Assembly (NCBI GenBank): GCA_025361205.1
Contig: JANYAS010000084.1
Span: 1-64,000 of the forward strand
DNA from: Holophagaceae bacterium
GTDB lineage: Bacteria > Acidobacteriota > Holophagae > Holophagales > Holophagaceae
Reading direction: 5' to 3'
DNA: 64,000 nucleotides
Below are positions 1 to 64,000 of this stretch, in pieces. A model generated the notes under the pieces. The model saw only the letters and a program-made list of their open reading frames with translations. It was not told the DNA's origin and did not search any database. How positions within the stretch are numbered: position 1 is the first letter of the stretch; every line of letters starts with the position of its first letter. The translations under genes and the position numbers were made by a program.

Positions 1-1
1 C

Positions 2-805
2 GACCGGTTTCTCGCGCCTGCCCAGGCGCATGTGCTGGGCGCGGAACTGGGCACGGGCGCCTGGCTGGCCGGGGGCATGCCCGAGGTGCTGGCCTGGGAA
101 GGCGGTCCCGGCCGTCCCAGCCCCGCCCAGGTGACGAAGGCCGCCGGATCACCGGGCCCTTACTACACGCTGCGCACCGCATTGCTCTGCCTGGAGAACA
201 CGCACAACTTCGCGGGGGGGACGGTGACGCCCCAGGCTGAACATCGCGCCCTCGTGGCCGCTGCCAAGGCCGCCCAGTTGGCCGTGCACCTGGACGGCGC
301 CCGGATCTGGCATGCCGCTGCGGCCCTGGGCCTCCCCCTGTCCGCGTTGACGGAGGGCGTCGACACGGTCCAGGTCTGCCTTAGCAAGGGGCTGGGCGCG
401 CCAATGGGCTCGCTGGTCTGCGGATTGAAACCCGCCATGGTCGAGGCGAGGCGCCTCCGGAAGATGCTGGGAGGCGGCGTCCGCCAGGGCGGCGTGGTCG
501 GCGCTGCGGGAATGGTGGCCTTGGACTACCTGCCGAGGCTTGCCGAGGATCATGCCAAGACCCAGCGCCTGGCCGAGGGGCTACGCAGCTTCGGCATCGC
601 TGCGCCCACGCCCGAGACCAACATCCTGCTGGTGCCGGTGCCCAACCCGGCCGCGGCGCTGGCGGCCCTGGAAGCCGCCGGGGTGCGCGCCCTGCCGGTG
701 GGCTCCGCGATCCGCTTCATCCCCCATCGCGACCTGGCCATGGCCGACATTGAGGAGGCCCTGCGCCGCATGGAACCCCTGGCCCACCTGATGAGGACGG
801 CCTGA
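2..805 (+). CDS. ltaE: Low-specificity L-threonine aldolase, 5' end outside window
   Basis: This is the C-terminal 267 residues of a PLP-dependent aldolase of the threonine aldolase/beta-eliminating lyase family, which cleaves L-threonine or L-allo-threonine to glycine and acetaldehyde in the cytoplasm. The reading frame is open from base 2, so the true start lies left of the window. Visible marks are the HLDGARIW segment, whose Asp and Arg contact the cofactor in this family, and the PLP-binding lysine in SKGLGAP (Lys codon at 386-388). The stop is followed two bases later by the ATG of the next gene, so the two are probably co-transcribed. The family assignment is firm; substrate preference cannot be read from sequence. 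Confidence 0.92.
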   Translation, partial: DRFLAPAQAHVLGAELGTGAWLAGGMPEVLAWEGGPGRPSPAQVTKAAGSPGPYYTLRTALLCLENTHNFAGGTVTPQAEHRALVAAAKAAQLAVHLDGARIWHAAAALGLPLSALTEGVDTVQVCLSKGLGAPMGSLVCGLKPAMVEARRLRKMLGGGVRQGGVVGAAGMVALDYLPRLAEDHAKTQRLAEGLRSFGIAAPTPETNILLVPVPNPAAALAALEAAGVRALPVGSAIRFIPHRDLAMADIEEALRRMEPLAHLMRTA

Positions 806-807
806 CC

Positions 808-1680
808 ATGAGGCAGCGCCTTACCCTCGCCGCCGGTCTGTTGCTGCTCGCCAGTCTCAGCATGGGCGGGTACCTGGCCTACCAAGATTCGCTGGTGCCA
901 GTGCTTCTGGGCGAAGGTCAGGATCTCTACGTCAGGGCCAGCCCCGAATTCGGGGAAGACGCGGCGCAGTTGGAGGCTCTAATGCCAGCAGGGCCGGGCC
1001 TGGAAGCCCTCCTGGCCGCCCAGGCGGATCTCACCATCCTCGAGAAGGGACCAGGCGGGGCCTGGGCAGGTGTGTTGGCGTCGGGCCTCCAATCCTCCCG
1101 CCACGGCCAGCGCTGGCGGATCACGGTGCGCCCGGGATGGCGGATGCAGGATGGGTCGACGCTTGGTGTCGCGCAGGTTGGAAAAGCCCTGGGGACTGAG
1201 GTCGCGCGCCTAGGAGGCGAGGTGCGCCTGATCGATGCGGCGACCCTGGACCTCCGGTTCAAGGCGCGGCAGGACGGACTGCCCGGCCAGCTGGCACGGT
1301 GGCGTGTCCCGGGAAGCGGACCGTTTGTGCAGCGGGGGCATAGCCTGACCCGTTTCGACGGCTTCAGCCACGGCCGGGCCGGCGTCGCAGGACTGATCAT
1401 CGCGACGGATCCGGCCCTGATGGAAAGCCACGCCTGGGCCCAAGGTCTGGCCTCGGGGCGCTGGGCCTGGGCGGTGTTCCCCGGCCACATCGCGCCGGAG
1501 GACATGGCGAAGGTGCGGCTGGCACCCTACGACGAGCTCCGCATGAAGGACGGCTCCGTGTGGTTCCTCTCCCGACGCCTGCGCCGCCTGAGGCCAAGCG
1601 CGGACGACTGGACCCGCACGCGCCTCTTCGGCGCCTGGAAGGGCGCCATGGATCTGCCGTACGATCCGCTGGGGATGTGA
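808..1680 (+). CDS. Secreted or membrane-anchored solute-binding-like protein, function unknown
   Basis: A 290-residue protein with one N-terminal hydrophobic segment (about residues 6-24), read as a signal peptide or anchor. Residues about 100-125 (ITVRPGWRMQDGSTL, then VGKAL) resemble the segment of family 5 peptide/nickel-binding proteins that usually reads like FTLRKGVKFHDGTP. At 290 residues it is much shorter than that family's usual 500 or more, so it may be a cut-down relative or only a chance match. It starts two bases after the threonine aldolase stop and converges on yicC with a short gap. An OppD-like ATPase occurs far away at 50.3 kb, but nothing links the two. Confidence 0.6.
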   Translation: MRQRLTLAAGLLLLASLSMGGYLAYQDSLVPVLLGEGQDLYVRASPEFGEDAAQLEALMPAGPGLEALLAAQADLTILEKGPGGAWAGVLASGLQSSRHGQRWRITVRPGWRMQDGSTLGVAQVGKALGTEVARLGGEVRLIDAATLDLRFKARQDGLPGQLARWRVPGSGPFVQRGHSLTRFDGFSHGRAGVAGLIIATDPALMESHAWAQGLASGRWAWAVFPGHIAPEDMAKVRLAPYDELRMKDGSVWFLSRRLRRLRPSADDWTRTRLFGAWKGAMDLPYDPLGM

Positions 1681-1684
1681 GCGC

Positions 1685-2560
1685 CTACTCCAGGTTCGCG
1701 GACTGCTCGCGGATCTGATCCAGCACGCCCTTGGCTTCGATGACGGCCCGTGTCATGTCGATGCGCTTGCACTTGCTGCCGGTGGTGTTCAGCTCCCGCA
1801 GCACTTCCTGGCACCACACGTCCACGGCCTTGCCCTCGATGCGGTTCTTCTCCAGCCGTTCCGCGAAGTCGTCCAGGTGGGCGGCCAGGCGGATGAGTTC
1901 TTCGCGCACATCCTGCCGTTCGGCCAGGACCCCGGCCTCGGCCAGCAGGCGTTCCGCGGGCAGTTGGCCCGTGAGGCGGGCATCCTCCAGCAACTGCTCG
2001 ATGCGTTGGCGGTAGAGCGTGGGCAGCTCCGCGGCCTGGGCTTCGGCCTCTGCGGCCAGACGGTCGCGGAGGGTCCGGAGTCGCGCCAGTCCATCCACGA
2101 AGAAGGGGCGCAGTCGCTCGGCCTCCCGGCAGCGTCCCTCGTTCCAGGTGCGAAGCAACTCGGCCAGAGCCTTTTGAACCGGCCCCGCCATGCGTTCGGC
2201 GAGGTCGGAGGCCGGGGACTGGAAGGCGCCGGGCAGGCGGAAGAAGGCCTCGGCCGTGAGGGGCGGGAGGCTGAGCCACTCGGCGTCCTCCTGCCAGACC
2301 TTGGCCACGGAGCGCAGCAGGGCGCGGTTCATGCGCGGCTCCAGCGAGGGTTCGTCGAGCACCTCCACCGTCAGGTCCAGCTTGCCGCGCTGGGCCGATT
2401 CCCGCACCGTGGCCCGGATCGCAGCTTCCATGGGAAAGAGCGCGGGGGGTAGCCGCAGCGACAGGTCCAGGGCCTTGTGGTTGACACTGCGCAGCATCAG
2501 GCGGAGCTGTCCGGTCTCCAGAGGTTGGACGACTTCAGCGAAGGCAGTCATGGATTTCAT
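1685..2560 (-). CDS. yicC: YicC family endoribonuclease
   Basis: A 291-residue YicC-type protein. Family members in other bacteria are hexameric endoribonucleases that act on small RNAs and mRNAs; the physiological targets here are unknown. The N-terminus reads MKSMTAFAE, matching the family's typical M-x-S-M-T-G/A-F start, so I place the start at 2560 rather than at an in-frame codon at 2701, whose extra 47 codons are a translation of repeat element R1. The C-terminal part contains KNRIEGKAVDVWCQE and a final segment typical of the DUF1732 domain. In many genomes yicC sits beside gmk; that partner is not here. The gene is downstream of leuD on the same strand, separated by the repeat element. 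Confidence 0.92.
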   Translation of the reverse strand: MKSMTAFAEVVQPLETGQLRLMLRSVNHKALDLSLRLPPALFPMEAAIRATVRESAQRGKLDLTVEVLDEPSLEPRMNRALLRSVAKVWQEDAEWLSLPPLTAEAFFRLPGAFQSPASDLAERMAGPVQKALAELLRTWNEGRCREAERLRPFFVDGLARLRTLRDRLAAEAEAQAAELPTLYRQRIEQLLEDARLTGQLPAERLLAEAGVLAERQDVREELIRLAAHLDDFAERLEKNRIEGKAVDVWCQEVLRELNTTGSKCKRIDMTRAVIEAKGVLDQIREQSANLE

Positions 2561-2610
2561 GGCGAGTCCTGGGAAGACCTTCAGCCTACCGCCACCCAGA
2601 GTGGTTCTTG

Positions 2611-2730
2611 CTTTGTGGCCTTTGTGTTCTTTGTGGCTATTACTCGACAGGGTTGACCGACCCCATGGATTCCAATTGGCCACAAAGAACACAAAGGGCA
2701 AAGATCTGCGCCATCTGCGTTATCTGCGGT
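2611..2730. repeat. Periodic inverted repeat R1 (9-base words)
   Basis: The left arm has CTTTGTG beginning at 2611, 2620 and 2629, a strict 9-base period. The right arm inverts it as CACAAAG at 2681 and 2690. A 19-base perfect stem joins 2619-2637 (CCTTTGTGTTCTTTGTGGC) with 2679-2697 across a 41-base loop. Directly after it comes a second 9-period array, ATCTGCG at 2704, 2713 and 2722, with no inverted partner visible. The element fills the gap between leuD and yicC, both on the minus strand, so it should be transcribed. No coding sense is evident; apparent ORFs through it are translations of the repeat. Confidence 0.85.
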
Positions 2731-2757
2731 TTCACGCTTTTTGCTCGCCAGCTGGTA

Positions 2758-3345
2758 TCAGAGCCAGGGCGTCTCGCGGCTGCGCCGGGCTTCGAAGGCT
2801 TCGATGGCAGGCAGGTTCGCGAGGCTGCGGCCGATCTGGTCGAGGCCTTCGATTAGGGAGGCCTTGCGGGCGGGGTCGATGTCGAAGGGGTGGAGGCGGC
2901 CGGCAACCGCGACCGTCTGGGCTTGAAGGTCCACGGTGAGCGGCCCCGACGCAGCGGCGAGATCTTCGATGGCGGCGATGGGCAGGGCGATGGGCAGGAT
3001 GCCGTTGGCGAAGCAGTTGTTGTAGAAGATGTCGGCGAAGCTGGAGGCGATCACGCAGCGGATGCCGAAGTCCAGCAGGGCCCATGGGGCGTGCTCGCGG
3101 CTGGAGCCGCAGCCGAAATTGGGCCCGGCGAGGAGGATCGTCGCCTGGCGGTAGGGCGCTTGGTTGAGGACGAAGTTTGGTGCCTCGTGACCCTCGTTGT
3201 CATAGCGGAGCTCGGCGAAGAGGTGGCGTCCCAGCCCCGTGCGCACCAGCGTCTTCAGAAACAGCTTCGGGATGATGAGGTCGGTGTCGATGTTGGCCCG
3301 CAGCATGGGCGCCGCGATGCCGGTGAGGGTAGTGAAGGGAATCAT
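2758..3345 (-). CDS. leuD: 3-isopropylmalate dehydratase small subunit
   Basis: A 195-residue LeuD subunit, the swivelling small domain of isopropylmalate isomerase that completes the active site on LeuC for converting 2- to 3-isopropylmalate in leucine synthesis. The diagnostic segments [24 protein letters not shown] and [16 protein letters not shown] are all present, and the length is normal. The ATG overlaps the leuC stop by four bases (3342-3345), indicating translational coupling and a 1:1 complex. It is the last gene of the LysR-leuC-leuD unit. Confidence 0.97.
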
Positions 3346-4760
3346 CGGGCCTCCAGCAGGCGGCGGACATCGGTGAAGTGGCCCATGACCGCCGCGGCGG
3401 CGGCCATCTCGGGGCTCACGAGGTGAGTGCGTCCGCCCCGGCCCTGGCGTCCTTCGAAGTTCCGGTTACTGGTGCTGGCGCAGCGCTCCCCGGGCTCCAG
3501 GCGGTCGTCGTTCATGGCCAGGCACATGCTGCACCCGGGCTGGCGCCATTCGAAGCCCGCCTCCAGGAAGATGCGATCCAACCCCTCGACCTCGGCCTGG
3601 CGCTTGACCAACCCGGATCCGGGGACCACCAGGGCCCGCACGCCCGTGGCCACTTTCCGGCCCAGGGCCACCCGGGCGGCGGCGCGCAGATCCTCGATGC
3701 GGCCGTTGGTGCAGGAGCCGATGAAGACGACCTGGATCGGCACGTCCTCCATGAGGGTTCCGGGTTGCAGGCCCATGTACTCCAGGGCCCGCAGGATGCC
3801 TTCCCGTTCAGCGGCGGAGGGGGCGGTCCCGGGATCCGGCACCTGGCCGGTGATGGCCACCACGGACTCGGGGCTGGTGCCCCAGGTGAGCTGCGGGGCG
3901 AGGTCGCCCACCTCGAGCCGCAGCTCCCGGTCGAAGGTCGCGCCCTCATCCGTGGGCAGGTTGCGCCAGTTTGCGAGGGCTTGCTCCCACAGGGGTCCAG
4001 CCGGGGCCATGGGCCGCCCCTTCATGTAGGCAAACGTGGTGTCGTCGGGCGCCACCAGGCCTGAGCGGGCGCCAGCCTCGATGCTCATGTTGCAAAGGGT
4101 CATCCGCCCTTCCATGGAGAGGGCCCGGACCGCGCGTCCGGCGAACTCCATGACGTGGCCCGTGCCACCGGCGGTGCCGATGCGTCCGATAAGGTATAGG
4201 GCCAGATCCTTGGCGCCGAGGCCGTCGGGCAAGGAGCCCTCGAAGTGCACACGCATGTTCCGGGAATGGCGCTGGGGTAGCGTCTGGGTGGCGAGGACGT
4301 GCTCCACCTCGCTGGTGCCGATGCCGAAGGCCAGGGCGCCAAAGGCCCCGTGGGTGCTGGTGTGGCTGTCACCGCACACCACGGTGGCGCCCGGGAGCGT
4401 GAAGCCCTGCTCGGGCCCGATCACATGGACGATGCCCTGCCGATCGTCGAGGAGGGGCACGTAGGGCACGGCGAAGGCCTGCACATTGGCTTCCAGCGCC
4501 TCCACCTGCAGGCGGCTGGTCGCGTCCGCGATGCCGGCCTCGCGCTTCCGCGTGGGGACATTGTGGTCGGCCACCGAGAGGATGGCCTTGGGGCGCCGCA
4601 GGGGCCGCCCGGCCAGCCGCAGGCCCTCAAAAGCCTGGGGGCTGGTCACCTCGTGGACCAGGTGCCGGTCGATGTACAGCAGGCTGGTACCGTCGCCCCG
4701 GATTTCCACCAGGTGGGCTTCCCAGATCTTGTCGTAGAGGGTGCGGGCGCCAGGGCTCAT
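3342..4760 (-). CDS. leuC: 3-isopropylmalate dehydratase large subunit
   Basis: A 472-residue aconitase-superfamily subunit carrying the [4Fe-4S] cluster of isopropylmalate isomerase. The three cluster cysteines lie in FIGSCTNGR and [23 protein letters not shown] is the substrate-binding segment. I chose the ATG at 4760 because it follows an AAGGAG ribosome-binding site and opens with a typical LeuC N-terminus ([10 protein letters not shown]); the roughly 100 codons upstream are antisense-like and overlap the LysR gene. The start overlaps the LysR gene stop by four bases and the stop overlaps leuD by four, so regulator and both subunits form one tightly coupled unit. Confidence 0.97.
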
Positions 4761-5692
4761 GGGCGGCTCCTTCGGGAGGACTTTCCGCGGGGGGTGAGGG
4801 CGGGGGTGGTGAAGTCGCTGGTCTTCACGAGCTGGATGAAGGCCTTGGCCGCGTGGGAGAGCGCCTCCTCGCGGCGGTGGACCATGCGGATCAGCTTTTC
4901 CACCTTGAGTTGCCGGACTGGAACCTCCACCAGCCGCCCCTCGGCGACCGCCCCAGCCACGGTCAGGTGGGGCAAGATCGCCACCCCAGCGCCCTGGGCC
5001 ACGAAATCCTGGATGGTGGATAGGGTGCCCAACTCCATGGTCATGCGCAGGGGCGTGCCGCACTTGGCGAAGAGTTCGATGATGGCGGCGCGGGTGGGGG
5101 TGAGGGCGTTGTGAGCGATGAAGGTCTCGTCCCCGAGTACCTTCAGATCAATGCTACGGCGGCCGCTCAGGCGATGCCCCGGGGGCACCACCAGCACCAT
5201 CTGATCCCGGTAGACGACTTCACTCCTCAGTTCCGGGTGATGGGGGTCGTAGGACACGAAGCCCACATCCAGACGGTGTTCAAGAATCTCCGAGGGGATT
5301 CGCTCGGAACTCTGGCGATAGGCCTGGAGCTTGATGTCGGGGTAGGCCCGCTGGTAGGCCAGCAGCATGCGCGGCAGCAGGAACTCGGACATGCTCTCGT
5401 TGGCGCCGATGTTCAGGCGCCCCTGCTGGAGGCCCTTGAGGGTGCCAAAGGTATCGGTGATCTGCTGACGCAGATCCAGCATGCGCCGGGCCAGGGGCAG
5501 CAGGGTCTCCCCGGCGTCCGTGAGCGTCCCGCCCTTGGTGGTGCGGTCCACCAGCAGCTCGCCAAGTTCTTCCTCCAGGCGCTTCAGGGCCAGGCTGATG
5601 GCTGGCTGGGTGCGGAAGAGGCGTTCCGCCGCGCGGGAGAAGCTCTTTTCCCGCGCAATGGTGAGGAAGGTCTCAAGCTGACCCAGTTCCAC
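4757..5692 (-). CDS. LysR-family transcriptional regulator of the leucine genes
   Basis: A 311-residue LysR-type regulator. Residues 1-60 form the winged helix-turn-helix ([18 protein letters not shown], then [17 protein letters not shown]). Residues about 90-290 are the periplasmic-binding-protein-like effector domain. It is transcribed first in an operon with leuC and leuD and faces leuA across 140 bases. By the usual logic of LysR systems it should bind that gap, repress its own operon or activate leuA, and sense a pathway intermediate such as 2-isopropylmalate; the ligand is inference. The last residues are basic (GKSSRRSRP). Confidence 0.93.
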
Positions 5693-5832
5693 GGCGCCTC
5701 CGGATTAAAGAGTCTAACGACTTAAGTAAAACTAATGGAATCATAAAAAATATTAATTATTATCATAACCTAATTTGGAGCATCTTGAATCGATCCGTCC
5801 GGCCCATGCCGGACTAGGGAGATCACCAGACC
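5693..5832. promoter_or_regulatory. Divergent control region between the LysR gene and leuA
   Basis: This 140-base gap is strikingly AT-rich between 5703 and 5785 in an otherwise GC-rich window, as expected for promoters. ATCATAA occurs twice in direct orientation (5740-5746 and 5762-5768), 22 bases apart, a plausible regulator contact. Nearer leuA, GTCCGGC (5797-5803) and GCCGGAC (5808-5814) form a 7-bp hairpin with a 4-base loop just upstream of the GGGAG ribosome-binding site (5817-5821). Exact promoter boxes and the LysR site were not resolved. Confidence 0.55.
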
Positions 5833-7380
<1,548 letters not shown>

Positions 7381-7381
7381 T

Positions 7382-8479
7382 ATGGAAGCACGGATTGTCG
7401 TTCTGCCTGGTGATGGCGTCGGCCCCGAGGTAATCCGGGAAGCCGTGGCCTGTCTCCAGGTGGTGGCGGACGCCTTCGGCCACCGGTTCGCCTTCCAGGA
7501 GGCGCTCATCGGCGGCGCGGCCGTGGACGCGTGCGGCGATCCCCTGCCGGAGCGAACCCTGGAGCTCTGCCGGTCTGCGGACGCGGTCCTGCTGGGCGCC
7601 GTGGGCGGGCCCGCCTGGGATAAGCACCCACGGGACCAGCGCCCCGAATCCGGGCTACTGCGCCTGCGGCAGGCCCTCGGCCTCTACGCCAACCTTCGCC
7701 CCGTGACGGTGCATCCAGCCCTGGAGGATGCCTCCCCAGTGAAGCCCCAGATCGTTCGGGGCACGGACCTGATGATCGTCCGCGAACTATCGGGGGGCCT
7801 CTACTTCGGCGAGCCCCGGATGTTCAGCCCCGAACGGGCCCTGAACACGCTGCTCTACACCCGCGAGGAGATCCTCCGCGTGGCCCGCGTGGCCTTCGAG
7901 CTCGCCCGGAACCGCCGTCGCCAGCTGGTCTCCGTGGACAAGGCGAACGTCCTGGAGACGTCGCGGCTCTGGCGGCAGGTGGTGGACGAGGTGGCCACCG
8001 ATTACCCCGAGATTTCTGTCCAACACGCCTACGTCGATAGCTTTGCCATGGCACTGATCACCCGGCCCCGGGACTTCGACGTGGTCCTCACCGAAAACCT
8101 CTTCGGGGACATCCTCAGCGACGAGGCGGCGGTCCTCGCCGGCTCGCTGGGCCTGCTCCCCTCCGCCAGCCTGGGCGGCACCGTGGGCCTCTTCGAGCCC
8201 ATTCATGGCTCGGCCCCGGACATCGCCGGGCAGGACAAGGCCAACCCCATCGGCACCATCCTGTCTGCGGCCATGCTTCTGCGGCACGCGTTTGGCCTGA
8301 CGGAGGAGGCTGCCGCCCTGGAGACCGCGGTGGATCGCACACTGCGCGACGGGCATGGCACAGGGGACCTCCAGGGCGCGAAACACCGTCACGGAACGGC
8401 CTCGCTGGGTGCCGTCATTCGCACCGCCATCACCGCGGTGCGCCCGACTGTGCCGGGCCTGGCGGTGATTCTGCCCTAG
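7382..8479 (+). CDS. leuB: 3-isopropylmalate dehydrogenase
   Basis: A 365-residue NAD-dependent decarboxylating dehydrogenase that turns 3-isopropylmalate into 2-ketoisocaproate. The start at 7382 gives the canonical opening [14 protein letters not shown]. Further family marks are GAVGGPAWD, the substrate arginine segment [19 protein letters not shown], the lysine/aspartate region [11 protein letters not shown], and GDILSDEAA. The start is one base past the leuA stop, so translation is probably coupled. An intrinsic terminator-like hairpin follows within 30 bases, suggesting that leuAB can be transcribed without the ilv genes. Confidence 0.97.
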
Positions 8480-8504
8480 GGCCGCTCGGACACCCTCCGA
8501 CCTC

Positions 8505-8536
8505 GGCCCCGCACCTGGACGCGGGGCCTTCTTCTT
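8505..8536 (+). terminator. Intrinsic terminator-like hairpin after leuB
   Basis: GGCCCCGC (8505-8512) pairs perfectly with GCGGGGCC (8521-8528) across an 8-base loop and is followed by TTCTTCTT. The pyrimidine tract is interrupted by C, so termination may be partial, letting some transcripts continue into ilvD. Confidence 0.65.
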
Positions 8537-8572
8537 CCTACCTTTCCATCGACATTGCTCTCGAGGACGACC

Positions 8573-10258
8573 ATGAGCCAGCCCGAACCCCTGAACCGCA
8601 ACAGTCGCGTCATCACCCAGGGGGCCCACCGCGCCCCGGCCCGGGCCATGCTCAAGGCTGTTGGCTTCACCGACGAGGACCTGGCCAAGCCCATCATCGG
8701 CATCGCGAACACCTGGATCGAGATCGGTCCCTGCAACTACCACCTGCGGGAGCTGGCCGAGCGGGTGAAGGCGGGCGTGCGGGCCGCGGGCGGGACGCCC
8801 ATGGAGTTCAACACCGTCTCCATCAGCGACGGCATCACCATGGGCACCGAGGGCATGAAGGCCTCGCTGGTGAGCCGGGAGGTCATCGCCGACTCCATCG
8901 AGCTGGTGGCCCGCGGCAACGCCTTCGACGGCCTCGTCTGTCTGTCCGGCTGCGACAAGACCAACCCCGGCGTGGCCATGGCCCTGGCGCGTCTCGACAT
9001 TCCCGGCCTCATCCTCTACGGCGGCTCCACAGCGGCGGGCGAATGCGATGGGAAGGACATCACGGTCCAGGACGTCTTTGAGGCCGTGGGCGCCCACAGC
9101 GCCGGGCGGCTGGACGACGCGGGCCTGAAGGCCGTGGAGGACGCGGCCTGTCCCGGTGCCGGTGCCTGCGGCGGCCAGTTCACGGCCAACACCATGGCGG
9201 CCAGCCTCGAGCTCATTGGCCTCAGCCCCATGGGCTTCAACGGAGTGCCCGCGGAGGATCCCCGGAAGGGCGACGTGGCCGAGGCCTGTGGCCACCTGGT
9301 GATGGGATTGCTCAAGCGCGACCTCCGGCCCAGCGCCATCCTCACGCGGGAAGCCTTCGAGAACGCGGTCGCCGCCGTGGCCGCCACGGGTGGCTCCACC
9401 AACGCCGTGCTGCACTACCTGGCCTTGGCTCGGGAGGCGGATGTGCCCTTCACTTTGGAGGATTTCGACCGCATCAGCACCCGCACCCCGCTGCTGGCCG
9501 ACCTGAAGCCCGGGGGCCGCTTCACGGCGCCGGATCTCACGGCCGCCGGTGGTATCCGCCTCGTGGCCAATCGCCTGCTGGCCGGCGGCCTGGTGCACGG
9601 CGCCTGCCTCACGGTGACCGGCCGCACCCTGGCGGAAGAACTAGCGGACGCGGTCGAGACGCCCGGCCAGAAAGTGGTCCGGCCCCTTGCGAATCCGCTG
9701 AAGGCCACTGGAGGTCTCGTCATCCTACGGGGCAGTCTGGCCCCGGACGGGTGCGTGGTGAAGGTCGCGGGCCACGAGCGCCTGCACCACACGGGACCGG
9801 CCCGGGTCTTCGACACCGAAGAAGCCGCCTTCGCGGCGGTGCAGGCCAACCGCATCGAGGCGGGCGACGTGGTGGTCATCCGCTACGAAGGCCCCCGGGG
9901 CGGGCCGGGCATGCGGGAGATGCTGGGCGTCACCGCCGCGCTGGTGGGGGCGGGCCTCGGCGAGTCCGTGGCCCTGTTGACCGACGGGCGCTTCTCGGGC
10001 GCCACCCGGGGCCTCATGGCGGGCCACGTGGCCCCGGAGGCCGCCAGCGGCGGGCCCATCGGGCTGGTGCAGGAGGGCGACACCATCGTCATGGACATTT
10101 CCTCCCGGCGGCTGGATCTGAAGGTGGATCCGGCGGAACTGGCGGCCCGGCGGGCAGCCTGGACTCCCCCGAAACCCCGCTACACCAGGGGCGTCTTCGC
10201 GAAGTACGCCGCCACTGTCGCTAGCGCGTCGGAAGGCGCCGTCACGGGTGCTTGGTGA
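8573..10258 (+). CDS. ilvD: Dihydroxy-acid dehydratase
   Basis: A 561-residue Fe-S dehydratase making 2-ketoisovalerate and 2-keto-3-methylvalerate. Cluster cysteines are visible in [16 protein letters not shown] and [12 protein letters not shown]; the C-terminal segment [10 protein letters not shown] is also conserved. The ATG at 8573 has GAGGA upstream; an in-frame TTG at 8555 is less likely. Three cluster cysteines and this length place it with the usual IlvD rather than the sugar-acid dehydratase branch. It is followed after 14 bases by ilvB. Confidence 0.97.
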
Positions 10259-10272
10259 GAAAGGACGACGAC

Positions 10273-11991
10273 ATGGAACGGACCGGGGCGCAGATCATCT
10301 GGGAGTGCCTGCTGCGGGAGGGTGTGGACACCGTCTTCGGCTACCCCGGCGGCGCCATCCTCCCCGCCTACGACGCCATGACGCAGTACCCCATCCGGCA
10401 CGTGCTGGTGCGCCACGAACAGAGCGCCGTGCACATGGCGGACGGCTACTCCCGGGCCTCGGGCCGGACCGGTGTGGTGGTGGCCACCTCGGGCCCCGGC
10501 GCCACCAACCTGGTGACCGGCCTGGCCACCGCGATGCTGGATTCGACCGCGTTGGTGGCCATTACGGGTCAGGTGGGCTCGGGCCTGCTGGGCACGGATG
10601 CCTTCCAGGAGGTAGACATCACGGGCATCACCATCCCGGTCACCAAGCACAACTACCTCGTCACGCGTGCGCAAGACATCGCTCCGGCCCTCCGGGAAGC
10701 CTTTGCCGTGGCCACCAGCGGCCGCCCCGGACCGGTGCTGGTGGACATCACCAAGGACGCCCAGCAGGGCCGGACCATCCTGGACTGGGAGGGCGCGGCG
10801 CCTACCCGGCACCTGCGCCACCTCCCGCCGTTTCCCGCCGCCGTCGACCTGGAACGGGCCGTGGCGATGATCAATGGCGCGAAGCGCCCCATCATCCTCG
10901 CGGGCCACGGCATCCAGCTCTCCGGTGCCCGTGCGGAGGTGCTCACCCTGGCTGAGCGGGCCGACATCCCCTTCGCCATCACGCTGCTGGGCCTGGGGGC
11001 GGTGCCTGCCTCCCATTCATTGAGCCTCGGGATGATGGGCATGCACGGCGAGTCCTGGGTCAACCAGGCCATTCAGGAGGCGGACCTGCTGGTGGCGCTG
11101 GGCGTGCGGTTCGACGACCGGGTCACAGGTCGCCTCAAGGAATACGCCCCCAACGCCCAGAAGATCCACGTGGACATCGATGCCAGCGAGTTCAACAAGA
11201 ATGTGCCGGTGGATGTGACCCTGGGGGGCGACCTCCTGCAGGTGCTGAAGGCGCTGCTGCCCAGCGTGCAGGTGGCAGACCACACGCCCTGGCTCGAGCG
11301 CATCCGCTCCTGGCGCGGGGACTCCGCCGTGCGCGATATCAAGAACCTGCCCGACGATGGCCACCTCTACGCCGCCCACGTCATGCACGACCTTTGGAAG
11401 ATCACCAAGGGCGCGGCGGTGGTGGTGACGGACGTGGGCCAGCACCAGATGGGGGAGGCCCAGTACTATCATCACGACGGGGAGCGCAGCCTCATCACCA
11501 GCGGGGGCGCGGGGACCATGGGCTTTGCGCTGCCTGCGGCCATCGGCGCTAAGATCGCCCGGCCCGAGGCCGAGGTCTGGGTGGTGGCCGGGGACGGCGG
11601 CTTCCAGATGACCTTCGCCGAACTGATGACCGCCGTGCAGGAGAAGGTGAAGGTGAACATCGCCGTCATCAACAACGGCTTCCTCGGCATGGTCCGCCAG
11701 TGGCAGGCCCTGTTCTACGAGGGCCGCTACGCCGCCACGCCCATCCTGTCCCCGGACTTCGTGAAGCTGGCCGATGCCTTCGGGATCCATGGCCAGCGCG
11801 TGGAACAACGGTCAGGCGTGGCCGAGGCCGTGGCCCGGGCGCGGCAGGAACCGGGCACGGCCCTCATCGAGTTCCGGGTCGAGCAGGAGGACAGTGTGTA
11901 TCCCATGGTGGCCGCCGGGGCGGCCCTCCACGACATGATCCGTCGGCCCTCGCCCAGTCCCCTGGCCGAGACCGGATCCGACCCGGTTTGA
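10273..11991 (+). CDS. ilvB: Acetolactate synthase large (catalytic) subunit
   Basis: A 572-residue thiamin-diphosphate enzyme that condenses two pyruvates, or pyruvate and 2-ketobutyrate. GYPGGAILP and the catalytic glutamate in RHEQSAVHMADGY are near the N-terminus; the ThDP/Mg motif runs from GDGGFQM to NNGFLGM near residue 445-475. A TTG codon at 10252 is in frame, but ATG at 10273 has an AAAGGA site and gives the usual N-terminus. The gene is followed 13 bases later by the regulatory subunit ilvH, whose frame is broken, so the enzyme may lack normal feedback control if that lesion is real. Confidence 0.97.
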   Translation: MERTGAQIIWECLLREGVDTVFGYPGGAILPAYDAMTQYPIRHVLVRHEQSAVHMADGYSRASGRTGVVVATSGPGATNLVTGLATAMLDSTALVAITGQVGSGLLGTDAFQEVDITGITIPVTKHNYLVTRAQDIAPALREAFAVATSGRPGPVLVDITKDAQQGRTILDWEGAAPTRHLRHLPPFPAAVDLERAVAMINGAKRPIILAGHGIQLSGARAEVLTLAERADIPFAITLLGLGAVPASHSLSLGMMGMHGESWVNQAIQEADLLVALGVRFDDRVTGRLKEYAPNAQKIHVDIDASEFNKNVPVDVTLGGDLLQVLKALLPSVQVADHTPWLERIRSWRGDSAVRDIKNLPDDGHLYAAHVMHDLWKITKGAAVVVTDVGQHQMGEAQYYHHDGERSLITSGGAGTMGFALPAAIGAKIARPEAEVWVVAGDGGFQMTFAELMTAVQEKVKVNIAVINNGFLGMVRQWQALFYEGRYAATPILSPDFVKLADAFGIHGQRVEQRSGVAEAVARARQEPGTALIEFRVEQEDSVYPMVAAGAALHDMIRRPSPSPLAETGSDPV

Positions 11992-12004
11992 ACGAAGGAG
12001 TCCC

Positions 12005-12555
12005 ATGTCCCATGTGCTCGTGATCTACACCGACGATGAACCCGGCGTGCTCACCCGGGTGGCCTCCCTGTTCCGTCGCCGCGGGTTCAATATCCACTCC
12101 CTCACCGTGGGGCCCACCGAGCGCACAGGCGTGTCGCGGATGACTGTGGTGGTGGACACGGACGAGGCCACGGCCCGGCGGGCGGTGGAGCACCTGAAGA
12201 AACTCGTGAACGTCCTCGAGGTGCAGCAACTCGGCCGCAGTCCCAAGGTGATGCGCGACCTGGCCCTGGTGCGGGTCGCCGCCAGCCCGGCCCGCCGCTC
12301 AGAGGTGCTCCAGCTGTGCAGGTGTTCCGCGCGAACGTGGTGGATATCGCCGAGGACAGCCTCGTCATCGAGTGCACCGGCAGCCTCGACAAGATCGAGG
12401 CGCTGGTGGATACCCTTCGCCCTTTCGGCATCCTCGAACTTGGCCGGACCGGGGCCGTGGCCATGGCTCGCGGCCCCCGCTCCGAAGCCTCTATCCACCG
12501 CCTCGCGGCCGCCGCGCCCACCGGCACGGACGGCCCCGAGGCCATGTCCGTCTGA
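12005..12555 (+). pseudogene. ilvH: Acetolactate synthase small subunit, frameshifted
   Basis: The ACT-domain regulatory subunit that confers valine feedback inhibition and boosts IlvB activity. The first frame encodes residues 1-104 (MSHVLVIYTDDEPGVLTRV to RRSEVLQL); the rest continues in another frame from 12316 (VQVFRANVVDIAEDSLVIECTG to the stop at 12553-12555). Inserting one G in CAGCTGTGCAGG near 12314-12318 restores EVLQLVQVF and one ORF of about 183 residues, normal for the family. Without it, frame one runs out of register to 12730, through repeat R2. A GAAGGAG site precedes the ATG. Either a real mutation or a one-base assembly error; both halves look well conserved, favouring an error or a very recent event. 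Confidence 0.85.
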
Positions 12556-12593
12556 TTCCCGAGGATTCTTCCATGACTTCGAAAAGGATTTAC

Positions 12594-12707
12594 CACCAAG
12601 ACACCAAGACACCAAGTGTTCCTTTGTCTCGCGTATCCGCGAAGTGGATACCGAGAAGAACTGCAAAAAGAAGCCCTGGCTTTTCTTGGTGCCTTTGTGC
12701 CTTGGGG
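12594..12707. repeat. Periodic inverted repeat R2 (8-base words)
   Basis: CACCAAG begins at 12594, 12602 and 12610, an exact 8-base period. Inverted words CTTGGTG (12685), CTTTGTG (12693) and CTTGGGG (12701) repeat at the same period. The arms can pair over 23 positions with about four mismatches across a 68-base spacer. The element lies between ilvH and ilvC inside the ilv run. Confidence 0.85.
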
Positions 12708-12765
12708 GTGATCAGTTTCCTTCCCGTTAATCCCTCCATCCCTCTATTCCAATAAAGGAGCCCCC

Positions 12766-13785
12766 ATGGCCATCATCCACTACGACGCCGACCTCGGCCT
12801 CATCCGCGCCCGCAAGGTCGCCATCCTGGGCTACGGTTCTCAGGGCCACGCCCACGCCCTCAACCTGAAGGACAGCGGGGTTCACGTCCGCGTGGGCCTG
12901 CCCGCCGGCTCCGCCTCCCGCGCCAAGGCGGAAGCCCAGGGACTCACCGTGACCACCCCAGCCATGGCCTGCGCCTGGGCGGACGTGATCATGGTCCTTA
13001 CGCCCGACACGGGGCAGGGCGCGCTCTACAAGGAAGACATCGCACCCAACTTGACACAGGGCAAGACCCTGATGTTCGCCCACGGTTTCAACATCCGCTA
13101 CGGCTGGATCGAACCCCCGGCGGGCGTGGACGTGAGCCTGGTGGCCCCCAAGAGCCCCGGCCACCGCGTCCGCGAGGTGTTCCTGGAAGGCGGCGGCACC
13201 CCGGCCCTGGTGGCCGTGCACCAGGACGCCAGTGGGCAGGCCAAGGCGGTGGCCCTGTCCTACGCGGCAGCCCTGGGCCTCACCCGGGCGGGCGTGCTGG
13301 AGACCACCTTCGCGGAAGAGACGGAGACCGACCTCTTCGGGGAGAAGGCCGTCCTCTGCGGCGGGGCCAGCGCCCTGGTGAAGGCCGGCTTCGAGACCCT
13401 GGTCGAGGCCGGCTACCAGCCTGAGATCGCCTACTTCGAGTGCCTGCACGAGCTGAAGCTCATCGTGGATCTCATGTATCGGGGCGGGCTCGGTTTCATG
13501 CGCTACAGCATCAGCGACACCGCAGAGTACGGGGACTACACCGGCGGACCCCGCCTGATCACCGCCGAGACCAAGGCAGAAATGAAAAAGATCCTGGAGG
13601 AGATCCAGGACGGCCGCTACGCCAAGGCCTGGATGGAGGAGAACCGCACGGGCCGCAAGTGGTTCGAGGCCCAGCGGGCGGCCGACCACGACCATCCCAT
13701 CGAAGTGGTGGGCCGCGAGCTGCGCCACATGATGCCCTTCCTCAATCCAGTGGAAGCGCCCGCCCCGGCGCCGAAACAAGCCTGA
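12766..13785 (+). CDS. ilvC: Ketol-acid reductoisomerase
   Basis: A 339-residue class I IlvC, converting acetolactate or acetohydroxybutyrate to the dihydroxy acids used by IlvD, with NADPH and Mg. The N-terminal Rossmann motif is [13 protein letters not shown]; the C-terminal knotted helical domain carries EVEF-like metal ligands in [10 protein letters not shown] and the ECLHELK segment. AAAGGAG precedes the ATG. It is the last gene of the leu/ilv run, separated from ilvH by repeat R2, which may set its level separately. Confidence 0.97.
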
Positions 13786-14225
13786 TCGCCGATTCGGCTC
13801 CACGGGGATGAAGGGCAGTTGGAATCATTTCTTGGTCGGGTTCCCCTCGTTGGGGAGGCTCATTTCCGAGAAAGCATGTCTGCCGGGGAGGACCGGTGAA
13901 AAACGGTGAGGAAGACTGCGCCTTCTCACCGGCCTTCACTGTTCCTCACCGGTATTTTTTCTTTCATTGCCATCCCAATCAGGACACCGAAATTCCGCCA
14001 CAACAACTTGGCCGCGAAATCCCTGGTTTCGATTGCGGGAAAAATGCGGGTGGGAAATCCCTGCCAACACGCGCGGCGACGCTAGGTATTGCTAGGAGTT
14101 CTAGGAGAATTCCTGCATGCAAAACCGGTGTCCTGACTCCGGGTCAAATCATTGATCCCGATAAAGGGAATTTGGGTCCAAAATAGTCAGGTGGCGGGAT
14201 CTATCCCGCGCCTCCGGAGCCACGA
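13786..14225 (+). other. Intergenic region between ilvC and the nitronate monooxygenase gene
   Basis: 440 bases without a convincing gene. It contains repeat R3 (13894-13951), a loose 10-base reiteration GCTAGGTATT, GCTAGGAGTT, CTAGGAGAAT at 14081-14110, and a TGGCGGGATCTATCCCGC inverted segment near 14192-14209 just before the next gene. An ORF at 13896-14186 can be drawn through it but has no family resemblance and a composition set by the repeats. Confidence 0.6.
13894..13964 (+). repeat. Periodic inverted repeat R3 (10-base words), terminator-like
   Basis: CGGTGA occurs at 13894 and 13904; the inverted side has TCACCG or TCACTG at 13926, 13936 and 13946, all at a 10-base period. The outer stem is CGGTGAGGAA (13904-13913) with TTCCTCACCG (13942-13951), followed by GTATTTTTTCTTTC. 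The T-run makes it a plausible intrinsic terminator for ilvC, so this copy of the element type may have been recruited for termination. Confidence 0.7.
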
Positions 14226-15953
14226 ATGACCGAGTCCGTCTTCAACACCGCGTCCTTGCCCACCCTTCAAGGCTGGCAGGCCCCGGGGTCGCTGGACTTC
14301 CAAGCTGCATTTCTGCGGGCCGGTGGCTGGGCGTTGACGCGCACGGAGGCCTTCCCGGATGCCGCCCGGCTGCGGGAGCGGCTCCAGGAACTCCGGGCCT
14401 CCATGCGCGAGGGCGCCAAGATCGGCCTGGACCTGCGCGGCCTGAGGGATAGCGCGGATAGCGTCATGGCCGCCGCCCGCGAGGCCGGTGTGGCCTTCCT
14501 GCTGCATACTGCGGAACTGCCGCCCTCCTTGGCCATGCTCCGCCATGCGAACCTGCCCCGCATCGTGGCAGTCCAGAATGCGGAAGAGGGCGCCCAGGCC
14601 AAGGCCGGTGGCGCTTCGGCCTTGCTGGCCGGGGCGGGCATCGTGGCCGCCCTCCGCTCCCTGGGCCTGCCCGTGATGGCCTACGCGGATACCGAGGCCG
14701 AAGCAAAACAGGCCATGGCCGACGGCGCCATTGGCCTCCAGCCCCGGACACCTTCCCTTCTGGATGCCTCGCCATTAGCGGCCTTTCGGGGGCGCCTGAT
14801 GGCCGGCCTCGATTCCATGGCCCAGGCCTTCATCCGCCGTGGGGACTGCACCCTGCCGCGCCTGCGCATCCGGAACCTCGACCTGGCCTATCCCATCCAA
14901 CAGGGCGGGATGGGTGTGGGCATTTCTTGGGAGGGCCTGGCTGGCGCCGTGGCCAAGGCCGGCTGTGTGGGCTTGGTGTCAGCCATCGGCACGGGCTACC
15001 ACGGCTCGGCCAACCCGACGATGCGCCTGGGCCGCCCCGATGGCAGTGACTCGTTGAATCCCCCTAAGGCCCTGGAATGGATCATCCGCGCGGCCCGAGA
15101 GCGCTCCGAGGGCCGTGGGGCTGTGGGTGTAAACATCCTATGCGCCATCGAGGGCTATGAATCCGCCGTGCGGGCCTCCCTCGCGGGTGGCGCGCAGATG
15201 ATCGTCTCTGGGGCGGGCCTGCCCCTCGCGCTGCCTGGTTATGTGGGCGACGCGGACGTGGCCCTGGTGCCCATCGTGTCCTCGGGCCGCGCCCTGAGCG
15301 TCATCTGCAAGCAGTGGCAGCGCAAGTACAACCGCCTGCCGGATGCCGTGGTGCTGGAAGGCCCCGAAAGCGGCGGCCACCAAGGGTTCAGCCATGACGG
15401 CTGCCTGGATCCGGCCCACACCCTGGAGAACATCCTGCCTGAGGTGATCGCGGAACGGGACAACTGGGGCGACTTCCCCATCCTGGTGGCCGGCGGCGTC
15501 TGGGACCATGCGGACATCCAGCGTTTCCTCGCCCTGGGCGCGGCGGGCGTGCAGATGGGCACCCGCTTCATCGGCACCTTCGAGTGCGATGCCTCCCCGA
15601 TCTTCAAGGAAGTGATCCTCCGCGCCAAGGCCGAGGACATCGGCCTCATGAAGTCCCCTGTGGGCCTGCCCGCTCGCGGTGTGCGGACCAGCCTCCAGCG
15701 GCGCATCGAGGCCGGCACGGCGCCCCAGATCCGCTGCGTGAGCAACTGCCTGTCGCCCTGCGGCCACGGCAAGGGCGCGGCCGCCGTGGGGTACTGCATC
15801 GCCGACCGCCTGGCCGACGCCATGCGCGGCGACGAGGAGAGCGGTCTCTTCTTCACCGGCAGTAACGGCGCCAAGCTGCGCGATCTCATCAGCGTCCGCG
15901 ACCTCATCGAAGAACTGACCCAGGATCCGGGCCTGCAACGACTGTACGCCTGA
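14226..15953 (+). CDS. Nitronate monooxygenase family protein with extra N-terminal domain
   Basis: A 575-residue flavoprotein. Residues about 215-575 form an FMN-binding TIM barrel of the 2-nitropropane dioxygenase/NMO family, with PIQQGGMGVG, the GHQGFS segment holding the usual catalytic-histidine region, and GGVWDHADIQRFLALGAAGVQMGTR-type phosphate-binding strands. The first about 210 residues are additional to the roughly 350-residue core; they read as alternating helices and short strands (for example KIGLDLRG, VAFLLHT, RIVAVQN, LPVMAYAD), suggesting a second, degenerate half-barrel. CVSNCLSPCGHG near residue 505-516 is cysteine-rich. A PfaD-type enoyl reductase role is less likely because no polyketide genes are near. 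The substrate is unknown. Confidence 0.85.
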   Translation: MTESVFNTASLPTLQGWQAPGSLDFQAAFLRAGGWALTRTEAFPDAARLRERLQELRASMREGAKIGLDLRGLRDSADSVMAAAREAGVAFLLHTAELPPSLAMLRHANLPRIVAVQNAEEGAQAKAGGASALLAGAGIVAALRSLGLPVMAYADTEAEAKQAMADGAIGLQPRTPSLLDASPLAAFRGRLMAGLDSMAQAFIRRGDCTLPRLRIRNLDLAYPIQQGGMGVGISWEGLAGAVAKAGCVGLVSAIGTGYHGSANPTMRLGRPDGSDSLNPPKALEWIIRAARERSEGRGAVGVNILCAIEGYESAVRASLAGGAQMIVSGAGLPLALPGYVGDADVALVPIVSSGRALSVICKQWQRKYNRLPDAVVLEGPESGGHQGFSHDGCLDPAHTLENILPEVIAERDNWGDFPILVAGGVWDHADIQRFLALGAAGVQMGTRFIGTFECDASPIFKEVILRAKAEDIGLMKSPVGLPARGVRTSLQRRIEAGTAPQIRCVSNCLSPCGHGKGAAAVGYCIADRLADAMRGDEESGLFFTGSNGAKLRDLISVRDLIEELTQDPGLQRLYA

Positions 15954-15960
15954 AGGTCTC

Positions 15961-16935
15961 TCAACCCGCGTTCGGATGCCGCTCCAGCAGCTGCCGAAGG
16001 ACGGCGTTGCGCTTGACTACATCCTGACGGCGGAGGTGGGCGATGAGCTGGGGTGGGGCGGCGCTCCAACGGGCGATGTTCTGGATGAACAGGGTGGAGA
16101 CATAGGTACGGCGGCACAGGATGGCGGTCGTGTGGCCGTCGATAGTGATGCCGACCAGACTCGCGAGGCAGCGGCCCTCCGTGGTGAGGATGAGCTCCGC
16201 CCGCTCCTCGCTCGCCCGTTGGTTGAAGCTGGTCCGCAGCAGATCCCGGGCCATGGCGCGGAGCTGCTCCGGGGCATCCCGCGACATGGCCACGAGGTAC
16301 TGCTCCAGGAGGCGCTTCGGGGACCATAGACGCCGGTAGAGGCCGAGCGGCAGGAGCGGATTCTGCAGCAGGGCGCGGCGGACGCCCTCATCGTTAGTGA
16401 AGGCCGGATGTGCGCCCAGGGCCTCCAGGCCTGCCGCAGTACGATGGTGTGCCGCGATGAGGCGGGCGTGGACCAGGCCCGTCCGCTGGTTCTCCATTAC
16501 GGAGCGGATGACTTCTGCCGTGGGGTCAAAGCAGAAGGCGCTCAGGTCAGGCTCGGCTGCCCCGCGGGCCCGTGCCACGCGCTGGTCCATGGGCTGCGCA
16601 TGCAGGTGCAGCTCAAATAGCTGGCGATGGGTCGTGGTCCTGTTGCGGGCAGTGGGTGTATCTTCCCCTTCGATTTCCGCCTCAGCCTCGAAGGGTGCTT
16701 CCTCCTGGGATGACGTGGGGAAGGCTGCCGCCTGGGGCCACTCAGGGGCCACCGCGCCCAAGGTGACCAGTTCATCGAGCATGCCGGCCACCTGGTCTTC
16801 CCCCAGGTTGATGAGCACCGCCAGGGTTGGGACGTCCACGCTCCCATCCAGCCGCGACAACAGGTAGCCCTGCAAGGGGTTGAGGGGCAGCGTGAGGGGA
16901 TCCACCCCCTCCTGGGGACTGGGCTTCCAGGTCAT
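15961..16935 (-). CDS. Conserved-looking hypothetical protein with N-terminal winged-helix-like region
   Basis: A 324-residue soluble protein I do not recognise. Residues 12-62 (LTLPLNPLQGYLLSRLDGS onward, then DQVAGMLDELVTLGAV) resemble short winged-helix 'how is the gene product divided' modules seen at the start of many myxobacterial and acidobacterial regulatory proteins. A charged low-complexity linker (about 75-100) follows, then an all-helical region (about 105-324) with repeated LL/AL pairs that may be helical repeats. It has no signal peptide. It lies downstream of radA on the same strand with a 65-base gap and converges on the monooxygenase gene with seven bases between stops. Confidence 0.6.
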   Translation of the reverse strand: MTWKPSPQEGVDPLTLPLNPLQGYLLSRLDGSVDVPTLAVLINLGEDQVAGMLDELVTLGAVAPEWPQAAAFPTSSQEEAPFEAEAEIEGEDTPTARNRTTTHRQLFELHLHAQPMDQRVARARGAAEPDLSAFCFDPTAEVIRSVMENQRTGLVHARLIAAHHRTAAGLEALGAHPAFTNDEGVRRALLQNPLLPLGLYRRLWSPKRLLEQYLVAMSRDAPEQLRAMARDLLRTSFNQRASEERAELILTTEGRCLASLVGITIDGHTTAILCRRTYVSTLFIQNIARWSAAPPQLIAHLRRQDVVKRNAVLRQLLERHPNAG

Positions 16936-17000
16936 GGGTTGAGGGTAAAGCCGAACGGGGATGAGGGCATCACGAGAATCCCAAACGGACTGAATAGGCC

Positions 17001-18365
17001 CTACTCCTCCACCACGCCCTTCAGCCAGGCCTTGCTCCGCAACCGCTCGACACTCACTTCAGGGAAGAGGTCGAGGGGGCTCTTGCCTTCGAGCCCGAGG
17101 CGGGGCACGGCGGCGCGGGCGAAGCCCAGGCGGGCGCCTTCCTGAAGGCGCAGGGGCAGTTGGGCCACGGGGCGCACTTCGCCCGTGAGGCCCACCTCAC
17201 CCATGAAGAGGCACTTCTCGGCCAGCAGGCGACCCCCAGCGCTACTGCAGAGGGCGGCGATGACGGCGAGGTCGGCGGCGGGGTCCTCGATCTCCAGGCC
17301 ACCTGCCACGTTCAGGTAGATGTCCCGGTCATGGAGCTGCACGCCGCCACGGCGCTCCGCCACCGCGCAAAGCATGGCGAGGCGCTGCGAGTCGATGCCC
17401 AGGGCCGTGCGCCGGGGGATGCCCAGGCCTGCGGAAGCCACCAGCGCCTGGATCTCCACCACCATGGGCCGAGTGCCGCTGAGGACCACGGTGGCGGCGC
17501 AGCCGGGCCGGGGTTCGGCGTCCAGGAAGAAGGGGTTCCCTTCGGCCGTTACCAGGCCTCGCTCGGTCATGGCGAAGACGCCCAGCTCGAAGGCCGCGCC
17601 AAAGCGGTTCTTGAGGGTCCGCAGCAGGCGGTGGTGGTGGTGCCGGTCGCCCTCGAACGAGAGCACCGTGTCCACCAGGTGCTCCAGCACCTTGGGGCCC
17701 GCCAGGCTCCCGTCCTTGGTGACGTGGCCCACCAATACCAGGGGCGTGGCTGTCGTTTTGGCCCAGCGGGTGAGCAGGGCCGCACAGCCGCGCACCTGGC
17801 TCACGCTGCCCGCGCTGCTTTCGAAGTCGGGATCGAACAGCGTCTGGATGCTATCCACCAGCAACAGATCAGGCTTCATGCGCTCGGCTTCTTCGAGGAT
17901 GCGACGCACATCCGTCTCCGCCAGCAGATGGATACCGGGGTTCTCGGCCCCCAGCCGCTGGGCGCGCAGTTTGATCTGGCGCTCGCTTTCCTCGCCGCTG
18001 GCGTAGAGCACCGTGCCGGTGGTGGTGGCCGCCCATTGCAGCAGCAGGGTGGACTTGCCAATGCCCGGTTCGCCGCCCAGCAGGGCCACCATGCCCGGCA
18101 CCACCCCGCCCCCCAGCACCCGATCCAGTTCAATGATGCCGGTCGGGGCCCGCTGGGTGTCCGTCACATCCACGTCGGGCAAAGCTATCGGGCCGGTGTA
18201 GTGGCTCTGGGCGTAGGCCGACCCGGCCCGCTGGAGGTCCCGTTTCAGGGATCCACGCACTTCCTGCACAGTGTCCCAGGCGCCACAGCCGGTGCATTTC
18301 CCCATGGCCTTGGGATGCCGCACGCCGCAGGCCGTGCACTCGAATAGAGATGTCGTCTTGGCCAT
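17001..18365 (-). CDS. radA: DNA repair protein RadA (Sms)
   Basis: A 454-residue branch-migration helicase paralogous to RecA. The N-terminal zinc finger is C-x2-C, then C-x2-C (FECTACG and KCTGCGAWD). Walker A is GGEPGIGKST, the family-specific KNRFG motif is present in TLKNRFGAAFE, and the C-terminal third is the Lon-protease-like domain. The ATG at 18365 gives MAKTTSLFECTACG, typical of RadA; an in-frame codon at 18395 would add ten residues of unrelated sequence. Repeat R4 lies just upstream. Confidence 0.96.
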   Translation of the reverse strand: MAKTTSLFECTACGVRHPKAMGKCTGCGAWDTVQEVRGSLKRDLQRAGSAYAQSHYTGPIALPDVDVTDTQRAPTGIIELDRVLGGGVVPGMVALLGGEPGIGKSTLLLQWAATTTGTVLYASGEESERQIKLRAQRLGAENPGIHLLAETDVRRILEEAERMKPDLLLVDSIQTLFDPDFESSAGSVSQVRGCAALLTRWAKTTATPLVLVGHVTKDGSLAGPKVLEHLVDTVLSFEGDRHHHHRLLRTLKNRFGAAFELGVFAMTERGLVTAEGNPFFLDAEPRPGCAATVVLSGTRPMVVEIQALVASAGLGIPRRTALGIDSQRLAMLCAVAERRGGVQLHDRDIYLNVAGGLEIEDPAADLAVIAALCSSAGGRLLAEKCLFMGEVGLTGEVRPVAQLPLRLQEGARLGFARAAVPRLGLEGKSPLDLFPEVSVERLRSKAWLKGVVEE

Positions 18366-18414
18366 CAGACACCATGCCTTGTGTGGGTACCGCATGCAAG
18401 AAAAGCCTGGAACC

Positions 18415-18530
18415 GCGAAAGGACGTGAAAGGGCGCGAAAAGGTTGCGGGAATGGGCCGTCTGGACACTGGGGCGGAAGGATACCTGATCACTTTTCGCG
18501 CGCCCGAAGGGCGTTTCGCGCTTTTCGCGG
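18415..18530. repeat. Periodic inverted repeat R4 (10-base words)
   Basis: GCGAAAGGAC, GTGAAAGGGC and GCGAAAAGG start at 18415, 18425 and 18435, an exact 10-base period. The inverted arm has CTTTTCGCG at 18492 and, again 10 bases apart, TTTCGCG ending at 18520 and 18529 (GCGTTTCGCG, CTTTTCGCGG). It fills the gap between the radA start and the mutase subunit stop, both on the minus strand. Confidence 0.8.
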
Positions 18531-18542
18531 TTAGCTTTCATG

Positions 18543-18941
18543 TCAGGCCGAAATCTCGCGCTGGATGAAAGCCACGATGTCGTCGGTGTTCGTTCCGGGC
18601 TGGAAGATTTCCCGGATGCCGGTGGCCTTGAGGGCGGGGATGTCCTCATCAGGGATGATGCCGCCGGCGAAGACCAGCACGTCGTCGGCGCCCTGTTCCT
18701 TCAACAGCCGCATCACCTCGGGAAAGATCTGGTTATGGGCGCCACTGAGGATGCTCATGCCCAGCACGCGGGCATCCTCCTGCACCACGGCGGCCACGAT
18801 CTGTTGGGGCGTCTGGCGCAGGCCGGTGTAGATGACCTCCATACCCGCGTCGCGCAGGGCCCGGGCCACGACCTTGGCGCCGCGGTCGTGCCCGTCGAGG
18901 CCTGGCTTGGCGATGACGACACGGATGGGGGCTTGGCTCAT
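18543..18941 (-). CDS. Methylmalonyl-CoA mutase B12-binding subunit
   Basis: A 132-residue stand-alone cobalamin-binding domain. DGHDRGAKV (about residues 16-24) supplies the D-x-H-x2-G motif whose histidine ligates cobalt; GGIIPDEDI is the nucleotide-tail segment. It corresponds to the C-terminal domain that many mutases carry fused. The catalytic partner without this domain is encoded at 57790-59445, so the two should form a split enzyme interconverting succinyl- and methylmalonyl-CoA. ATG at 18941 opens with [18 protein letters not shown]; upstream in-frame codons lack family resemblance. Confidence 0.93.
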
Positions 18942-19059
18942 GGAGGCTCCAAGGAATTGAGGACCGCTACAGAATAGCCAGTGTTCTTCTGGCTGTTCTG
19001 GTTGGGACCCATACGCCATCTGTGCTTGGGCATAGATTGGGCCGTTGCGCAACGACGGC

Positions 19060-19515
19060 TTACCAGTCCTGAGCCTGCCTCAGTGCTTCGTAAAGGCCAA
19101 TGGCCGCGGCCTGGGCCAGGTTCAGGCTGCGGTGGTGGTCCCCCAACATGGGGATGCGCACGAGGCTGTCAGGGTGGGCGGTCAGGATCTCATCCGGAAG
19201 TCCCACGGTCTCCCGGCCAAAGACCAAGCCGTCGCCATGGGCCCAGGCCACCTGGGTGTGGCGCCGGGCGCCCTTGGTGCTGAAGAACCACAGGCGCTTG
19301 GCGGGGTTGCGGGCGAGGAAGTCGTTCCAGTCAGCGTAGTGCGTCGGTTCGAGCTTCTCCCAGTAGTCCAAGCCCGCCCGGCGCAGGTAGTAGTCGGTGG
19401 TCTCAAAGCCCAGGGGATGAATCAGATGCAGCTGGACGCCATTGTTCACGCAGAGCCGGCCGATGCTTCCGGTATTCTGCGGAATCTCCGGTTGGTGCAG
19501 GATGATGTGGAACAT
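19060..19515 (-). CDS. trmL: tRNA (cytidine/uridine-34 2'-O)-methyltransferase
   Basis: A 151-residue SPOUT methyltransferase that modifies the wobble nucleotide of leucine tRNAs in Escherichia coli. The start [20 protein letters not shown] is diagnostic of TrmL, and [14 protein letters not shown] plus the C-terminal IPM...[15 protein letters not shown] form the SAM-binding trefoil knot. I set the start at 19515, not at upstream in-frame codons, because of this match. Its ATG is only 12 bases from the divergent HIT gene ATG, so both share a tiny control region. Confidence 0.94.
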
Positions 19516-19527
19516 GGGAGGTCCCTG

Positions 19528-19875
19528 ATGAGCGAATGCCTGTTCTGCAAGATCGCGCGGAAGGAGATCCCTTCGGCCATCGTATACGAAGACGATACCC
19601 TGCTCGCCTTCAAGGACATCTTCCCCCAGGCGCCGGTCCATCTCCTCATCATTTCCAAAGCCCACTGTCAGGGGTTGGGCGACCTGACGCCGGAAACCGC
19701 CGCTGCGGCCGCCCGGATCCCCCAGGTGGCCGCGCAGCTCGCAGCGGACCAGGGCGTCGGGACCAGCGGCTGGCGCCTGCTCAGCAACTGCGGCGCGGAC
19801 GCGGGCCAGTCTGTGGCCCACCTCCACTTTCACCTGCTCGGTGGGAAGCCTTTGGGCGGCAAGCTCTGCCAGTAG
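19528..19875 (+). CDS. HIT family (HINT-like) hydrolase
   Basis: A 115-residue histidine-triad protein. The HxHxH motif is HLHFHLLGG near the C-terminus, and the opening MSECLFCKIARKEIPS with two cysteines is typical of bacterial HINT proteins, which hydrolyse adenosine phosphoramidates. The ATG at 19528 has GGGAGG about seven bases upstream; in-frame codons farther left overlap trmL. The physiological substrate is not known for most relatives. Confidence 0.94.
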   Translation: MSECLFCKIARKEIPSAIVYEDDTLLAFKDIFPQAPVHLLIISKAHCQGLGDLTPETAAAAARIPQVAAQLAADQGVGTSGWRLLSNCGADAGQSVAHLHFHLLGGKPLGGKLCQ

Positions 19876-19911
19876 CCGTGGGGCTGGTGCCCAGGAAAGG
19901 GGCTCCCTAGC

Positions 19912-21222
19912 TCATTTCCCCATGGTCGCGAACATTCCCACCGACACGGCTGCCATGGCCAGCGTGGCGCCCCAGCCCAGAATCTTTAGCCGCAGGGAGA
20001 GGGTGAAGGTTCCCATCACTTTCTTCCGGCTGGCCATGAGCATGATCATGACCATGAGGGGGGCGGCCACCACGCCGTTCGTGACGGCGCTCCAGAACAG
20101 GGCCTTTACGGGATCCAGATGCACCTCATTCAGGCCGACGCCCAGCAAGGTCGAGAGGGCGATGACCCAGTAGAACGCCCGGGCCTCCTTGGGCTTCCGT
20201 TCCAGGCCCACAGGCCATTGGCGGGCTTCTCCCAGGGCGTAGGCCGAAGACCCGGCCAGGACAGGCACGGCCAGGAGTCCGGTGCCGATGATGCCCAGGC
20301 TGAACAGCAAGAATGCGAACCGTCCCGCCACCGGACGAAGGGCTTCCGCGGCCTGGCTGGAGGTTTGAATGTCCTTGATCCCGTGGGCGTTCAGGACCAC
20401 GGCGGCGGTGAGGATGATGAAAAAGGCCACGACATTGGAGAACGCCATGCCCACCCAGGTATCCGTCTGCATGGTCGAAAGTTGGTCCGGTGCCTGCTCA
20501 GGGGCCTTGAGCAGGGGGGACTCCCCGGGATTCAATTTCTGTTCCTCGACTTCTTCGGAGGCCTGCCAGAAGAACAGGTAGGGACTGATGGTGGTCCCGA
20601 AAATGGCCACGATGGCGGTGAAGGATTCCTTGGTGAGCTGGAAATGAGGAAGCAAGGTGGCGTGGAGGACGCTCAGCCAAGGAATCTTCACCACGAAGAG
20701 AATGCCCACGTAGGCGAAGAGCCCCAGGCAGAGCCATTTCAGGTAGGGAACATAACTGCGGTAGGGAATAAATATCTGCAGCAGGAGGCAGAGCAGGCCG
20801 AATCCCACGACATAGATCTGGGCGGGTCCGCCGATCAGCAGGTGCAACGCCGCGCCCATGGCTCCGATATCCGCGCCAATGTTGATGGTGTTGGCCACCA
20901 GGAGCAGGCCGATGGCGGCATAGAGCACCCATGCCGGAAAATGCTTCCGGAGGCTGGCAGCTAAGCCGTGGCCCGTGACCCGACCCACCCTGGCGCTGAT
21001 TTCCTGGATGCCACTCATCAAGGGGTACGAAAACACCATGGTCCACAACATGCCTAAGCCGAATTGGCTGCCCACCTGGGAGTAGGTGGCAATGCCGCTG
21101 GGGTCATCATCGGAGGCCCCTGTGATGAGGCCAGGGCCAATCCGGGCCAAGAGCCCGCGTTTGGGGGCGCCGGCCGCGGGGGGTGGGGCCGAGGAGTGCC
21201 GGTCAAAGACGGATCGTCGCAT
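19912..21222 (-). CDS. Nramp-family metal transporter, divergent motifs
   Basis: A 436-residue integral membrane protein with about 11 hydrophobic segments of the Nramp (SLC11) fold. The TM1 metal-binding motif is DDDPSGIATY in place of the classic DPGN, and TM6 reads FGTTISPYLFFWQ without the MPH motif that prefers Mn or Fe. Family knowledge says these positions set metal choice, so the ion here should not be assumed to be manganese. The insert EEVEEQKLNPGESP after TM6 is characteristic of this divergent clade. It converges with the HIT gene and faces mraZ. Confidence 0.85.
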   Translation of the reverse strand: MRRSVFDRHSSAPPPAAGAPKRGLLARIGPGLITGASDDDPSGIATYSQVGSQFGLGMLWTMVFSYPLMSGIQEISARVGRVTGHGLAASLRKHFPAWVLYAAIGLLLVANTINIGADIGAMGAALHLLIGGPAQIYVVGFGLLCLLLQIFIPYRSYVPYLKWLCLGLFAYVGILFVVKIPWLSVLHATLLPHFQLTKESFTAIVAIFGTTISPYLFFWQASEEVEEQKLNPGESPLLKAPEQAPDQLSTMQTDTWVGMAFSNVVAFFIILTAAVVLNAHGIKDIQTSSQAAEALRPVAGRFAFLLFSLGIIGTGLLAVPVLAGSSAYALGEARQWPVGLERKPKEARAFYWVIALSTLLGVGLNEVHLDPVKALFWSAVTNGVVAAPLMVMIMLMASRKKVMGTFTLSLRLKILGWGATLAMAAVSVGMFATMGK

Positions 21223-21612
21223 GAGGGATTTCCGTGGAAGGGCAGGGTTAGGGAAATCCTAACGATGCGCTCCTCGTCAAGGGGTGCTCCATGGAGGCGA
21301 GGCCCCGGGGTGGTTTGGGGGCGAGGCTGGCTGTCCCTCGCTTTCGGCTTCCTCTCTGGCCGGTCGGTTGCGGCACTTCCGACTGTGCATAGGCCCATGG
21401 GTGGTCGGAAGTGGCAGTTGAATGCCGCTGGATGGCTTATTCGACTGGCGGCAGCCGGGAAGCATCGTATTTTATTCGCCTATAAGTTGGGCCATTCAAT
21501 GAAAGCACCCGCACCACCACTATGAAATCGGATGAATCACCTAAAAGAAGACAGGCAATGATATTCGTTTATATTTCCGCTTGTCGAGTTTCATTACCTT
21601 TCTAGACTTTGA
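21223..21612 (+). promoter_or_regulatory. Long intergenic region upstream of the dcw cluster
   Basis: About 390 bases with no credible gene. A 10-bp perfect inverted repeat, CACTTCCGAC (21374-21383) and GTCGGAAGTG (21404-21413), has a 20-base loop. The stretch 21465-21600 is AT-rich; a candidate promoter is TTGTCG (21581-21586), 16 bases, TAGACT (21603-21608), which would place the start of transcription within the MraZ boxes. The promoter call is tentative. Confidence 0.45.
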
Positions 21613-21657
21613 AGTGGCTCCCAGTGGAGAAAAGTGGTCTGAAGTGGATGAAAGTGG
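21613..21657 (+). promoter_or_regulatory. Five-box MraZ operator
   Basis: AGTGG begins at 21613, 21623, 21633, 21643 and 21653: five direct copies at an exact 10-base spacing, one helical turn. MraZ of other bacteria binds short direct repeats spaced by about 10 bases just upstream of its own gene (TGGGA boxes in Escherichia coli, AAAGTG-type boxes in mollicutes). Position, spacing and core sequence all fit autoregulation of this cluster. Confidence 0.8.
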
Positions 21658-21710
21658 TCTTGCTTTGGTTCATGGCTCTCTTTTGGGGTGCTGGTTGAAA
21701 GGTGCTGCTG

Positions 21711-22175
21711 GTGCTGCGACTTCGCGGAAACTCACCGGCCACGGTGGATGAAAAGGGACGCCTGAAACTCCCCTCATCCTTCAAGGCCGAGTTGGAATCC
21801 TTCGCCAAGGGTGAAGAAGGCGGAGCTCTGCGGCACTACCTGACCTCCCTGGATGGCCGATCCGCACGCCTCTATCCCATGCCGATCTGGGAAGCCATCG
21901 AAGTCCGGCTCGCGGCCCTGCCGTCCACCAGCCCCGCCAAGCGGAAGTTCCTGGAGACCACCGCCTATTTCGGCAGCGAGGTGGAGCCCGATGCCCAGGG
22001 CCGCTTCGTCATACCGCCCATCCTGCGCGAGGCCGCCCAGCTCACGGGCGAAGTGGCCGTGCTGGGGCAGATGGATCACCTGGCCCTGTGGAACAAGGCC
22101 GGCTTCGAGCGCCGTCTTACGGCCGAGCCCCTGGGCGCCGATGATCTGGCCCAGCTCGCGGACCTGGGGATCTGA
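21711..22175 (+). CDS. mraZ: Transcriptional regulator MraZ
   Basis: A 154-residue protein with two SpoVT/AbrB-like halves; each carries the DEKGR or DAQGR signature (ATVDEKGRLKLP and EPDAQGRFVIP). MraZ forms a ring that binds direct repeats and regulates the dcw operon. I prefer the GTG at 21711 (MLRLRGN) because GAAAGG lies about nine bases before it; a GTG at 21702 is too close to that site. The gene overlaps rsmH by one base (TGATG). Confidence 0.94.
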   Translation: MLRLRGNSPATVDEKGRLKLPSSFKAELESFAKGEEGGALRHYLTSLDGRSARLYPMPIWEAIEVRLAALPSTSPAKRKFLETTAYFGSEVEPDAQGRFVIPPILREAAQLTGEVAVLGQMDHLALWNKAGFERRLTAEPLGADDLAQLADLGI

Positions 22176-23134
22176 TGATGACGATGCCGGTCCATGTCCC
22201 CGTGCTGCTCCAGGAAGTCCTGGAGCACCTTCTGTTGCCCCCAGCCGCACGGATCCTCGACCTTACCCTGGGGCTGGGCGGTCATGCCGAAGCCCTGCTC
22301 GCGAAGGCCGACGCCGAGACCCGGTACCTGGGTGTGGACCGGGATCCCCAAGCCCGAGAACTCGCCCGGCAGCGCCTGGGTTCCGATGCGCGGCTCAGCA
22401 TCCTGGCCTGCGCCTACGAGGAACTCTGGGATGAGGCCCACTTTCTGGCCTGGCAGGCGGCCCAGGCTCCGGATGGGTTCGACGCCATCCTGGCGGACCT
22501 CGGCGTGTCCACCCTGCAGCTGCGCACCCCGGAACGGGGCTTCAGCTTCCGGGATTCGGGGCCCCTCGACATGCGGATGGATCCGGAGCATGGGCTGTCC
22601 GCCCGGGCCTGGATCGCCGAGCAGACCGACGAAAGCCTGGCCAATGCGATCTACCAATACGGCGAGGAGCGGGCCAGCCGACCCATCGCCCGGGCGATCC
22701 TCAGAGCCCTTCAGGAAGGGCGCCTAGAGACCACCCACGACCTGGCGAAGGCCGTCTACACCGTGATCCCCCGGGAACCGGCCAAACGGAAGGGCCACAG
22801 CGACCCCGCCACCCGGACCTTCCAGGCCATTCGCATCGCGGTGAACGGGGAACTCGACGGTCTGGCCGCCTCCCTGGAAGCGGCCGTGTCCCACCTCCGG
22901 CCGGGTGGACGGCTCGCGGTCATCAGTTTTCACAGCCTGGAGGACCGCATCGTCAAGCAGACCCTGCGCCGTCTCGCCGGCATCTACGACGGGCCTGGCC
23001 GCGTGGCGCCCGTGCAACTTCCCAAGGTCCTGAAACTCATCCATCCCGGTGGCATCGCGCCCAGCGAGGCCGAAGCCGCCGCCAATCCGCCCTCCCGCTC
23101 CGCCCGCCTGCGCGTGGCGGAGCGGCTACCCTGA
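22175..23134 (+). CDS. rsmH: 16S rRNA (cytosine-1402 N4)-methyltransferase
   Basis: A 319-residue SAM-dependent enzyme that methylates C1402 in the decoding centre. HVPVLLQEVL and LTLGLGGHAEALL form the SAM site, DLGVSTLQL and the later SFHSLEDRIVK are family-specific. Length is normal. It is translationally coupled to mraZ and followed 12 bases later by ftsL, the classic dcw order. Confidence 0.96.
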   Translation: MMTMPVHVPVLLQEVLEHLLLPPAARILDLTLGLGGHAEALLAKADAETRYLGVDRDPQARELARQRLGSDARLSILACAYEELWDEAHFLAWQAAQAPDGFDAILADLGVSTLQLRTPERGFSFRDSGPLDMRMDPEHGLSARAWIAEQTDESLANAIYQYGEERASRPIARAILRALQEGRLETTHDLAKAVYTVIPREPAKRKGHSDPATRTFQAIRIAVNGELDGLAASLEAAVSHLRPGGRLAVISFHSLEDRIVKQTLRRLAGIYDGPGRVAPVQLPKVLKLIHPGGIAPSEAEAAANPPSRSARLRVAERLP

Positions 23135-23146
23135 ATCGAGGTCCCC

Positions 23147-23515
23147 ATGGCCGCCGGAATCCTGCCTCGCTCCTCCGCTCCCACCCGCATGGTGGAGAGC
23201 GAGGGCATCTTGCGCATGCTTCTGCTGGTGCTGGCCATGGCCATGCCCCTGGCCACCCTGGCCTACTTGAAGATCCAGAGCACCCGCCTTAGCTATGCCA
23301 TGGGCGACATCAAGGAGCGCATCCACAAGGAGGAGGAGCTTCAGCGAAAGCTCATGCTCGAGCGCAGCCGCTACCAGCGCGACGAGGAGGTTCAGGTCTA
23401 CGCCACGAAGGCGGGCCTTGAGCCGCGCAAGCAGGGGCATATGGTCCGGCGGGTCTTCACCCCCGAGGATCAGCTCCTCGCCAAGCTCCGTCCCGTGTCG
23501 TCGGAGGGGCTGTAA
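23147..23515 (+). CDS. ftsL: FtsL-like division protein
   Basis: A 122-residue bitopic membrane protein: short cytoplasmic head, one transmembrane helix (about residues 24-42, LLLVLAMAMPLATLAYL), then a charged heptad-like coiled coil (about 45-85). FtsL sequences are poorly conserved; the call rests on topology, size and position between rsmH and ftsI. FtsL with FtsB and FtsQ activates septal synthesis by FtsI/FtsW. Confidence 0.8.
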   Translation: MAAGILPRSSAPTRMVESEGILRMLLLVLAMAMPLATLAYLKIQSTRLSYAMGDIKERIHKEEELQRKLMLERSRYQRDEEVQVYATKAGLEPRKQGHMVRRVFTPEDQLLAKLRPVSSEGL

Positions 23516-23768
23516 TTGGGCTGTGGGCGGTAGTCTGTGGGCTGTAGGCGGCCGTTCGGCCCTGATCGGCCGCTCAGCGCCCGAGCGCTGCCAGTTGGAA
23601 CCAAAACCTGGGTTTTTCCTACTACCCACTACCCACTGCCCATAGCCCAGGGCCCAGTAGGCGGTAGGCTGTAGGAAGGCCGTTCGGCCTCCGGGGCCGA
23701 GGCCGGACGATCGTTGGAACCTCGGTTTTCTTTCCCACGGCCCACAGCCTAAAGGCCACAGCCCACCC
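23516..23768. repeat. Periodic inverted repeat R5, tandem double element (7-base words)
   Basis: Forward heptamers CTGTGGG, CGGTAGT, CTGTGGG, CTGTAGG occupy 23521-23548. After GGCCGTTCGGCC and a spacer, inverted heptamers CCCACTA, CCCACTG, CCCATAG, CCCAGGG run at 23625-23652. A second unit follows at once: CAGTAGG, CGGTAGG, CTGTAGG at 23655-23675, GGCCGTTCGGCC again, then CCCACGG, CCCACAG, CCTAAAG, GCCACAG, CCCACCC at 23734-23768. Both units also share GTTGGAACC followed by a GGTTTT segment in the spacer, so this is a duplicated element. Every word step is exactly seven bases. It ends at the base before the ftsI GTG start. Confidence 0.88.
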
Positions 23769-25910
23769 GTGCCGCTCCACTTCGCCACCGAACCCCGAAC
23801 CTTCCGGCGCCTTCTGGGTCGTCAGGATACGCATGACCTGCTGGGCCGCCGCATGCCCTGGATCATGGGAGGCATGGCCTCCTGGGCCCTGCTGATCCTG
23901 TTGCGGCTGCTGTGGCTCCAGGGTTTCGAGCACCGAAAATTCCGCGCCCGGGCCGAGCAGCAGCACACGACCCTGGTGCCGGTGCCCCCGATCCGCGGCG
24001 AGCTGCGCGACCGCCGCGGCGAGCCCCTTGCCATCTCCATCAAAGTCGACAGCCTGTTCGCCGATCCCCGCGTGTTCTACCCGGATTACAAGGCCACGCG
24101 CGGTGAGGATCGGCAATGGGGCAATCCGGACCGGAAGGCCGCCACGGAAGTGGCTGTCAAACTAGCCCCGATCCTCGAACAAACCCGCGCCCAGGTGCTC
24201 GAAAAGCTCCTCCGCAAGAAGACCTTCGTCTACCTTGAGCGCCAGCTTTCTCCCACCAAGGTGGCCGCAGTCCGGGCGCTGGAATTGGATGGCATCGAGT
24301 TCCAGCCCGAGAGCCGCCGCTTCTACCCCCGGGGCAGCCTCGCCGCGCAGATCATTGGCTTCACCAACATCGACGGCCTGGGCCAGCTGGGCATCGAACA
24401 GACCTACGACAAGCAGCTCTGCGGAGTGAAGGGCGAACTGATCGCCCCCCGCGATGCCCACGGCAAGCTGCTCATCCTCCAGGAGAACTACAGCAAGATG
24501 CCCGTGAATGGGGCGTCGCTGCAGCTGAGCCTCGACGCTTCCATCCAGCACATCGTCGAGGACGCCCTGGAGGAGGGCATGCGGCTGACGCGGCCGCATA
24601 CGGCCTTCGCGGTGGTGGTGGACCCCCAGACGGGCGAGATCCTGGCCATGGCCGGCACCCCGACCTTCGATCCGAATCATATTTTGCCCAAGAAGTTCCG
24701 CAATCGCGGCGAAGCCGAACTGTCCGCAGGGGAGCGGGAGGAACTGCGCCGGGAGCTGGAACGACAGAAGGCCGCCCGCAAGGTCCACGCCGTGGAGGAC
24801 GTCTACGAGCCCGGCTCCACCATGAAGATCTTCACCGCCGCCATCGCCCTGGAGGAGCGCAAGGTCCACCTGGGCGAGCGCATCGACTGCCTGGCCGGCC
24901 GCTGGCAGTACAGCGCGAAGGTGCCACCCATTACGGATACGCACAAACACGGGGTGCTCACCTTCGAGGAGGTCCTCTGGTTGAGCTCGAACATCGGCGC
25001 GGCCAAGATGGGCACCCGCCTGGATCCCGCCGTTCACTACCAATACCTGCGCAAGTTCGGGTTCGGCGACGCTACCGGCCTGAATTTCCCCGGCGAAAGC
25101 CCCGGGCGGATGATGGCCCCGGATCGCTGGAGCGTGCCCACCCAGTACACCTTTTCCTATGGCTATGGTCTCAGCACCACGCCCCTCCAAATCCTCATGG
25201 CAGGCTGCGCCCTGGCCAATGGCGGCAAGCTGATGCAGCCGATCCTCGTGCAGCGCATCTACAACGATAAGGGGCTGCTACTGAAGGAGTTCAAGCCCAC
25301 GGTCCGTAATCAGGTCCTCAGCGAGGAGACCGCGAACCTGATGAAGGAGACGCTGAAAGGCGTCATCACCCAGGGCACGGGCAAGCGGGCCAAGCTCGAC
25401 AATGGCGTCGAGGCCTTCGGCAAGACCGGCACCAGCCGTAAGCTAATCGATGGCAAGTACGACATGAAGCGCCACTTCGCGTCTTTCATGGGGTTCTTCC
25501 CCGCCGACAAGCCCCAGTACGGCGTGATGGTGATGTTGGACGATCCCGCGGGCGACACCACGGGCGGCGACGTGGCCGCCCCGCTGTTCAAGCGCATCGG
25601 CGACGGCATCGAACGCTTCCGGCAGACCACGCCGGACCTGGACCAGGAGAAGGACCTGAAGCTCTCCCTGCGTGACTGGCCCACAAGCGAGACCGACGAG
25701 GCTGCGGTACATATTGAAATGGGCCGCACGCCTGATCTGAAGGGCCTCAGCCTCAAGGCCGCCATCCACCGGGTGGTCCTGGTGGGCGGCAGCCCGAAAG
25801 TGGAAGCCACTCCTGGTGTGACGGCCACCCGGGTGCTGGGACAGAGTCCCGAGTCCGGCGCGCCCCTGGAACCGGGCTCGGTGGTGAAGATCAAGGCGGG
25901 GCTGCCATGA
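23769..25910 (+). CDS. ftsI: Septal peptidoglycan transpeptidase FtsI (PBP3-like)
   Basis: A 713-residue class B penicillin-binding protein with one N-terminal transmembrane helix (about 32-50), a dimerisation domain starting at IRGELRDRRGEPLA, and the transpeptidase motifs EPGSTMK (SxxK), LSSN (SxN) and FGKTGTS (KTG). The last about 70 residues (KGLSLKAAIHRV to VKIKAGLP) look like a PASTA domain, which makes it longer than gammaproteobacterial FtsI. The GTG at 23769 abuts repeat R5, with only a distant AAAGG, so the start is uncertain; ATG at 23853 is an alternative but would cut the cytoplasmic tail. It overlaps murE by four bases. Confidence 0.93.
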   Translation: MPLHFATEPRTFRRLLGRQDTHDLLGRRMPWIMGGMASWALLILLRLLWLQGFEHRKFRARAEQQHTTLVPVPPIRGELRDRRGEPLAISIKVDSLFADPRVFYPDYKATRGEDRQWGNPDRKAATEVAVKLAPILEQTRAQVLEKLLRKKTFVYLERQLSPTKVAAVRALELDGIEFQPESRRFYPRGSLAAQIIGFTNIDGLGQLGIEQTYDKQLCGVKGELIAPRDAHGKLLILQENYSKMPVNGASLQLSLDASIQHIVEDALEEGMRLTRPHTAFAVVVDPQTGEILAMAGTPTFDPNHILPKKFRNRGEAELSAGEREELRRELERQKAARKVHAVEDVYEPGSTMKIFTAAIALEERKVHLGERIDCLAGRWQYSAKVPPITDTHKHGVLTFEEVLWLSSNIGAAKMGTRLDPAVHYQYLRKFGFGDATGLNFPGESPGRMMAPDRWSVPTQYTFSYGYGLSTTPLQILMAGCALANGGKLMQPILVQRIYNDKGLLLKEFKPTVRNQVLSEETANLMKETLKGVITQGTGKRAKLDNGVEAFGKTGTSRKLIDGKYDMKRHFASFMGFFPADKPQYGVMVMLDDPAGDTTGGDVAAPLFKRIGDGIERFRQTTPDLDQEKDLKLSLRDWPTSETDEAAVHIEMGRTPDLKGLSLKAAIHRVVLVGGSPKVEATPGVTATRVLGQSPESGAPLEPGSVVKIKAGLP

Positions 25911-27376
25911 AGCTCGACGCGCTGATCCAAGGGATCGCCGAGCGGTGTTCGGGTCCGAATGTCGAAGTGGTGGACCTCACCAGCGATAGCCGCGAGGTGC
26001 AGCCAGGCTGGGCCTTCCTGGCCCTGAAAGGCGAACACTCCGACGGCGCCGACTTCATTCTCCAGGCCCTAGCGCAGGGAGCCAGCGCCGTTATTTCAAC
26101 CTCTGGCGTGACCACGCCAGAGCCCGTCGCCACCTGTATCTTTGTGGGAGATCCCCGGCTAACGATGGCCGACCTCGCGCGACAGTTGCACGGCGCCCCC
26201 GACGCGCAGCTCGCCCTCATCGGCGTCACCGGCACCAACGGCAAGACCACCACCACCACGCTCATCCGTCAGCTGCTGCGGGGCGCTGGGCTGGGCTGTG
26301 GGCTCATCGGCACGGTCCTGAACGCGGCGGGTGACACGGAAGAAGAGGCCGTCCGCACCACGCCCGAAAGCACCACCTTCTACCGCTGGCTGCATCGCAG
26401 CCTGGAGGCGAGGGACGTGGCCTCCGCGGTGGAGGTGAGCAGCCACGCCCTTTGCCTCGGCCGGGTCCACGGGGCCCACTTCAAGGTCGGCGTTTTCACC
26501 AACCTCACCCAGGACCACCTCGACTACCACGGCACCCTGGAGGCCTATTTCCAGGCCAAGACGAGGCTCATCGCCCAGTGCGACCGCTTCCTGGTGAACG
26601 CGGACGATCCCTGGGGCCGGGGCCTGCTGGAGCGCGAGGGCCACGTGAGCTTTGCCGTGGACCGCCCCGCCTGCTACCGTGCCCACGATCTTGAATTGGG
26701 GCCCACGGGGACGCGATTCACGCTGCACTCGGCCAAGGGGAGCTGGGAGGTCCAGAGCCCCCTGCTGGGCCGCTTCAACGTCTACAACCTGCTGGCCGCC
26801 CTGGCGGCCTGCGCCGAGGCCGGGTTCGACCTGTACCGCCTGGTGCCAGCCGTGCCCCAAGTGACCGGGGCCCCAGGCCGCCTGGAGCGGGTGGACTGTG
26901 GCCAGTCCTTCGGCGTGATGGTGGACTACGCCCACACGCCGGATGCCCTGGAGAAGCTGCTGGCCGAGGGGCGGCGCCTGCTTCCCCCTGGCAGCCGTCT
27001 GCACGTGCTCTTCGGCTGCGGCGGCGACCGCGATCGTTTGAAACGGCCCCTCATGGCCGCGGCCGTGGCGGCGGGGGCGGATGTCCTTTGGCACACCAGC
27101 GACAACCCGCGCACCGAGGATCCGGAGCGCATCCTGGACGATGCCGCGCCCGGTCTCCCCGAGGCGCTTCGGGCCGACGCCACGCGTTACCATCGCCATG
27201 CCGACCGCCGGGCGATGGTGCAGGCAGCCCTGGCAGACTGCCGCCCCGGCGATCTGCTGCTGCTGGCAGGCAAGGGCCACGAACCCTACCAGGAGATCCA
27301 CGGCGTGAAATACCCCTACAGCGACCGGGCAGCCGTAGAAACGGCACTCGGCCACCCGGTGCAGGGGAAGGCATGA
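25907..27376 (+). CDS. murE: UDP-MurNAc-L-Ala-D-Glu:meso-diaminopimelate ligase
   Basis: A 489-residue Mur ligase adding the third stem-peptide residue. The ATP loop is GVTGTNGKTTTT; TTPESTTFY and the carbamylated-lysine region follow. The DNPRTEDP segment near residue 400 holds the DNPR signature of meso-diaminopimelate-specific enzymes, so the peptidoglycan is predicted to be the A1-gamma meso-DAP type. ATG overlaps the ftsI stop. Confidence 0.96.
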   Translation: MKLDALIQGIAERCSGPNVEVVDLTSDSREVQPGWAFLALKGEHSDGADFILQALAQGASAVISTSGVTTPEPVATCIFVGDPRLTMADLARQLHGAPDAQLALIGVTGTNGKTTTTTLIRQLLRGAGLGCGLIGTVLNAAGDTEEEAVRTTPESTTFYRWLHRSLEARDVASAVEVSSHALCLGRVHGAHFKVGVFTNLTQDHLDYHGTLEAYFQAKTRLIAQCDRFLVNADDPWGRGLLEREGHVSFAVDRPACYRAHDLELGPTGTRFTLHSAKGSWEVQSPLLGRFNVYNLLAALAACAEAGFDLYRLVPAVPQVTGAPGRLERVDCGQSFGVMVDYAHTPDALEKLLAEGRRLLPPGSRLHVLFGCGGDRDRLKRPLMAAAVAAGADVLWHTSDNPRTEDPERILDDAAPGLPEALRADATRYHRHADRRAMVQAALADCRPGDLLLLAGKGHEPYQEIHGVKYPYSDRAAVETALGHPVQGKA

Positions 27377-27424
27377 ATCTCTGCGCTTCTCAAAATCCTG
27401 AACCAGAGGTTTGGCTTGATCTTG

Positions 27425-27500
27425 ATCGGTGTTCATCGGTGTTCATCGGTGGTTCAAAAGATCCTTTTTCCACCGATGAACACCGATGCACACCGATAAA
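27425..27500. repeat. Periodic inverted repeat R6 (10-base words)
   Basis: ATCGGTGTTC-type words start at 27425, 27435 and 27445; CACCGATGAA, CACCGATGCA and CACCGATAAA start at 27471, 27481 and 27491. Both arms have a 10-base period. CATCGGTGTTCATCGGTGG (27434-27452) pairs perfectly with 27470-27488 across a 17-base loop. It lies between murE and tsaC, within the dcw transcript. Confidence 0.88.
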
Positions 27501-27572
27501 ACAAGATGATTCGCTGGCTACGGTTCTGCGGAAGAGCGCCTCCCGGAAGAGCCGCGACCCCAGAGGCCACCG

Positions 27573-28565
27573 GTGACGCGCCTTCGAAGGGTTTGTGGGC
27601 CGGAGGATCCGGCCATCCAGGAGGCGGCGGCCATCCTGACCTCTGGTGGCGTGGTGGCCTTTCCCACGGAGACCGTGTACGGCCTCGGTGCGGATGGCCT
27701 GAATTCCAAGGCGGTGGCCCGCATTTACACGGCCAAGGGCCGACCCGCCACCAATCCCGTGATCCTGCATGTGGCGGATGCGGCTTCGGCTCGGGCGCTC
27801 GTGTCCTGCTGGCCGGCCGAGGCCCAACTGCTGGTAGAGCGCTTCTGGCCGGGTCCGCTGACCCTGGTGCTCCCGGCTGCCGATGCCGTGCCGACCATCG
27901 TCCGCGCCGGAGGAACTTCCGTGGCCTTGCGCTGCCCAGCGCACCCGGTCGCCCTGGGGCTCATCCGGGCCGTGGGACGGCCTCTGGCCGCCCCCAGCGC
28001 CAACCGCAGCCAGCACTTGTCTCCCACCTGTGCCGAGCACGTGGCGTCGAGCCTGGGCGAGGCCGTGGATCTGATCCTGGACGGTGGGCCCACCACCGCC
28101 GGCCTCGAATCCACCATCCTGGACCTCAGCCGCCTCGGCGCCAGGCCCCGTATCCTGCGGCCAGGGCCCATCTCGCCGGCCGTGCTTGCGGCGATGCTCG
28201 GGCCCGTGGATCTGTGGGAAGGCGCCGTGGTGACCGGAGATCAGCAGGCGGCACCCGGCATGATGGCGCGCCACTACGCGCCCAGGGCCAAGCTGGAGCT
28301 GGTGCCGGCGGGAACAGGTGTAACTGAATCTTCGGGCCGGGTGGCCTATGTGGGCCTCGGGTCACTTACCGCGTTACCGGCCGGGGTCCGTGGAGTGCTC
28401 CTGCCCCTGGATGCGGAGGAAGTTGGGACCCAGCTCTACGCCCTCCTTCACGAACTCGACGATGCGGGCTTCGAGCGCATCGTGATGGAACGGCCGCCGG
28501 AAGAGGATGCCTGGGTGGCCGTGCGCGACCGCCTGAGAAGGGCTTCTGCGAAGGAGACGGCATGA
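27573..28565 (+). CDS. tsaC: L-threonylcarbamoyladenylate synthase (Sua5-type)
   Basis: A 330-residue protein: an N-terminal YrdC/TsaC domain (residues 1-200, with FPTETVYGLGAD, KGRPATNPVILHV and PSANRS) plus a C-terminal Sua5 domain joined by a linker containing MMARHYAPRAK. It makes threonylcarbamoyl-AMP for the t6A37 modification of ANN-decoding tRNAs. The GTG at 27573 opens with MTRLRRV. It sits between murE and murF, an unusual place; its stop overlaps the murF ATG by four bases, so it is truly part of the operon. Confidence 0.94.
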   Translation: MTRLRRVCGPEDPAIQEAAAILTSGGVVAFPTETVYGLGADGLNSKAVARIYTAKGRPATNPVILHVADAASARALVSCWPAEAQLLVERFWPGPLTLVLPAADAVPTIVRAGGTSVALRCPAHPVALGLIRAVGRPLAAPSANRSQHLSPTCAEHVASSLGEAVDLILDGGPTTAGLESTILDLSRLGARPRILRPGPISPAVLAAMLGPVDLWEGAVVTGDQQAAPGMMARHYAPRAKLELVPAGTGVTESSGRVAYVGLGSLTALPAGVRGVLLPLDAEEVGTQLYALLHELDDAGFERIVMERPPEEDAWVAVRDRLRRASAKETA

Positions 28566-29911
28566 GCCTCTGGTCCCTGTTTCAGGTGGCCTCCCAGGTG
28601 GGTGGGGAGATTCTGGGTGACGGCTCGGTGGTGCCCTCCTCGCTGTCGATGGATACCCGCACCCTCCAGCCCGGCGCTTGCTTCGTGGCGCTGCGGGCGG
28701 ACCGTGACGGCCACGACTTCGCGGCCCAGGCGTTTGAAAAGGGGGCCGGGGCCCTGCTGGTGGACCACCCGCTAGACAGCGACTGTCCACAGTTGGTGGT
28801 TCCGGACACCCTGGCCGCCCTTCAGCGCTGGGGCCAGACCCGCCTGGCCGCCATGCGACCGACGACGGTGTTTGGCGTCACGGGGAGTGTCGGCAAAACC
28901 AGCACCAAGGAACTTCTCGCGGCGGCGGTAGGGGGATGGCGGACGCCAGGGAATCGCAACAACACGCTGGGGCTGCCCGAAGCCCTGGCCACCTTGCCCG
29001 TGGGCCTCGGCTCGGCGGTGCTGGAGATGGGCATGAGCACGCCCGGAGAAATTCGGCGGCTCACTGAAATCGCGCCATTGGACGCTGGCCTGATCACCCT
29101 CGTGGGGACCGCCCACATCGAGAACTTCCCCCTCGGCCAGCAGGGCGTAGCTGAGGCCAAGGGTGAGCTGGTGGCGGGCCTCCATCAGGGCGGCGTCTGG
29201 GCGCACCTGGCTGCGGATCGCTGGTGCTGCTGGATCGCCGATCAGCCTTGGGCCAGGCATGCGGAGGCGCTCCCCGTGGGGGATGGTCAGCCCTTCGGCT
29301 GGGAAGGCGTGGAATCTTTGGGTGCCGCTGGCGAAGCGTTCCTCCTTCGGACACCCCAAGGGGCGGTGCCCATCCGCCTCCAGCTGCCCGGCGAGCACCA
29401 GGTCCGCAACGCCGCCCTGGCCGGGGCCCTGGCCATCCATCTGGGGTTTGACCCTGACCAGGTGGCCCGGGGCCTCGGGACCGTGACCCCGGAAGCGGGG
29501 CGAGGGCAGTTGCTCGTTTTGGCAGGCGGCGGCACCCTGCTGGACGAGACCTACAATGCCAGCTCCGATTCCATTTTGGCCTGCGCCCGAACCCTGCTGC
29601 AGCTGCCTGGTGGCGAGGCCGTGGCGGTGCTGGGGTCCATGCGGGAGCTGGGACCTCAGGCTCCGAGGATCCACCGGGAGACCGGGGCGGCGCTGAAGCT
29701 CCTGGGGGTATCCAGGCTTTGGGCCTACGGCGACTTCGCCCCGCACTACGCGGAGGGGTTTGGCCTGCGGGCCATGGCCTTCCCGGATTTCGAAGCGCTG
29801 CGGGACGATGCGGCGGGACTCTCCGCAATCCCCCGCGAAGCCCGTATCCTGGTGAAGGGCAGCCGCCACTGGCGCGCGGAACGCGTCGTCGAGTGGTTTC
29901 TCTCCCACTGA
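28562..29911 (+). CDS. murF: UDP-MurNAc-tripeptide:D-Ala-D-Ala ligase
   Basis: A 449-residue Mur ligase that adds the terminal dipeptide to form the lipid-linked precursor's pentapeptide. Visible are SMDTRTLQPGACFVALR at the N-terminus, the ATP loop GVTGSVGKTSTKE, and ETYNASSDS in the C-terminal domain. Normal length. Coupled to tsaC by an ATGA overlap and followed 29 bases later by mraY. Confidence 0.96.
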   Translation: MSLWSLFQVASQVGGEILGDGSVVPSSLSMDTRTLQPGACFVALRADRDGHDFAAQAFEKGAGALLVDHPLDSDCPQLVVPDTLAALQRWGQTRLAAMRPTTVFGVTGSVGKTSTKELLAAAVGGWRTPGNRNNTLGLPEALATLPVGLGSAVLEMGMSTPGEIRRLTEIAPLDAGLITLVGTAHIENFPLGQQGVAEAKGELVAGLHQGGVWAHLAADRWCCWIADQPWARHAEALPVGDGQPFGWEGVESLGAAGEAFLLRTPQGAVPIRLQLPGEHQVRNAALAGALAIHLGFDPDQVARGLGTVTPEAGRGQLLVLAGGGTLLDETYNASSDSILACARTLLQLPGGEAVAVLGSMRELGPQAPRIHRETGAALKLLGVSRLWAYGDFAPHYAEGFGLRAMAFPDFEALRDDAAGLSAIPREARILVKGSRHWRAERVVEWFLSH

Positions 29912-29940
29912 CCTCCAGACTCTAAACCTCCGGATCCCCC

Positions 29941-31029
29941 ATGCTGCCTTGGCTGCTCTACCCTTTCCGCGACGTGGTGCCGGGCTTTTCGGTTTTCCGG
30001 TACGTCACCTTCCGCACGGCCATGGCGGCGGCCACGGCCATGGTCCTGAGCCTGCTGCTCGGGCCCTGGGTGATCCGCACCCTGACGGCCCTCAAGATGG
30101 GCCAGCACATCCGCGATGTGGGCCCCGAGAACCACCAGAAGAAGGCCGGCACCCCTACCATGGGCGGCATCCTCATCCTGGTGGTGATCACCGTGTCGAC
30201 GCTGCTGTGGTGCGACCTCCAAAGTGGGGCCATCTGGGTGGTCCTGATGGCGCTCCTGGGCTTCGGCACGGTGGGGGCCTTGGATGACGTCCAGAAGCTG
30301 CTCAAGAAGCAGAACCTTGGCATCACGAGCTGGCAGAAGATGGCGCTGCTGACGGGCATCTCCCTGCTGGTCGCCTGGCTGATCCTCCACTTCGGCCTGC
30401 GGGGTGCGGCCACCAGCCATTTGTCGGTGCCATTCTTCAAAAATTTCCGACCCGATGTGGGTGTGTTCCTCATCCCTTGGATCTGGCTGGTGATGGTGGG
30501 CACCAGCAATGCCGTGAACCTCACGGACGGCCTGGACGGGCTCGCCATCGGCGGCACGTTGATCGTGTCCCTTACTTACGCGATCCTGGCCTACGTGGTG
30601 GGCAATTCCAAGATCGCCGCCTACCTGGTGGTGCCCTACGTCCCCGGCGGCGCCGAGTTATCCGTGTTCATGGGCGCCATGGCGGGTTCCTGCATGGGCT
30701 TCCTCTGGTTCAACGCCCATCCAGCAGAGGTGTTCATGGGCGATACAGGCTCCCTGGGGCTGGGCGGGGCCTTGGGCACCGTGGCGGTCCTCATCAAGCA
30801 GGAGCTGCTGCTGGTCATTGCGGGCGGCCTGTTCGTCATGGAAGCGGTGAGCGTGATCCTGCAGGTGGGCAGCTTCAAGCTGCGCGGCGGCAAGCGCATC
30901 TTCCGCATGGCGCCCTTCCACCATCACCTGGAATTGGGGGGCCTTCAGGAGACCAAAGTGGTGATCCGGATGTGGATCACCGCCATCGTCTGCTCGATCC
31001 TGGCCCTCAGTTCACTGAAACTGCGATAG
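29941..31029 (+). CDS. mraY: Phospho-MurNAc-pentapeptide translocase MraY
   Basis: A 362-residue ten-helix membrane enzyme making lipid I from undecaprenyl phosphate. Active-site segments are FGTVGALDDVQK, NLTDGLDGLAIG and the PFHHHLELGG loop. The 3' end overlaps the convergent EAL gene by 23 bases, an arrangement that stops read-through to murD unless transcription passes an antisense gene. Confidence 0.96.
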   Translation: MLPWLLYPFRDVVPGFSVFRYVTFRTAMAAATAMVLSLLLGPWVIRTLTALKMGQHIRDVGPENHQKKAGTPTMGGILILVVITVSTLLWCDLQSGAIWVVLMALLGFGTVGALDDVQKLLKKQNLGITSWQKMALLTGISLLVAWLILHFGLRGAATSHLSVPFFKNFRPDVGVFLIPWIWLVMVGTSNAVNLTDGLDGLAIGGTLIVSLTYAILAYVVGNSKIAAYLVVPYVPGGAELSVFMGAMAGSCMGFLWFNAHPAEVFMGDTGSLGLGGALGTVAVLIKQELLLVIAGGLFVMEAVSVILQVGSFKLRGGKRIFRMAPFHHHLELGGLQETKVVIRMWITAIVCSILALSSLKLR

Positions 31030-31762
31030 GCCTGGGCCGGCTGGGCCAAGGCTGGCCCAGGATGAAGCCCTGACCCCAGGGGACGCCCGCATCCATGACG
31101 GCCTCCAGCTCCTCCAGGGTCTCGATGCCCTCCGCGATGAACCCGATGCGCATGGCGTTCGCAAAGTGCGCCAAGGCATTGAGCAGGGCGGCCTGGTAGG
31201 GGCGACGCTGCACCTGCTCCACGAGGCTGCGATCGGCCTTGATGAAGTCCGGCGCCAGCCGCGCCATGTGGGTGAGGCTGGCCACCCCCGCCCCCAAGTC
31301 ATCCACCGCCACGCGGAGGCCGAGGTCTCTCAGCCGTTTGGCATAGCCCTGAAGGGCCTCCATGTCGTGAACGCCCTGGGATTCGGTGAACTCCATCACC
31401 ACGAATTCCGGGCCGAAGGGCAGGGCCTCCATCCAGCGCGGCAGGCGCTCCCAGAATCCCGGCGCCTCAAGGCTGACGGGTTCCAGGTTCACGAAATGGA
31501 GATGGCTGGCATCGCCGGTCTGGGTCAGGGATTGGAAGGTAGCCTCGAGAAAGCGCAGGTCGAGGGCCAGGCGATCACCCAGCGAGAGCCTGGGATCCTG
31601 CAGCAGGGGGCCCACGGGATGGGCGACGCCCTCGGCATCGACGTGCCGTGCCAGGTATTCCCGCGCCACCAGGCGGTTGTCCGAAAGACGGTACATGGGC
31701 TGGACATGGGAAACGACGGCGCCTTCACCGCTCAGCATGCTCTCCAGTATACCCTTGGGCAT
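31007..31762 (-). CDS. EAL-domain protein, possible c-di-GMP phosphodiesterase
   Basis: A 251-residue single-domain EAL protein with no membrane segment or sensor domain. The signature EAL is degenerate (AREYLARH), but the other metal/catalytic positions look kept: FVNLEP (Asn), MEFTES (Glu), VDDLGAG (Asp-Asp), FIKADRS (Lys) and AEGIET (Glu). It may be active, or a c-di-GMP-binding effector. The start at 31762 has GGAGTGG seven bases upstream. It is inserted antisense between mraY and murD. Confidence 0.85.
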   Translation of the reverse strand: MPKGILESMLSGEGAVVSHVQPMYRLSDNRLVAREYLARHVDAEGVAHPVGPLLQDPRLSLGDRLALDLRFLEATFQSLTQTGDASHLHFVNLEPVSLEAPGFWERLPRWMEALPFGPEFVVMEFTESQGVHDMEALQGYAKRLRDLGLRVAVDDLGAGVASLTHMARLAPDFIKADRSLVEQVQRRPYQAALLNALAHFANAMRIGFIAEGIETLEELEAVMDAGVPWGQGFILGQPWPSRPRPIAVSVN

Positions 31763-31907
31763 ATCCACTCCACTCTCAGTCCAGGGTTTTGCCTCACCAA
31801 GTGTAGCGCGGCAGACACCCTTCGTCCCCGCCGGAAGACTGTCGAAAGTAATTGCACAGGGCGTTCCAAATACCTGGACAGGCACTCAGACTGGAAGGGG
31901 AGGCAGC

Positions 31908-33236
31908 ATGCGAACTGTGGTCATGGGGGCGGGGCGATCAGGTCTGGCGGCGGCCCGTTTCCTCGCGTTGCAGGGACGCCCCGTGCTGCTGACGGATGCG
32001 GGCCCGGAACCCAATCCTACGCTTGAACTCGAGCTAGCAAAAGCCGGCATTCCGGGGGTTTGGGGCAGCCATCCCTTCGCGCTGTTGGAGGGGTGTGACG
32101 AGCTCATCATCAGCCCCGGCATCCCCCGCACCGCACCCTTCATCGCCGAAGCCTTGGCCCGCGGCATCCGGGTCATCGGGGAAGTGGAACTGGCCCACCG
32201 ATGGATCCGGGAGGGGCAAGGTGGCGGCCCGGTGCTGGCCGTGACCGGCACCAACGGCAAGAGCACCACCACGGATCTGACCGCGCACCTGCTGCGAACT
32301 GCGAGCATTCCCGCCATCGCCTGCGGGAACCTCGGCACGCCCCTGCTCGAGGCCGTGCAAAACGTGCGGGTCGGTACCGTGTTCGTCGTAGAGCTGAGCA
32401 GCTACCAGCTTGAATCGGTCCACGAATTCCGCAGCGAGGGTGCGGCCTTCCTGAACCTGACCTCCGACCACCTCGCGCGCCATGGCACCATGGAGATCTA
32501 CCGGCAGACCAAGCTGCGGACCTTTGAGCGCCAGACCACGAACGATCTTCGAGTGGTTCCCATGGCCCATCCCGAGTGGTGGCAGGATGCCCCCGGATCC
32601 GGCAGGACGGCCCGGTTCGGATGGTCACAATGTGAGGCCTGGTGCGACGGGTCCGGCCTGATGCACCTCGATGGGGAGGCGCTGCTGCCCCGCGGGGAGC
32701 TGCGCATTCCCGGCGATCACAACGTGGAGAACGCCTTGGCGGCCTGCTTGCTGGCGCGTCATGGGGGTGCCTCCCTGGCGGGCATTCGCGAAGGGCTGCG
32801 CAGTTACCCCGGGCTGGCCCACCGCATCGCCTTCTGCGGCGAAAAGGCTGGGGTGCGGGCCTTCAACGATTCCAAGGGCACCAATGTGGACGCCACGCTG
32901 ACGGCCATTCACGCCCTGCCAGGCCCGCTCGTGCTTCTGCTCGGGGGCACCGATAAGGGGGCCAGCTACAGGCCGTTGCGCGAGGCGCTGACGGGCAAGC
33001 TGCGGCGGCTGGTCTTCCTTGGGGAGGCGATCCCCCAGCTCACACGGGATCTGGGCGACCTGCCACACGCGGTGGTTCCCACGTTTGATGACGCTGTGCA
33101 GACCGCCCTATCCCTTGCCCAGCCCGGTGACCAGGTGCTGCTCAGCCCCGCCTGCGCGAGCTTCGACCAGTTCGACAACTTCGAGCAGCGGGGCGATCGA
33201 TTCGAAGCCCTGGTGCGCGGATGGAGCGCGTCATGA
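31908..33236 (+). CDS. murD: UDP-MurNAc-L-alanine:D-glutamate ligase
   Basis: A 442-residue Mur ligase that adds D-glutamate. GAGRSGLAAARFLA is the N-terminal Rossmann motif, VTGTNGKSTTT the ATP loop, SSYQLE and NLTSDHLARHGTME the substrate region, and NDSKGTNVDAT the C-terminal signature. ATG at 31908 follows GGGGAGG. Since the EAL gene lies on the opposite strand just upstream, murD probably has its own promoter in 31763-31907. It overlaps the FAD oxidase gene by four bases. Confidence 0.96.
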   Translation: MRTVVMGAGRSGLAAARFLALQGRPVLLTDAGPEPNPTLELELAKAGIPGVWGSHPFALLEGCDELIISPGIPRTAPFIAEALARGIRVIGEVELAHRWIREGQGGGPVLAVTGTNGKSTTTDLTAHLLRTASIPAIACGNLGTPLLEAVQNVRVGTVFVVELSSYQLESVHEFRSEGAAFLNLTSDHLARHGTMEIYRQTKLRTFERQTTNDLRVVPMAHPEWWQDAPGSGRTARFGWSQCEAWCDGSGLMHLDGEALLPRGELRIPGDHNVENALAACLLARHGGASLAGIREGLRSYPGLAHRIAFCGEKAGVRAFNDSKGTNVDATLTAIHALPGPLVLLLGGTDKGASYRPLREALTGKLRRLVFLGEAIPQLTRDLGDLPHAVVPTFDDAVQTALSLAQPGDQVLLSPACASFDQFDNFEQRGDRFEALVRGWSAS

Positions 33237-34642
33237 GCGGAGCGCTCGCATCAGATCTCCGGAACCTGCTGGGCGAGGACGCGGTGCTCACCGAGCCCGG
33301 CGACCTCGTGCGTTACGAGGAAGGCTGGCGCTACGGCAAGGGCAAGGCGCTGCTAATGGTACGGCCAGCCACGGCAACCCAGGTGGCCGCAACGCTGGCC
33401 GCGTGTCTGGCGGCGGGTGTCCAGGTGGTGCCCCAGGGTGCGAACACGGGACTGGTGGGGGCTTCCACCCCCGATGCCAGCGGCCGGATGGCAGTGCTGA
33501 GCCTGGAGCGCCTGAACAAGCGCCTGGAGATCGATCCTGTGAACCGCACGGCCCGGGTGGACGGCGGCGTACTCCTTAGCGCCCTGAACGAGGCCCTGGC
33601 TGGCCATGGGCTCATGTTCCCCATCGACCTCGGGGCCGATCCCTCCATCGGCGGCATGATCGCCACGAATACCGGCGGCACGCGTCTGCTGAAGTACGGG
33701 GACGTGCGGCACAACCTGCTGGGGATTGAGGTGGCCCTGGCCGACGGTACGGTGCTCGACGCCATGAATCTCCTGCGGAAGAACAACACCGGGCTGGATG
33801 TGAAGCAGCTGTTCGTGGGTACCAGCGGCATCTTCGGCGTCGTCACGGGGGCGGTGGTCCAGGTGGTGCCGGTGCCCGGACAGCGGGCCACGGCCCTGGT
33901 GGGTTGTGCCTCTGGAGAGGCCGCCCTGGCCCTCTTGCGGGCGCTGGAGCGGGACCTGGCGGACGTGTTCACTGCCTTCGAGGTCATCAGCGCCGCCGCC
34001 CTGACGCCCGTGTTCGTCCATCACGAGGGCGTGAGGAATCCCTATGGCACCGCCCATCCCCCCGTTTACACGGCCCTGGTGGAGCTGGCGTCCACCCTGC
34101 CCGTCGCAGCCCTCGACCTTGCGGCCCTGCTGGAGGAGCGCCTCGGCACCCTCCTGGAAACGGACGTCGCCGAGGCGATCACGGATGTCTTCATGGGGCG
34201 CCCCGATGATTTCTGGGCCATCCGGCACCACGTCAGCGAAAGCCTCCGCGGGGAAGGCCGGGTCCTGGCCTTCGACATCAGCGTGCCCCGCAGCCGCATG
34301 GCCGCCTTCACCGAGGCCGCCCGGGCCCTCCTCGCGGCGGAGTATCCCTTTGTTCGTTGCTGCGATTTCGGCCACTGGGGCGACGGTGGCACCCACTTGA
34401 ACCTGGTGTGGACCGAAGCGGACGCGCCGATCCCCGCCGTCAACCTGGTACCCGAACTCCAGTCCCGCATCTACGACCTGGCTGTAACGAATTTCGAAGG
34501 GAGTTACAGCGCCGAGCACGGAGTGGGCCCCCACAACCAGCGGTTCTACGAGGCCTACACGCCCAGTCTCGTCCGCGCCGTGAACGGCGCGCTGAAGGCC
34601 CACCTCGATCCGCAGGGAATCCTGGGTACCACGCGCTTGTAA
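33233..34642 (+). CDS. FAD-linked 2-hydroxyacid dehydrogenase (GlcD/D-lactate or D-2-hydroxyglutarate type)
   Basis: A 469-residue member of the FAD PCMH oxidase family. The FAD domain shows PQGANTGLVGAS and GADPSIGGMIATNTGGTR; the C-terminal cap ends with SAEHGVGPHNQRFYE, where the histidine and arginine contact hydroxyacids. No iron-sulphur domain is fused and no GlcE/GlcF partners are adjacent, so a D-2-hydroxyglutarate or D-lactate dehydrogenase role is more likely than glycolate oxidase. The ATG at 33233 overlaps the murD stop and has a GGAG site; it is the last gene before a strong terminator. Confidence 0.87.
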   Translation: MSGALASDLRNLLGEDAVLTEPGDLVRYEEGWRYGKGKALLMVRPATATQVAATLAACLAAGVQVVPQGANTGLVGASTPDASGRMAVLSLERLNKRLEIDPVNRTARVDGGVLLSALNEALAGHGLMFPIDLGADPSIGGMIATNTGGTRLLKYGDVRHNLLGIEVALADGTVLDAMNLLRKNNTGLDVKQLFVGTSGIFGVVTGAVVQVVPVPGQRATALVGCASGEAALALLRALERDLADVFTAFEVISAAALTPVFVHHEGVRNPYGTAHPPVYTALVELASTLPVAALDLAALLEERLGTLLETDVAEAITDVFMGRPDDFWAIRHHVSESLRGEGRVLAFDISVPRSRMAAFTEAARALLAAEYPFVRCCDFGHWGDGGTHLNLVWTEADAPIPAVNLVPELQSRIYDLAVTNFEGSYSAEHGVGPHNQRFYEAYTPSLVRAVNGALKAHLDPQGILGTTRL

Positions 34643-34654
34643 GGACTTCCCTAC

Positions 34655-34694
34655 CTACAAAAAAGCTCCCGGATTTCCGGGAGCTTTTTTGTAG
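34655..34694. terminator. Bidirectional intrinsic terminator
   Basis: A perfect 18-bp stem (34655-34672 with 34677-34694) surrounds a four-base ATTT loop; its outer part is a run of six A on one side and six T on the other, so it works as an A-tail/T-tail hairpin for both convergent genes (FAD oxidase on plus, ccsA on minus). Confidence 0.92.
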
Positions 34695-34708
34695 CAGTTG
34701 GAAGGAAA

Positions 34709-36481
34709 TCAGGCGTGCGAACCGGGCCTCGGCAGCCAGAACCGGGCTGGGGCGTAGCAGATGCCCATGAGTACCACCTGGCTGGCGATGAAGCCGGTCA
34801 GGGCCCAGAAGGCCTGATCCATGAATCCGTAGGAATGGAGCCCCACGCCGAGCATGTTTACGCCGAACCAGGAGCAGGCGGTGATGATGTTGCCGAAGAT
34901 GGCCCTCACCATGATGCCGCGGTCCCGCACGTAACCAGCCATGCGGGCGTGGAGGATGATGGCGTTCCACAGCACGATGAGCAGGGCGCCGTTTTCCTTC
35001 GGATCCCAGCCCCAGAAACGGCCCCAGGACTGATCGGCCCAGATGCCGCCCAGCACCGTGCCCACGAAGCTGAAGAACAGGGCGAAGCAGATGATGCCGT
35101 AGGCCATGTCCACCAGCGCCTTGTCGGTCTCCACATCGACCTTGGTCACGATGTGTTTGCGGATCCCATAGGCAATGGCGATGGCTCCCGCGAGGAAGGT
35201 GCCGGAATAGCCAATGGTGATGGTCACCACGTGGGTGGCCAGCCAGAAGTTGGAGTCGAGCACAGCCCGCATCATTTCCATGGTGTCGCCCTCGGTGCCC
35301 AGGTTCTGGGCCACGAGCAGCGACGCGAACCCGGCCATGGCGGCCACGGCGGTGCCGAAGCCCTTGCGGTACATCCGCTCCACGATGAGGCCAAGGATCA
35401 CTGCGGCCCAGCCCACGAACACGGCGGAGGAGTAGAGGTTGGTGACCGGGGGGCGGCCCTGCAGGATGATGCGGGCGGCCAGACCCAGGGTATGGACAAT
35501 GGCCCCAGAACAGAGCAGGGAATAGGCCGTGGGCCTCAGGATCTCGGGCTTCCAGATCCAGGAAATGCACAGCACGATGAAGGCCACGAGGTAGATCGAG
35601 AGCCCCACGAAGAAGGGCTGGGCGCGGTTGAAGACAGTCTCGTTTGTGGCGTGGCTGAGGGCGCCGGGCTTTAAGTTGGAAACCACCGCATTCATGTCGC
35701 TCAGGGCGAGGTTGAAGGCAGCGGGGTCGTTCCCCACGTAAGCGGCATTGAGCTTGGCGAGGGGAATCAAGCCGGGGTGCAAGGGGCCGCCGGTGTCGGC
35801 GGCCGTGAGGGCTTGGCCAATGCTCTGCCAGGCATCCGGTCCCATTCCGGCCTGAGGAGGCAGGATCCGGAAATGAGCCAGCTGGGTCAGGTCCGTGTGG
35901 CGAAGGGTCGCGTCCGCAGTGCCCAGGGACTGGAGTTCCCAGCCCAGCCCCGGGGAGCCCGCCAGTTGGAGGGTGTTCCGCAGCTTGTAAAAGAGGTAGA
36001 CGCGGTCGAACAGGTTGATGATGGCGCTCTGGAAGCGGCTGCGCTTCTGGGCAACGATGGGCTGGGCCGAGGACGCCTGTTTCTGGATCTCGTCCAGATG
36101 CGGCGCGAGGTCGGCGAAGCTGAAGTAGTTTCGGTTCTTAGTCTGCTTCGCGCCGATGAGGCTGATCACATCGGGATCGTCGATGACGAAGATGGGTTGC
36201 TGGTCGGCCACCTGGGGCCGGAACAGCACGTCGAGGATCCATTCGTCCGGACCCACCATGCGGCCGTCGTGGCGGAAGCCCTGGCGGCTGTGGATCACCA
36301 GCAGGGAGTTACGGGCCAGCGAATCCAGGGGTTTGACGCGGCCGCCCTCAAGGATGGGCAGGTTGCCGAAGCCACCAGTGTCGAAGCCGCGGGGTTTGGC
36401 ACCGGGCAACGCAAAGGTGAGCGCGATGATCAGGGCCAGGGCGCCGGCCCCCCAGGAGATGGTCTTGGCAAGGTTCTTCAT
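34709..36481 (-). CDS. ccsA: Cytochrome c biogenesis protein CcsA/ResC
   Basis: A 590-residue haem-handling membrane protein of system II. The tryptophan-rich WGRFWGWDPKEN motif near residue 485 is the diagnostic WWD haem-binding site; flanking histidines occur in HTLGLAA, HVVTITIG and LHARMAG. The first about 290 residues include one N-terminal helix and a long periplasmic part, as in ResC-type rather than short CcsA proteins. It starts three bases after the resB stop. Together CcsA and ResB export haem and attach it to CxxCH motifs such as those encoded at 59.5-64 kb. Confidence 0.94.
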   Translation of the reverse strand: MKNLAKTISWGAGALALIIALTFALPGAKPRGFDTGGFGNLPILEGGRVKPLDSLARNSLLVIHSRQGFRHDGRMVGPDEWILDVLFRPQVADQQPIFVIDDPDVISLIGAKQTKNRNYFSFADLAPHLDEIQKQASSAQPIVAQKRSRFQSAIINLFDRVYLFYKLRNTLQLAGSPGLGWELQSLGTADATLRHTDLTQLAHFRILPPQAGMGPDAWQSIGQALTAADTGGPLHPGLIPLAKLNAAYVGNDPAAFNLALSDMNAVVSNLKPGALSHATNETVFNRAQPFFVGLSIYLVAFIVLCISWIWKPEILRPTAYSLLCSGAIVHTLGLAARIILQGRPPVTNLYSSAVFVGWAAVILGLIVERMYRKGFGTAVAAMAGFASLLVAQNLGTEGDTMEMMRAVLDSNFWLATHVVTITIGYSGTFLAGAIAIAYGIRKHIVTKVDVETDKALVDMAYGIICFALFFSFVGTVLGGIWADQSWGRFWGWDPKENGALLIVLWNAIILHARMAGYVRDRGIMVRAIFGNIITACSWFGVNMLGVGLHSYGFMDQAFWALTGFIASQVVLMGICYAPARFWLPRPGSHA

Positions 36482-36484
36482 GGT

Positions 36485-37645
36485 TCAGGCCCCCTTCTGG
36501 CCCTGGCGGCGCTTGAGCGAGCGGCGCAGGACGATGGCGAAGTGCACGAGCAGGCCGAGAGCGACCAGCACGCAGGACACATACGGGAGAAGCCAGCCGG
36601 GATTTTCAACCACGGAAAGGATGGACAGTGTGTCGTTCTTGCCAAAGCTCGCCTGATAGAAGGTCTTACCTTCGTACCGCAGCGGCTGGTTCATGTAGAT
36701 GAGCACTTCGCGGGACTCGCTCCGCGAGGGATTCACCACCTGGACCAGACTGGAGAAGTTCTTGGGGATGTCGGTGCCGGGGTACACGTCGTGCCGGAAC
36801 TGTTTCAGGGTGAAGGCGTAGGGCAGGTACTGACGGCGCAGGCGCATGGCCAGCGTGTAGGTGCGTCCTTCGTGGGTGAAGGCCTGGGGTGCCCCCATGG
36901 CCACGGAGGCCAGCCAGACGCCATAGCTGTGGCCACTGGCCACGGGTTCCACGAAGACCGAAGCCTGATTCATCTCGTTGTCGGCTGAGACCAGGGGCCG
37001 TTCGACGACGGCCACACCCGTGCCCACGCCCGCGGTGGCCAGGGAAGGCGGCGCGCCCGGGGGCAGGTTGCTCAACTCGGCGTTGGCGAAATAGCGCTTC
37101 ACGTTCAGGGTGATTGGGGTGCCCTGGATGGCAATGGCCCCGCCCTTGGCCAACGCCGTGTCGGGCACGGAATAGACCTCGTCCCAGGTGGGGTCGGTGA
37201 CGTCGATGACGGCCAGCTCCGTGTTCTTGTAGCTCTGGACGTAGTTGACGGTTTGGCCCACCTCAATGGACAGGTTGGTATCCACCTGCATCATGCCGGC
37301 GACGAACTCGCCCGCGAACAGCACGACGAGGCCTACGTGGACCAGCCACAGACCGGCCTTGGCCCAGGTCCGCTGGAGCTCCAGGGTCCTTCCGGCGAGG
37401 TTGATGGTGAGGAACAGTCCCACCAGGGCGGCGCCGGGAAATATCGGGATTGGGAAGGGCAGGGCCGCGAACTGCCGCCACACGATGAAGCTGCGCATGT
37501 AGGCGTTCACGGCGCCGGCGGTGCCCATTTCCACCTGGGCCAGGGTGCAGAGCACCACGAGGGCCATGAGCAGAGACAGCAGGACGATGGTGAGTCGGAG
37601 GGACTTGAGGAACGTCCACGTTCGGAGGGCGTAGGTCTTAATCAA
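36485..37645 (-). CDS. resB: Cytochrome c biogenesis protein ResB (Ccs1)
   Basis: A 386-residue partner of CcsA: three N-terminal membrane segments (about 15-35, 68-85, 98-115), a large periplasmic domain, and a final helix (about 350-372) with a basic tail. The FLKSLRLTIVLLSLL opening is typical. It begins with TTG at 37645, preceded by GGGGAG at a good distance, within the last codons of the lipoprotein gene (8-base overlap). Its periplasmic domain works with CcsA in haem ligation. Confidence 0.91.
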   Translation of the reverse strand: MIKTYALRTWTFLKSLRLTIVLLSLLMALVVLCTLAQVEMGTAGAVNAYMRSFIVWRQFAALPFPIPIFPGAALVGLFLTINLAGRTLELQRTWAKAGLWLVHVGLVVLFAGEFVAGMMQVDTNLSIEVGQTVNYVQSYKNTELAVIDVTDPTWDEVYSVPDTALAKGGAIAIQGTPITLNVKRYFANAELSNLPPGAPPSLATAGVGTGVAVVERPLVSADNEMNQASVFVEPVASGHSYGVWLASVAMGAPQAFTHEGRTYTLAMRLRRQYLPYAFTLKQFRHDVYPGTDIPKNFSSLVQVVNPSRSESREVLIYMNQPLRYEGKTFYQASFGKNDTLSILSVVENPGWLLPYVSCVLVALGLLVHFAIVLRRSLKRRQGQKGA

Positions 37646-38288
37646 GGTGCAGGCTCCCCAGGAGAGTCATGAAATCGGGCTTGGCCTTGGCCACGGGGGC
37701 GGCGTCTCCGGTCATCTTCAGGAACCAGGTGTTCCCATCGGGGGTGGATATATAACCGGTCACCATGCGGCTCTTGGCCTGGCCTTCGCTAGTGAAGTCG
37801 TAGACGTTCACGGCACCGGCCTTGGTCTTCAGGGCGACGCGGGATTTGGCTAGCCCGGGCTCGTCGAGGGGAGGCAGCCCGATCTGCCCCCGCCAGCGGT
37901 TCACATTAGCCAGTTCTCCGCCTGCGGGGCCCGGCAGGACCACCACGGTGGCTTCAAGACGCCCGGAAATGGGGGTTTTGAGGGTGGCGAACCGCATGCC
38001 CTCGCCAGGGAGCTCGCTCCAGCCCTTGGGCAGGGACCACTTCAGGGCCCCCTTGGCGGTGGGGGTGGGCGGCTGGGGCAGGTCTGCGCCGGATGGCGCC
38101 TGGGCAGGCATGCCCTCCTCGGCGTGGCCCGGATGGTCGGGATGGGTGGCTACGGCTTCCTTGGGCACCCGGTAGTGCATGACCTGATCGGACCGGCAAC
38201 CCAGACCAAGCAGCCCGGTGAGGGCCAGGAGGGAGGTTGGCAGAGGCGAAAAACGGGAATGATGGGAGGGGATCGACGGGATCGGCAA
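37638..38288 (-). CDS. Putative lipoprotein of the cytochrome c maturation operon
   Basis: A 216-residue protein with a signal peptide ending in a lipobox (LLGLGC, Cys at about residue 31), then a proline-rich linker and a compact domain beginning KWSLPKGWSELPGEGMRFATL. I do not recognise a named family, though GW-x5-MR-x-A openings recur in uncharacterised proteins near ResB in other phyla. The start is TTG with GAGGAG five bases upstream; the first ATG lies past the lipobox. It overlaps resB, suggesting a role in haem delivery or apocytochrome handling. Confidence 0.65.
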   Translation of the reverse strand: MPIPSIPSHHSRFSPLPTSLLALTGLLGLGCRSDQVMHYRVPKEAVATHPDHPGHAEEGMPAQAPSGADLPQPPTPTAKGALKWSLPKGWSELPGEGMRFATLKTPISGRLEATVVVLPGPAGGELANVNRWRGQIGLPPLDEPGLAKSRVALKTKAGAVNVYDFTSEGQAKSRMVTGYISTPDGNTWFLKMTGDAAPVAKAKPDFMTLLGSLHLD

Positions 38289-38358
38289 GGGACTCCTCAG
38301 GGGACATTCCAGAATACCGGACCTTCCCGTATGAAGACAGCCGGCTTTTCGTTTCTAC

Positions 38359-38604
38359 TTACAGATCAAAGGATTTAACTGCTTCATCCATGGCCCTGGC
38401 CAGCTGATGATCCAAAGCTGTGACGCCACCCGCGTCATGAGTGGTGAGCGCAATCCGGACATAACCCCAACCAAAGCTGATGTCTGGGTGGTGTTTTAGC
38501 GACTCGGCCGGATTCACCACCGCACTCACCAGGCGGTAGGCCGTCATGAAATCCGGGGTCTTGAACTCCCGGACCAGGCTTCCGTTCTGTTCGATCCAGC
38601 TCAT
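38359..38604 (-). CDS. phhB: Pterin-4a-carbinolamine dehydratase
   Basis: An 81-residue PCD/DCoH protein that regenerates the tetrahydropterin cofactor after phenylalanine hydroxylation. LKHHPDISFGWGYVRIALTTHDAGGVTALDHQLA is reduced to its core marks HHPD, YVRIALTTH and LDHQLA, all present. The ATG at 38604 overlaps the phhA stop by four bases (38601-38604), a typical coupled pair. Confidence 0.95.
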   Translation of the reverse strand: MSWIEQNGSLVREFKTPDFMTAYRLVSAVVNPAESLKHHPDISFGWGYVRIALTTHDAGGVTALDHQLARAMDEAVKSFDL

Positions 38605-40181
38605 TGATCCACCTCCAATTCGGCCAGTTCGGCCTGCAGTAGCCATTCATCCGGGTGGTCCTTCGCCCGGGCCTTGATGGCCCGCAGGCGAGGTTCATCG
38701 CGAGCCCCATCTTCGCGGAGGGCCCGAATCCTGGCATAGAGCTCCGCGAGCTCCGCAGGCAGGGCCGCGGCCTTTCGTTCCCGCGCCTGGGCCTCGGCCT
38801 CGCCGACCGCCAGGGCCGACGGGTCGCCGAAGGACGCATCCCAGGCCCCGGGGTCGGCGGGGCCGCCGGCCACCGAAGGCAATCCCGCGCTGAGGAACAG
38901 CAGGGCCCAGCTGGGCAGGTCAAGGGGGCGGCCGTCCTGGTGACCCCGCAGGTTGATCACCTCGTGCTCGCCCACGCGGAAGCCCGTGAGGAAGAGGCCC
39001 GAGGGCAGGTCCAGGCTGAAGGCCCCGCGCTGGGGCAGGGCGCCGCTGCCAAAGGCCACCAGCGCCCCGCCGGGCCAGGGGCCTCCCTCGGCGTGGCCCT
39101 GGCGCGAGATCTGGACGGGGCCTTCCACCCGGGCCAGGGCCGTGGCGAGGCCGGGTCCCAGTTCGCCGCGGGCCGGGATCCGGGCCACCACTCGGCCCGT
39201 GAGTTCGAGCCCTCCGTCCAGAACCAGGTGGTTCACGGTGCGGGCGCGCAGGGCTTCCTCCAGGCCGTGATCGCCGCCGCGGCGCCAGCCGAGCGTGGCC
39301 TCGAAGGCTTCCAGCACGTCGAAGAGATGGTCGAAGTCGCGGGCCACGAAGAGCTGTGGCTGCATCCGGGTGATGTCGTACTCCGTATCCGCGCAGACCA
39401 GGCTGAGCGGCACCTTCTTCACCTCGGGGCTCAGGCAGTGGGCGGCCTCGCCCAGACTGCTGAGGAGGCCCGCGCCGTAGATCTTGGGGGCCAGTAGATC
39501 GCCCACCAGCCCGTATTCGGCGGTCCACCAGTAGAGACGGCTGGCCTTGGTGCTCTCGCTCACGTAGCGGCGACTGGCGGTGGCCGCTCGAAGGCGTTCC
39601 TCGGCCAGCCGGATTTCCTCCTCTGTCGCGGCGGGATCTTCCTTCACCACGCTGAGGTTGCGGATGGCTTCGTAAACGGCATGATCCTCCACCGAGGCGA
39701 TGGCGCGGAAGCCCGCCTCGCCACAGCGTTTTAGGTAGTCGGCATAGCGGCGATCCGCCAGGATCGGGGCGTGGCCGGCGCTTTCATGGACGATATCCGG
39801 GGCGGGGGTGTATTCGATGTGCTCGTGGCTGCGGATGTCTGCGGCGATGGCCAGCACGCCGAGGGATTGCAACTCGGTGAAGACTGCGGGCGGGATGAAC
39901 CCCCGCACGCCCACGGCGGACCAGCCCAGGGCTTCCAGTTGCTCGTTCATCTCGTCCAGGCTGGGGATGCGTTCCAGCCCGATGCCCGTGGCCGCCAGCC
40001 CGGTCAGATAGCTGGCGTGGGCGGTGTCCTTCAGGCGGTCGGTGAGTCGGTGGAGGATGTGTCGCCAGACGGCATGATCCCGCGGTGTGTAGGCCCCGTG
40101 GTCCTGGTCCACCACGTAGCGCCGCAGGTGGGCGGGCAAACGCTCAATGGCGCGCCGGGTGGGAGAGGGGGCATGGGGCAT
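38601..40181 (-). CDS. phhA: Phenylalanine 4-hydroxylase with long C-terminal extension
   Basis: A 526-residue non-haem iron, pterin-dependent aromatic amino acid hydroxylase. The iron ligands are the two histidines of HESAGH (about residues 131-136) and the glutamate in WWTAEYG (about 215-220). The catalytic core ends near residue 320; the remaining about 200 residues are an extension, with a VINLRG-containing beta region and a charged helical tail, not found in 260-300 residue proteobacterial enzymes. Coupled to phhB, it likely starts phenylalanine catabolism or tyrosine supply. Confidence 0.93.
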   Translation of the reverse strand: MPHAPSPTRRAIERLPAHLRRYVVDQDHGAYTPRDHAVWRHILHRLTDRLKDTAHASYLTGLAATGIGLERIPSLDEMNEQLEALGWSAVGVRGFIPPAVFTELQSLGVLAIAADIRSHEHIEYTPAPDIVHESAGHAPILADRRYADYLKRCGEAGFRAIASVEDHAVYEAIRNLSVVKEDPAATEEEIRLAEERLRAATASRRYVSESTKASRLYWWTAEYGLVGDLLAPKIYGAGLLSSLGEAAHCLSPEVKKVPLSLVCADTEYDITRMQPQLFVARDFDHLFDVLEAFEATLGWRRGGDHGLEEALRARTVNHLVLDGGLELTGRVVARIPARGELGPGLATALARVEGPVQISRQGHAEGGPWPGGALVAFGSGALPQRGAFSLDLPSGLFLTGFRVGEHEVINLRGHQDGRPLDLPSWALLFLSAGLPSVAGGPADPGAWDASFGDPSALAVGEAEAQARERKAAALPAELAELYARIRALREDGARDEPRLRAIKARAKDHPDEWLLQAELAELEVDQ

Positions 40182-40206
40182 GGGGGGCCTCGAAAACCAT
40201 TGAAGT

Positions 40207-40225
40207 CTAATTTTGTAACAATTAG
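40207..40225. promoter_or_regulatory. Inverted repeat in the phhA/RNA methyltransferase divergent gap
   Basis: CTAATT (40207-40212) and AATTAG (40220-40225) form a 6-bp inverted repeat spaced by seven bases in an AT-rich island between divergent genes. It could be an operator for the phh genes; no regulator gene is adjacent. Confidence 0.35.
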
Positions 40226-40276
40226 TCGGAATATCCTAATCCCAGGAATTGCTGGGTGGCGGGCTACGCTGTTGCC

Positions 40277-41062
40277 ATGGCCGACTTCGATCCCTGGGAA
40301 CCCTACCGCGACCTGCGCTTCGCTGGCACGCGCGAACACCCGGAGCATGGCACCTGCTTCATCGCGGAGGGCCGGATCCTGGTGGAGGATCTACTGGCCG
40401 CGGGCCGGGCCGGGCGGGTGAAGGTAGTCTCCGTGGCCGCCATGACCAATGCCGTGGCGGGCGTGTGGGGCCTCCTGCCTCCCGGCGCCGAACTGCTGGA
40501 GGCCGAGCCGGCAGCCCTCCAGGAACTGGCGGGCTTCCCCTTCCATCGCGGGCTGATGGCCTGTGCCGTCGTGCCCGCGCCGCTGCCGCTGGCGGACCTG
40601 CTGAAGACCCGCCGCCTATTGGTGCTACCGCGCCTGTATGACGGTGAGAACCTGGGCCTTCTGCTGCGCAGTGCCGCGGCCCTGGGGATGGATGGCGTAC
40701 TGGCGGGCCCCGGGCCGGGGCTTTGGAGCCGCCGCACGGTGCGGGTCTCCATGGGGTCCGTGTGGCGCATCCCCGTGTGGCGGATGGAGGATCCCTGGGG
40801 TCCGCTGGCGGACTGGAAGGCCGCCGTTCCCGGCTCCGAGATCGCGGCCGCGGCGCTGACAGCAGCCGCGGAGGATGCCCGATTGTGGCGTCCCCCTGCG
40901 CGGTGTGCCCTGGTGATGGGCCCCGAGGATACAGGCCTGGACGCGGCCCAGCTGGCCCGCTGCGACCGCGCTGTGGCCATCCCCATGGCCTCCGGCATGG
41001 ACAGCCTCAACGTGGCCGCCGCCGGGGCGATTCTGATGTTCCGGATGACAGGAAACGATTAG
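40277..41062 (+). CDS. TrmH/SpoU-family RNA 2'-O-methyltransferase
   Basis: A 261-residue SPOUT enzyme. An N-terminal RNA-binding (L30e-like) region with FIAEGRILVEDLLAAG precedes the knot motifs: LYDGENLGLLLRSAAALG (motif 1), ALVMGPEDTGLD (motif 2) and IPMASGMDSLNVAAAGAI (motif 3). The substrate, 23S rRNA or tRNA, cannot be assigned. ATG at 40277 was preferred over an in-frame GTG at 40256. The stop overlaps the convergent thioredoxin-like gene by four bases. Confidence 0.9.
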   Translation: MADFDPWEPYRDLRFAGTREHPEHGTCFIAEGRILVEDLLAAGRAGRVKVVSVAAMTNAVAGVWGLLPPGAELLEAEPAALQELAGFPFHRGLMACAVVPAPLPLADLLKTRRLLVLPRLYDGENLGLLLRSAAALGMDGVLAGPGPGLWSRRTVRVSMGSVWRIPVWRMEDPWGPLADWKAAVPGSEIAAAALTAAAEDARLWRPPARCALVMGPEDTGLDAAQLARCDRAVAIPMASGMDSLNVAAAGAILMFRMTGND

Positions 41063-41628
41063 GGCTCCTGGCTCGCAGCGATGTCGATCAGACGCAGCAG
41101 TTCGGTCACGACCTCCCGGCGGGTCGTGTCCAGGTCATAGCGGGCCGCCACCTTCTTGCGCGCCGTGGCCACGTCGCCGCAGGCTTTGCCGCGAGCGATG
41201 AGTTCCCGGCAGGTCTCCGGCATGGGGCCCCAGTTCCCGCATTCCACGAAGCCGTCGCTTAGGAAAATGAACTTGGGGATGGCCTCGCCACCGTTGGTGA
41301 GGAAGCGGACGAACACCTCGGGGTGCTGCTCCCGGCTGATGTAGCGCACCGTCAGGGCCGGCGAAGCCTCCGCCATGCGCTGGAGCACCGGCACGTGGCG
41401 CACCACATCTCCGCACCAGTCCTCAGCGATGGCCACCACGTGCACGGGCCGGGGCAGGGCGGCCAGGAACGCTGCCACCGTGGGCTCCAGGGCGAGGCCT
41501 CTGCGCTGGGCCTCGAGCTGATCGCGCTGCTCGGCGGATTCGGCGGCCTTCAGCCAGGCAGCATAGTCCAGGCCGGAGTCGGACACGGCCTTCCAGTCGA
41601 TGGGGGGCAGGGTGGCTGGGCGGGGCAT
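41059..41628 (-). CDS. Thioredoxin-like protein
   Basis: A 189-residue cytoplasmic protein of the thioredoxin fold, lacking a signal peptide. The active-site region reads AEDWCGDVVRHVP, with a single cysteine in place of CxxC, and later AIPKFIFLSDGFVE matches the cis-proline strand. Relatives are annotated as thioredoxin family without known partners. ATG at 41628 has GGAGG upstream. A single-cysteine site suggests a monothiol or mixed-disulphide role, or loss of redox function. Confidence 0.8.
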   Translation of the reverse strand: MPRPATLPPIDWKAVSDSGLDYAAWLKAAESAEQRDQLEAQRRGLALEPTVAAFLAALPRPVHVVAIAEDWCGDVVRHVPVLQRMAEASPALTVRYISREQHPEVFVRFLTNGGEAIPKFIFLSDGFVECGNWGPMPETCRELIARGKACGDVATARKKVAARYDLDTTRREVVTELLRLIDIAASQEP

Positions 41629-41949
41629 GGGACCTCCAGGAAGGGTCCGATCCTCCCATACCCGGATTCGCCACGGGAATCTACCTTGGGGGGTGGCCGA
41701 TCGCATCCCGCGGGAAGGGGCCACGAACGCGATTCTAGAATGCAAGGGACCGGCCGTGGAAGAGCGCAACCTCGAGGCCTCGGAAGCCCGGTTCGAACTG
41801 GGGTCGAGTGGTGAGCGCCCGGCGACCCTGGTGCTCCACCCACGGGGCAAGACCTTGGCCCGCGCCGAGACGCCACGAACGGTGAAATGCCTTCTGTCTC
41901 TTTGCCTCTTGTTTGCCTAGAGTGGAGATCCGGTTTCAAAGGAGCTCCC
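41629..41949. other. Divergent intergenic region, no gene recognised
   Basis: 321 bases between the thioredoxin-like and alcohol dehydrogenase genes. It should hold two promoters, but no strong boxes or palindromes were seen. An ORF at 41600-41920 can be drawn but resembles nothing. A GGTTCGAA string near 41790 suggested a tRNA T-arm, but no acceptor or anticodon stem could be found. Confidence 0.5.
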
Positions 41950-42993
41950 ATGACCGCCGCCAAAGCCTATGCCGCCACCTCCGCCACCACCCCGCTCACG
42001 CCCTTTCAATTAGAGCGCCGGGCCGTGGGACCTCACGATGTGCAGATCGAGATTGCCTTCTGCGGCATCTGCCATTCCGACCTCCATCAGGTGCGGAACG
42101 AGTGGGGAAACAGCACCTATCCCATGGTTCCCGGTCACGAAATCGTGGGCAAGGTCACCGCCGTTGGGGCTCACGTGAAGAACTTCAACGTCGGCGATCT
42201 GGCTGGCGTGGGCTGTCTGGTGGACAGCTGCCGCACCTGCGCCAGCTGCAAGCGCGACCTGGAGCAGTTCTGCGAAAAGGGCGCCGCCTTCACCTACAAC
42301 GGCTCCGAGATGGACCGCAAGACGATCACCCAGGGCGGCTACTCCTCCAGCATCGTGACGGACGAGGCCTTCTGTCTGAAGATCTCGCCAAAGTTGGATC
42401 TGGCCGCCGCCGCGCCCCTGCTCTGCGCGGGAATCACGACCTACTCGCCCCTGCGCCACTGGAACACGAAGAAGGGCGACAAGGTGGGCGTCGTGGGCCT
42501 GGGCGGCCTGGGCCACATGGCCGTCAAGCTCGCCGCGGCCATGGGTGCCGAGGTCACCATGCTCAGCACCTCCAAGTCGAAGGAGGCTGACGCCCGCAAA
42601 CTGGGCGCCCACCACTTCGGGCTCACTTCGGATGAGGGAACCTTCAAGAAGCTGGCGGGGCAGTTCGACCTGATCATCGACACGATCTCGGCGCCCCACG
42701 ACTACAACAAGTACCTGGGGCTGCTGCGCGTCGAAGGGACCATGGTGCTGCTGGGCGTGCCGCCGGAGCCCACGCTCGTGTCAGCCTTCCCCCTGATCAT
42801 GGGCCGCCGCAGTCTCAGCGGCTCGCTCATCGGGGGCATCAAGGAGACCCAGGAGATGCTGGACTTCTGCGCCGAACACAACATCGTCTCCGAGATCGAA
42901 CTCATCCCCGTCCAGCAGGTGAACCTGGCCTACGAACGCATGATGAAGAACGACGTCCGCTACCGCTTCGTGCTGGACATGAAGACGTTATAG
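41950..42993 (+). CDS. Zinc-dependent alcohol dehydrogenase (YahK/CAD type)
   Basis: A 347-residue medium-chain dehydrogenase. Catalytic-zinc ligands lie in FCGICHSDLH and PGHEIVG; structural-zinc cysteines in SCRTCASCKRDLEQFC. The nucleotide motif is GLGGLGHMAVKLA, followed by STSKSKEAD, whose serine/lysine pattern indicates NADPH preference as in YahK. Such enzymes reduce a broad range of aldehydes. AAAGGAG precedes the ATG. It stands alone. Confidence 0.93.
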   Translation: MTAAKAYAATSATTPLTPFQLERRAVGPHDVQIEIAFCGICHSDLHQVRNEWGNSTYPMVPGHEIVGKVTAVGAHVKNFNVGDLAGVGCLVDSCRTCASCKRDLEQFCEKGAAFTYNGSEMDRKTITQGGYSSSIVTDEAFCLKISPKLDLAAAAPLLCAGITTYSPLRHWNTKKGDKVGVVGLGGLGHMAVKLAAAMGAEVTMLSTSKSKEADARKLGAHHFGLTSDEGTFKKLAGQFDLIIDTISAPHDYNKYLGLLRVEGTMVLLGVPPEPTLVSAFPLIMGRRSLSGSLIGGIKETQEMLDFCAEHNIVSEIELIPVQQVNLAYERMMKNDVRYRFVLDMKTL

Positions 42994-43013
42994 TCCAACC
43001 GGGGGTAGAAGCC

Positions 43014-43703
43014 TCAGGCGGTGACCCCGAACAAGGCCCCAATACCAGCCGTGATGGCCATGGCCAGGGCGCCCCAGAAGGTCACCCGCGCGGCCGCGGT
43101 GACCAGCGAAGCCCCGCCCGCCTTGGCGGCTAGAGAACCCAAGAGCGCCAGAAAGCAGAGTGAACTGCCGGCCACGCCCCAGAGGCGTGCCGCTGGCGCT
43201 GCCAGTAGGACCACCAGGAGGGGCAGGACAGCACCCACGGCAAAGGAGGCAGCCGAGGCCAAGGCTGCCTGGATGGGCCGTGCGATGAGCCGTTCGGAGA
43301 TCCCCAGTTCGTCCCTCGCGTGCGCGCCAAGGGCGTCGTGCGCCATTAACTGGGTCGCCACCTCAGCGGCGAGCTGAGGATCCAGTCCCCGCTTGACGTA
43401 GATGGTCTTCAACTCCCCATGCTCATGCTTGGGATCCGTCGCCAACTCCAGCCGTTCCCGATCCAGATCGGCGCTCTCAGTGTCAGCTTGAGAGCTTACC
43501 GAGACATATTCGCCTGCCGCCATCGACATCGAACCCGCCACCAGACCGGCAACCCCCGCCACCAGGATGCTCTTGGAACTGGCGCCGGCCATGGCCACAC
43601 CAAGGACCAGGCTGGCCGTGGAGACGATGCCGTCGTTGGCCCCCAGCACGGCCGCGCGGAGCCAGCCGATGCGGTGCGTCTTGTGTCTTTCTATATGTCG
43701 CAT
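43014..43703 (-). CDS. VIT1/CCC1-family iron/manganese transporter
   Basis: A 229-residue membrane protein of the vacuolar iron transporter family, with about five helices and a cytosolic metal-binding loop. LGANDGIVSTASLVLGVAMAG and AGEYVSVSSQADTE are diagnostic of the first two helices, and the 85-130 region is rich in Glu and His (TDPKHEHGELKTIY). These proteins sequester Fe(II) or Mn(II). The start MRHIERHKTHR at 43703 was chosen; MGWM at 43712 is possible. Confidence 0.9.
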   Translation of the reverse strand: MRHIERHKTHRIGWLRAAVLGANDGIVSTASLVLGVAMAGASSKSILVAGVAGLVAGSMSMAAGEYVSVSSQADTESADLDRERLELATDPKHEHGELKTIYVKRGLDPQLAAEVATQLMAHDALGAHARDELGISERLIARPIQAALASAASFAVGAVLPLLVVLLAAPAARLWGVAGSSLCFLALLGSLAAKAGGASLVTAAARVTFWGALAMAITAGIGALFGVTA

Positions 43704-43731
43704 CCAACCCATCCCAGAATGAGGGGCGCGG

Positions 43732-44016
43732 TTACCAACTCCGCCGGCGGGAGAACAGGTGAATGAGTGCCACGAACAAGGCAGCGCCGATGATGGACCA
43801 CAGGATCGGGAAGGGATGCCTGTCGATGGTGACCACAAAAGGCTCTGGGAGCTTGAGCGACCTGGCCACCCAAGGTCCCAGCAGAGCCCCAATGAAGCCA
43901 AGGGCGGTCGAAACGATCAGTCCGCCGCGGGCACTCCCTGCGAGGGCCTTGCCGATGGCGCCGCAAATAGCCGCGATCACGATGAGAAGGAGCAGTCCCG
44001 GTAGTGACATGGTCAT
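43732..44016 (-). CDS. GlsB/YeaQ/YmgE family small membrane protein
   Basis: A 94-residue protein with three hydrophobic segments and a glycine-rich pattern (GAIGKALAGSARGGLIVSTALGF is abbreviated here to its GKALAG and GFIGALLGPW marks), typical of the stress-linked transglycosylase-associated family of unknown biochemical role. The last helix ends RRRSW. ATG at 44016 has AAAGGA seven to eight bases before it; a second ATG lies at 44010. It is upstream of the VIT gene on the same strand. Confidence 0.82.
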   Translation of the reverse strand: MTMSLPGLLLLIVIAAICGAIGKALAGSARGGLIVSTALGFIGALLGPWVARSLKLPEPFVVTIDRHPFPILWSIIGAALFVALIHLFSRRRSW

Positions 44017-44323
44017 GATGAATTCCTTTCGGTGGACTTCTTTGGACAAGTGGAATTTCCGAGCGTTGAAGTATTTTCTCATCCAGCATTCGGTTGGGGG
44101 GATTCAACCGGCCCGGGTGTGGCGACGAGATGAACGGGGCCAAGGGAAGGGTAGCCGCGTCGGGGATAAGTGAGGCACCTGGCGAATTGATGGCAGCGTC
44201 ACATCCTTCTGACCGGGTTCAACGGGAAGACCCACTCGCTCGGCCATTTCAAAGGTTTAACGGATTGAATCTAGAGCCCTGGCATGACCCGTGCAACATA
44301 AATCTGTGGACCAGGAGGCCCCA
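44017..44323. other. Divergent intergenic region between GlsB-like and YXWGXW genes
   Basis: 307 bases without a gene. The right end holds the sigma-54-like sequence listed separately. Nothing else stands out. Confidence 0.5.
44280..44295 (+). promoter_or_regulatory. Possible sigma-54 promoter
   Basis: TGGCATGACCCGTGCA has GG (44281-44282) and GC (44293-44294) separated by 10 bases, the invariant spacing of -24/-12 promoters, with two mismatches to TGGCACG-N4-TTGCA. It lies 29 bases before the start of the YXWGXW gene. No enhancer-binding regulator is in the window. Confidence 0.3.
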
Positions 44324-44794
44324 ATGCAAACACGCTTGGCAACATTGATCATGCCCGCAGTCATCGCGGTGTTCAGTTATTCACCTGCGACGGCCCAGAT
44401 TCGGGTGGGCGTATACCTCGGACCTGTCCGAATCCGCATCGCCCCGGAAGCACCGCCCCCACCTCGAGTGGAAGTGATCATGGAACGGCCCAGCCGGGAT
44501 TACATGTGGATCCCGGGTTACTGGGATCGCCAGGACGACCGGTGGGCCTGGGCCCCGGGGCGCTGGGAAGAACCTGAACAACGAGGTTCCGTTTGGATCA
44601 GGCCCCAGTACCGACGGGAGTACGGGGCCTATCGCTACGAGCCGGGACGCTGGTCCCATCAGCGGATGGAAGAAGGCGAGGACTACAGTCGCTGGCGCAA
44701 TGAGCACGGCCGCGGACACGATAACGGCCGGGGCCATGGCCATGGTCATGGTCATGACCGGGACCATGACCGGGGCCATGATCGGGACGACTAA
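44324..44794 (+). CDS. Secreted YXWGXW-repeat protein with His/Asp/Gly-rich tail
   Basis: A 156-residue exported protein: signal peptide (cleavage near ATAQ, residue about 25), then two Trp-rich repeats of the YXWGXW type (MWIPGYWDRQDDRWAWAPG), and a C-terminal about 30 residues dominated by His, Gly, Asp and Arg (GHGHGHGHDRDHDRGHDRDD). The tail could bind divalent metals or polyanions; this is inference. GGAGG precedes the ATG. The family is common in periplasms but has no established function. Confidence 0.82.
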   Translation: MQTRLATLIMPAVIAVFSYSPATAQIRVGVYLGPVRIRIAPEAPPPPRVEVIMERPSRDYMWIPGYWDRQDDRWAWAPGRWEEPEQRGSVWIRPQYRREYGAYRYEPGRWSHQRMEEGEDYSRWRNEHGRGHDNGRGHGHGHGHDRDHDRGHDRDD

Positions 44795-44816
44795 GCGCTA
44801 CCCGGATTCCAGGGGG

Positions 44817-44849
44817 ACAGGGCGAGGGGCACGATCCCCCTTGCCCTGT
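44817..44849. terminator. Hairpin between convergent genes
   Basis: ACAGGGCGAGGGG (44817-44829) pairs with CCCCTTGCCCTGT (44837-44849) across a 7-base loop, with one G-T pair. There is no clear T-run, but its position between two convergent genes fits a terminator. Confidence 0.6.
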
Positions 44850-44895
44850 TCAGCGTTCGGCCGGATAGAAGGGACGAGCGTGTCGTCCACCGCCG

Positions 44896-45861
44896 TCAGA
44901 TCCGGCGTTTACTGGCCTTGACCTGGTACATCACCGCATCACCTGCCTCAAGCAGGGCGTCGATGGACCCATGTTGCTCGGGGTGGAATTCCACCAGACC
45001 GCTGGAGAACCGAAGATCGTAGCCGCGGGCGGCCTCCTGATTGGCCTTTTTGACAGCATCGGTGAACTTGGCCACGACACCTTCTGCGATGGTCCGGATG
45101 GTGTTCGTCAGCAGGACGACGAATTCATCGCCTCCCAGTCGGGCGAAGAGGTCTGAGTCCCGGCAGGTGCCCTTAATCTGGTCGGCGAAGAGAACCAACG
45201 CTCGGTCTCCCTCGGCGTGTCCGAACCTGTCATTGATCGATTTGAATTTGTCCAGGTCCAGAAAGACCAGCGATGCCGGGATGCTCTGCCGGGTGCAGAA
45301 ATCCAGACTGTATTGAGCGAGCATCATGAAGCCCCGCCGGTTGGAGATATTAGTAAGCTCGTCCACCGTCGCCATTTGAAATGCAGCCAGCTCCTGTTCG
45401 ACCATGGATGCCAGGTCTTTCAGTGCGTCCTGATCTTCTTGGTCGAAACTTCTGGGATTCTGGTCGATGAGGCAAAGCGTCCCCAGTTTCTGTCCATCCA
45501 TGGCCCTCAGGGGACAGCCGGCATAGAAACGAATCCGAGGCTCGTTCACAACCAGCGGGTTGTCCGAAAAACGGTCGTCTTCCCATGTGTCGGGAATGAT
45601 GAACACGCCGTCGCCCAGAATGGCGTGGCCACAGAACGAGATGTCTCTCGGCGTTTCCGAAACGTTCAATCCCTGACATGACTTGAACCATTGCCGGGTC
45701 TCATCGACCAGGCTGACGAGGGCGATGGGCACCCTGAACACCCTTCTCGCCGTGCGGGTGAGGCGGTCGAACCGCTCCTCCGGTGCGGTGTCTAGGATGC
45801 CTAGGGATCGAAGGGTCTGGAGTCGGCTCTGGTCACCTTGTGGAATCTCCGGTGCTTGCAT
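44896..45861 (-). CDS. GAF-GGDEF diguanylate cyclase
   Basis: A 321-residue cytoplasmic signalling enzyme. An N-terminal GAF domain (about residues 20-160) resembles those that sense small ligands or redox state; the C-terminal GGDEF domain (about 165-321) has an intact active site LGGDEF and an inhibitory I-site, RDSD, five residues before it. It should make c-di-GMP and be feedback inhibited. ATG at 45861 has GGAG upstream; a TTG 12 bases earlier is less likely. Confidence 0.92.
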   Translation of the reverse strand: MQAPEIPQGDQSRLQTLRSLGILDTAPEERFDRLTRTARRVFRVPIALVSLVDETRQWFKSCQGLNVSETPRDISFCGHAILGDGVFIIPDTWEDDRFSDNPLVVNEPRIRFYAGCPLRAMDGQKLGTLCLIDQNPRSFDQEDQDALKDLASMVEQELAAFQMATVDELTNISNRRGFMMLAQYSLDFCTRQSIPASLVFLDLDKFKSINDRFGHAEGDRALVLFADQIKGTCRDSDLFARLGGDEFVVLLTNTIRTIAEGVVAKFTDAVKKANQEAARGYDLRFSSGLVEFHPEQHGSIDALLEAGDAVMYQVKASKRRI

Positions 45862-45966
45862 GAGGATCTCCAATATCTGAGTTCATGGAGGAAAGTCCAC
45901 TTCCGGCCTAATAGAACAAGTTGCCGAACCAGGCGCCGGCTCAGGCGAGCTGGGTTGAACGAAGGG

Positions 45967-46311
45967 TCAGCTGCCCATGGAAGTGGGGCCGGGTTTGGCT
46001 GTTTCACATTGCCAACATGTGGCGAATTGCGACTCGTGGTGCTCGCCGCAGTTGGGACATTGCCACGCAGGACCGGCGGATTCGGGCAGCGCCTCGCCCT
46101 TTGAATAGCGCCGGATGAGCTCCGCAGCTTGCGAGACTTGGGCGGGGTTCAATACCCATACCTCAGGCGATGCTCCGGGAATGACCGAAGACCCGCCGAT
46201 GGTTGTGAAGAGGGCTTCTCCCCGGACTTCTGACTCAATGCCGTTTGCCCGCAGCAGCCCATCTACGAAATACGCCTCTGCGTGATGTTGCGCCACAAAG
46301 ACCTTCTGCAT
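45967..46311 (-). CDS. DUF2007-type protein with zinc ribbon
   Basis: A 114-residue cytoplasmic protein. Residues 1-70 match the DUF2007 'signal-transducing' fold (QKVFVAQHHAEAYFVDGLL and an ESEVRGE strand); residues 85-108 form a C-x2-C...C-x2-C ribbon (CPNC and CWQC). The function of the family is unknown; PII-like binding has been proposed for the fold. ATG at 46311 with GGAG upstream. Confidence 0.75.
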   Translation of the reverse strand: MQKVFVAQHHAEAYFVDGLLRANGIESEVRGEALFTTIGGSSVIPGASPEVWVLNPAQVSQAAELIRRYSKGEALPESAGPAWQCPNCGEHHESQFATCWQCETAKPGPTSMGS

Positions 46312-46380
46312 GGAGGACTCCAAATGCGGGCTGACGATCAATCTGGCGAAACAGGGGGGTGAGAAGTCGGGCGCTGGGGA

Positions 46381-47672
46381 TCAGCCCCACACGCGCTTAC
46401 CGCTCACCCACGTACCGAGGACCTTGCCGGGAAGGCTCCAGCCCTTGAAAGGGGTGTTGTAGGACCTGGACTGGATGAAGGCGCGGTCGATCAGGACCTG
46501 TGTATTCGGGTCGAAGAGGACGAAATCGGCGGGAGCGCCGGGCTGGAGGCTGCCGAGGCCTTGACGGTCGAGGTGGAAGGCCTTGGCGGGTTCCCAGGCG
46601 AGGAGGCTGATGGCCTTCGACAGGCTGATGATCTTGCGGTTCACCAGCAGCTCGAGCGTGAGGGGCAGGGCGGTCTCCAGGCCGATGACACCGAAGGCGG
46701 CGATGGGCAGTTCCACCTCTTTGTCGTCCCAGCCGTGCGGGGCGTGGTCCGTGGCGATGGCGTCCACGGTGCCGTCGGCAATGGCCTCCAGCAGGGCCTG
46801 GATATCAGCCTCGGTGCGCAGGGGCGGGTTCATCTTGAAGTCGCTGTCGAACTTCATCAGCTCCTTGTCCGACAGGGCAAAGTGATGGGGCGTCACCTCG
46901 CAGGTGACATTCAGGCCGCGGGCCTTGGCCTCGCGCACCATGCGCAGGGAGCCCTTGGTGCTGAGGTGGGCCAGGTGCAGGTGGCCGCCGGTGTGTTCCG
47001 CCAGCACGATGTCCCGGGCCACCATGGCCTCTTCGGCCGCCGCCGGGATGCCCAGGCAGCCCAGGGCCGCACTCACGGCCCCTTCATGCATGTAGCCCTT
47101 GCCCGCCAGGTCCAGGTCCTCCTCGTGGGCCACCACGGGCACATCCAGCCAGCGGGTGTATTCCAGGGCCCGGCGCATGAGGGATGCGTTGCTGATGGGC
47201 AGGCCGTCGTCCGAAAAGGCCACGCAGCCCGCCGCCTTCAAGGTGCCCATGTCCGCCAGTTCCTCGCCCTTCATTTCGCGGCTCACGGTGCCAATGGGAA
47301 AGTAGCGGCAGAGGTCGGCCTTGGCGGCCCGCGTGAGCATCATCTCCGTGATGGCCACGCTGTCATTCACGGGCTTGGTGTTCGCCATAGCGCACACGGC
47401 CGTGAAGCCACCGGCCACCGCCGCGCGACAACCGGTTTCGATGCTCTCTTTGCGCGTCTGGCCCGGCTCGCGGAAGTGCACATGGAGATCCACGAAGCCC
47501 GGGGCCAGGACCGCGCCACCACCGTCCAGGATCTCCATTCCCTCGCGCTTCGGAAGGGCCGCCGCGTCCATGGCGATGGCTTGCACCTTCCCGTCCACCA
47601 CAAGCAGCACGCCCGGACCATCGAGATTCTGCGAGGGATCACAAGGTGGACGTTCTTCACGAGGAGGGACAT
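46381..47672 (-). pseudogene. pyrC: Dihydroorotase, one-base frameshift near the start
   Basis: A class I dihydroorotase of about 430 residues, catalysing the third step of pyrimidine synthesis. Metal-binding DLHVHFREPGQTRKE, the HEEDL histidine and ATDHAPHG are present. The natural start is ATG at 47672 (MSLLVKNVHLVIP, GGAG upstream), but after IP the frame changes. Adding one C to the CCC run (GGG at 47635-47637 on plus) gives VIPSQNLDGPGVLLVVDGK and joins the rest. As given, only an internal GTG at 47610 yields a 409-residue ORF lacking the first beta-strand. Real mutation or short-run sequencing error. Confidence 0.88.
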
Positions 47673-47716
47673 GGGAGGCTCCGGGGGTGGGGACAGTCTA
47701 GCGGGGGATGAAGCTT

Positions 47717-47846
47717 GGAGTCTGGAGTCTGGAGTCTGGAGACTGGAGACTGGAGGCACAGATTCCTGAGGCGGCGCTCCGCGCCGCTGCCTTCCTCTAA
47801 CGTGCAGGCCGCAGGCCTGCGCGCCCTCCAGACTCCAGACTCCGGA
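47717..47846. repeat. Periodic inverted repeat R7 (7-base words)
   Basis: GGAGTCT starts at 47717, 47724 and 47731, then GGAGACT at 47738 and 47745, a 7-base period. Inverted CTCCAGA words start at 47826 and 47833, then CTCCGGA at 47840. An 18-bp perfect stem forms between 47717-47734 and 47826-47843. The spacer contains two GC palindromes, GCGGCGC-TCC-GCGCCGC (47771-47787) and GCAGGCC-GCA-GGCCTGC (47804-47820). It lies between pyrC and guaB on the minus strand. Confidence 0.87.
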
Positions 47847-47851
47847 CTGCC

Positions 47852-49312
47852 CTACTCCATCCGATAGTTCGGCGCTTCCTTGGTGATCATCACGTCGTGG
47901 GCGTGGCTTTCGCGGAGGCCGGCGCCGCTGATCTCGATCAGGGTGGCCTTGGCCTGGAAATCGGCGATGGAGGCGCCGCCGCTGAGGCCCATGCCGGCCC
48001 GCAGGCCGCCCATGAGCTGGGTGACCAGGTCGCCCATCTTGCCCTTGTAGGGCACCTGGCCTTCGATGCCTTCGGGTACCAGCTTGGTGTCGTCCTTGCC
48101 TTCCTGGAAGTAGCGGTCCTTGCTGCCTTGCTTCATGGCGCCCAGGCTGCCCATGCCCCGGTACGCCTTGAACGTGCGGCCGCTGTAGAAGATGGTCTCG
48201 CCCGGGGCCTCGTCCGTGCCCGCGAAGAGGCTGCCGATCATCACGCAGTCGGCGCCTGCCGCGATGGCCTTCGCCAAGTCGCCGCTGAACTTGATGCCGC
48301 CGTCGGCGATGCAGATGACCCCCGCCTCGCGGCAGGCGCGGCTGGCCTCGGCCACGGCGGTGATCTGGGGCATGCCCGCACCGGTGACGATGCGGGTGGT
48401 GCAGATGGAGCCGGGCCCGATGCCTACTTTTACGGCGTCGGCGCCGGCCTGGGCAAGATCCTTCGCGCCCTGGTAAGTGGCCACGTTGCCGGCGATGATG
48501 GGCAGGTTCGGGTAGGCCGCCTTCAGGGCCTTCAGGGCCTCGATGACCCCCTTGCTGTGGCCGTGGGAGCTGTCCAGGCAGAGCACGTCCACCTGAGCCT
48601 CCACCAGGGCGGCGGCGCGCTCCAGCAGATCCTTGCCCACCCCCACAGCGGCGCCCACCCGCAGGCGGCCGAAACCGTCCTTGCAGGCGTTGGGGTACTC
48701 GATGGACTTCTCAATATCCTTGACGGTGATCAGACCCTTCAGTTGGCCCTGGCCGTCCACCACCAGCAGCTTTTCGATCCGGTGTTTTTGCAGGATGGCC
48801 TTGGCCTCCTGGAGGGTGGTGCCCACGGGCACGGTGATGAGGTTGTCCTTGGTCATGGCTTCGCAGACGGGGATGTCCCAGCGGGTCTCGAAGCGGAGGT
48901 CGCGGTTGGTGAGGATGCCCACCAGCTTGTGCCCCTCCACCACGGGGACGCCGCTGATGCGGAACTTAGCCATGAGGGCCTCGGCGTCTCGGATGGGGGC
49001 GTTGGGCTCAATGGTGATGGGATCGGTGATCATGCCGGATTCCGAGCGCTTCACCTTGTCCACTTCCTCGGCCTGCCGTTCGGGGCTGAAGTTCTTGTGG
49101 ACGATGCCGATGCCGCCCAGCTGGGCCAGGGCGATGGCCATACGGCTTTCCGTCACCGTGTCCATGGCCGCAGACAGCAGCGGAATGCGCAGGGTGATAT
49201 CCCGGGTGAGCCGGGTGCCCAGGTCCACCTGGTTGGGATGGATCTCTGAGTAGCCGGGGACAAGCAGGACGTCGTCGAAGGTGAGGGCGCGCAGCAGGGG
49301 CAAGGTCAACAT
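47852..49312 (-). CDS. guaB: Inosine-5'-monophosphate dehydrogenase
   Basis: A 486-residue IMPDH, the rate-limiting step to [17 protein letters not shown] at the start, a pair of CBS domains (about residues 95-205), the catalytic loop [15 protein letters not shown], and the YRGMGS and flap regions are all typical. ATG at 49312 was chosen over a longer in-frame start at 49360. The CBS pair suggests allosteric control by nucleotides. Upstream of it on the same strand is the TonB-like gene. Confidence 0.96.
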
Positions 49313-49423
49313 GGGGAGCTTTCGTTCGGAGCCCGCGGCCTGCGGGACCTTGCGTCCCATGGTCTCACGGGCCGGGTCCTCAGGCCAGAGAGCGGGTTCC
49401 GCCGGAACTCGCGAGCGGGACCC

Positions 49424-50275
49424 TCAGTGCGGACGGCGGAACGTGATGACGAGAGCCATCGGGGCTTTGAGGCCGTGGGGCCCGAGAGGTTCGAACCGCC
49501 AGGCAAGTGCGGCCCTGATGGCTTTTCCCCCAAGCTTCAGAGGACCTGAAACCAGGGTGGCCTGAAAGGGGACGCCAAACTCGTCGATGAGAATGCGCAC
49601 TTGAGGTAACTGGGTCATCAGGTATTCCTCACCTGGCGACATCTGGTAGGTCAGCTCGACCCGGCGGATGGGAATCAGCTTGAAATCATAGGTCGCGGCG
49701 AGTTTGAAACTGGGCATTTGGGTGAGGGCGGAGACCTTCGTCATGCCTCCGGCACCCAAGGCAGCATCCCGCCCGGTGCCTCGGGCCAGGCCATTCCCGC
49801 CCGCCTGCAAGGGGAGGGCCAGATTCAGCGTGAGGTTGACCGGGTCGGCCCTGGGGGAAAGGCTCAGTTCATCGGGGTCGATGGCGTCGGTGGGCCTGGT
49901 CAGGGCCGTGGTCGTCGTGACCACCAGCCTTGGGTCCAGGGTCGAGGTACCGTCCCGGTGGCCCGCGCCGCCCGGGCCCGGCGGCCCCACCAGGTTTCTT
50001 GTTGGGGCCGGAAGGTGGAGGGAGCCGTCGGTCGTCTCTAGGAGCAGTGTCACCGAGCGGCGCCCGTTGCTGACCGCCCTGGAGATCGACGCGAGGGGCG
50101 CATCCAGGCTGAGGGCAAGGCCATAGATCAGAAGCGGCGTCAGCCCCAGGCTCAACAGCATCGGCAGGGTACGGGCCCTCGCTGGAGCGGCCTGCTGGAT
50201 GGGCTGCAGGTCGTGGACCGAGGACGCCATCCCGGCGCCGGCCATCAAATCCAGGGTGCGAAGGAGGGGGTGCAT
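49424..50275 (-). CDS. TonB-like energy transducer protein
   Basis: A 283-residue protein with a single membrane segment (about residues 38-60, LLSLGLTPLLIYGLALSL), a long Pro/Thr/Gly-rich periplasmic linker, and a C-terminal domain (about 210-283) whose pattern VRILIDEFG, VSGP, AALAWRFEP and LVITFR matches TonB C-terminal domains, which contact outer-membrane receptors. No ExbB/ExbD genes are adjacent. The start at 50275 (MHPLLRTLD) is eight bases after the ABC gene stop. Confidence 0.65.
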   Translation of the reverse strand: MHPLLRTLDLMAGAGMASSVHDLQPIQQAAPARARTLPMLLSLGLTPLLIYGLALSLDAPLASISRAVSNGRRSVTLLLETTDGSLHLPAPTRNLVGPPGPGGAGHRDGTSTLDPRLVVTTTTALTRPTDAIDPDELSLSPRADPVNLTLNLALPLQAGGNGLARGTGRDAALGAGGMTKVSALTQMPSFKLAATYDFKLIPIRRVELTYQMSPGEEYLMTQLPQVRILIDEFGVPFQATLVSGPLKLGGKAIRAALAWRFEPLGPHGLKAPMALVITFRRPH

Positions 50276-50282
50276 GCTGCGT

Positions 50283-51215
50283 CTACTGTGCGGTCTGCAG
50301 GGGCCGTTCGCAACGCACACCCCACTCAGGGCTGCCCTGCCAGGGAGCCCAGGCCGCACAGGTGGTCTGGACACCGGGACACCGGGGCTGAAAGGGACAG
50401 CCCTCGGGACGATCCTGCGGTGCGGGCAGGAAGCCGGCTTCGGCCGCAGGTCGCCGTCGGGCGGCCTCCAGCAGGCGGGCCGTATAGGGGTGCCGGGGCG
50501 CAGAAAGAAGGCGACTGGCGGGTCCCGATTCCAGGACCTCGCCGCCGTAGAGCACCACTAGTCGGTCGCAGATGGCGGAGACCACACCCAGGTCGTGGGT
50601 GATCCACAGGTAGCCCAGGCCGCGCTCCCGCTGCAGTTCGAGGACCAGGTCCATGAATTCCCGCTGCACAGTGGGGTCGAGGGCCGTGGTGGGCTCGTCC
50701 AGCACCAGCAGCTCCGGCTCGCAGGACAGGCTCATGGCCAGGCTGATCCGCTGGCGCTGTCCGCCGCTGATCTGATGGGGGAAGCGATTCAGGAAGGCCG
50801 GGGCCGGGGGCAGGCGCAGGCGGTCCAGCAGGGGCGCAAGCCGCGCCAGGGTGGCTTCCCGGGATTCGTTGCGGTGGATCCCCGGCAGCAGGGCCAGGTG
50901 CTCACCCAGGGTCAGGTGGGGATTCAGGGCCTGCCCAGGATCCTGTGGCACCCAGGCCAAACGGGCGCCCCGGATGCGGTCGCGCCCGGGGCTGGGCACG
51001 TCCATGCGGGTCCCGAAGGCCGTCACGGAACCCCCGGCCTGGACCACGCCCGGGGGCAACACGCCGAACAAGGCCTGGACCACCAGACTCTTGCCCGAGC
51101 CGCTCTCGCCCACCAGCCCGAGGCGGTCCCCTGGGGCCAGGGACAGGTCCAGGGGCCCCAGCAGGCATACGCCATCCACCCGCTGCAGGACCAGTCCCTT
51201 GATGATGATTGACAT
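50283..51215 (-). CDS. OppD/DppD-type ABC transporter ATP-binding protein
   Basis: A 310-residue ATPase of the oligopeptide/nickel importer family. Walker A is GESGSGKS, the signature is ISGGQRQR, Walker B is LLVLDEP, and the C-terminal OppD extension contains CPFQPRCP with a possible Fe-S cysteine set (C, C, C). No permease or binding protein is adjacent, so it is an orphan here; partners must be elsewhere. The opening MSIIIKGLVLQRVDG is atypical but in frame. Confidence 0.85.
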   Translation of the reverse strand: MSIIIKGLVLQRVDGVCLLGPLDLSLAPGDRLGLVGESGSGKSLVVQALFGVLPPGVVQAGGSVTAFGTRMDVPSPGRDRIRGARLAWVPQDPGQALNPHLTLGEHLALLPGIHRNESREATLARLAPLLDRLRLPPAPAFLNRFPHQISGGQRQRISLAMSLSCEPELLVLDEPTTALDPTVQREFMDLVLELQRERGLGYLWITHDLGVVSAICDRLVVLYGGEVLESGPASRLLSAPRHPYTARLLEAARRRPAAEAGFLPAPQDRPEGCPFQPRCPGVQTTCAAWAPWQGSPEWGVRCERPLQTAQ

Positions 51216-51366
51216 GAGGGCCAGGATCGCATGGAAGTAATGGATGTAAAAGGAGTTCCAAAGCTGCCATGAATAGGCCTTGACGCCCCCCTAGGCGGTC
51301 CTAACCTGGGTCCACCCGATCAACCTGCGGAGCCTGAACTGACCCCGCCATGGCTATGGAGGAATC

Positions 51367-51600
51367 ATGGATTTTCTGCGCCCAGATCTTCAGGAGCGCC
51401 TGATGAAAGAGCACTTTGAATTTCGAAAGCTGATGGAAGAACACAAGGCCGCCGACTCGCGCCTGGGTGATCTTCAGAAGAAGCCCAGCCTCTCCGCCAG
51501 GGAGTCCCTGGAAGAGGTGGAGTTGAAGAAGGCGAAACTGCGTGCCAAGGAACGCATCTACCACATCGTGCAGGAGGCCTCAAAGCACGCCGAACAGTAG
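51367..51600 (+). CDS. YdcH/DUF465 family small protein
   Basis: A 77-residue, highly charged, all-helical protein of the DUF465 (YdcH) family, with the typical opening RPDLQERLMKEHFEFRKLMEEH truncated here to its HFEFRKL mark and a C-terminal KKAKLRAKERIYHIV. It likely forms an antiparallel coiled coil. Function is unknown. GGAGG lies before the ATG and a strong terminator follows. Confidence 0.85.
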   Translation: MDFLRPDLQERLMKEHFEFRKLMEEHKAADSRLGDLQKKPSLSARESLEEVELKKAKLRAKERIYHIVQEASKHAEQ

Positions 51601-51619
51601 GCCGCCAGCACTTGCGGGA

Positions 51620-51652
51620 GAAGCCCCGGGAATCGGCCCGGGGCTTCGTTTT
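51620..51652 (+). terminator. Intrinsic terminator after the DUF465 gene
   Basis: GAAGCCCCGGG (51620-51630) and CCCGGGGCTTC (51637-51647) form an 11-bp perfect stem with a six-base loop, followed by GTTTTG. Confidence 0.88.
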
Positions 51653-51771
51653 GTACCGCCCGAAGGTTGGGGTTTTGGTAAGGTTTTCTTTACGATTTAA
51701 AGGCCTCTTTCAGTGGTATAAACAGTCAACTCTCTGATCTGAAGGTTGGGTGTCCCGCGAAAGGAGTTGCC

Positions 51772-52347
51772 ATGCCCGAATTCCCGAAGGAGCGCCGACA
51801 GCAACGCCCCTTCCGCATTCTCTACATGCCTCTGGACGACTTCCTGCGTCGGTTCGTCCTGCGCGGGAAAAACGATCCGGTCGTATCGTCCCCAAAAACC
51901 CGATTGGCTCTGGCCTCCGCGCCGACCCCTGAGAAGGCCACTCCCTGGAAATGCGGGGTCACTCGGCTGGATGAGGGGAATCAGGTGCTATTCAAGGCCA
52001 TCCGGCAGTTCCAGGGCGCCCTCAAGGGCGGAGCTGAACCCGGCGCCATGGACGCGGCGGTTACTTTTCTGAAGGAGCATACGGACGGGCACCTGGCCTT
52101 GGAAGAGGCCTATATGGAGCACATCCACTTCCCTGGCCTGACGGAACACCGGCAGGTGCATCAGGTCTTCCAGACCCAGGTTCGCGCCTTTCACCACCAG
52201 CTTTCGGAGGGGGATCCCGGCGCTGGGATGGAACTCTCCCGGCTGTTGTACGCCTGGATCCGGGTGCACGTCGTGAAGGAGGACGCGGTCTGGAGTGAGT
52301 TCGCCAAAGCGAATCGCCACCGTGGAAACGCGCCTGCGCCTGAGTGA
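51772..52347 (+). CDS. Hemerythrin-like protein lacking one iron-ligand histidine
   Basis: A 191-residue protein with a basic 50-residue leader and a hemerythrin domain (about 60-180). Of the seven canonical di-iron ligands, H-x3-E (HLALE), H-x3-H (HRQVH) and H-x4-D (HVVKED) are present, but the first His, normally in a DEQH segment, is replaced in RLDEGNQVLF. It may bind iron in a changed way or have another role in oxygen or NO response. AAAGGAG precedes the ATG; the gene is alone and followed by convergent hutI. Confidence 0.85.
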   Translation: MPEFPKERRQQRPFRILYMPLDDFLRRFVLRGKNDPVVSSPKTRLALASAPTPEKATPWKCGVTRLDEGNQVLFKAIRQFQGALKGGAEPGAMDAAVTFLKEHTDGHLALEEAYMEHIHFPGLTEHRQVHQVFQTQVRAFHHQLSEGDPGAGMELSRLLYAWIRVHVVKEDAVWSEFAKANRHRGNAPAPE

Positions 52348-52349
52348 AA

Positions 52350-53558
52350 TCAGGCTGGCAAGAACCGGGGACGGTAGGGTTCGCCCACCCAATACACCAG
52401 CTCCAGCATTTCGTCCACGTCCCACAGCAGCAGGTCGGCCTTGGCGCCGGGATGGAGGTGGCCGAGGTCGGGCCGGCGCAGGCTGCGGGCCGCGTGAAGG
52501 GTCATGGCCGTGAAGGCCTCCTCGAAGGTCATGCGCAGCTGGAGGCAGCCCAGGCGCAGGATCGTGAGGGGGTCCACGCAGGGACATGACCCCGGGTTGA
52601 AGTCCGTGGCCAGGGCCACATGGCAGCCGGCTTCGATCATCTTCCGGGCGGGCGCCCAGTCGCGCATGCCGAGGAAAAGCGTGGTGCCGGGCAGCAGCAC
52701 GGGGGTGACGCCCGTGGCGGCCATGGCCTGCATGCCGGCCTCGCTGCAGAACATGAGGTGGTCGGCACTGGCGGCGCCCAGCTCCGCAGCCAGTTCCGCG
52801 CCGCCGGTCCAGGTGAGTTCGTCCGCATGGATCCTTGGGGTGAGCCCCAGGCGTTTGCCCGCCTCAAAAATGCGGCGGCCCTGATCCACGCTGAAGACGC
52901 CGGTTTCCACGAACACATCGCAGAACCGGGCCACGCCGGGATGGCGGCGCACCAGTTCCGGCAGCCAATCCTCGGCCACGGCCCGGGCATTGGCCTCGGG
53001 GTCGCCCGCGAATTCGGGCGCCAGGTCATGGGCGGGGAGGAGGGTCACGTCCAGACTCCAGCCCCGCCGCTGCAATTCCGCATAGGCAGCCGTGAGGCGG
53101 GATTCCGCCTCCAGCTCCAGGCCGTAGCCAGTCTTGCATTCCAAGTGCACCACGCCGCGCTCGCGGAAGGCCCGCAGGCGGGCCTCGCCCGAGACCACCA
53201 GCTCGTCCAGGGAGGCGCTACGGGTCGCCCGCACGGTTTCGCGGATGCCGCCACCCTCCGCCGCGATTTGCTGATAGGTGACGCCGTGGAGGCGCCGGTT
53301 GAATTCGCCGGAGCGGTTCCCGCCGAAGAGCAGGTGCGTGTGCGGATCCACGAAGCCCGGCGTGGCCCAGGCCCCGCCGCCGTCCACCTTGGGTGCGTCC
53401 CCCCATGCGGCGGGCAAATCCGCACCTCGACCCAGCCAGGCCACCCGGCCATCCTCCAGGGCCAGGGCCGCGTCCGGGATGCGGTCCACCGCCCAGGTCC
53501 GGGCGGGATCGGGGGTCAGCAGGCCTCGCAGGTTCACAAGCACACGGCGATCGGTCAT
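52350..53558 (-). CDS. hutI: Imidazolonepropionase
   Basis: A 402-residue amidohydrolase performing the third step of histidine degradation to glutamate. Zinc ligands lie in DPHTHLLFGGNR, HADE, and ATDFNPGSCP; the substrate loop is HLECKTGYGL. ATG at 53558 gives the usual length; longer in-frame versions upstream would run into unrelated sequence. No hutH or hutU is adjacent. A long antisense ORF over this gene is a composition artefact. Confidence 0.95.
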   Translation of the reverse strand: MTDRRVLVNLRGLLTPDPARTWAVDRIPDAALALEDGRVAWLGRGADLPAAWGDAPKVDGGGAWATPGFVDPHTHLLFGGNRSGEFNRRLHGVTYQQIAAEGGGIRETVRATRSASLDELVVSGEARLRAFRERGVVHLECKTGYGLELEAESRLTAAYAELQRRGWSLDVTLLPAHDLAPEFAGDPEANARAVAEDWLPELVRRHPGVARFCDVFVETGVFSVDQGRRIFEAGKRLGLTPRIHADELTWTGGAELAAELGAASADHLMFCSEAGMQAMAATGVTPVLLPGTTLFLGMRDWAPARKMIEAGCHVALATDFNPGSCPCVDPLTILRLGCLQLRMTFEEAFTAMTLHAARSLRRPDLGHLHPGAKADLLLWDVDEMLELVYWVGEPYRPRFLPA

Positions 53559-53730
53559 GGCTTCAGTCTGCCAGGATTCCGATTGAGGTTCGTGCGCGCC
53601 CGAGCCGAGAGGCGAACCACCAGGCGATGGGCCATCCGCAGGCTGCATGGTCTCTTCCACGGCCCCCTCCCTATTCACTGGTCTCCCTCCCAGATGTCCT
53701 GGTCTTTGACGCGCAGGCGAGTAACCCATT

Positions 53731-54189
53731 TTGCCCTCGGCCTGCTTGCCATTGGTCTGGCTGTGGGTGCCTTTGTCAAGCTTCGCCGGGATGTCGGATG
53801 CGCTCTGGACGGCCCACTGCGGCGGCAGCCCCCTCTCCACCCAGCGGGTGTGGGGCTGGGGCGAGGCGGAGGCCTCGCCCTGCCCGAGGCATTCGGGACC
53901 CTCCGCAGCCTGGGTTCGTACGTGGCGCTGGCAGGACTTGGAAAAGGCCTTCGGGCCGGGCGTCGCGGACCTCGTCTTGGAGCCGCCCACGGGCGTCTGG
54001 GGCCTCACGGTCATTCGCCAGGGTGGGCGAAAGGCCTACCGCTATGACGACGCCCACCGCCGCATCGCCCTCGTGAAGGGATGGGACGCGCTGCCCAGCC
54101 CAGCCAGTCGCATCGAGATGACAGCGGAAGGCGTGCGATTCCATGGAGAGGGGCAGGGCCATCGGGTGGGGCTGTGTCTGGGAAAATGA
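53731..54189 (+). CDS. SpoIID-like C-terminal fragment, possibly decayed
   Basis: About 152 residues resembling only the C-terminal half of SpoIID/LytB lytic transglycosylase proteins: an H-x-CGG site (TAHCGG) followed by RVWGWG, a WRWQDLEKAFG segment, and the ending FHGEGQGHRVGLC, close to the family's F-x-G-x-G-x-GHGVG-L-x-Q. The N-terminal catalytic half is absent. The start is unsettled: a TTG at 53731 or ATG at 53791. In the neighbouring frame a hydrophobic leader begins at ATG near 53698, so a frameshift is possible. It precedes a minimal transpeptidase gene by 33 bases. Confidence 0.45.
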   Translation: MPSACLPLVWLWVPLSSFAGMSDALWTAHCGGSPLSTQRVWGWGEAEASPCPRHSGPSAAWVRTWRWQDLEKAFGPGVADLVLEPPTGVWGLTVIRQGGRKAYRYDDAHRRIALVKGWDALPSPASRIEMTAEGVRFHGEGQGHRVGLCLGK

Positions 54190-54222
54190 CCGAAGATGAA
54201 GCTGCCTGACTCGGGAGCATCG

Positions 54223-55029
54223 ATGTGGAAGCCCAGGATTGTCCTTGCGGCCCTTGCCGTCACGTGTTGCCTGGGGGCACAGGCTGTTCCCGAGGCGTTG
54301 AAGGCGCCCGTCCTGCGGTCCGGCGAGGGTTTCGCCACCACCCTGGGCGATGGCGAAGTGCACGCCTACGGCGAGGCCCAGAAGGAAGTCCCCATGGGCA
54401 GTCTCGCGAAGTTGGTGTGGATGCGCCTCGAGGGTGCCGAATGGGCGGGCCGCAGCGTGCAATACCGCTGCAAGGGCACGGCGGGTTCCTTCACCTGCTG
54501 GAACCATGATGGCCATGGCCGCGTGGATCTGGCCAAGGCGTTGCAGGAAAGCTGCAACCTGGCCTTCCTCGCCTGGATCGCGGATTCCCAGGATCATTGG
54601 AAGAAGGATTATGGGGAGGCGGCGGCCCGCCTGCGGATGGAAGAGGTCTTTGCTCCCTTCCTTGGGCGGCGCCTGCCGCTCGGCGAGTCCCTGCCGCCTT
54701 TGACCCCGGCCTGGGTGGGCGATGGCGACCTGCTACGGACCAGTCCCGAAGCCTTTCTCCGCTGGCTCATGGAGCCCGACAAGGATGAGGTGGTGACCTT
54801 CGGGAAACGCTACCTCTCGGGTTTCTGGGTCGAAGTGAAGGAACTTCTTGGCAAGGAGGGCTGGTGGTTTCAGACGGGCACCGGGCCTGTGCCTGGGGAA
54901 CCCTCGGCCACCAGCGCCTGGGTGGCGGGCGGCCACGGCTCCACGCTGGTGGTCCTGCATCTGCCCCGGGGCCGGGGCAAGCAGGAAGGGATGGCCCGCG
55001 TTCGGGAGATCCTGGGGCTGAAGCCTTGA
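54223..55029 (+). CDS. Minimal secreted transpeptidase-like protein
   Basis: A 268-residue exported protein (signal peptide about residues 1-21) with the serine-acyltransferase motifs of class B penicillin-binding proteins: SLAK (S60-x-x-K63), the CWNHDGHGRVDLAKAL segment, and S-C-N (S110-N112). The third motif reads QTGTG (Q217) where KTG is normal. It lacks the N-terminal dimerisation domain and is less than half a typical PBP. ATG at 54223 has GGGAG five bases upstream; an earlier ATG at 54196 has no clear site. It may be a partner of the SpoIID-like gene before it. Confidence 0.7.
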   Translation: MWKPRIVLAALAVTCCLGAQAVPEALKAPVLRSGEGFATTLGDGEVHAYGEAQKEVPMGSLAKLVWMRLEGAEWAGRSVQYRCKGTAGSFTCWNHDGHGRVDLAKALQESCNLAFLAWIADSQDHWKKDYGEAAARLRMEEVFAPFLGRRLPLGESLPPLTPAWVGDGDLLRTSPEAFLRWLMEPDKDEVVTFGKRYLSGFWVEVKELLGKEGWWFQTGTGPVPGEPSATSAWVAGGHGSTLVVLHLPRGRGKQEGMARVREILGLKP

Positions 55030-55280
55030 TCCAGTCTTGGTCCTGGTGCGTCTACCTCGTCCGCTGTGCCGATAGCACGCTCTACTGCGGCATCGCCCTC
55101 GATGTGGAGGCGCGCCTGCAGCAGCACCAGGCCGGGAAGGGCGCCAAATACACCCGGGGCCGCGGGCCGCTGGAACTGGTCTACCGCGAGCCCTGCGGAA
55201 CCAAGGCGGACGCGCTGCGGCGAGAACGCACCATCAAACGGATGCGGCGGGCAGACAAGCTCAGGCTGTGCGGCCTTTGA
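55026..55280 (+). CDS. GIY-YIG nuclease-superfamily protein
   Basis: An 84-residue single-domain protein of the UvrC-like GIY-YIG group (YhbQ type). VYLVRC...LYCGI replaces GIY/YIG, TRGRGPLELVY holds the arginine region, and an ALRRERTIKRM helix contains the glutamate. Starts with TTG (55026) that overlaps the previous stop, in coupled translation. The 3' end overlaps convergent rpe by 20 bases. Function in DNA processing is inferred from the fold. Confidence 0.85.
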   Translation: MIQSWSWCVYLVRCADSTLYCGIALDVEARLQQHQAGKGAKYTRGRGPLELVYREPCGTKADALRRERTIKRMRRADKLRLCGL

Positions 55281-55947
55281 CCATTTCGCCGTGCAGACCC
55301 ATCACAGCGGTCTTCGGATCCTCGGCCTTGAACACGGCATTGCCGGCCACGAGGCAGTCGGCGCCCGCGCGGATGAGGTCGGCGGCGTTCTTTATCCCGA
55401 CGCCACCGTCCACCTCGATGAAGAAGGGGACGCCGCGCTCCGTGCGGAGGGCGTCCAGCCGTTTGACCTTGTCCAGCACGCGGGGGATGAAACTCTGGCC
55501 GCCGAAACCCGGATTCACGCTCATGAGCAGGACGAAGTCGAAGTCGCCCACGAGATCGACGAGGGTTTCCACGGGCGTGCCGGGATTCAGCACCACGCCA
55601 GCCTTGCCGCCCGCCTGCCGGATGGCCGCGAGGGTGCGGTGCAGGTGGGGGTCCGCCTCCTGGTGCACGCTTACCCAGTCGGCACCCGCCTTCACGAACT
55701 CCGCCGCGTAGCGCTGGGGTTCCACGATCATCAGATGGCAGTCCAGGGGCAGGGTGGTGGCCTTGCGCAGGCTCTCTACCACGGGCAGGCCGATGGTGAT
55801 GTTCGGCACAAAGCGCCCGTCCATCACGTCCACGTGCACCACCTGGGCGCCCCAGGCTTCAATCCTGCGGAGTTCCTCACCCAGCCGCAGGAAGTCCGCG
55901 GAGAGCAGCGACGGGGCCAGGAGGGGGGAGGCGGGGCGGAGTTGCAT
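55261..55947 (-). CDS. rpe: Ribulose-phosphate 3-epimerase
   Basis: A 228-residue TIM-barrel epimerase of the pentose phosphate pathway, interconverting ribulose-5-P and xylulose-5-P. APSLLSADFLRL, HVDVMDGRFVPN, LDCHLMI, MSVNPGFGGQSF and VDGGV are all typical. ATG at 55947. Its 3' end overlaps the GIY-YIG gene on the other strand. Four bases separate it from the upstream amidohydrolase gene stop. Confidence 0.97.
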   Translation of the reverse strand: MQLRPASPLLAPSLLSADFLRLGEELRRIEAWGAQVVHVDVMDGRFVPNITIGLPVVESLRKATTLPLDCHLMIVEPQRYAAEFVKAGADWVSVHQEADPHLHRTLAAIRQAGGKAGVVLNPGTPVETLVDLVGDFDFVLLMSVNPGFGGQSFIPRVLDKVKRLDALRTERGVPFFIEVDGGVGIKNAADLIRAGADCLVAGNAVFKAEDPKTAVMGLHGEMVKGRTA

Positions 55948-55951
55948 AAGA

Positions 55952-57553
55952 TCAGTGTGCCAGGGGCACTTCCACCCCGTTCACCCACAACCGCCCCGGC
56001 TTCACCTTCCGCAGGGCCTCGGGGGTAATCTCTGCAATTGTCGCCTGCACCCACAAGAGATCGGCCGCGGCCCCCTTCTGAAGCACACCCAGCTCCTTGG
56101 CATGGCCCAGGGCGGCCGCGTTGCCGGAGGTGTAGGCCCGGACCGCTTCGACGCGTGAAAGGCGCTGACCCGGCAGGAAACCGCCCGGAGGGTTCCCCTG
56201 GGGATCCTGGCGCGTTTCGGCGGCGGCGAGGGCGATGAAGGGGTTGGCATCCTCCACGGGGGCATCGCTGCCGAAGGCCAGCAGGGCGCCGCCCTGGGCA
56301 AAGCTGCGCCAGGGGAAGGCCTCGTTCACTCGCTCGGGTCCCAGGCGGGCGGGGGTCCAGCTGTGGTCCGAGGTGCAATGGACCGGCTGTACGCTGGCCA
56401 CCACGCCCAGCTTGCCAAAGCGGGCGGCATCTTCGGCGGTGACGATCTGGGCGTGCTCGATGCGGGGCGGCAGGGCGCCCTTGCCCTTCTTCATCGCAGC
56501 GGCCAGCAGGTCCAGCGCGGCCCGGTTGGCGGCGTCCCCGATGGCGTGGATGGCCGGCTGGTAGCCAGCACGAAGGGTGATGGCCACGTCGAGGGCCACT
56601 TTGGCGGGGTCGGTCACCCACAGGCCTTTGGTATTGGGCTCGTCCGCATAGGGAGCCAGGAGGCGTGCGCCGCGGCTGCCCAGGGCACCATCCAGGTAGA
56701 ACTTCACCCCTTGCACCTGGAGGAAGGACAGCTTTTTCGACCGGCTCTGCTTCAGCTCGCGAATCATGAGGTCGTGGTCGTGGCTCAGGTAGGCGAAGAC
56801 CCGGATGGGTAGGGCGCCCGCCGCCGCCAGGCGCCGGTAGGCGGCCAGTTCCGGTCCCCCAACACCCATGTCGGCCACGGCGGTGAAACCATCCGCCCGC
56901 AAGGCGAGCAGGCCCGCCTTCAGCTGGGCTTCACGTTGCTTTTCCGTGGGTTCCGGGATCAGCTTCCGGACGAGCTCCACGGCGGCATCGAGGAGAATCC
57001 CGTTGGGCCGTCCATAGGCGTCCTTGAGGATGCGGCCACCCTCGGGATCCGGTGTCTCGGGGCCGATGCCCGCCATGGCCAGTGCGGCGGTGTTCACCCA
57101 GGCGGCGTGGCCATCCACCCGTTGCAGGAAGGCCGGGCGGGAACCCGTGAGGGCATCCAGATCCAGGGCCCGGGGGAAGCCCTGGGCGGGCCAGCGGTTC
57201 TGGTCCCAGCCCCGGCCCAGCAGCCAACCATCGAGATGGGCGGCGGACCATTGGCGGATGCGGCCCAGGGTATCGGGCAGGCTGTCGAGCCCGACGAGGT
57301 CGACCTGGCGGCCAAGGGCGCCGAGCCCGCCGACATGGGCATGACCTTCGATGAAGCCGGGCAGCAGGGTCCCGCCGGGAAGGGCCACGCGCTCAGCCTT
57401 GGGATGGGCCTTGAGCAGGGCTTCGACGGGTCCCAAGGCCAGGATCCGCCCCTTGCGGATGACCACGGCCTGCCCCGAGCGAGGGCCCGCCGCAGTCCAG
57501 AAGGTGGCTCCCTGGATGATCTGGTATTCGGCCGGAGGCGCGGGTAGGGGCAT
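55952..57553 (-). CDS. YtcJ-like amidohydrolase
   Basis: A 533-residue member of amidohydrolase family 3. GFIEGHAHVGGLG carries two metal histidines, VQGVKFYLDGALGSRGA the Lys, and HAIGDAANR the next His; FGSDAPVEDANPF the Asp. The substrate of YtcJ proteins is unknown in most cases; some are N-substituted formamide deformylases. It ends four bases before rpe on the same strand and starts with ATG at 57553. Confidence 0.87.
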   Translation of the reverse strand: MPLPAPPAEYQIIQGATFWTAAGPRSGQAVVIRKGRILALGPVEALLKAHPKAERVALPGGTLLPGFIEGHAHVGGLGALGRQVDLVGLDSLPDTLGRIRQWSAAHLDGWLLGRGWDQNRWPAQGFPRALDLDALTGSRPAFLQRVDGHAAWVNTAALAMAGIGPETPDPEGGRILKDAYGRPNGILLDAAVELVRKLIPEPTEKQREAQLKAGLLALRADGFTAVADMGVGGPELAAYRRLAAAGALPIRVFAYLSHDHDLMIRELKQSRSKKLSFLQVQGVKFYLDGALGSRGARLLAPYADEPNTKGLWVTDPAKVALDVAITLRAGYQPAIHAIGDAANRAALDLLAAAMKKGKGALPPRIEHAQIVTAEDAARFGKLGVVASVQPVHCTSDHSWTPARLGPERVNEAFPWRSFAQGGALLAFGSDAPVEDANPFIALAAAETRQDPQGNPPGGFLPGQRLSRVEAVRAYTSGNAAALGHAKELGVLQKGAAADLLWVQATIAEITPEALRKVKPGRLWVNGVEVPLAH

Positions 57554-57789
57554 GGGTGACCTTTGGGGGATGGTCGCAGGATACCGATGCCTCGCCCTGT
57601 TTGGGTCACGTCGGAGGTCACGAACACGTGAGGCTTGAGGTTGATCTCCTGGAGGAAGTCTGTGAGCGCTGCCGAAGGCTGTTAAAAAAACGAAAAATGA
57701 AATAGTGGAATCACGGGCTTAAGGCTCAGGGCGGGGCTGCGCAGCAGGCCTTCAGGGGCCGATGATAAGGTGGATTCGATGGAGGCTCC
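57554..57789. promoter_or_regulatory. Divergent intergenic region upstream of the mutase gene
   Basis: 236 bases, with an AT-rich island at 57680-57712 that likely marks a promoter. A minus-strand open stretch of about 30 codons (57585-57680) encodes SDVTQTGRGIG but has no start or homology I recognise; it may be a decayed fragment. GGAGG at 57781 is the ribosome-binding site of the mutase. Confidence 0.4.
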
Positions 57790-59445
57790 ATGTACCAAAA
57801 GGATTTCCTGGACCAGGTGCGGGCCCAGCTGACGGTGGTGGAAGATCCCGCCAAGCTGCGCGAGCGGACCTTCGAAACCAGTTCGGGCATTCCCCTGAAG
57901 AACAGCTACACACCCGCCGATATCGAGGGCCACGATCCGCTGCGGGACTTGGGCGCGCCCGGCAAGTATCCCTTCACGCGCCATGTGCAGGCGACGGGCT
58001 ACCGGGGCCGCCTCTGGACCATGCGCCAGTACGCCGGTTTTGCCACGGCGGAGGAAAGCAACGCGAGGTACCGCTTCCTGCTGGAGCAGGGCACTACGGG
58101 ATTGTCGGTGGCCTTCGATCTGCCCACGCAGATCGGCATGGATCCCGATCACCCGATGGCTTTGGGTGAAGTGGGCAAGGTGGGCGTGTCCATCTGCTCC
58201 ATCCACGATATGCGGGCGCTCTTCCACGCCATCCCCCTGGACAAGGTGACGACGAGCATGACCATCAACGCCCCGGCGGCGGTGCTGCTGGCGCTCTACC
58301 TGGCGGTGGCGGAAGAGCAGGGCGTCAGCTGGGACAAGGTGGGCGGCACCCTCCAGAACGACATCCTCAAGGAGTACATGGCCCGCGGGACCTACATCTT
58401 CCCACCGCGCCAGAGTTTGCGTTTGATCACGGACATCTTCGCCTTCTGCGCGGACCGGGTGCCGAACTGGAACACGATTTCCATCTCGGGCTACCACATC
58501 CGCGAAGCCGGCTCCACTGCGGCCCAGGAGATCGCGTTCACCTTGGGCGACGGCATCGCTTACGTACAGGCGGCCCTGGACGCGGGTCTGGCGTTGGAGT
58601 CCTTTGCACCGAGACTGAGTTTCTTCTTCAATGCGCATAACCAATTCTTCGAAGAGGTGGCCAAGTTCCGGGCCGCCCGCCGCCTTTGGGCCCGGATCAT
58701 GAAGGAACGTTTCAAGACGAACGATGCAAAAAGTCAGATGTTGCGTTTCCACACACAAACGGCGGGCAGCACCCTCACGGCCCAGCAGCCCGATAACAAC
58801 ATCGTGCGCACGACGGTGCAGGCCATGGCCGCGGTCTGCGGCGGCACCCAGAGCCTGCACACCAACAGCCGGGATGAGGCCCTGGCCCTGCCCACCGAAC
58901 AGAGCGCCCGCATCGCCCTGCGCACCCAGCAGATCCTGGCCTTCGAGTCCCGCGTGGCCGATGTGGTGGACCCCTTTGCAGGAAGCTACTTCATTGAGTC
59001 TTTGACGGATGAACTGGAGGCGCGTGCCTTGGCCCTGCTGGCCAAGGTGGACGAACTAGGCGGCATGGTTGGTGCCATCGAGAAGGGGTTTCCCCAGCGG
59101 GAGATCCAGAACGCCGCCTATGCTCACCAGAAGGCGGTGGAAAAGGGGACCCAAGTCGTGGTGGGGGTGAATCGATTCACCGTGACGGGTGAGCCCAAGC
59201 CGGATCTCCTGCGGGTGGATGAGGCCCTCGGTGCGGTTCGCCGCAGGCAGGTCGCCGCCGTCCGGGCGGGCCGGGATCAGGCCGCTGTCGATAATGTTCT
59301 GGCCTCACTCTGCGGGGCTGCCGCTGGCACGGAGAACCTGATGCCGTGCATTCTCGATGCCGTCAGGGCCGAGGCCACGGTGGGAGAAATCTGTGACGCC
59401 CTCCGTTCGGTGTTTGGCGAGTACCAAGAGCATTTGGTGCTCTAG
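57790..59445 (+). CDS. Methylmalonyl-CoA mutase large (catalytic) subunit
   Basis: A 551-residue mutase alpha chain lacking the C-terminal cobalamin domain, which is encoded separately at 18543-18941. [29 protein letters not shown] is represented by its RPWTMRQY-like [11 protein letters not shown] core; [22 protein letters not shown] and [14 protein letters not shown] are diagnostic. It isomerises methylmalonyl-CoA and succinyl-CoA, linking propionate or odd-chain catabolism to the TCA cycle. No MeaB chaperone or epimerase gene is next to it. Confidence 0.95.
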
Positions 59446-59468
59446 ATCCCTTAAAGGGCTCAAAGGTC

Positions 59469-59496
59469 TTGTGAGTGGGTAGATTTGGGGTACCCT
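59469..59496 (+). promoter_or_regulatory. Candidate promoter of the twin cytochrome genes
   Basis: TTGTGA (59469-59474), a 16-base spacer and TACCCT (59491-59496) are a weak match to sigma-70 boxes, 60 bases before the first monohaem gene. Confidence 0.3.
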
Positions 59497-59555
59497 TATT
59501 GCATTGTTGTAACGCACCCGATCCCGGATCCCGGGACCCCCTTCCAGGAGACATT

Positions 59556-59807
59556 ATGCGTATCCCCATCCTCATTGCTGCTGCGGCCCTCCTTCTCGCC
59601 GTTCCCGCTCAGGCCAAAATGCCCTGGGTGAAGAAGGCCCAGGAAGCCGGCTTCGCCGAAGTCAAGGATTGCAAGGCGTGCCACGTTGGCATGGCCAAGA
59701 AGGGCGGCGACATGTCCGAGCGCGGCAAGTTCCTCCTGGACATGAAGGCCAAGAAGAACGCCGCCGAAGTGGATCTGGCCTGGCTGAAGGAATACAAGGG
59801 CAAGTAA
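59556..59807 (+). CDS. Small monohaem c-type cytochrome, copy 1
   Basis: An 83-residue exported protein: signal peptide ending AQA (about residue 20), then a mature part of about 63 residues with one haem motif (DCKACH) and a C-terminal VDLAWLKEYKGK. It is a close paralogue of the next gene. Mature size is below that of standard class I cytochromes c (80-120 residues), and a distal Met is possible in MAKKGGDM. GGAG precedes the ATG. It likely shuttles electrons in the periplasm. Confidence 0.85.
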   Translation: MRIPILIAAAALLLAVPAQAKMPWVKKAQEAGFAEVKDCKACHVGMAKKGGDMSERGKFLLDMKAKKNAAEVDLAWLKEYKGK

Positions 59808-59867
59808 GATCCTCCCGATCCTGTTCGCTTCACCTTCCCTTCCCGGAACCCCATTTCTGGAGACACC

Positions 59868-60125
59868 ATGCGTGTTGCTACCCTCATCGTCGCCGCTGCG
59901 ATGCTTGCTGCCATTCCCGCCCAGGCCAAGCTGGCCTACGTCGGCCAGGCCAAGAAACTCGGCTTCACGGAAATCACGAATTGCCAGTCCTGCCACGTCG
60001 ACAAGATGCCCAAGAAGGAGGCTCATGCCCCCAACGAGCGTGGCGCCTACCTCATCGCCATGAAGGCCAAGAACAAGGCCGCCGAGGTGGATCTGAACTG
60101 GCTGAAGGACTACAAGGGCAAGTGA
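59868..60125 (+). CDS. Small monohaem c-type cytochrome, copy 2
   Basis: An 85-residue paralogue of the preceding gene, with signal peptide ending AQA, one haem motif (NCQSCH), a KKEAHAPNERGAYL segment and the same VDLNWLKDYKGK ending. The two share the order haem motif, RG-x-L/Y, KAKNKAAEVDL, WLK-x-YKGK, so they arose by tandem duplication. Distal ligand here could be the histidine in EAHAP or a Met in DKMPKK. A terminator follows. Confidence 0.85.
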   Translation: MRVATLIVAAAMLAAIPAQAKLAYVGQAKKLGFTEITNCQSCHVDKMPKKEAHAPNERGAYLIAMKAKNKAAEVDLNWLKDYKGK

Positions 60126-60150
60126 ACCGTAAACATCGGTTGGAGGATTG

Positions 60151-60186
60151 GGCGCCGGGCGGGAAGAACCCCCGGCGCCTTTTTTC
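60151..60186 (+). terminator. Intrinsic terminator after the twin cytochromes
   Basis: GGCGCCGGG (60151-60159) pairs with CCCGGCGCC (60171-60179), then TTTTTTCG. Confidence 0.9.
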
Positions 60187-60279
60187 GTACCTCAGCAGAG
60201 GGTGGCGTGCCCCGCTCGCCTCTTGTTTTGCTCAACTAGTCCAGCAAGATCTCGCCCTTGTGAGCGCTTTCCCGCAATC

Positions 60280-60293
60280 GTGATGCAGATCAC
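60280..60293 (+). promoter_or_regulatory. CRP/FNR-family operator candidate
   Basis: GTGATGCAGATCAC is a perfect GTGA-N6-TCAC dyad, the half-site spacing of CRP/FNR family regulators. A possible -10 box TATAGA (60330-60335) lies 40 bases downstream and the multihaem cytochrome start is at 60353. Redox or carbon control of this gene is plausible; no such regulator is in the window. Confidence 0.5.
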
Positions 60294-60352
60294 CGGCACC
60301 TAGCATGTGCCTGGAATTTCACGTTAGGGTATAGATGACTCAAGAGGTAGTT

Positions 60353-62242
60353 ATGCGCCTGCTGCTTGCTGGATTGCTTTCCGTGGTGCTCTTCGCAGCA
60401 CCGCCCAGTGCGAAGGACTGCACCTCGTGCCATGAAGTGGATCTCGTGAAGTTCGAGGGCTCCAAGCACGGCAGCATGGGCTGCACCGGGTGTCATAGCA
60501 GCATCACGAAGCTCCCTCACGCCGAGAAGCCCGGGCCGGTGAAATGCGCCACCTGCCACGAGGATCAGGTCAAGGCTTACGGCAAGAGCGTCCACGGAAT
60601 GGCCATGCAGAATGGCATGTCCGACGCGGCCACCTGCTCCTCCTGCCATGGTTCACCGCACACGATCCTCGGGGCCAGCGATGCTGCCTCCAAGGTGGCC
60701 AAGAATAACCTCCCGGATACCTGTGGCGCCTGCCACTCCAACCCCAACTTTCTCGCCAAGCACAACATTCCCTTTGCGAAGCCGGTGGAAGCCTACCGAC
60801 TGAGCCTCCATGGGCGCGAAGTGGCTAAGGGCAACACCAGCGCTGCTTCCTGCTCTGACTGTCACGGCAGCCACGACATCCTGGCCTCGCGGGATCCCAG
60901 GGCCCACGTGAACCGGGCCAGGGTGGCCGAAACCTGCGGTGTCTGCCACAGCGAGGTCCTGACCGTCTATGCGGACAGTGTGCATGGGCTGGCGGTGAAG
61001 CGGGGTTCCAAGGACTCGCCTACCTGCACCGACTGTCACGGTGAGCACAGCATCCTGGCGCCCTCCGAGCCCGGCTCCCTGGTCAACGCCGCCCGGGTCT
61101 CCACCGTGACCTGTGGCCGCTGTCACGGAGATGAACGCCTGGATTCTCGCTACGCCTTCGGCGACAAGGTGCCGGCCTACCAGGACAGTTTCCATGGCCT
61201 GGCGGTTCGCGGCGGGCAGAAGACTGCTGCCAACTGCGCCTCCTGCCACGGGGTCCACAACATCCTCCCCTCGGCGGACATCCGCTCCACCGTCAATCCC
61301 GCCAACCTGCAGAAGACCTGTGGCCAGTGCCATGTGGGTGTGGGCGATAAGATCGCCCGAAGCAAGGTGCATGTGCGTACCGCTGGCGGAGTCGAGCACA
61401 TCTCGGTGAAGTGGATCCGCTGGGCCTACTACGCGCTCATCCCCATGACCATCGGCTGCATGCTCTTCCACAATGGCCTTGACTGGCTTGCGAAGCTCCG
61501 GCGCCACAAGCCTCACCACGGCACGGGTGAGCAACTCCCCCGGATGAACAAGCGATTCCGCATCACCCACGCTCTGGTGATGGTCAGCTTCATCGCCCTT
61601 GTCATCACCGGGTTTGCGCTGAAATTCCCCGAATCCGGCTGGGTGGCTAGCTTCCAGCTGGACCACCTAGGTCGGTACCGCGGCGTTCTCCATCGCATTT
61701 TTGCCGTGATGATGATGGCCGCCACGGGGCTCCACCTCGTCCACCTCGCCCTGGTGAAGCGCGACCGGGTGATCCTGTGGGAGCTTCTGCCGAATTGGCA
61801 GGACGCCAAGGACATCTTCAACATGCTGCGCTACAACCTCGGCTTGATCCCCAAACGACCCACCTTCGGAATGTTCGGCTATGCCGAGAAGATGGAGTAC
61901 TGGGCCTTCATGTGGGGCACCGTGGTGATGGCCGTGACCGGGATTCTGCTGTGGGCCAAGGACACAAGCCTGAAATACTTCCCGATCTGGGTGATGGATG
62001 CGGCCACCGCCGCCCACTGGTACGAAGCCATCCTGGCCACCCTCTCCATTCTCGTGTGGCACTGGTACCTGGTGATCTTTGACCCTGATGTCTATCCCAT
62101 GGACCTGGCCTGGCTGACGGGGAAGGCCTCGGCAGACCACATCCGGGAAACCCGCCCGGAGTACTACCGACAGCTCAAAGAGGCACAGAACGCGACGGCC
62201 AATGGGGATGTCGAGGACGGTGACGGCGGCCCAGGGCACTGA
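60353..62242 (+). CDS. 11-haem cytochrome c fused to a cytochrome b561-like membrane domain
   Basis: A 629-residue exported membrane protein. After a signal peptide (about 1-20), CxxCH motifs occur at residues 23, 44, 65, 95, 124, 167, 195, 225, 254, 295 and 323: eleven haems. Repeated S-x-HG segments (SVHG, SLHG, SVHG, SFHG) offer distal ligands. Residues 354-585 hold five helices with b-haem histidines (ITHALVM, GLHLVH, HWYEAI, WHWYLV), as in Ni-hydrogenase/b561 subunits. This architecture resembles CbcL-like quinol oxidoreductases, so it probably passes electrons from quinol to periplasmic cytochromes. GAGG before ATG at 60353 favours that start. Confidence 0.9.
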   Translation: MRLLLAGLLSVVLFAAPPSAKDCTSCHEVDLVKFEGSKHGSMGCTGCHSSITKLPHAEKPGPVKCATCHEDQVKAYGKSVHGMAMQNGMSDAATCSSCHGSPHTILGASDAASKVAKNNLPDTCGACHSNPNFLAKHNIPFAKPVEAYRLSLHGREVAKGNTSAASCSDCHGSHDILASRDPRAHVNRARVAETCGVCHSEVLTVYADSVHGLAVKRGSKDSPTCTDCHGEHSILAPSEPGSLVNAARVSTVTCGRCHGDERLDSRYAFGDKVPAYQDSFHGLAVRGGQKTAANCASCHGVHNILPSADIRSTVNPANLQKTCGQCHVGVGDKIARSKVHVRTAGGVEHISVKWIRWAYYALIPMTIGCMLFHNGLDWLAKLRRHKPHHGTGEQLPRMNKRFRITHALVMVSFIALVITGFALKFPESGWVASFQLDHLGRYRGVLHRIFAVMMMAATGLHLVHLALVKRDRVILWELLPNWQDAKDIFNMLRYNLGLIPKRPTFGMFGYAEKMEYWAFMWGTVVMAVTGILLWAKDTSLKYFPIWVMDAATAAHWYEAILATLSILVWHWYLVIFDPDVYPMDLAWLTGKASADHIRETRPEYYRQLKEAQNATANGDVEDGDGGPGH

Positions 62243-62295
62243 TGCCGGGAAGTTGTGATCTCAATCCGCCCTATTAAAATACCCCAGAGTGGACA

Positions 62296-62330
62296 ATAGA
62301 CGGGATCCCAGGAAATGGGATCCCGTCTAT
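62296..62330 (+). terminator. Hairpin after the first multihaem gene
   Basis: ATAGACGGGATCCCA (62296-62310) and TGGGATCCCGTCTAT (62316-62330) form a 15-bp perfect stem with a GGAAA loop. The T-run is short (TATTTG), so it may act mainly in RNA stability. Confidence 0.7.
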
Positions 62331-62362
62331 TTGCCCACTTCTTGCAGTCTGGAGAACTCGCC

Positions 62363-64000
62363 ATGATCCCGGATGTTCGACCCCATTTCCATTCCATCCC
62401 GGATGCTCGTCGGCCTCGGGTCCGCTCTACTTGGTTCCTCTCGTTGGTTCTGCTGGCGGGCGGATTTCTACGGTCCACGCCGATCTATGCGGCGGGTGGC
62501 AAAGCTCCCCAGGAGAATTGCTACGACTGCCATAGCGACAAGGACATGACCAAGGACGAAGGCGGCAAGCCGCGCTCCCTGTTTGTGGATGCCGATCGGT
62601 TCGGCAAGGCCGTCCACGCCTCCCTCTCCTGCCGGAGCTGCCACGTAGAACTGCACCAGGACCACCCGGGGGATGGCAACCCGCCACCCAAGGTGAAGTG
62701 CGGGATCTGCCACACCGAGGAGGACAAGATCTACCAGAGCAGCATCCATGGCATGAGCAAGGCCATGGGTGCCTCGGCGGCTGCCAACTGCACGGACTGC
62801 CATGGCAACCACTACATCAGTCGAGTCGGCCAGACGGATTCGCCGGTCTACAAGATGAACCTCCCCAAGACCTGCGCCAAGTGCCACGCCAACAAAAACA
62901 TCAACGACGAATACAAGATGAAGTTCCCCTCGGTGGGCAACCAGTACAACGAGAGCATCCACGGCATGGCGCTACTCCAGAAGGGACTCATCGTTGCGCC
63001 CAGCTGCAACGATTGCCACGGCGTGCATGACATCAAGCGCAGCGTGGATCGCAGTTCTCCCATCAACCACGCCAACGTCGCCAAGACCTGCGGCAAGTGC
63101 CACGTCACGGTCGAGGAAATCTACAACAAGAGCATCCACGGCCAGCTGCTGGCCAAGGGTGATCCCCGCGGTCCCGTGTGCATCCAGTGTCATTCCGCCC
63201 ACCAGATCGAAACACCCGGGAACGACCATTTCAAGGCCGCCAGCGACAAGGTGTGCGGCAAGTGCCACGCCGACCGACTTGAGCACTACCGGGATACCTA
63301 CCACGGCAAGGCCATGGCCCTCGGCAAGGCGAATACGGCCAGCGCCGTGGCCGCCTGCTACGACTGCCACGGGCATCACGACGTGCTCCGGGTGGCGGAT
63401 CCCAATTCCCACATGTCCCCGGGCAACATCGTCGCTACCTGCAAGAAGTGCCACGCCAAGGCTTCGGCGAGCTTTGCCAAGTATGCGCCCCATGCGAATC
63501 CCATGGACCGCAAGAACTACCCGGTGCTCTATTACGTCTTCATCATCATGACCTCCCTGCTCGTGGTCACGTTCACCCTCTTCGGCGGCCACACGCTGCT
63601 CTGGCTGTTCCGGTCCATCTGGCTCTACCGCCACGATTCCAAACAATTCCGCGAAGCCAAGATCATGATCCAGAAGGATGATGAACAGTTCACCCGCTTC
63701 CAGCCCTTCGAGCGGTTCCTTCACATCCTGGTCGTCACGAGCTTCCTGCTGCTGACGATCACTGGCATGCCGCTGAAGTTCTACTACACCGATTGGGCCA
63801 AGGCGATCTTCAGCTTCTTCGGCGGTGCCGAGGTGGCCCGCACGCTCCACCATTTCGGCGCGGTCATCACCTTTGTCTACTTCACCATGCATGTGAGCAG
63901 CACCCTGGGCCATTTCTGGAAGAACCGGGGCTTCATGAAGGACCCTGAAACCGGCGCCTTCCGCTTCTCCCGGATCTTCAAAGCCATGGCGAGCCCGGAC
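62363..64000 (+). CDS. Second 11-haem cytochrome c/cytochrome b fusion, 3' end outside window
   Basis: At least 546 residues, open to the end of the window. After a signal-like segment (helix about 23-43), eleven CxxCH motifs run from NCYDCH at residue 53 to TCKKCH, with four S-x-HG or D-T-Y-HG distal segments (SIHG, SIHG, SIHG, TYHG). Hydrophobic helices follow (YPVLYYVFIIMTSLLVV region, FLHILVVTSFLLLTITG, HHFGAVITFVYFTMHVS), with paired histidines. It is the same domain plan as the gene upstream but diverged in sequence, so the two are ancient paralogues rather than a recent copy. ATG at 62363 with GGAG upstream. Confidence 0.9.
   Translation, partial: MIPDVRPHFHSIPDARRPRVRSTWFLSLVLLAGGFLRSTPIYAAGGKAPQENCYDCHSDKDMTKDEGGKPRSLFVDADRFGKAVHASLSCRSCHVELHQDHPGDGNPPPKVKCGICHTEEDKIYQSSIHGMSKAMGASAAANCTDCHGNHYISRVGQTDSPVYKMNLPKTCAKCHANKNINDEYKMKFPSVGNQYNESIHGMALLQKGLIVAPSCNDCHGVHDIKRSVDRSSPINHANVAKTCGKCHVTVEEIYNKSIHGQLLAKGDPRGPVCIQCHSAHQIETPGNDHFKAASDKVCGKCHADRLEHYRDTYHGKAMALGKANTASAVAACYDCHGHHDVLRVADPNSHMSPGNIVATCKKCHAKASASFAKYAPHANPMDRKNYPVLYYVFIIMTSLLVVTFTLFGGHTLLWLFRSIWLYRHDSKQFREAKIMIQKDDEQFTRFQPFERFLHILVVTSFLLLTITGMPLKFYYTDWAKAIFSFFGGAEVARTLHHFGAVITFVYFTMHVSSTLGHFWKNRGFMKDPETGAFRFSRIFKAMASPD

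What the first reader, a model, noticed from the sequence alone, without database searches (positions are those of the whole stretch)
2611..47846. Seven intergenic elements share one architecture: periodic words with matching inverted arms
R1 (2611-2730), R2 (12594-12707), R3 (13894-13964), R4 (18415-18530), R5 (23516-23768), R6 (27425-27500) and R7 (47717-47846) each have two to five tandem copies of a short word at a fixed period (7 for R5 and R7, 8 for R2, 9 for R1, 10 for R3, R4, R6), a spacer, then the reverse complement of the same word at the same period. The word is unrelated between elements, but within an element the arms match. All seven lie between co-directional genes, several inside operons. 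Sequence homology alone would not group them; only the plan is shared. Arm matching with word diversity suggests a copying process, such as template-switch correction of quasi-palindromes, keeps the arms alike. They may act on RNA stability or set expression of the downstream gene. I cannot say whether this class has been described.
Basis: seen in the sequence. Interest (0 to 1): 0.8.

Follow-up and report, generated by a model that had tools for sequence, protein, structure and literature searches.

The report
Dispersed hairpins built from shared words
The seven hairpins belong to a large set of short DNA repeats, made of a few recurring 7- to 10-letter words, that are scattered between genes in this bacterium; some of the same words turn up in the same form in distant bacteria and even archaea, so they look like small spreading elements whose carrier is still unknown.

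Summary
The seven elements are real hairpins, but not seven unrelated words. They sample dispersed palindromic repeats whose arms are tandem 7-10-nt words from a limited lexicon. The R6 word occurs 105 times in this genome (up to 2 mismatches; reversed control 0). An exact two-armed version occurs in 53 stretches of a collection of 84,980 genomes, from many phyla and Methanosarcinales archaea. Orthologous gaps in the genus are empty or filled, sometimes with a different word in the same gap. Some elements are copied whole, loop and flanks included, and small hairpins are nested in some. In an ANME-2c archaeon the same hairpin is the core of a 247-bp MITE (exact 8-bp target duplication in 17 of 28 copies). 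The bare elements show no target duplication, and seven genomes of this genus lack the REP transposase domain. Arms probably match mainly because elements are inverted dimers of one word type: in the MITE copies arms change independently, though one locus looks concerted in two of three species. Closest kind: REP/REPIN repeats. New variant of a known kind; what spreads it is unknown.

The parts
2611..2700 (.). R1: inverted arrays of CACAAAGAA (period 9), loop 41; the GTGG-side ends face the loop
   Evidence: RNA fold -45.6 kcal/mol, z -6.66; 16-mer of the word 20 times in this genome
2704..2728 (.). half element beside R1: three words ATCTGCGNN (CGCAGAT type) without a matching second arm nearby
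   Evidence: listed among arrays without partner
12592..12709 (.). R2: inverted arrays of CACCAAGA (period 8)
   Evidence: word 15-mer 25 times in this genome; fold z -4.78
12627..12656 (.). small dispersed hairpin TCTCGCGTATC..GATACCGAGA nested in the loop of R2; five similar ones in L066, L122 (two), L126 and L130
   Evidence: (6 hits in 605,710 bases, Markov 0)
13894..13964 (.). R3: CGGTGANNAA (period 10) hairpin; right end CACTGTTCCTCACCGGTA also in L131:3585-3657
   Evidence: fold z -3.96; below the detectors' thresholds
18411..18532 (.). R4: AACC + CGCGAAAGGN-type hairpin; right arm interrupted by a mini-hairpin CGCCCGAAGGGCG
   Evidence: (z -5.53); absent in 11 of 11 genus genomes recovered at this gap (13 rows)
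23516..23768 (.). R5: two units of heptamer array (GGGCTGT type) - GGCCGTTC..GTTGGAACC.. core - inverted heptamer array
   Evidence: related elements in 3 of 18 orthologous gaps (G171, G169, G174); word recurrence weak
27422..27500 (.). R6: inverted arrays of ATCGGTGTTC (period 10) between a Mur ligase gene (murE-like) and a Sua5 gene
   Evidence: fold z -10.76
47716..47848 (.). R7: inverted arrays of GGAGTCT (period 7) with inner hairpins; loop similarity to L058, L073, L129 and L060
   Evidence: fold z -9.18

Best explanation
The elements are REP/REPIN-like dispersed palindromic repeats. The unit is one arm, often ACC followed by two to five copies of an 8-10-nt word (or a heptamer array), usually present as an inverted dimer that folds into a hairpin. 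Dimers are copied to new intergenic sites as whole units, receive other small hairpins, and can be carried inside ordinary transposons (shown in an ANME-2c archaeon). The words change number by slippage of whole units. Some of the words occur in scattered genomes of many phyla and of archaea, which I read as horizontal spread. Shown: recurrence, copying of some elements, nesting, presence/absence at orthologous gaps, unit-length gain and loss, cross-domain sharing of the R6 word, no target-site duplication for the bare elements, no Y1 transposase domain in seven genomes of this genus. Inferred: that an active (probably single-strand, hairpin-recognising) process moves them, and that they are near-neutral in operons, where they separate genes without obvious harm.
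For: Recurrence: R6 word 105 matches (control 0), R1 word 20, R2 word 25 in this genome. Cross-phylum: 53 stretches with the exact two-armed R6 pattern (about 0.03 expected in 257 Gb of uniform random sequence, my arithmetic); R1 word in 10 of 40 genomes (controls 0) and R2 word in 9 of 40 (controls 1 hit in all); R6 arm in 20 of 199 genomes of one bacterial phylum and 3 of 246 of an archaeal phylum, controls 0. Copying: four dispersed copies sharing outer flanks, arms and loop (L074, L068, L122, L127), two of them with extra small hairpins and one with an extra word; L131:3380, L131:4470 and L125:665 regions; a family of about 150-176 b in Rhodospirillales MAG G205 (11 of 14 loci gave a full copy by my pattern, flanks unlike by eye). 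Presence/absence. Unit gain and loss. No TSD in G000 (43 + 6 elements) or G205 (11) while the MITE control is positive.
Against: No mobilising enzyme was found: PF01797 has no hit in G000, G171, G169, G027, G053, G065 or G040, and I searched for no other enzyme. Of 33 loops of 30 b or more in G000, 19 have no second match in the sample at E 0.01, and part of the other 14 match only through leftover words, so for many elements copying is not shown. Not all arrays are dimers: 14 pairs and 11 single arrays of the R6 word by pattern; of 141 arrays of any word 68 have an inverted partner and 73 do not, but Markov sequence gives 50 arrays. No very close pair of genomes with a clean new insertion was found, so active movement is inferred. 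In the ANME-2c case the mover is the surrounding MITE, which could mean that the elements never move by themselves. No match to an Azospirillum R2-type element in the plasmid collection or to R6 in phages (BLAST's low-complexity filter may hide matches).
Confidence: 0.55

Rival explanations
1. Passengers or ends of ordinary DDE-transposon MITEs: the word hairpins are the inner or terminal inverted repeats of miniature transposons, and all spread is by those transposases.
For: In G199 the hairpin is the centre of a 247-bp MITE with 8-bp target duplications (17 of 28 full copies exactly 8, one more with 6); four copies in G000 share about 30-40 b of outer sequence beyond the word arms, whose two ends are partly inverted copies.
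Against: Several places in related archaeal MAGs match only the hairpin part of the MITE, about query positions 77-149 (for example G209:C100, G209:C26, G217:C211, G219:C20), and G316 and G378 carry hairpins but have 0 and 1 weak MITE match. No excess of direct repeats at the edges of 49 G000 elements or 11 G205 copies, although old duplications may have decayed. Outer shared sequence was seen for few G000 elements (six regions tried).
Confidence: 0.17
2. Local origin and upkeep: slippage makes a tandem word and template switching at quasi-palindromes copies it to the other arm and keeps the arms alike.
For: Arms 40/41 alike within G171 and within G169 but 35-37/41 between them at the R6 gap; matching subtype in 14 of 14 paired arrays; within-element similarity above permuted partners in the two largest families (biased); unit-length gains and losses.
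Against: The same words in many phyla and two domains; some whole elements with loops are copied; arms change independently in 28 MITE copies and at the R5 gap of G171; G166 arms only 31/41 alike.
Confidence: 0.12
3. Convergent, selected RNA or DNA motif: hairpins with these words do a job (mRNA end protection, protein binding), so unrelated genomes evolved them.
For: Strong folds of the six elements folded; intergenic placement; same words in distant phyla.
Against: Patchy: strict pattern in 3 of 149 own-phylum genomes, single arm in 20 of 199 and 3 of 246; absent from most orthologous gaps compared in the genus; alike loops in G205, G199 and G316 copies point to descent; no Rfam family in the window.
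Confidence: 0.1

Closest known systems
REP / REPIN repeats with RAYT (Y1 HUH) transposases (Bertels and Rainey 2011, PMC3116915, abstract and outline seen; PMC2817692, search listing only)
   Same: Dispersed, intergenic, inverted dimers forming hairpins, many copies per genome; insertion without target duplication (the last is recalled for REPs).
   Different: Arms are tandem words of 7-10 nt rather than one 20-40-bp palindrome with a GTAG tag; seven genomes of this genus lack any Y1_Tnp match; some words are shared across phyla and domains.
GTAG- and CGTC-tagged REPs and TIR families (PMC3733652, passages seen)
   Same: Palindromic repeats spread over several phyla; CGTC REPs without a dedicated transposase (that paper's statement).
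   Different: Tags were not searched for here; arms are tandem words.
TAACTGA direct heptamer repeats of Beggiatoaceae, Cyanobacteria and Bacteroidetes (MacGregor 2015, PMC4679880, abstract and introduction seen)
   Same: One short word repeated in tandem between genes, shared by distant groups, suspected horizontal transfer with no known mechanism.
   Different: Direct arrays (169 sets and one indirect repeat in that abstract); a single word.
MITEs of bacteria and archaea
   Same: The 247-bp G199 element has terminal inverted repeats and 8-bp target duplications.
   Different: In G000 and G205 no target duplication; arms are word arrays.
Long simple sequence repeats / heptamer SSRs (described in the PMC4679880 introduction; PMC6749651, passages seen)
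   Same: Units of 7-10 nt, copy number changes by whole units.
   Different: Here mostly paired, inverted, dispersed as families; few copies per array.

Membership tests
REPIN (RAYT-mobilised REP dimers) | dispersed intergenic palindromes present as inverted dimers | tested here: met
   with single arrays too
REPIN (RAYT-mobilised REP dimers) | a RAYT / Y1_Tnp (PF01797) gene in the host genome | tested here: not met
   0 of 7 genus genomes; 4 of 12 genomes overall, G205 among them, G202 not
REPIN (RAYT-mobilised REP dimers) | GTAG/GGAG-type unpaired tag at the foot of the hairpin | not tested
   not searched; the recurrent outer end seen is ACC
REPIN (RAYT-mobilised REP dimers) | insertion without target-site duplication | tested here: met
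   43 + 6 G000 elements and 11 G205 copies, no excess of direct repeats; MITE control positive
MITE of a DDE transposon | terminal inverted repeats with fixed-length target duplication | tested here: not met
   not met for G000 and G205 elements; met for the larger G199 element that contains the hairpin
Intrinsic terminator | GC-rich stem followed by a T run | tested here: inconclusive
   10 terminator-like sites in 12,000-28,000 against 8.7 in shuffles; one overlaps R4 (18516) and one lies just before R6 (27398); R1 and R7 not scanned
Known structured RNA (Rfam 15) | match to a covariance model at gathering score | tested here: not met
   0 matches in the window
Template-switch quasi-palindrome | arms change together within an element | tested here: inconclusive
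   for: (2 of 3 species); against: (R5)

The most novel reading that the evidence does not exclude
A pan-prokaryotic class of dispersed hairpin repeats, not found described as one class in my searches, uses a small shared lexicon of 8-10-nt words in Bacteria and Archaea. It spreads between and within genomes without target duplication and, in this genus, without the REP transposase domain, by a carrier not yet identified, and can ride inside MITEs. The same intergenic slot can exchange one lexicon word for another.
Probability: 0.45. Interest if true: 0.8.

Novelty: new variant of a known kind. Interest (0 to 1): 0.64.

Why it matters
If right, the same short words mark small spreading elements in organisms as far apart as Acidobacteriota, Planctomycetes, Azospirillum and methane-oxidising archaea, which asks for an enzyme or process that acts across domains on tandem-word hairpins. 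The genus here, with 47 genomes held, no Y1 transposase domain in the seven tested and empty and filled slots at the same gene junctions, is a good place to look for it. It also warns against reading matched arms in one genome as local template switching.

Tried and rejected
Rejected or limited: (1) unrelated words per element: contradicted (R5 only weakly). (2) RAYT/REPIN membership: no Y1_Tnp in 7 of 7 genus genomes. (3) TSD for bare elements: none; the G205 copies instead show an excess of inverted flank similarity (5.45 against 4.54, 2 of 400 shuffles), G000 does not. (4) Plasmid and phage routes: no match for an Azospirillum R2-type element in plasmids or R6 in phages; two Azospirillum loci with flanks gave plasmid hits, but no record covered 80% of the query, so no empty site was read (25 rows listed of 28 and 174 records). 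(5) R7 word as an exact 22-mer: only in G000 (1 of 40 genomes), so heptamer sharing across phyla is not shown by exact match. (6) The arm test is biased, because the detector requires matching arms; one search uses word patterns only. (7) The three detections L075:5394, L133:4488 and L133:18865 looked like GC-rich coding chance hits and were dropped; of 33 MITE loci, 5 were not full length and were dropped; 3 of 14 G205 loci gave no full copy by my pattern. (8) In one search, 13 of the 20 own-genome stretches came from contigs chosen because one search had hits there, so the 53 detections in 605,710 bases overstate density; the first batch gave 13 in 260,071. (9) The first R6 gap lengths of 0 were negative distances; one search gives the real junctions. 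An earlier count said 15 of 19 (R6 junctions) and 18 of 28 (8-bp TSD); the right counts are 14 of 19 and 17 of 28. (10) Literature: eight searches listed no paper that I recognised as describing this class; one search searched six literal word strings and returned one unrelated paper. The library is open-access only.
Full report
What was checked. The seven elements are in the sequence as described. Detectors asking for a tandem word at a fixed period and its inverted copy nearby found 3, 2 to 4 by threshold and 5 of the 7, while order-3 Markov sequence of the same length gave about 0 to 1. R3 and R4 were below threshold but fold far better than shuffles (R5 was not folded). The pattern is real and not chance.

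Where the window is. It is contig C66 of a 3.13-Mb, 190-contig genome. Its genus has 47 held genomes, this one included. One of them, G040, has a contig of 46,924 bases, the length of JAJYRN010000020.1, titled 'Acidobacteria bacterium isolate DX1.bin12', so the host is probably an acidobacterium; a Geothrix-like Holophagaceae is my guess from recall.

The words recur. In this genome the R6 word occurs 105 times with up to 2 mismatches (reversed control 0), often as two inverted arrays 10-150 bases apart; the R1 16-mer 20 times and the R2 15-mer 25 times. In 605,710 bases of own sequence (partly chosen for hits) 53 elements were detected, at least three of them coding-like chance hits. They fall into a few types: CAC.GATGAA, CGCAGATGA, CACAAAGAA, CACCAAGA/CGCCAAGA, CGGTGATGAA, CGCGAAAGG, ACAGGATGA, and the heptamers GGAGTCT and GGGCTGT. 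Word counts exceed Markov for all, clearly so except GGGCTGT (3 against 1.0) and, less strongly, GGAGTCT (15 against 3.0). The 8-10-nt words resemble one another (CRC, then purine-rich; my reading). Arrays often begin with ACC before the first word.

Some are shared across the tree. An exact two-armed R6 pattern occurs in 53 stretches of a collection of 84,980 genomes: Phycisphaerae, Kuenenia, Desulfococcaceae, Desulfobulbaceae, Azospirillum, Acetobacteraceae, Anaerolineales, Nitrospiraceae, Verrucomicrobia, Lentisphaerae, Aquiflexum, Acidobacteria and Methanosarcinales among the record titles (most are MAGs). The elements are alike beyond the pattern, for example ATCTGTGTTCATCTGTGGTT, a T- or A-rich loop, AACCACAGATGAACACAGAT. 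A single-arm pattern is in 3 of 246 genomes of the archaeal phylum; in two of them (G316, G378) one contig holds nearly the whole assembly. It is in 20 of 199 of the phylum of a Phycisphaerae genome. Reversed controls were 0 in both. On the archaeal MAG contigs nine ORFs were scanned: one matches gas-vesicle GvpD and three DUF7287, which I take (recall) as consistent with an archaeal host; one matches the bacterial-type GlpX fructose bisphosphatase, and the rest are not telling. The R1 word is in 10 of 40 and the R2 word in 9 of 40 genomes tried (the 40 were mostly chosen for carrying the R6 word; controls 0 and 1 hit). The R7 22-mer is only in G000. The distribution is patchy, from one to dozens of copies where present.

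Gaps compared within the genus (by eye; for R6). R1 gap, 15 relatives: 6 empty (83-95 b), 1 short without arrays (G076), 7 with a word hairpin of five kinds (CACAAAG in G185 and G178; CACGAAGG in G142 and G154; CACCAAG in G133; CGCGAAAGG in G150; CACAGATT in G173), 1 long gap not classified (G161). R2 gap, 16 relatives: 2 longer (G161, G173) with CGCCAAG in both arms (the printed list was partly cut; lengths). R3 gap, 18: 1 with a word hairpin (G142, CACCAGGG). R4 gap, 11 genomes (13 rows): none. R5 gap, 18: 3 with two-armed elements (G171, G169, G174); the other 15 are 48-78 b long, some with one or two heptamers (GGCTGTAGGCTGTGGG in G173) but no second arm. R6 junction, 19: in 14 the two genes abut with an NTGA stop/start overlap (my reading of the letters), in 3 (G171, G169, G166) a word hairpin separates them as in G000, in 2 (G178, G076) there is other DNA. 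So elements come and go, and one gap holds different lexicon words in different species.

Evidence of copying. In G000 four loci share about 40 b of left flank, the arms, the loop and about 30 b of right flank; L068 and L122 differ from L074 by inserted small hairpins, and L122 has one more word. The small hairpin, CTCGYGTATC..GATACCGAG, is itself dispersed (6 hits, Markov 0) and also sits in the loop of R2. L131:3380, L131:4470 and L125:665 are another copied set. R7-type elements share some loop sequence. But 19 of 33 loops of 30 b or more have no second match in the sample, and some matches are only leftover words. In Rhodospirillales MAG G205, 11 of 14 loci gave aligned copies of about 150-176 b that share arms and an inner GCGCCGCAGGCAT hairpin but, by eye, not flanks. 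Two G316 copies share their loop.

The archaeal MITE. In ANME-2c genome G199 the hairpin is the middle of a 247-bp element with ends GAGACTTTTTAAT. Of 33 loci read, 28 were full length; 17 have an exact 8-bp target duplication and one has 6. In these copies the left word array varies at 0.050 per site against 0.022-0.028 for loop, right array and flanks, with whole-unit losses and gains. The variable letter of the second left word differs in 9 of 28 copies and in none in its right partner; in two copies (L219, L249) a third right-arm word changed. So in this setting arms are not kept alike by frequent copying.

How the bare elements insert. The edges of 43 period-8-10 and 6 heptamer elements in G000 and 11 copies in G205 show no excess of direct repeats, while the same test is strongly positive for the MITE (26 copies). 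G205 flanks show some inverted similarity (2 of 400 shuffles). This fits single-strand, REP-type movement, or decay of old duplications. The Y1 transposase domain is absent from all 7 genus genomes tried and from G202 but present in G205, G109, G200 and G193. I did not test other enzymes.

Arm matching. Arms agree in word subtype in 14 of 14 paired arrays found by pattern alone (12 C-type, 2 other; Fisher p 0.011), with 11 arrays unpaired. An arm's own partner is its best match in only 12 of 47, although within-element similarity beats permuted partners in the two largest families (biased towards matching). At R6 the long arms of G171 and G169 look concerted (40/41 within, 35-37/41 between), G166 does not (31/41). 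At R5 of G171 the two arrays carry different heptamers. Common descent of the dimer explains most of this; occasional conversion is possible.

Setting and function. Forty-six of 50 elements lie outside called ORFs; the other four sit inside calls, two of them R1 and R2, where I judge the call to be over-extended. Divergent gaps are fewer among elements (6 of 41 against 52 of 185), not tested. The six elements folded are stable as RNA. Rfam has no match. No function is shown; insertion between abutting murE-like and sua5 genes suggests tolerance inside an operon.

Literature. Eight searches found related kinds but nothing that I recognised as this class: REPINs (PMC3116915, abstract and outline), tagged REPs in 8 phyla (PMC3733652, passages), TAACTGA direct repeats in distant groups (PMC4679880, abstract and introduction), prokaryote satellites (PMC6749651, passages), intrastrand triplex repeats (PMC4666352, passages) and an inverted-repeat census (PMC13155455, passages). 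Only open-access papers were searched.

Verdict. New variant of a known kind; interest 0.64.

Noticed in passing
window 12005-12730: The ORF that contains R2 starts like an acetolactate synthase small subunit (ACT-type, by eye, no family search) but from about residue 105 its product no longer resembles what I read from the relatives' DNA, and it runs on through R2; looks like a frameshift or assembly error. Not mended.
   Followed up: partly
G199 copies, e.g. L214, L232-L251: A 247-bp MITE family with 8-bp target duplications, 40 strong places listed in one ANME-2c genome (the search scored 40) and diverged copies in other Methanosarcinales MAGs.
   Followed up: partly
window 12627-12656; L066:4557, L122:3777 and 3827, L126:525, L130:12650: A second, small dispersed hairpin family (CTCGYGTATC..GATACCGAG) in this genome, found nested in R2-type elements.
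   Followed up: partly
L098, L099, L106, L107 (gap upstream of the ortholog of window 14226): In four related species (G076, G185, G177, G178) the R3 gap holds another palindrome, GGAATCTTGAATTCTTCAAGATTCC (L099 reads TTTATC in place of TTCTTC).
   Followed up: no
L078, L081, L082, L084, L090, L094, L095: GC-rich, coding-looking hits of the detector in relatives, e.g. GGCGGCCCTGGCGGCC; probably false positives.
   Followed up: no
G200:C1:11999-12085: A Planctomycetaceae genome has one long direct array of CACCAAGA (10 overlapping hits) with no inverted hit listed on that contig.
   Followed up: no

Follow-up and report, generated by a model that had tools for sequence, protein, structure and literature searches.

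Near the end of the window, as we call the whole 64,000-nucleotide stretch of Holophagaceae DNA analysed here, two genes in tandem are each predicted to encode a multihaem cytochrome c fused to a b-type membrane domain. The locus raises the question of what two such proteins would do side by side, and in which direction electrons would pass through them. Contig C66, which carries the window, is 65,838 bases long and comes from a Geothrix-group draft genome of 3.1 Mb; Holophagaceae and Geothrix are the nearest named relatives.

Two fused multihaem cytochromes

An earlier note, made from the letters of the window, had read the two open reading frames (here P1 and P2) as 11-haem cytochromes that each offer a single-chain path from quinol to many c haems. 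Both open reading frames exist, motif counting gives exactly 11 CxxCH in each, and in both a single predicted chain combines a multihaem c domain with a b-haem membrane domain of quinol type (Table 1). The note had asked for sequence beyond position 64,000, and there P2 continues for another 546 bases, the contig containing the whole gene (longest open reading frame, 743 amino acids). P2 most likely starts at the ATG at 62363, with GGAGA upstream; an earlier ATG at 62315 sits within a hairpin. P1 starts at ATG 60335 or 60353, the ribosome-binding site being better at the latter. Identity across the genus is 67–87% for P1 and P2, and the features of the two proteins are not due to chance, since Pfam, PDB-sequence and fold matches concur and both genes are conserved across the genus. 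Architecture, haem motifs, ligands, conservation and gene context could all be read from the predicted sequences and their alignments. Elsewhere in the same genome (contig C104, 8319–8819), four in-frame stops interrupt a multihaem fragment resembling P1, which may be a relative in decay or the product of a frameshift in the assembly.

Table 1 Features of the locus, in window coordinates unless stated otherwise
Feature	Position	Strand	Description
mono1	59556..59807	+	Small monohaem (CKACH) exported cytochrome with signal peptide; adjoins P1 in most Geothrix-group loci
mono2	59868..60125	+	Second small monohaem (CQSCH) exported cytochrome, paralogue of mono1
Terminator	60150..60185	+	Intrinsic terminator of the mono1-mono2 unit; G+C-rich stem and six T
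Palindrome	60280..60293	+	GTGATGCAGATCAC, CRP/FNR type, upstream of P1
P1	60353..62242	+	11-haem c domain and FdnI-type b domain; five predicted membrane helices
P1 c domain	60419..61333	+	Periplasmic 11-CxxCH region; distal His conserved
P1 membrane domain	61400..62080	+	b-haem ligands H412, H453, H561, H576; extra invariant H379, H467
CRP/FNR-like site	62253..62266	+	TTGTGATCTCAATC, degenerate, upstream of P2; kept in the window's subgroup (seven-sequence alignment)
Hairpin	62296..62331	+	Strong, terminator- or attenuator-like, between P1 and P2
P2	62363..64000, on to contig 64546	+	11-haem c domain and FdnI-type b domain; six predicted membrane helices
P2 c domain	62519..63454	+	Periplasmic 11-CxxCH region
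P2 membrane domain, first part	63521..64000	+	b-haem ligands H470, H512; extra invariant H426, H526

Haem ligands and membrane domains

In the periplasmic domains, the distal S-x-HG segments that the earlier note had pointed out are real, P1 carrying SKHG, SVHG, SLHG, SVHG and SFHG, and P2 carrying SIHG three times plus TYHG. Thirteen non-motif histidines are invariant among Holophagaceae P1 proteins, and ten in P2, with two more nearly so (32 sequences). This pattern fits bis-His haems in both proteins, as measured for CbcL (PMC9129911).

Pfam finds PF01292 in both membrane domains, and their sole significant PDB sequence match is FdnI of Escherichia coli formate dehydrogenase N (1kqf chain C; E 1e-9 for P1 and 1.6e-3 for P2). 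The same chain is the only Foldseek match at E <= 0.001 for each, with TM-scores by target of 0.76 and 0.78, and the AlphaFold models (mean pLDDT 80.5 for P1 and 71.4 for P2) contain five and six long membrane helices, respectively. Scores against TIGR01583 (formate dehydrogenase gamma) are 48.1 bits for P1 and 23.6 bits for the in-window part of P2, below the cut-off of 115.85. The b-haem histidines proposed earlier are borne out, as FdnI H18, H57, H155 and H169 correspond to P1 H412, H453, H561 and H576 and to P2 H470, H512, H640 and H655, the last two falling outside the window on the rest of the contig. P2 H655 was set via the P1-P2 profile alignment, and direct phmmer alignment gives H660, which is also invariant. 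Across 160 aligned rows, the four ligand columns hold histidine in 69/69 P1-type and 89–91/91 P2-type b domains.

The membrane core of both proteins has the FdnI fold and keeps all four of its haem-b ligands; unlike FdnI, the proteins are fused to a multihaem c domain, lack a formate dehydrogenase partner and carry extra histidines. One of these is invariant in TM0, the additional N-terminal helix preceding the FdnI core (P1 H379, P2 H426), and a second invariant histidine of TM2 lies 14 residues past the first (P1 H467, P2 H526), where the aligned FdnI residue is Met. The TM0 histidine is present in every fused protein examined and in 0/8 stand-alone b subunits. Where the gene is split, in other Acidobacteriota, the split falls between TM0 and TM1, and 8 of the 10 c-only proteins inspected end in a C-terminal helix with a histidine at a comparable place (the exceptions being L171_7924, without a TM0-like histidine, and L163_12232, in which it is shifted). 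TM0 would on these alignments be part of the cytochrome c moiety. More tentatively, and on balance doubtfully, the TM0 and TM2 histidines absent from FdnI could ligate a third b haem or shape a quinol site of unusual kind; if this were true, the b core would receive from the c-subunit a haem ligand or a residue of the quinol site, which would couple both parts.

Relation to known quinol oxidases

The earlier note had likened the domain plan to that of CbcL, while setting the locus apart by its haem number and tandem pairing. The CbcL/MtrH/MtoC family spans 15 phyla including Acidobacteria and Verrucomicrobia, has 3–23 motifs, and has six transmembrane helices in most members and five or four in some (PMC6295460); P1 and P2 share its plan of an N-terminal multihaem c domain and a C-terminal HydC/FdnI-type dihaem membrane domain. 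For CbcL itself, the published numbers are nine c haems, two b haems and six helices (PMC9129911). The likeness thus stands for the domain plan, as it does for the bis-His haem pattern and the small cytochrome partners nearby; six-helix P2 is the best fit, whereas P1 departs from CbcL in having five helices. Compared by published description, P1 and P2 also differ from CbcL of Geobacter sulfurreducens in having 11 haems versus nine and in being two diverged copies side by side. Haem number is nevertheless no distinguishing mark, 11 lying inside the range of the family, and the pairing is no peculiarity of this genome, the same pair being found in Holophagaceae and Verrucomicrobiota.

Two other Geobacter systems offer comparisons. 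ImcH, like P1 and P2, is proposed to oxidise quinol for extracellular respiration; it is, however, an unrelated NapC/NirT-type protein with a CX3CH motif and no b-type domain, and P1 and P2 lack its NapC/NirT region, CX3CH motif and N-terminal helices. CbcBA is described in the literature as an inner-membrane quinol oxidase, of b and c type, that serves low potentials, and by description it resembles the split c and b forms of other Acidobacteriota, whereas P1 and P2 are fused single chains.

An ancient pair with a removable member

P1 and P2 are indeed diverged, as noted earlier, with 29% identity over 532 columns of the profile alignment. A recent tandem duplication is ruled out by this identity together with their position on two sides of the b-domain tree across two phyla, a split broken by one aberrant split subunit. 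By sequence, P1 and P2 are anciently diverged paralogues, and the pair recurs in at least two phyla.

The locus is found in Geothrix fermentans and other named Geothrix, with the genus gene order mono1-(mono2)-P1-[P2]-small cytochrome. One Geothrix-group subclade is without P2 and retains P1 and the small cytochromes, and P2 presence mapped on the P1 tree requires three changes versus a mean of 7.3 after shuffling. On this distribution, P2 is a removable insert within a conserved small-cytochrome cassette in Geothrix-group genomes. In Verrucomicrobiota MAGs, P2 orthologues are common, with 11 motifs and 57–68% identity, and change about half as fast. Of 56 loci from Verrucomicrobiota and bacteria like them, 31 also contain a P1-type partner in fused form, its motifs numbering 9, 11 or 13; counts over these 56 loci are descriptive, as many come from related MAGs and the draws are not independent.

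Separate horizontal transfer of P2 into Holophagaceae was hinted at by the tree and not upheld by distance ratios; we do not claim it, because the between-group P1/P2 distance ratio (2.28) is about that within Verrucomicrobiota (2.09). In one Holophagaceae MAG (L064), P2 is of the Holophagaceae type and P1 is a 9-haem protein of the Verrucomicrobiota type, about 3 kb off on the other strand, a mix that gene replacement or faulty binning could explain. In simple gene calls, three loci of other Acidobacteriota (L163, L164, L165) have P2-type proteins of 930–1260 amino acids with 18–23 CxxCH.

Neighbouring genes and control elements

Small exported cytochromes flank the P1/P2 pair throughout the genus. 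In the window's genome these are mono1, a candidate periplasmic electron carrier, its paralogue mono2, and a 77-amino-acid dihaem cytochrome 3' of P2 (contig 64747–64980). Among the 56 loci counted above, an ImcH-like gene lies within 8 kb of P2 in 34, and in about 29 of those 34 it overlaps P2 or precedes it by no more than 300 bp in simple gene calls. The encoded ImcH-like proteins have a NapC/NirT region, the CX3CH motif and N-terminal hydrophobic helices. Similar company is found in other Acidobacteriota, with P1, a split P2 (19-motif c protein and b protein) and an ImcH-like gene in two loci (L168, L175), and P1, a 19-motif c protein and an ImcH-like gene in a third (L169). A single ImcH-like gene is present in the window's own genome, on contig C89. 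In some Verrucomicrobiota loci (L116:2-5309 and similar), an ImcH-like gene, P2 and P1 follow genes for a pair of Fe-S proteins, a tetrahaem cytochrome and two membrane proteins of NrfD type, one of which has a cyclic-nucleotide-binding domain.

The terminator behind mono2 folds at -35.5 kcal/mol (60130–60205; z -3.35). Between it and P1, GTGATGCAGATCAC is the only match to GTGAYNNNNRTCAC in the window, with 0.26 expected by chance, and we take it to resemble CRP/FNR-family sites; a matching palindrome stands at a similar place upstream of P1 in most Geothrix-group loci (L004-L022, L043-L120). The gap between P1 and P2 holds a hairpin of -32.3 kcal/mol (z -7.9), gives no match in Rfam, and in the window's subgroup conserves an AT-rich stretch as well as TTGTGATCTCAATC. 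Close relatives have a hairpin at the matching place before P2, some with a T-run, and other Geothrix have a short gap without such a hairpin. With these elements, P2 may be under its own control in the window's subgroup, separate from that of P1.

Proposed role and alternatives

Taken as a whole, we read P1 and P2, with a probability of roughly 0.7, as paralogous, CbcL-like inner-membrane quinol:cytochrome c oxidoreductases that would drain menaquinol toward extracellular acceptors. We infer the direction of flow, the electron partners, the extracellular acceptor and the difference in potential as follows. Menaquinol would be oxidised within the FdnI-like membrane domain, and electrons would pass from b haem to b haem and along the periplasmic row of 11 c haems with bis-histidine ligation. 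From there they would reach the small periplasmic cytochromes (mono1, mono2 and the dihaem protein 3' of P2), then outer-membrane conduits, and finally Fe(III) or other extracellular acceptors. P1 would be the core gene of the locus and P2 an optional second module, separately controllable, which probably widens the conditions in which the quinol pool can be drained. Geobacter CbcL is needed for low-potential acceptors and reduces PpcA (PMC9129911). That P1 and P2 may work at different potentials, as the earlier note proposed, is indicated indirectly by the P2 control elements in the window's subgroup, the absence of P2 alone from one Geothrix-group clade and the ImcH-like linkage in other lineages.

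The cytochrome b fold by itself gives no electron direction, and in FdnI, whose quinol site is on the cytoplasmic side, electron flow is inward. If the quinol site of P1 and P2 is also cytoplasmic, outward flow would add no proton motive force and might cost some, and the lack of gain would suit a low-potential outlet, both points being conjecture. FdnI's own direction favours an alternative that we consider unlikely, in which P1 and P2 are opposed in direction or run mainly inward, passing electrons from an external or periplasmic donor such as Fe(II) to the quinone pool in the manner of MtoC. The CbcL/MtrH/MtoC family does have Fe(II)-oxidiser members, with MtoC homologues proposed to run inward in them, and direction is not separable by a sequence feature (PMC6295460). 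Yet the literature presents Geothrix as reducing Fe(III) (PMC6344600), P2-type genes keep company with ImcH-like ones, ImcH being known solely in reducers (PMC6295460), and a search for MtrB/PioB-type porins found none in this genome, a result that also counts against our main reading.

The side-by-side recurrence of the genes in two phyla could instead point to a single heteromeric complex holding 22 c haems plus at least four b haems, one machine and not two alternatives. P1 and P2 distances are correlated within each group (Mantel r 0.78), but this is expected if both genes follow the species tree and is no proof of physical interaction. We regard a single complex as quite unlikely, as the Geothrix-group clade without P2 keeps P1 and its small cytochromes, gene order flips between groups, one genome (G199) has P1 and P2 on separate contigs, and L064 places a different P1 type near P2. 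Service to a soluble periplasmic reductase (of nitrite, selenite, peroxide and the like) in place of extracellular electron transfer is very unlikely: small cytochromes are close by and NCBIfam detects weak likeness to Nrf and Ext cytochromes, but the best matches are far under cut-offs, no such reductase was noticed beside the pair in the Holophagaceae loci examined, and other lineages show the ImcH-like linkage.

Significance of the proposed paired outlets

In the open-access papers searched, we met no earlier description of the paired arrangement, of ImcH linkage in these phyla or of the TM0 histidine. Apparently new are the ancient P1/P2 pair also standing side by side in Verrucomicrobiota, with P2-type genes often directly downstream of an ImcH-like gene; P2 as a removable insert; the TM0 histidine staying with the c-subunit after the split; and the P1 palindrome and P2 hairpin. 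The natural occurrence of Geothrix-group genomes with and without P2 makes the role of the second module testable. Knowledge of the matching of quinol oxidation to acceptor potential comes mainly from Geobacter, whose ImcH, CbcL and CbcBA were discovered one by one, and extracellular electron transfer is little studied in Acidobacteriota and Verrucomicrobiota. The joint recurrence in both phyla of two anciently diverged CbcL-like types, in many cases accompanied by an ImcH-like gene, suggests that these phyla maintain alternative quinol outlets together as a unit.
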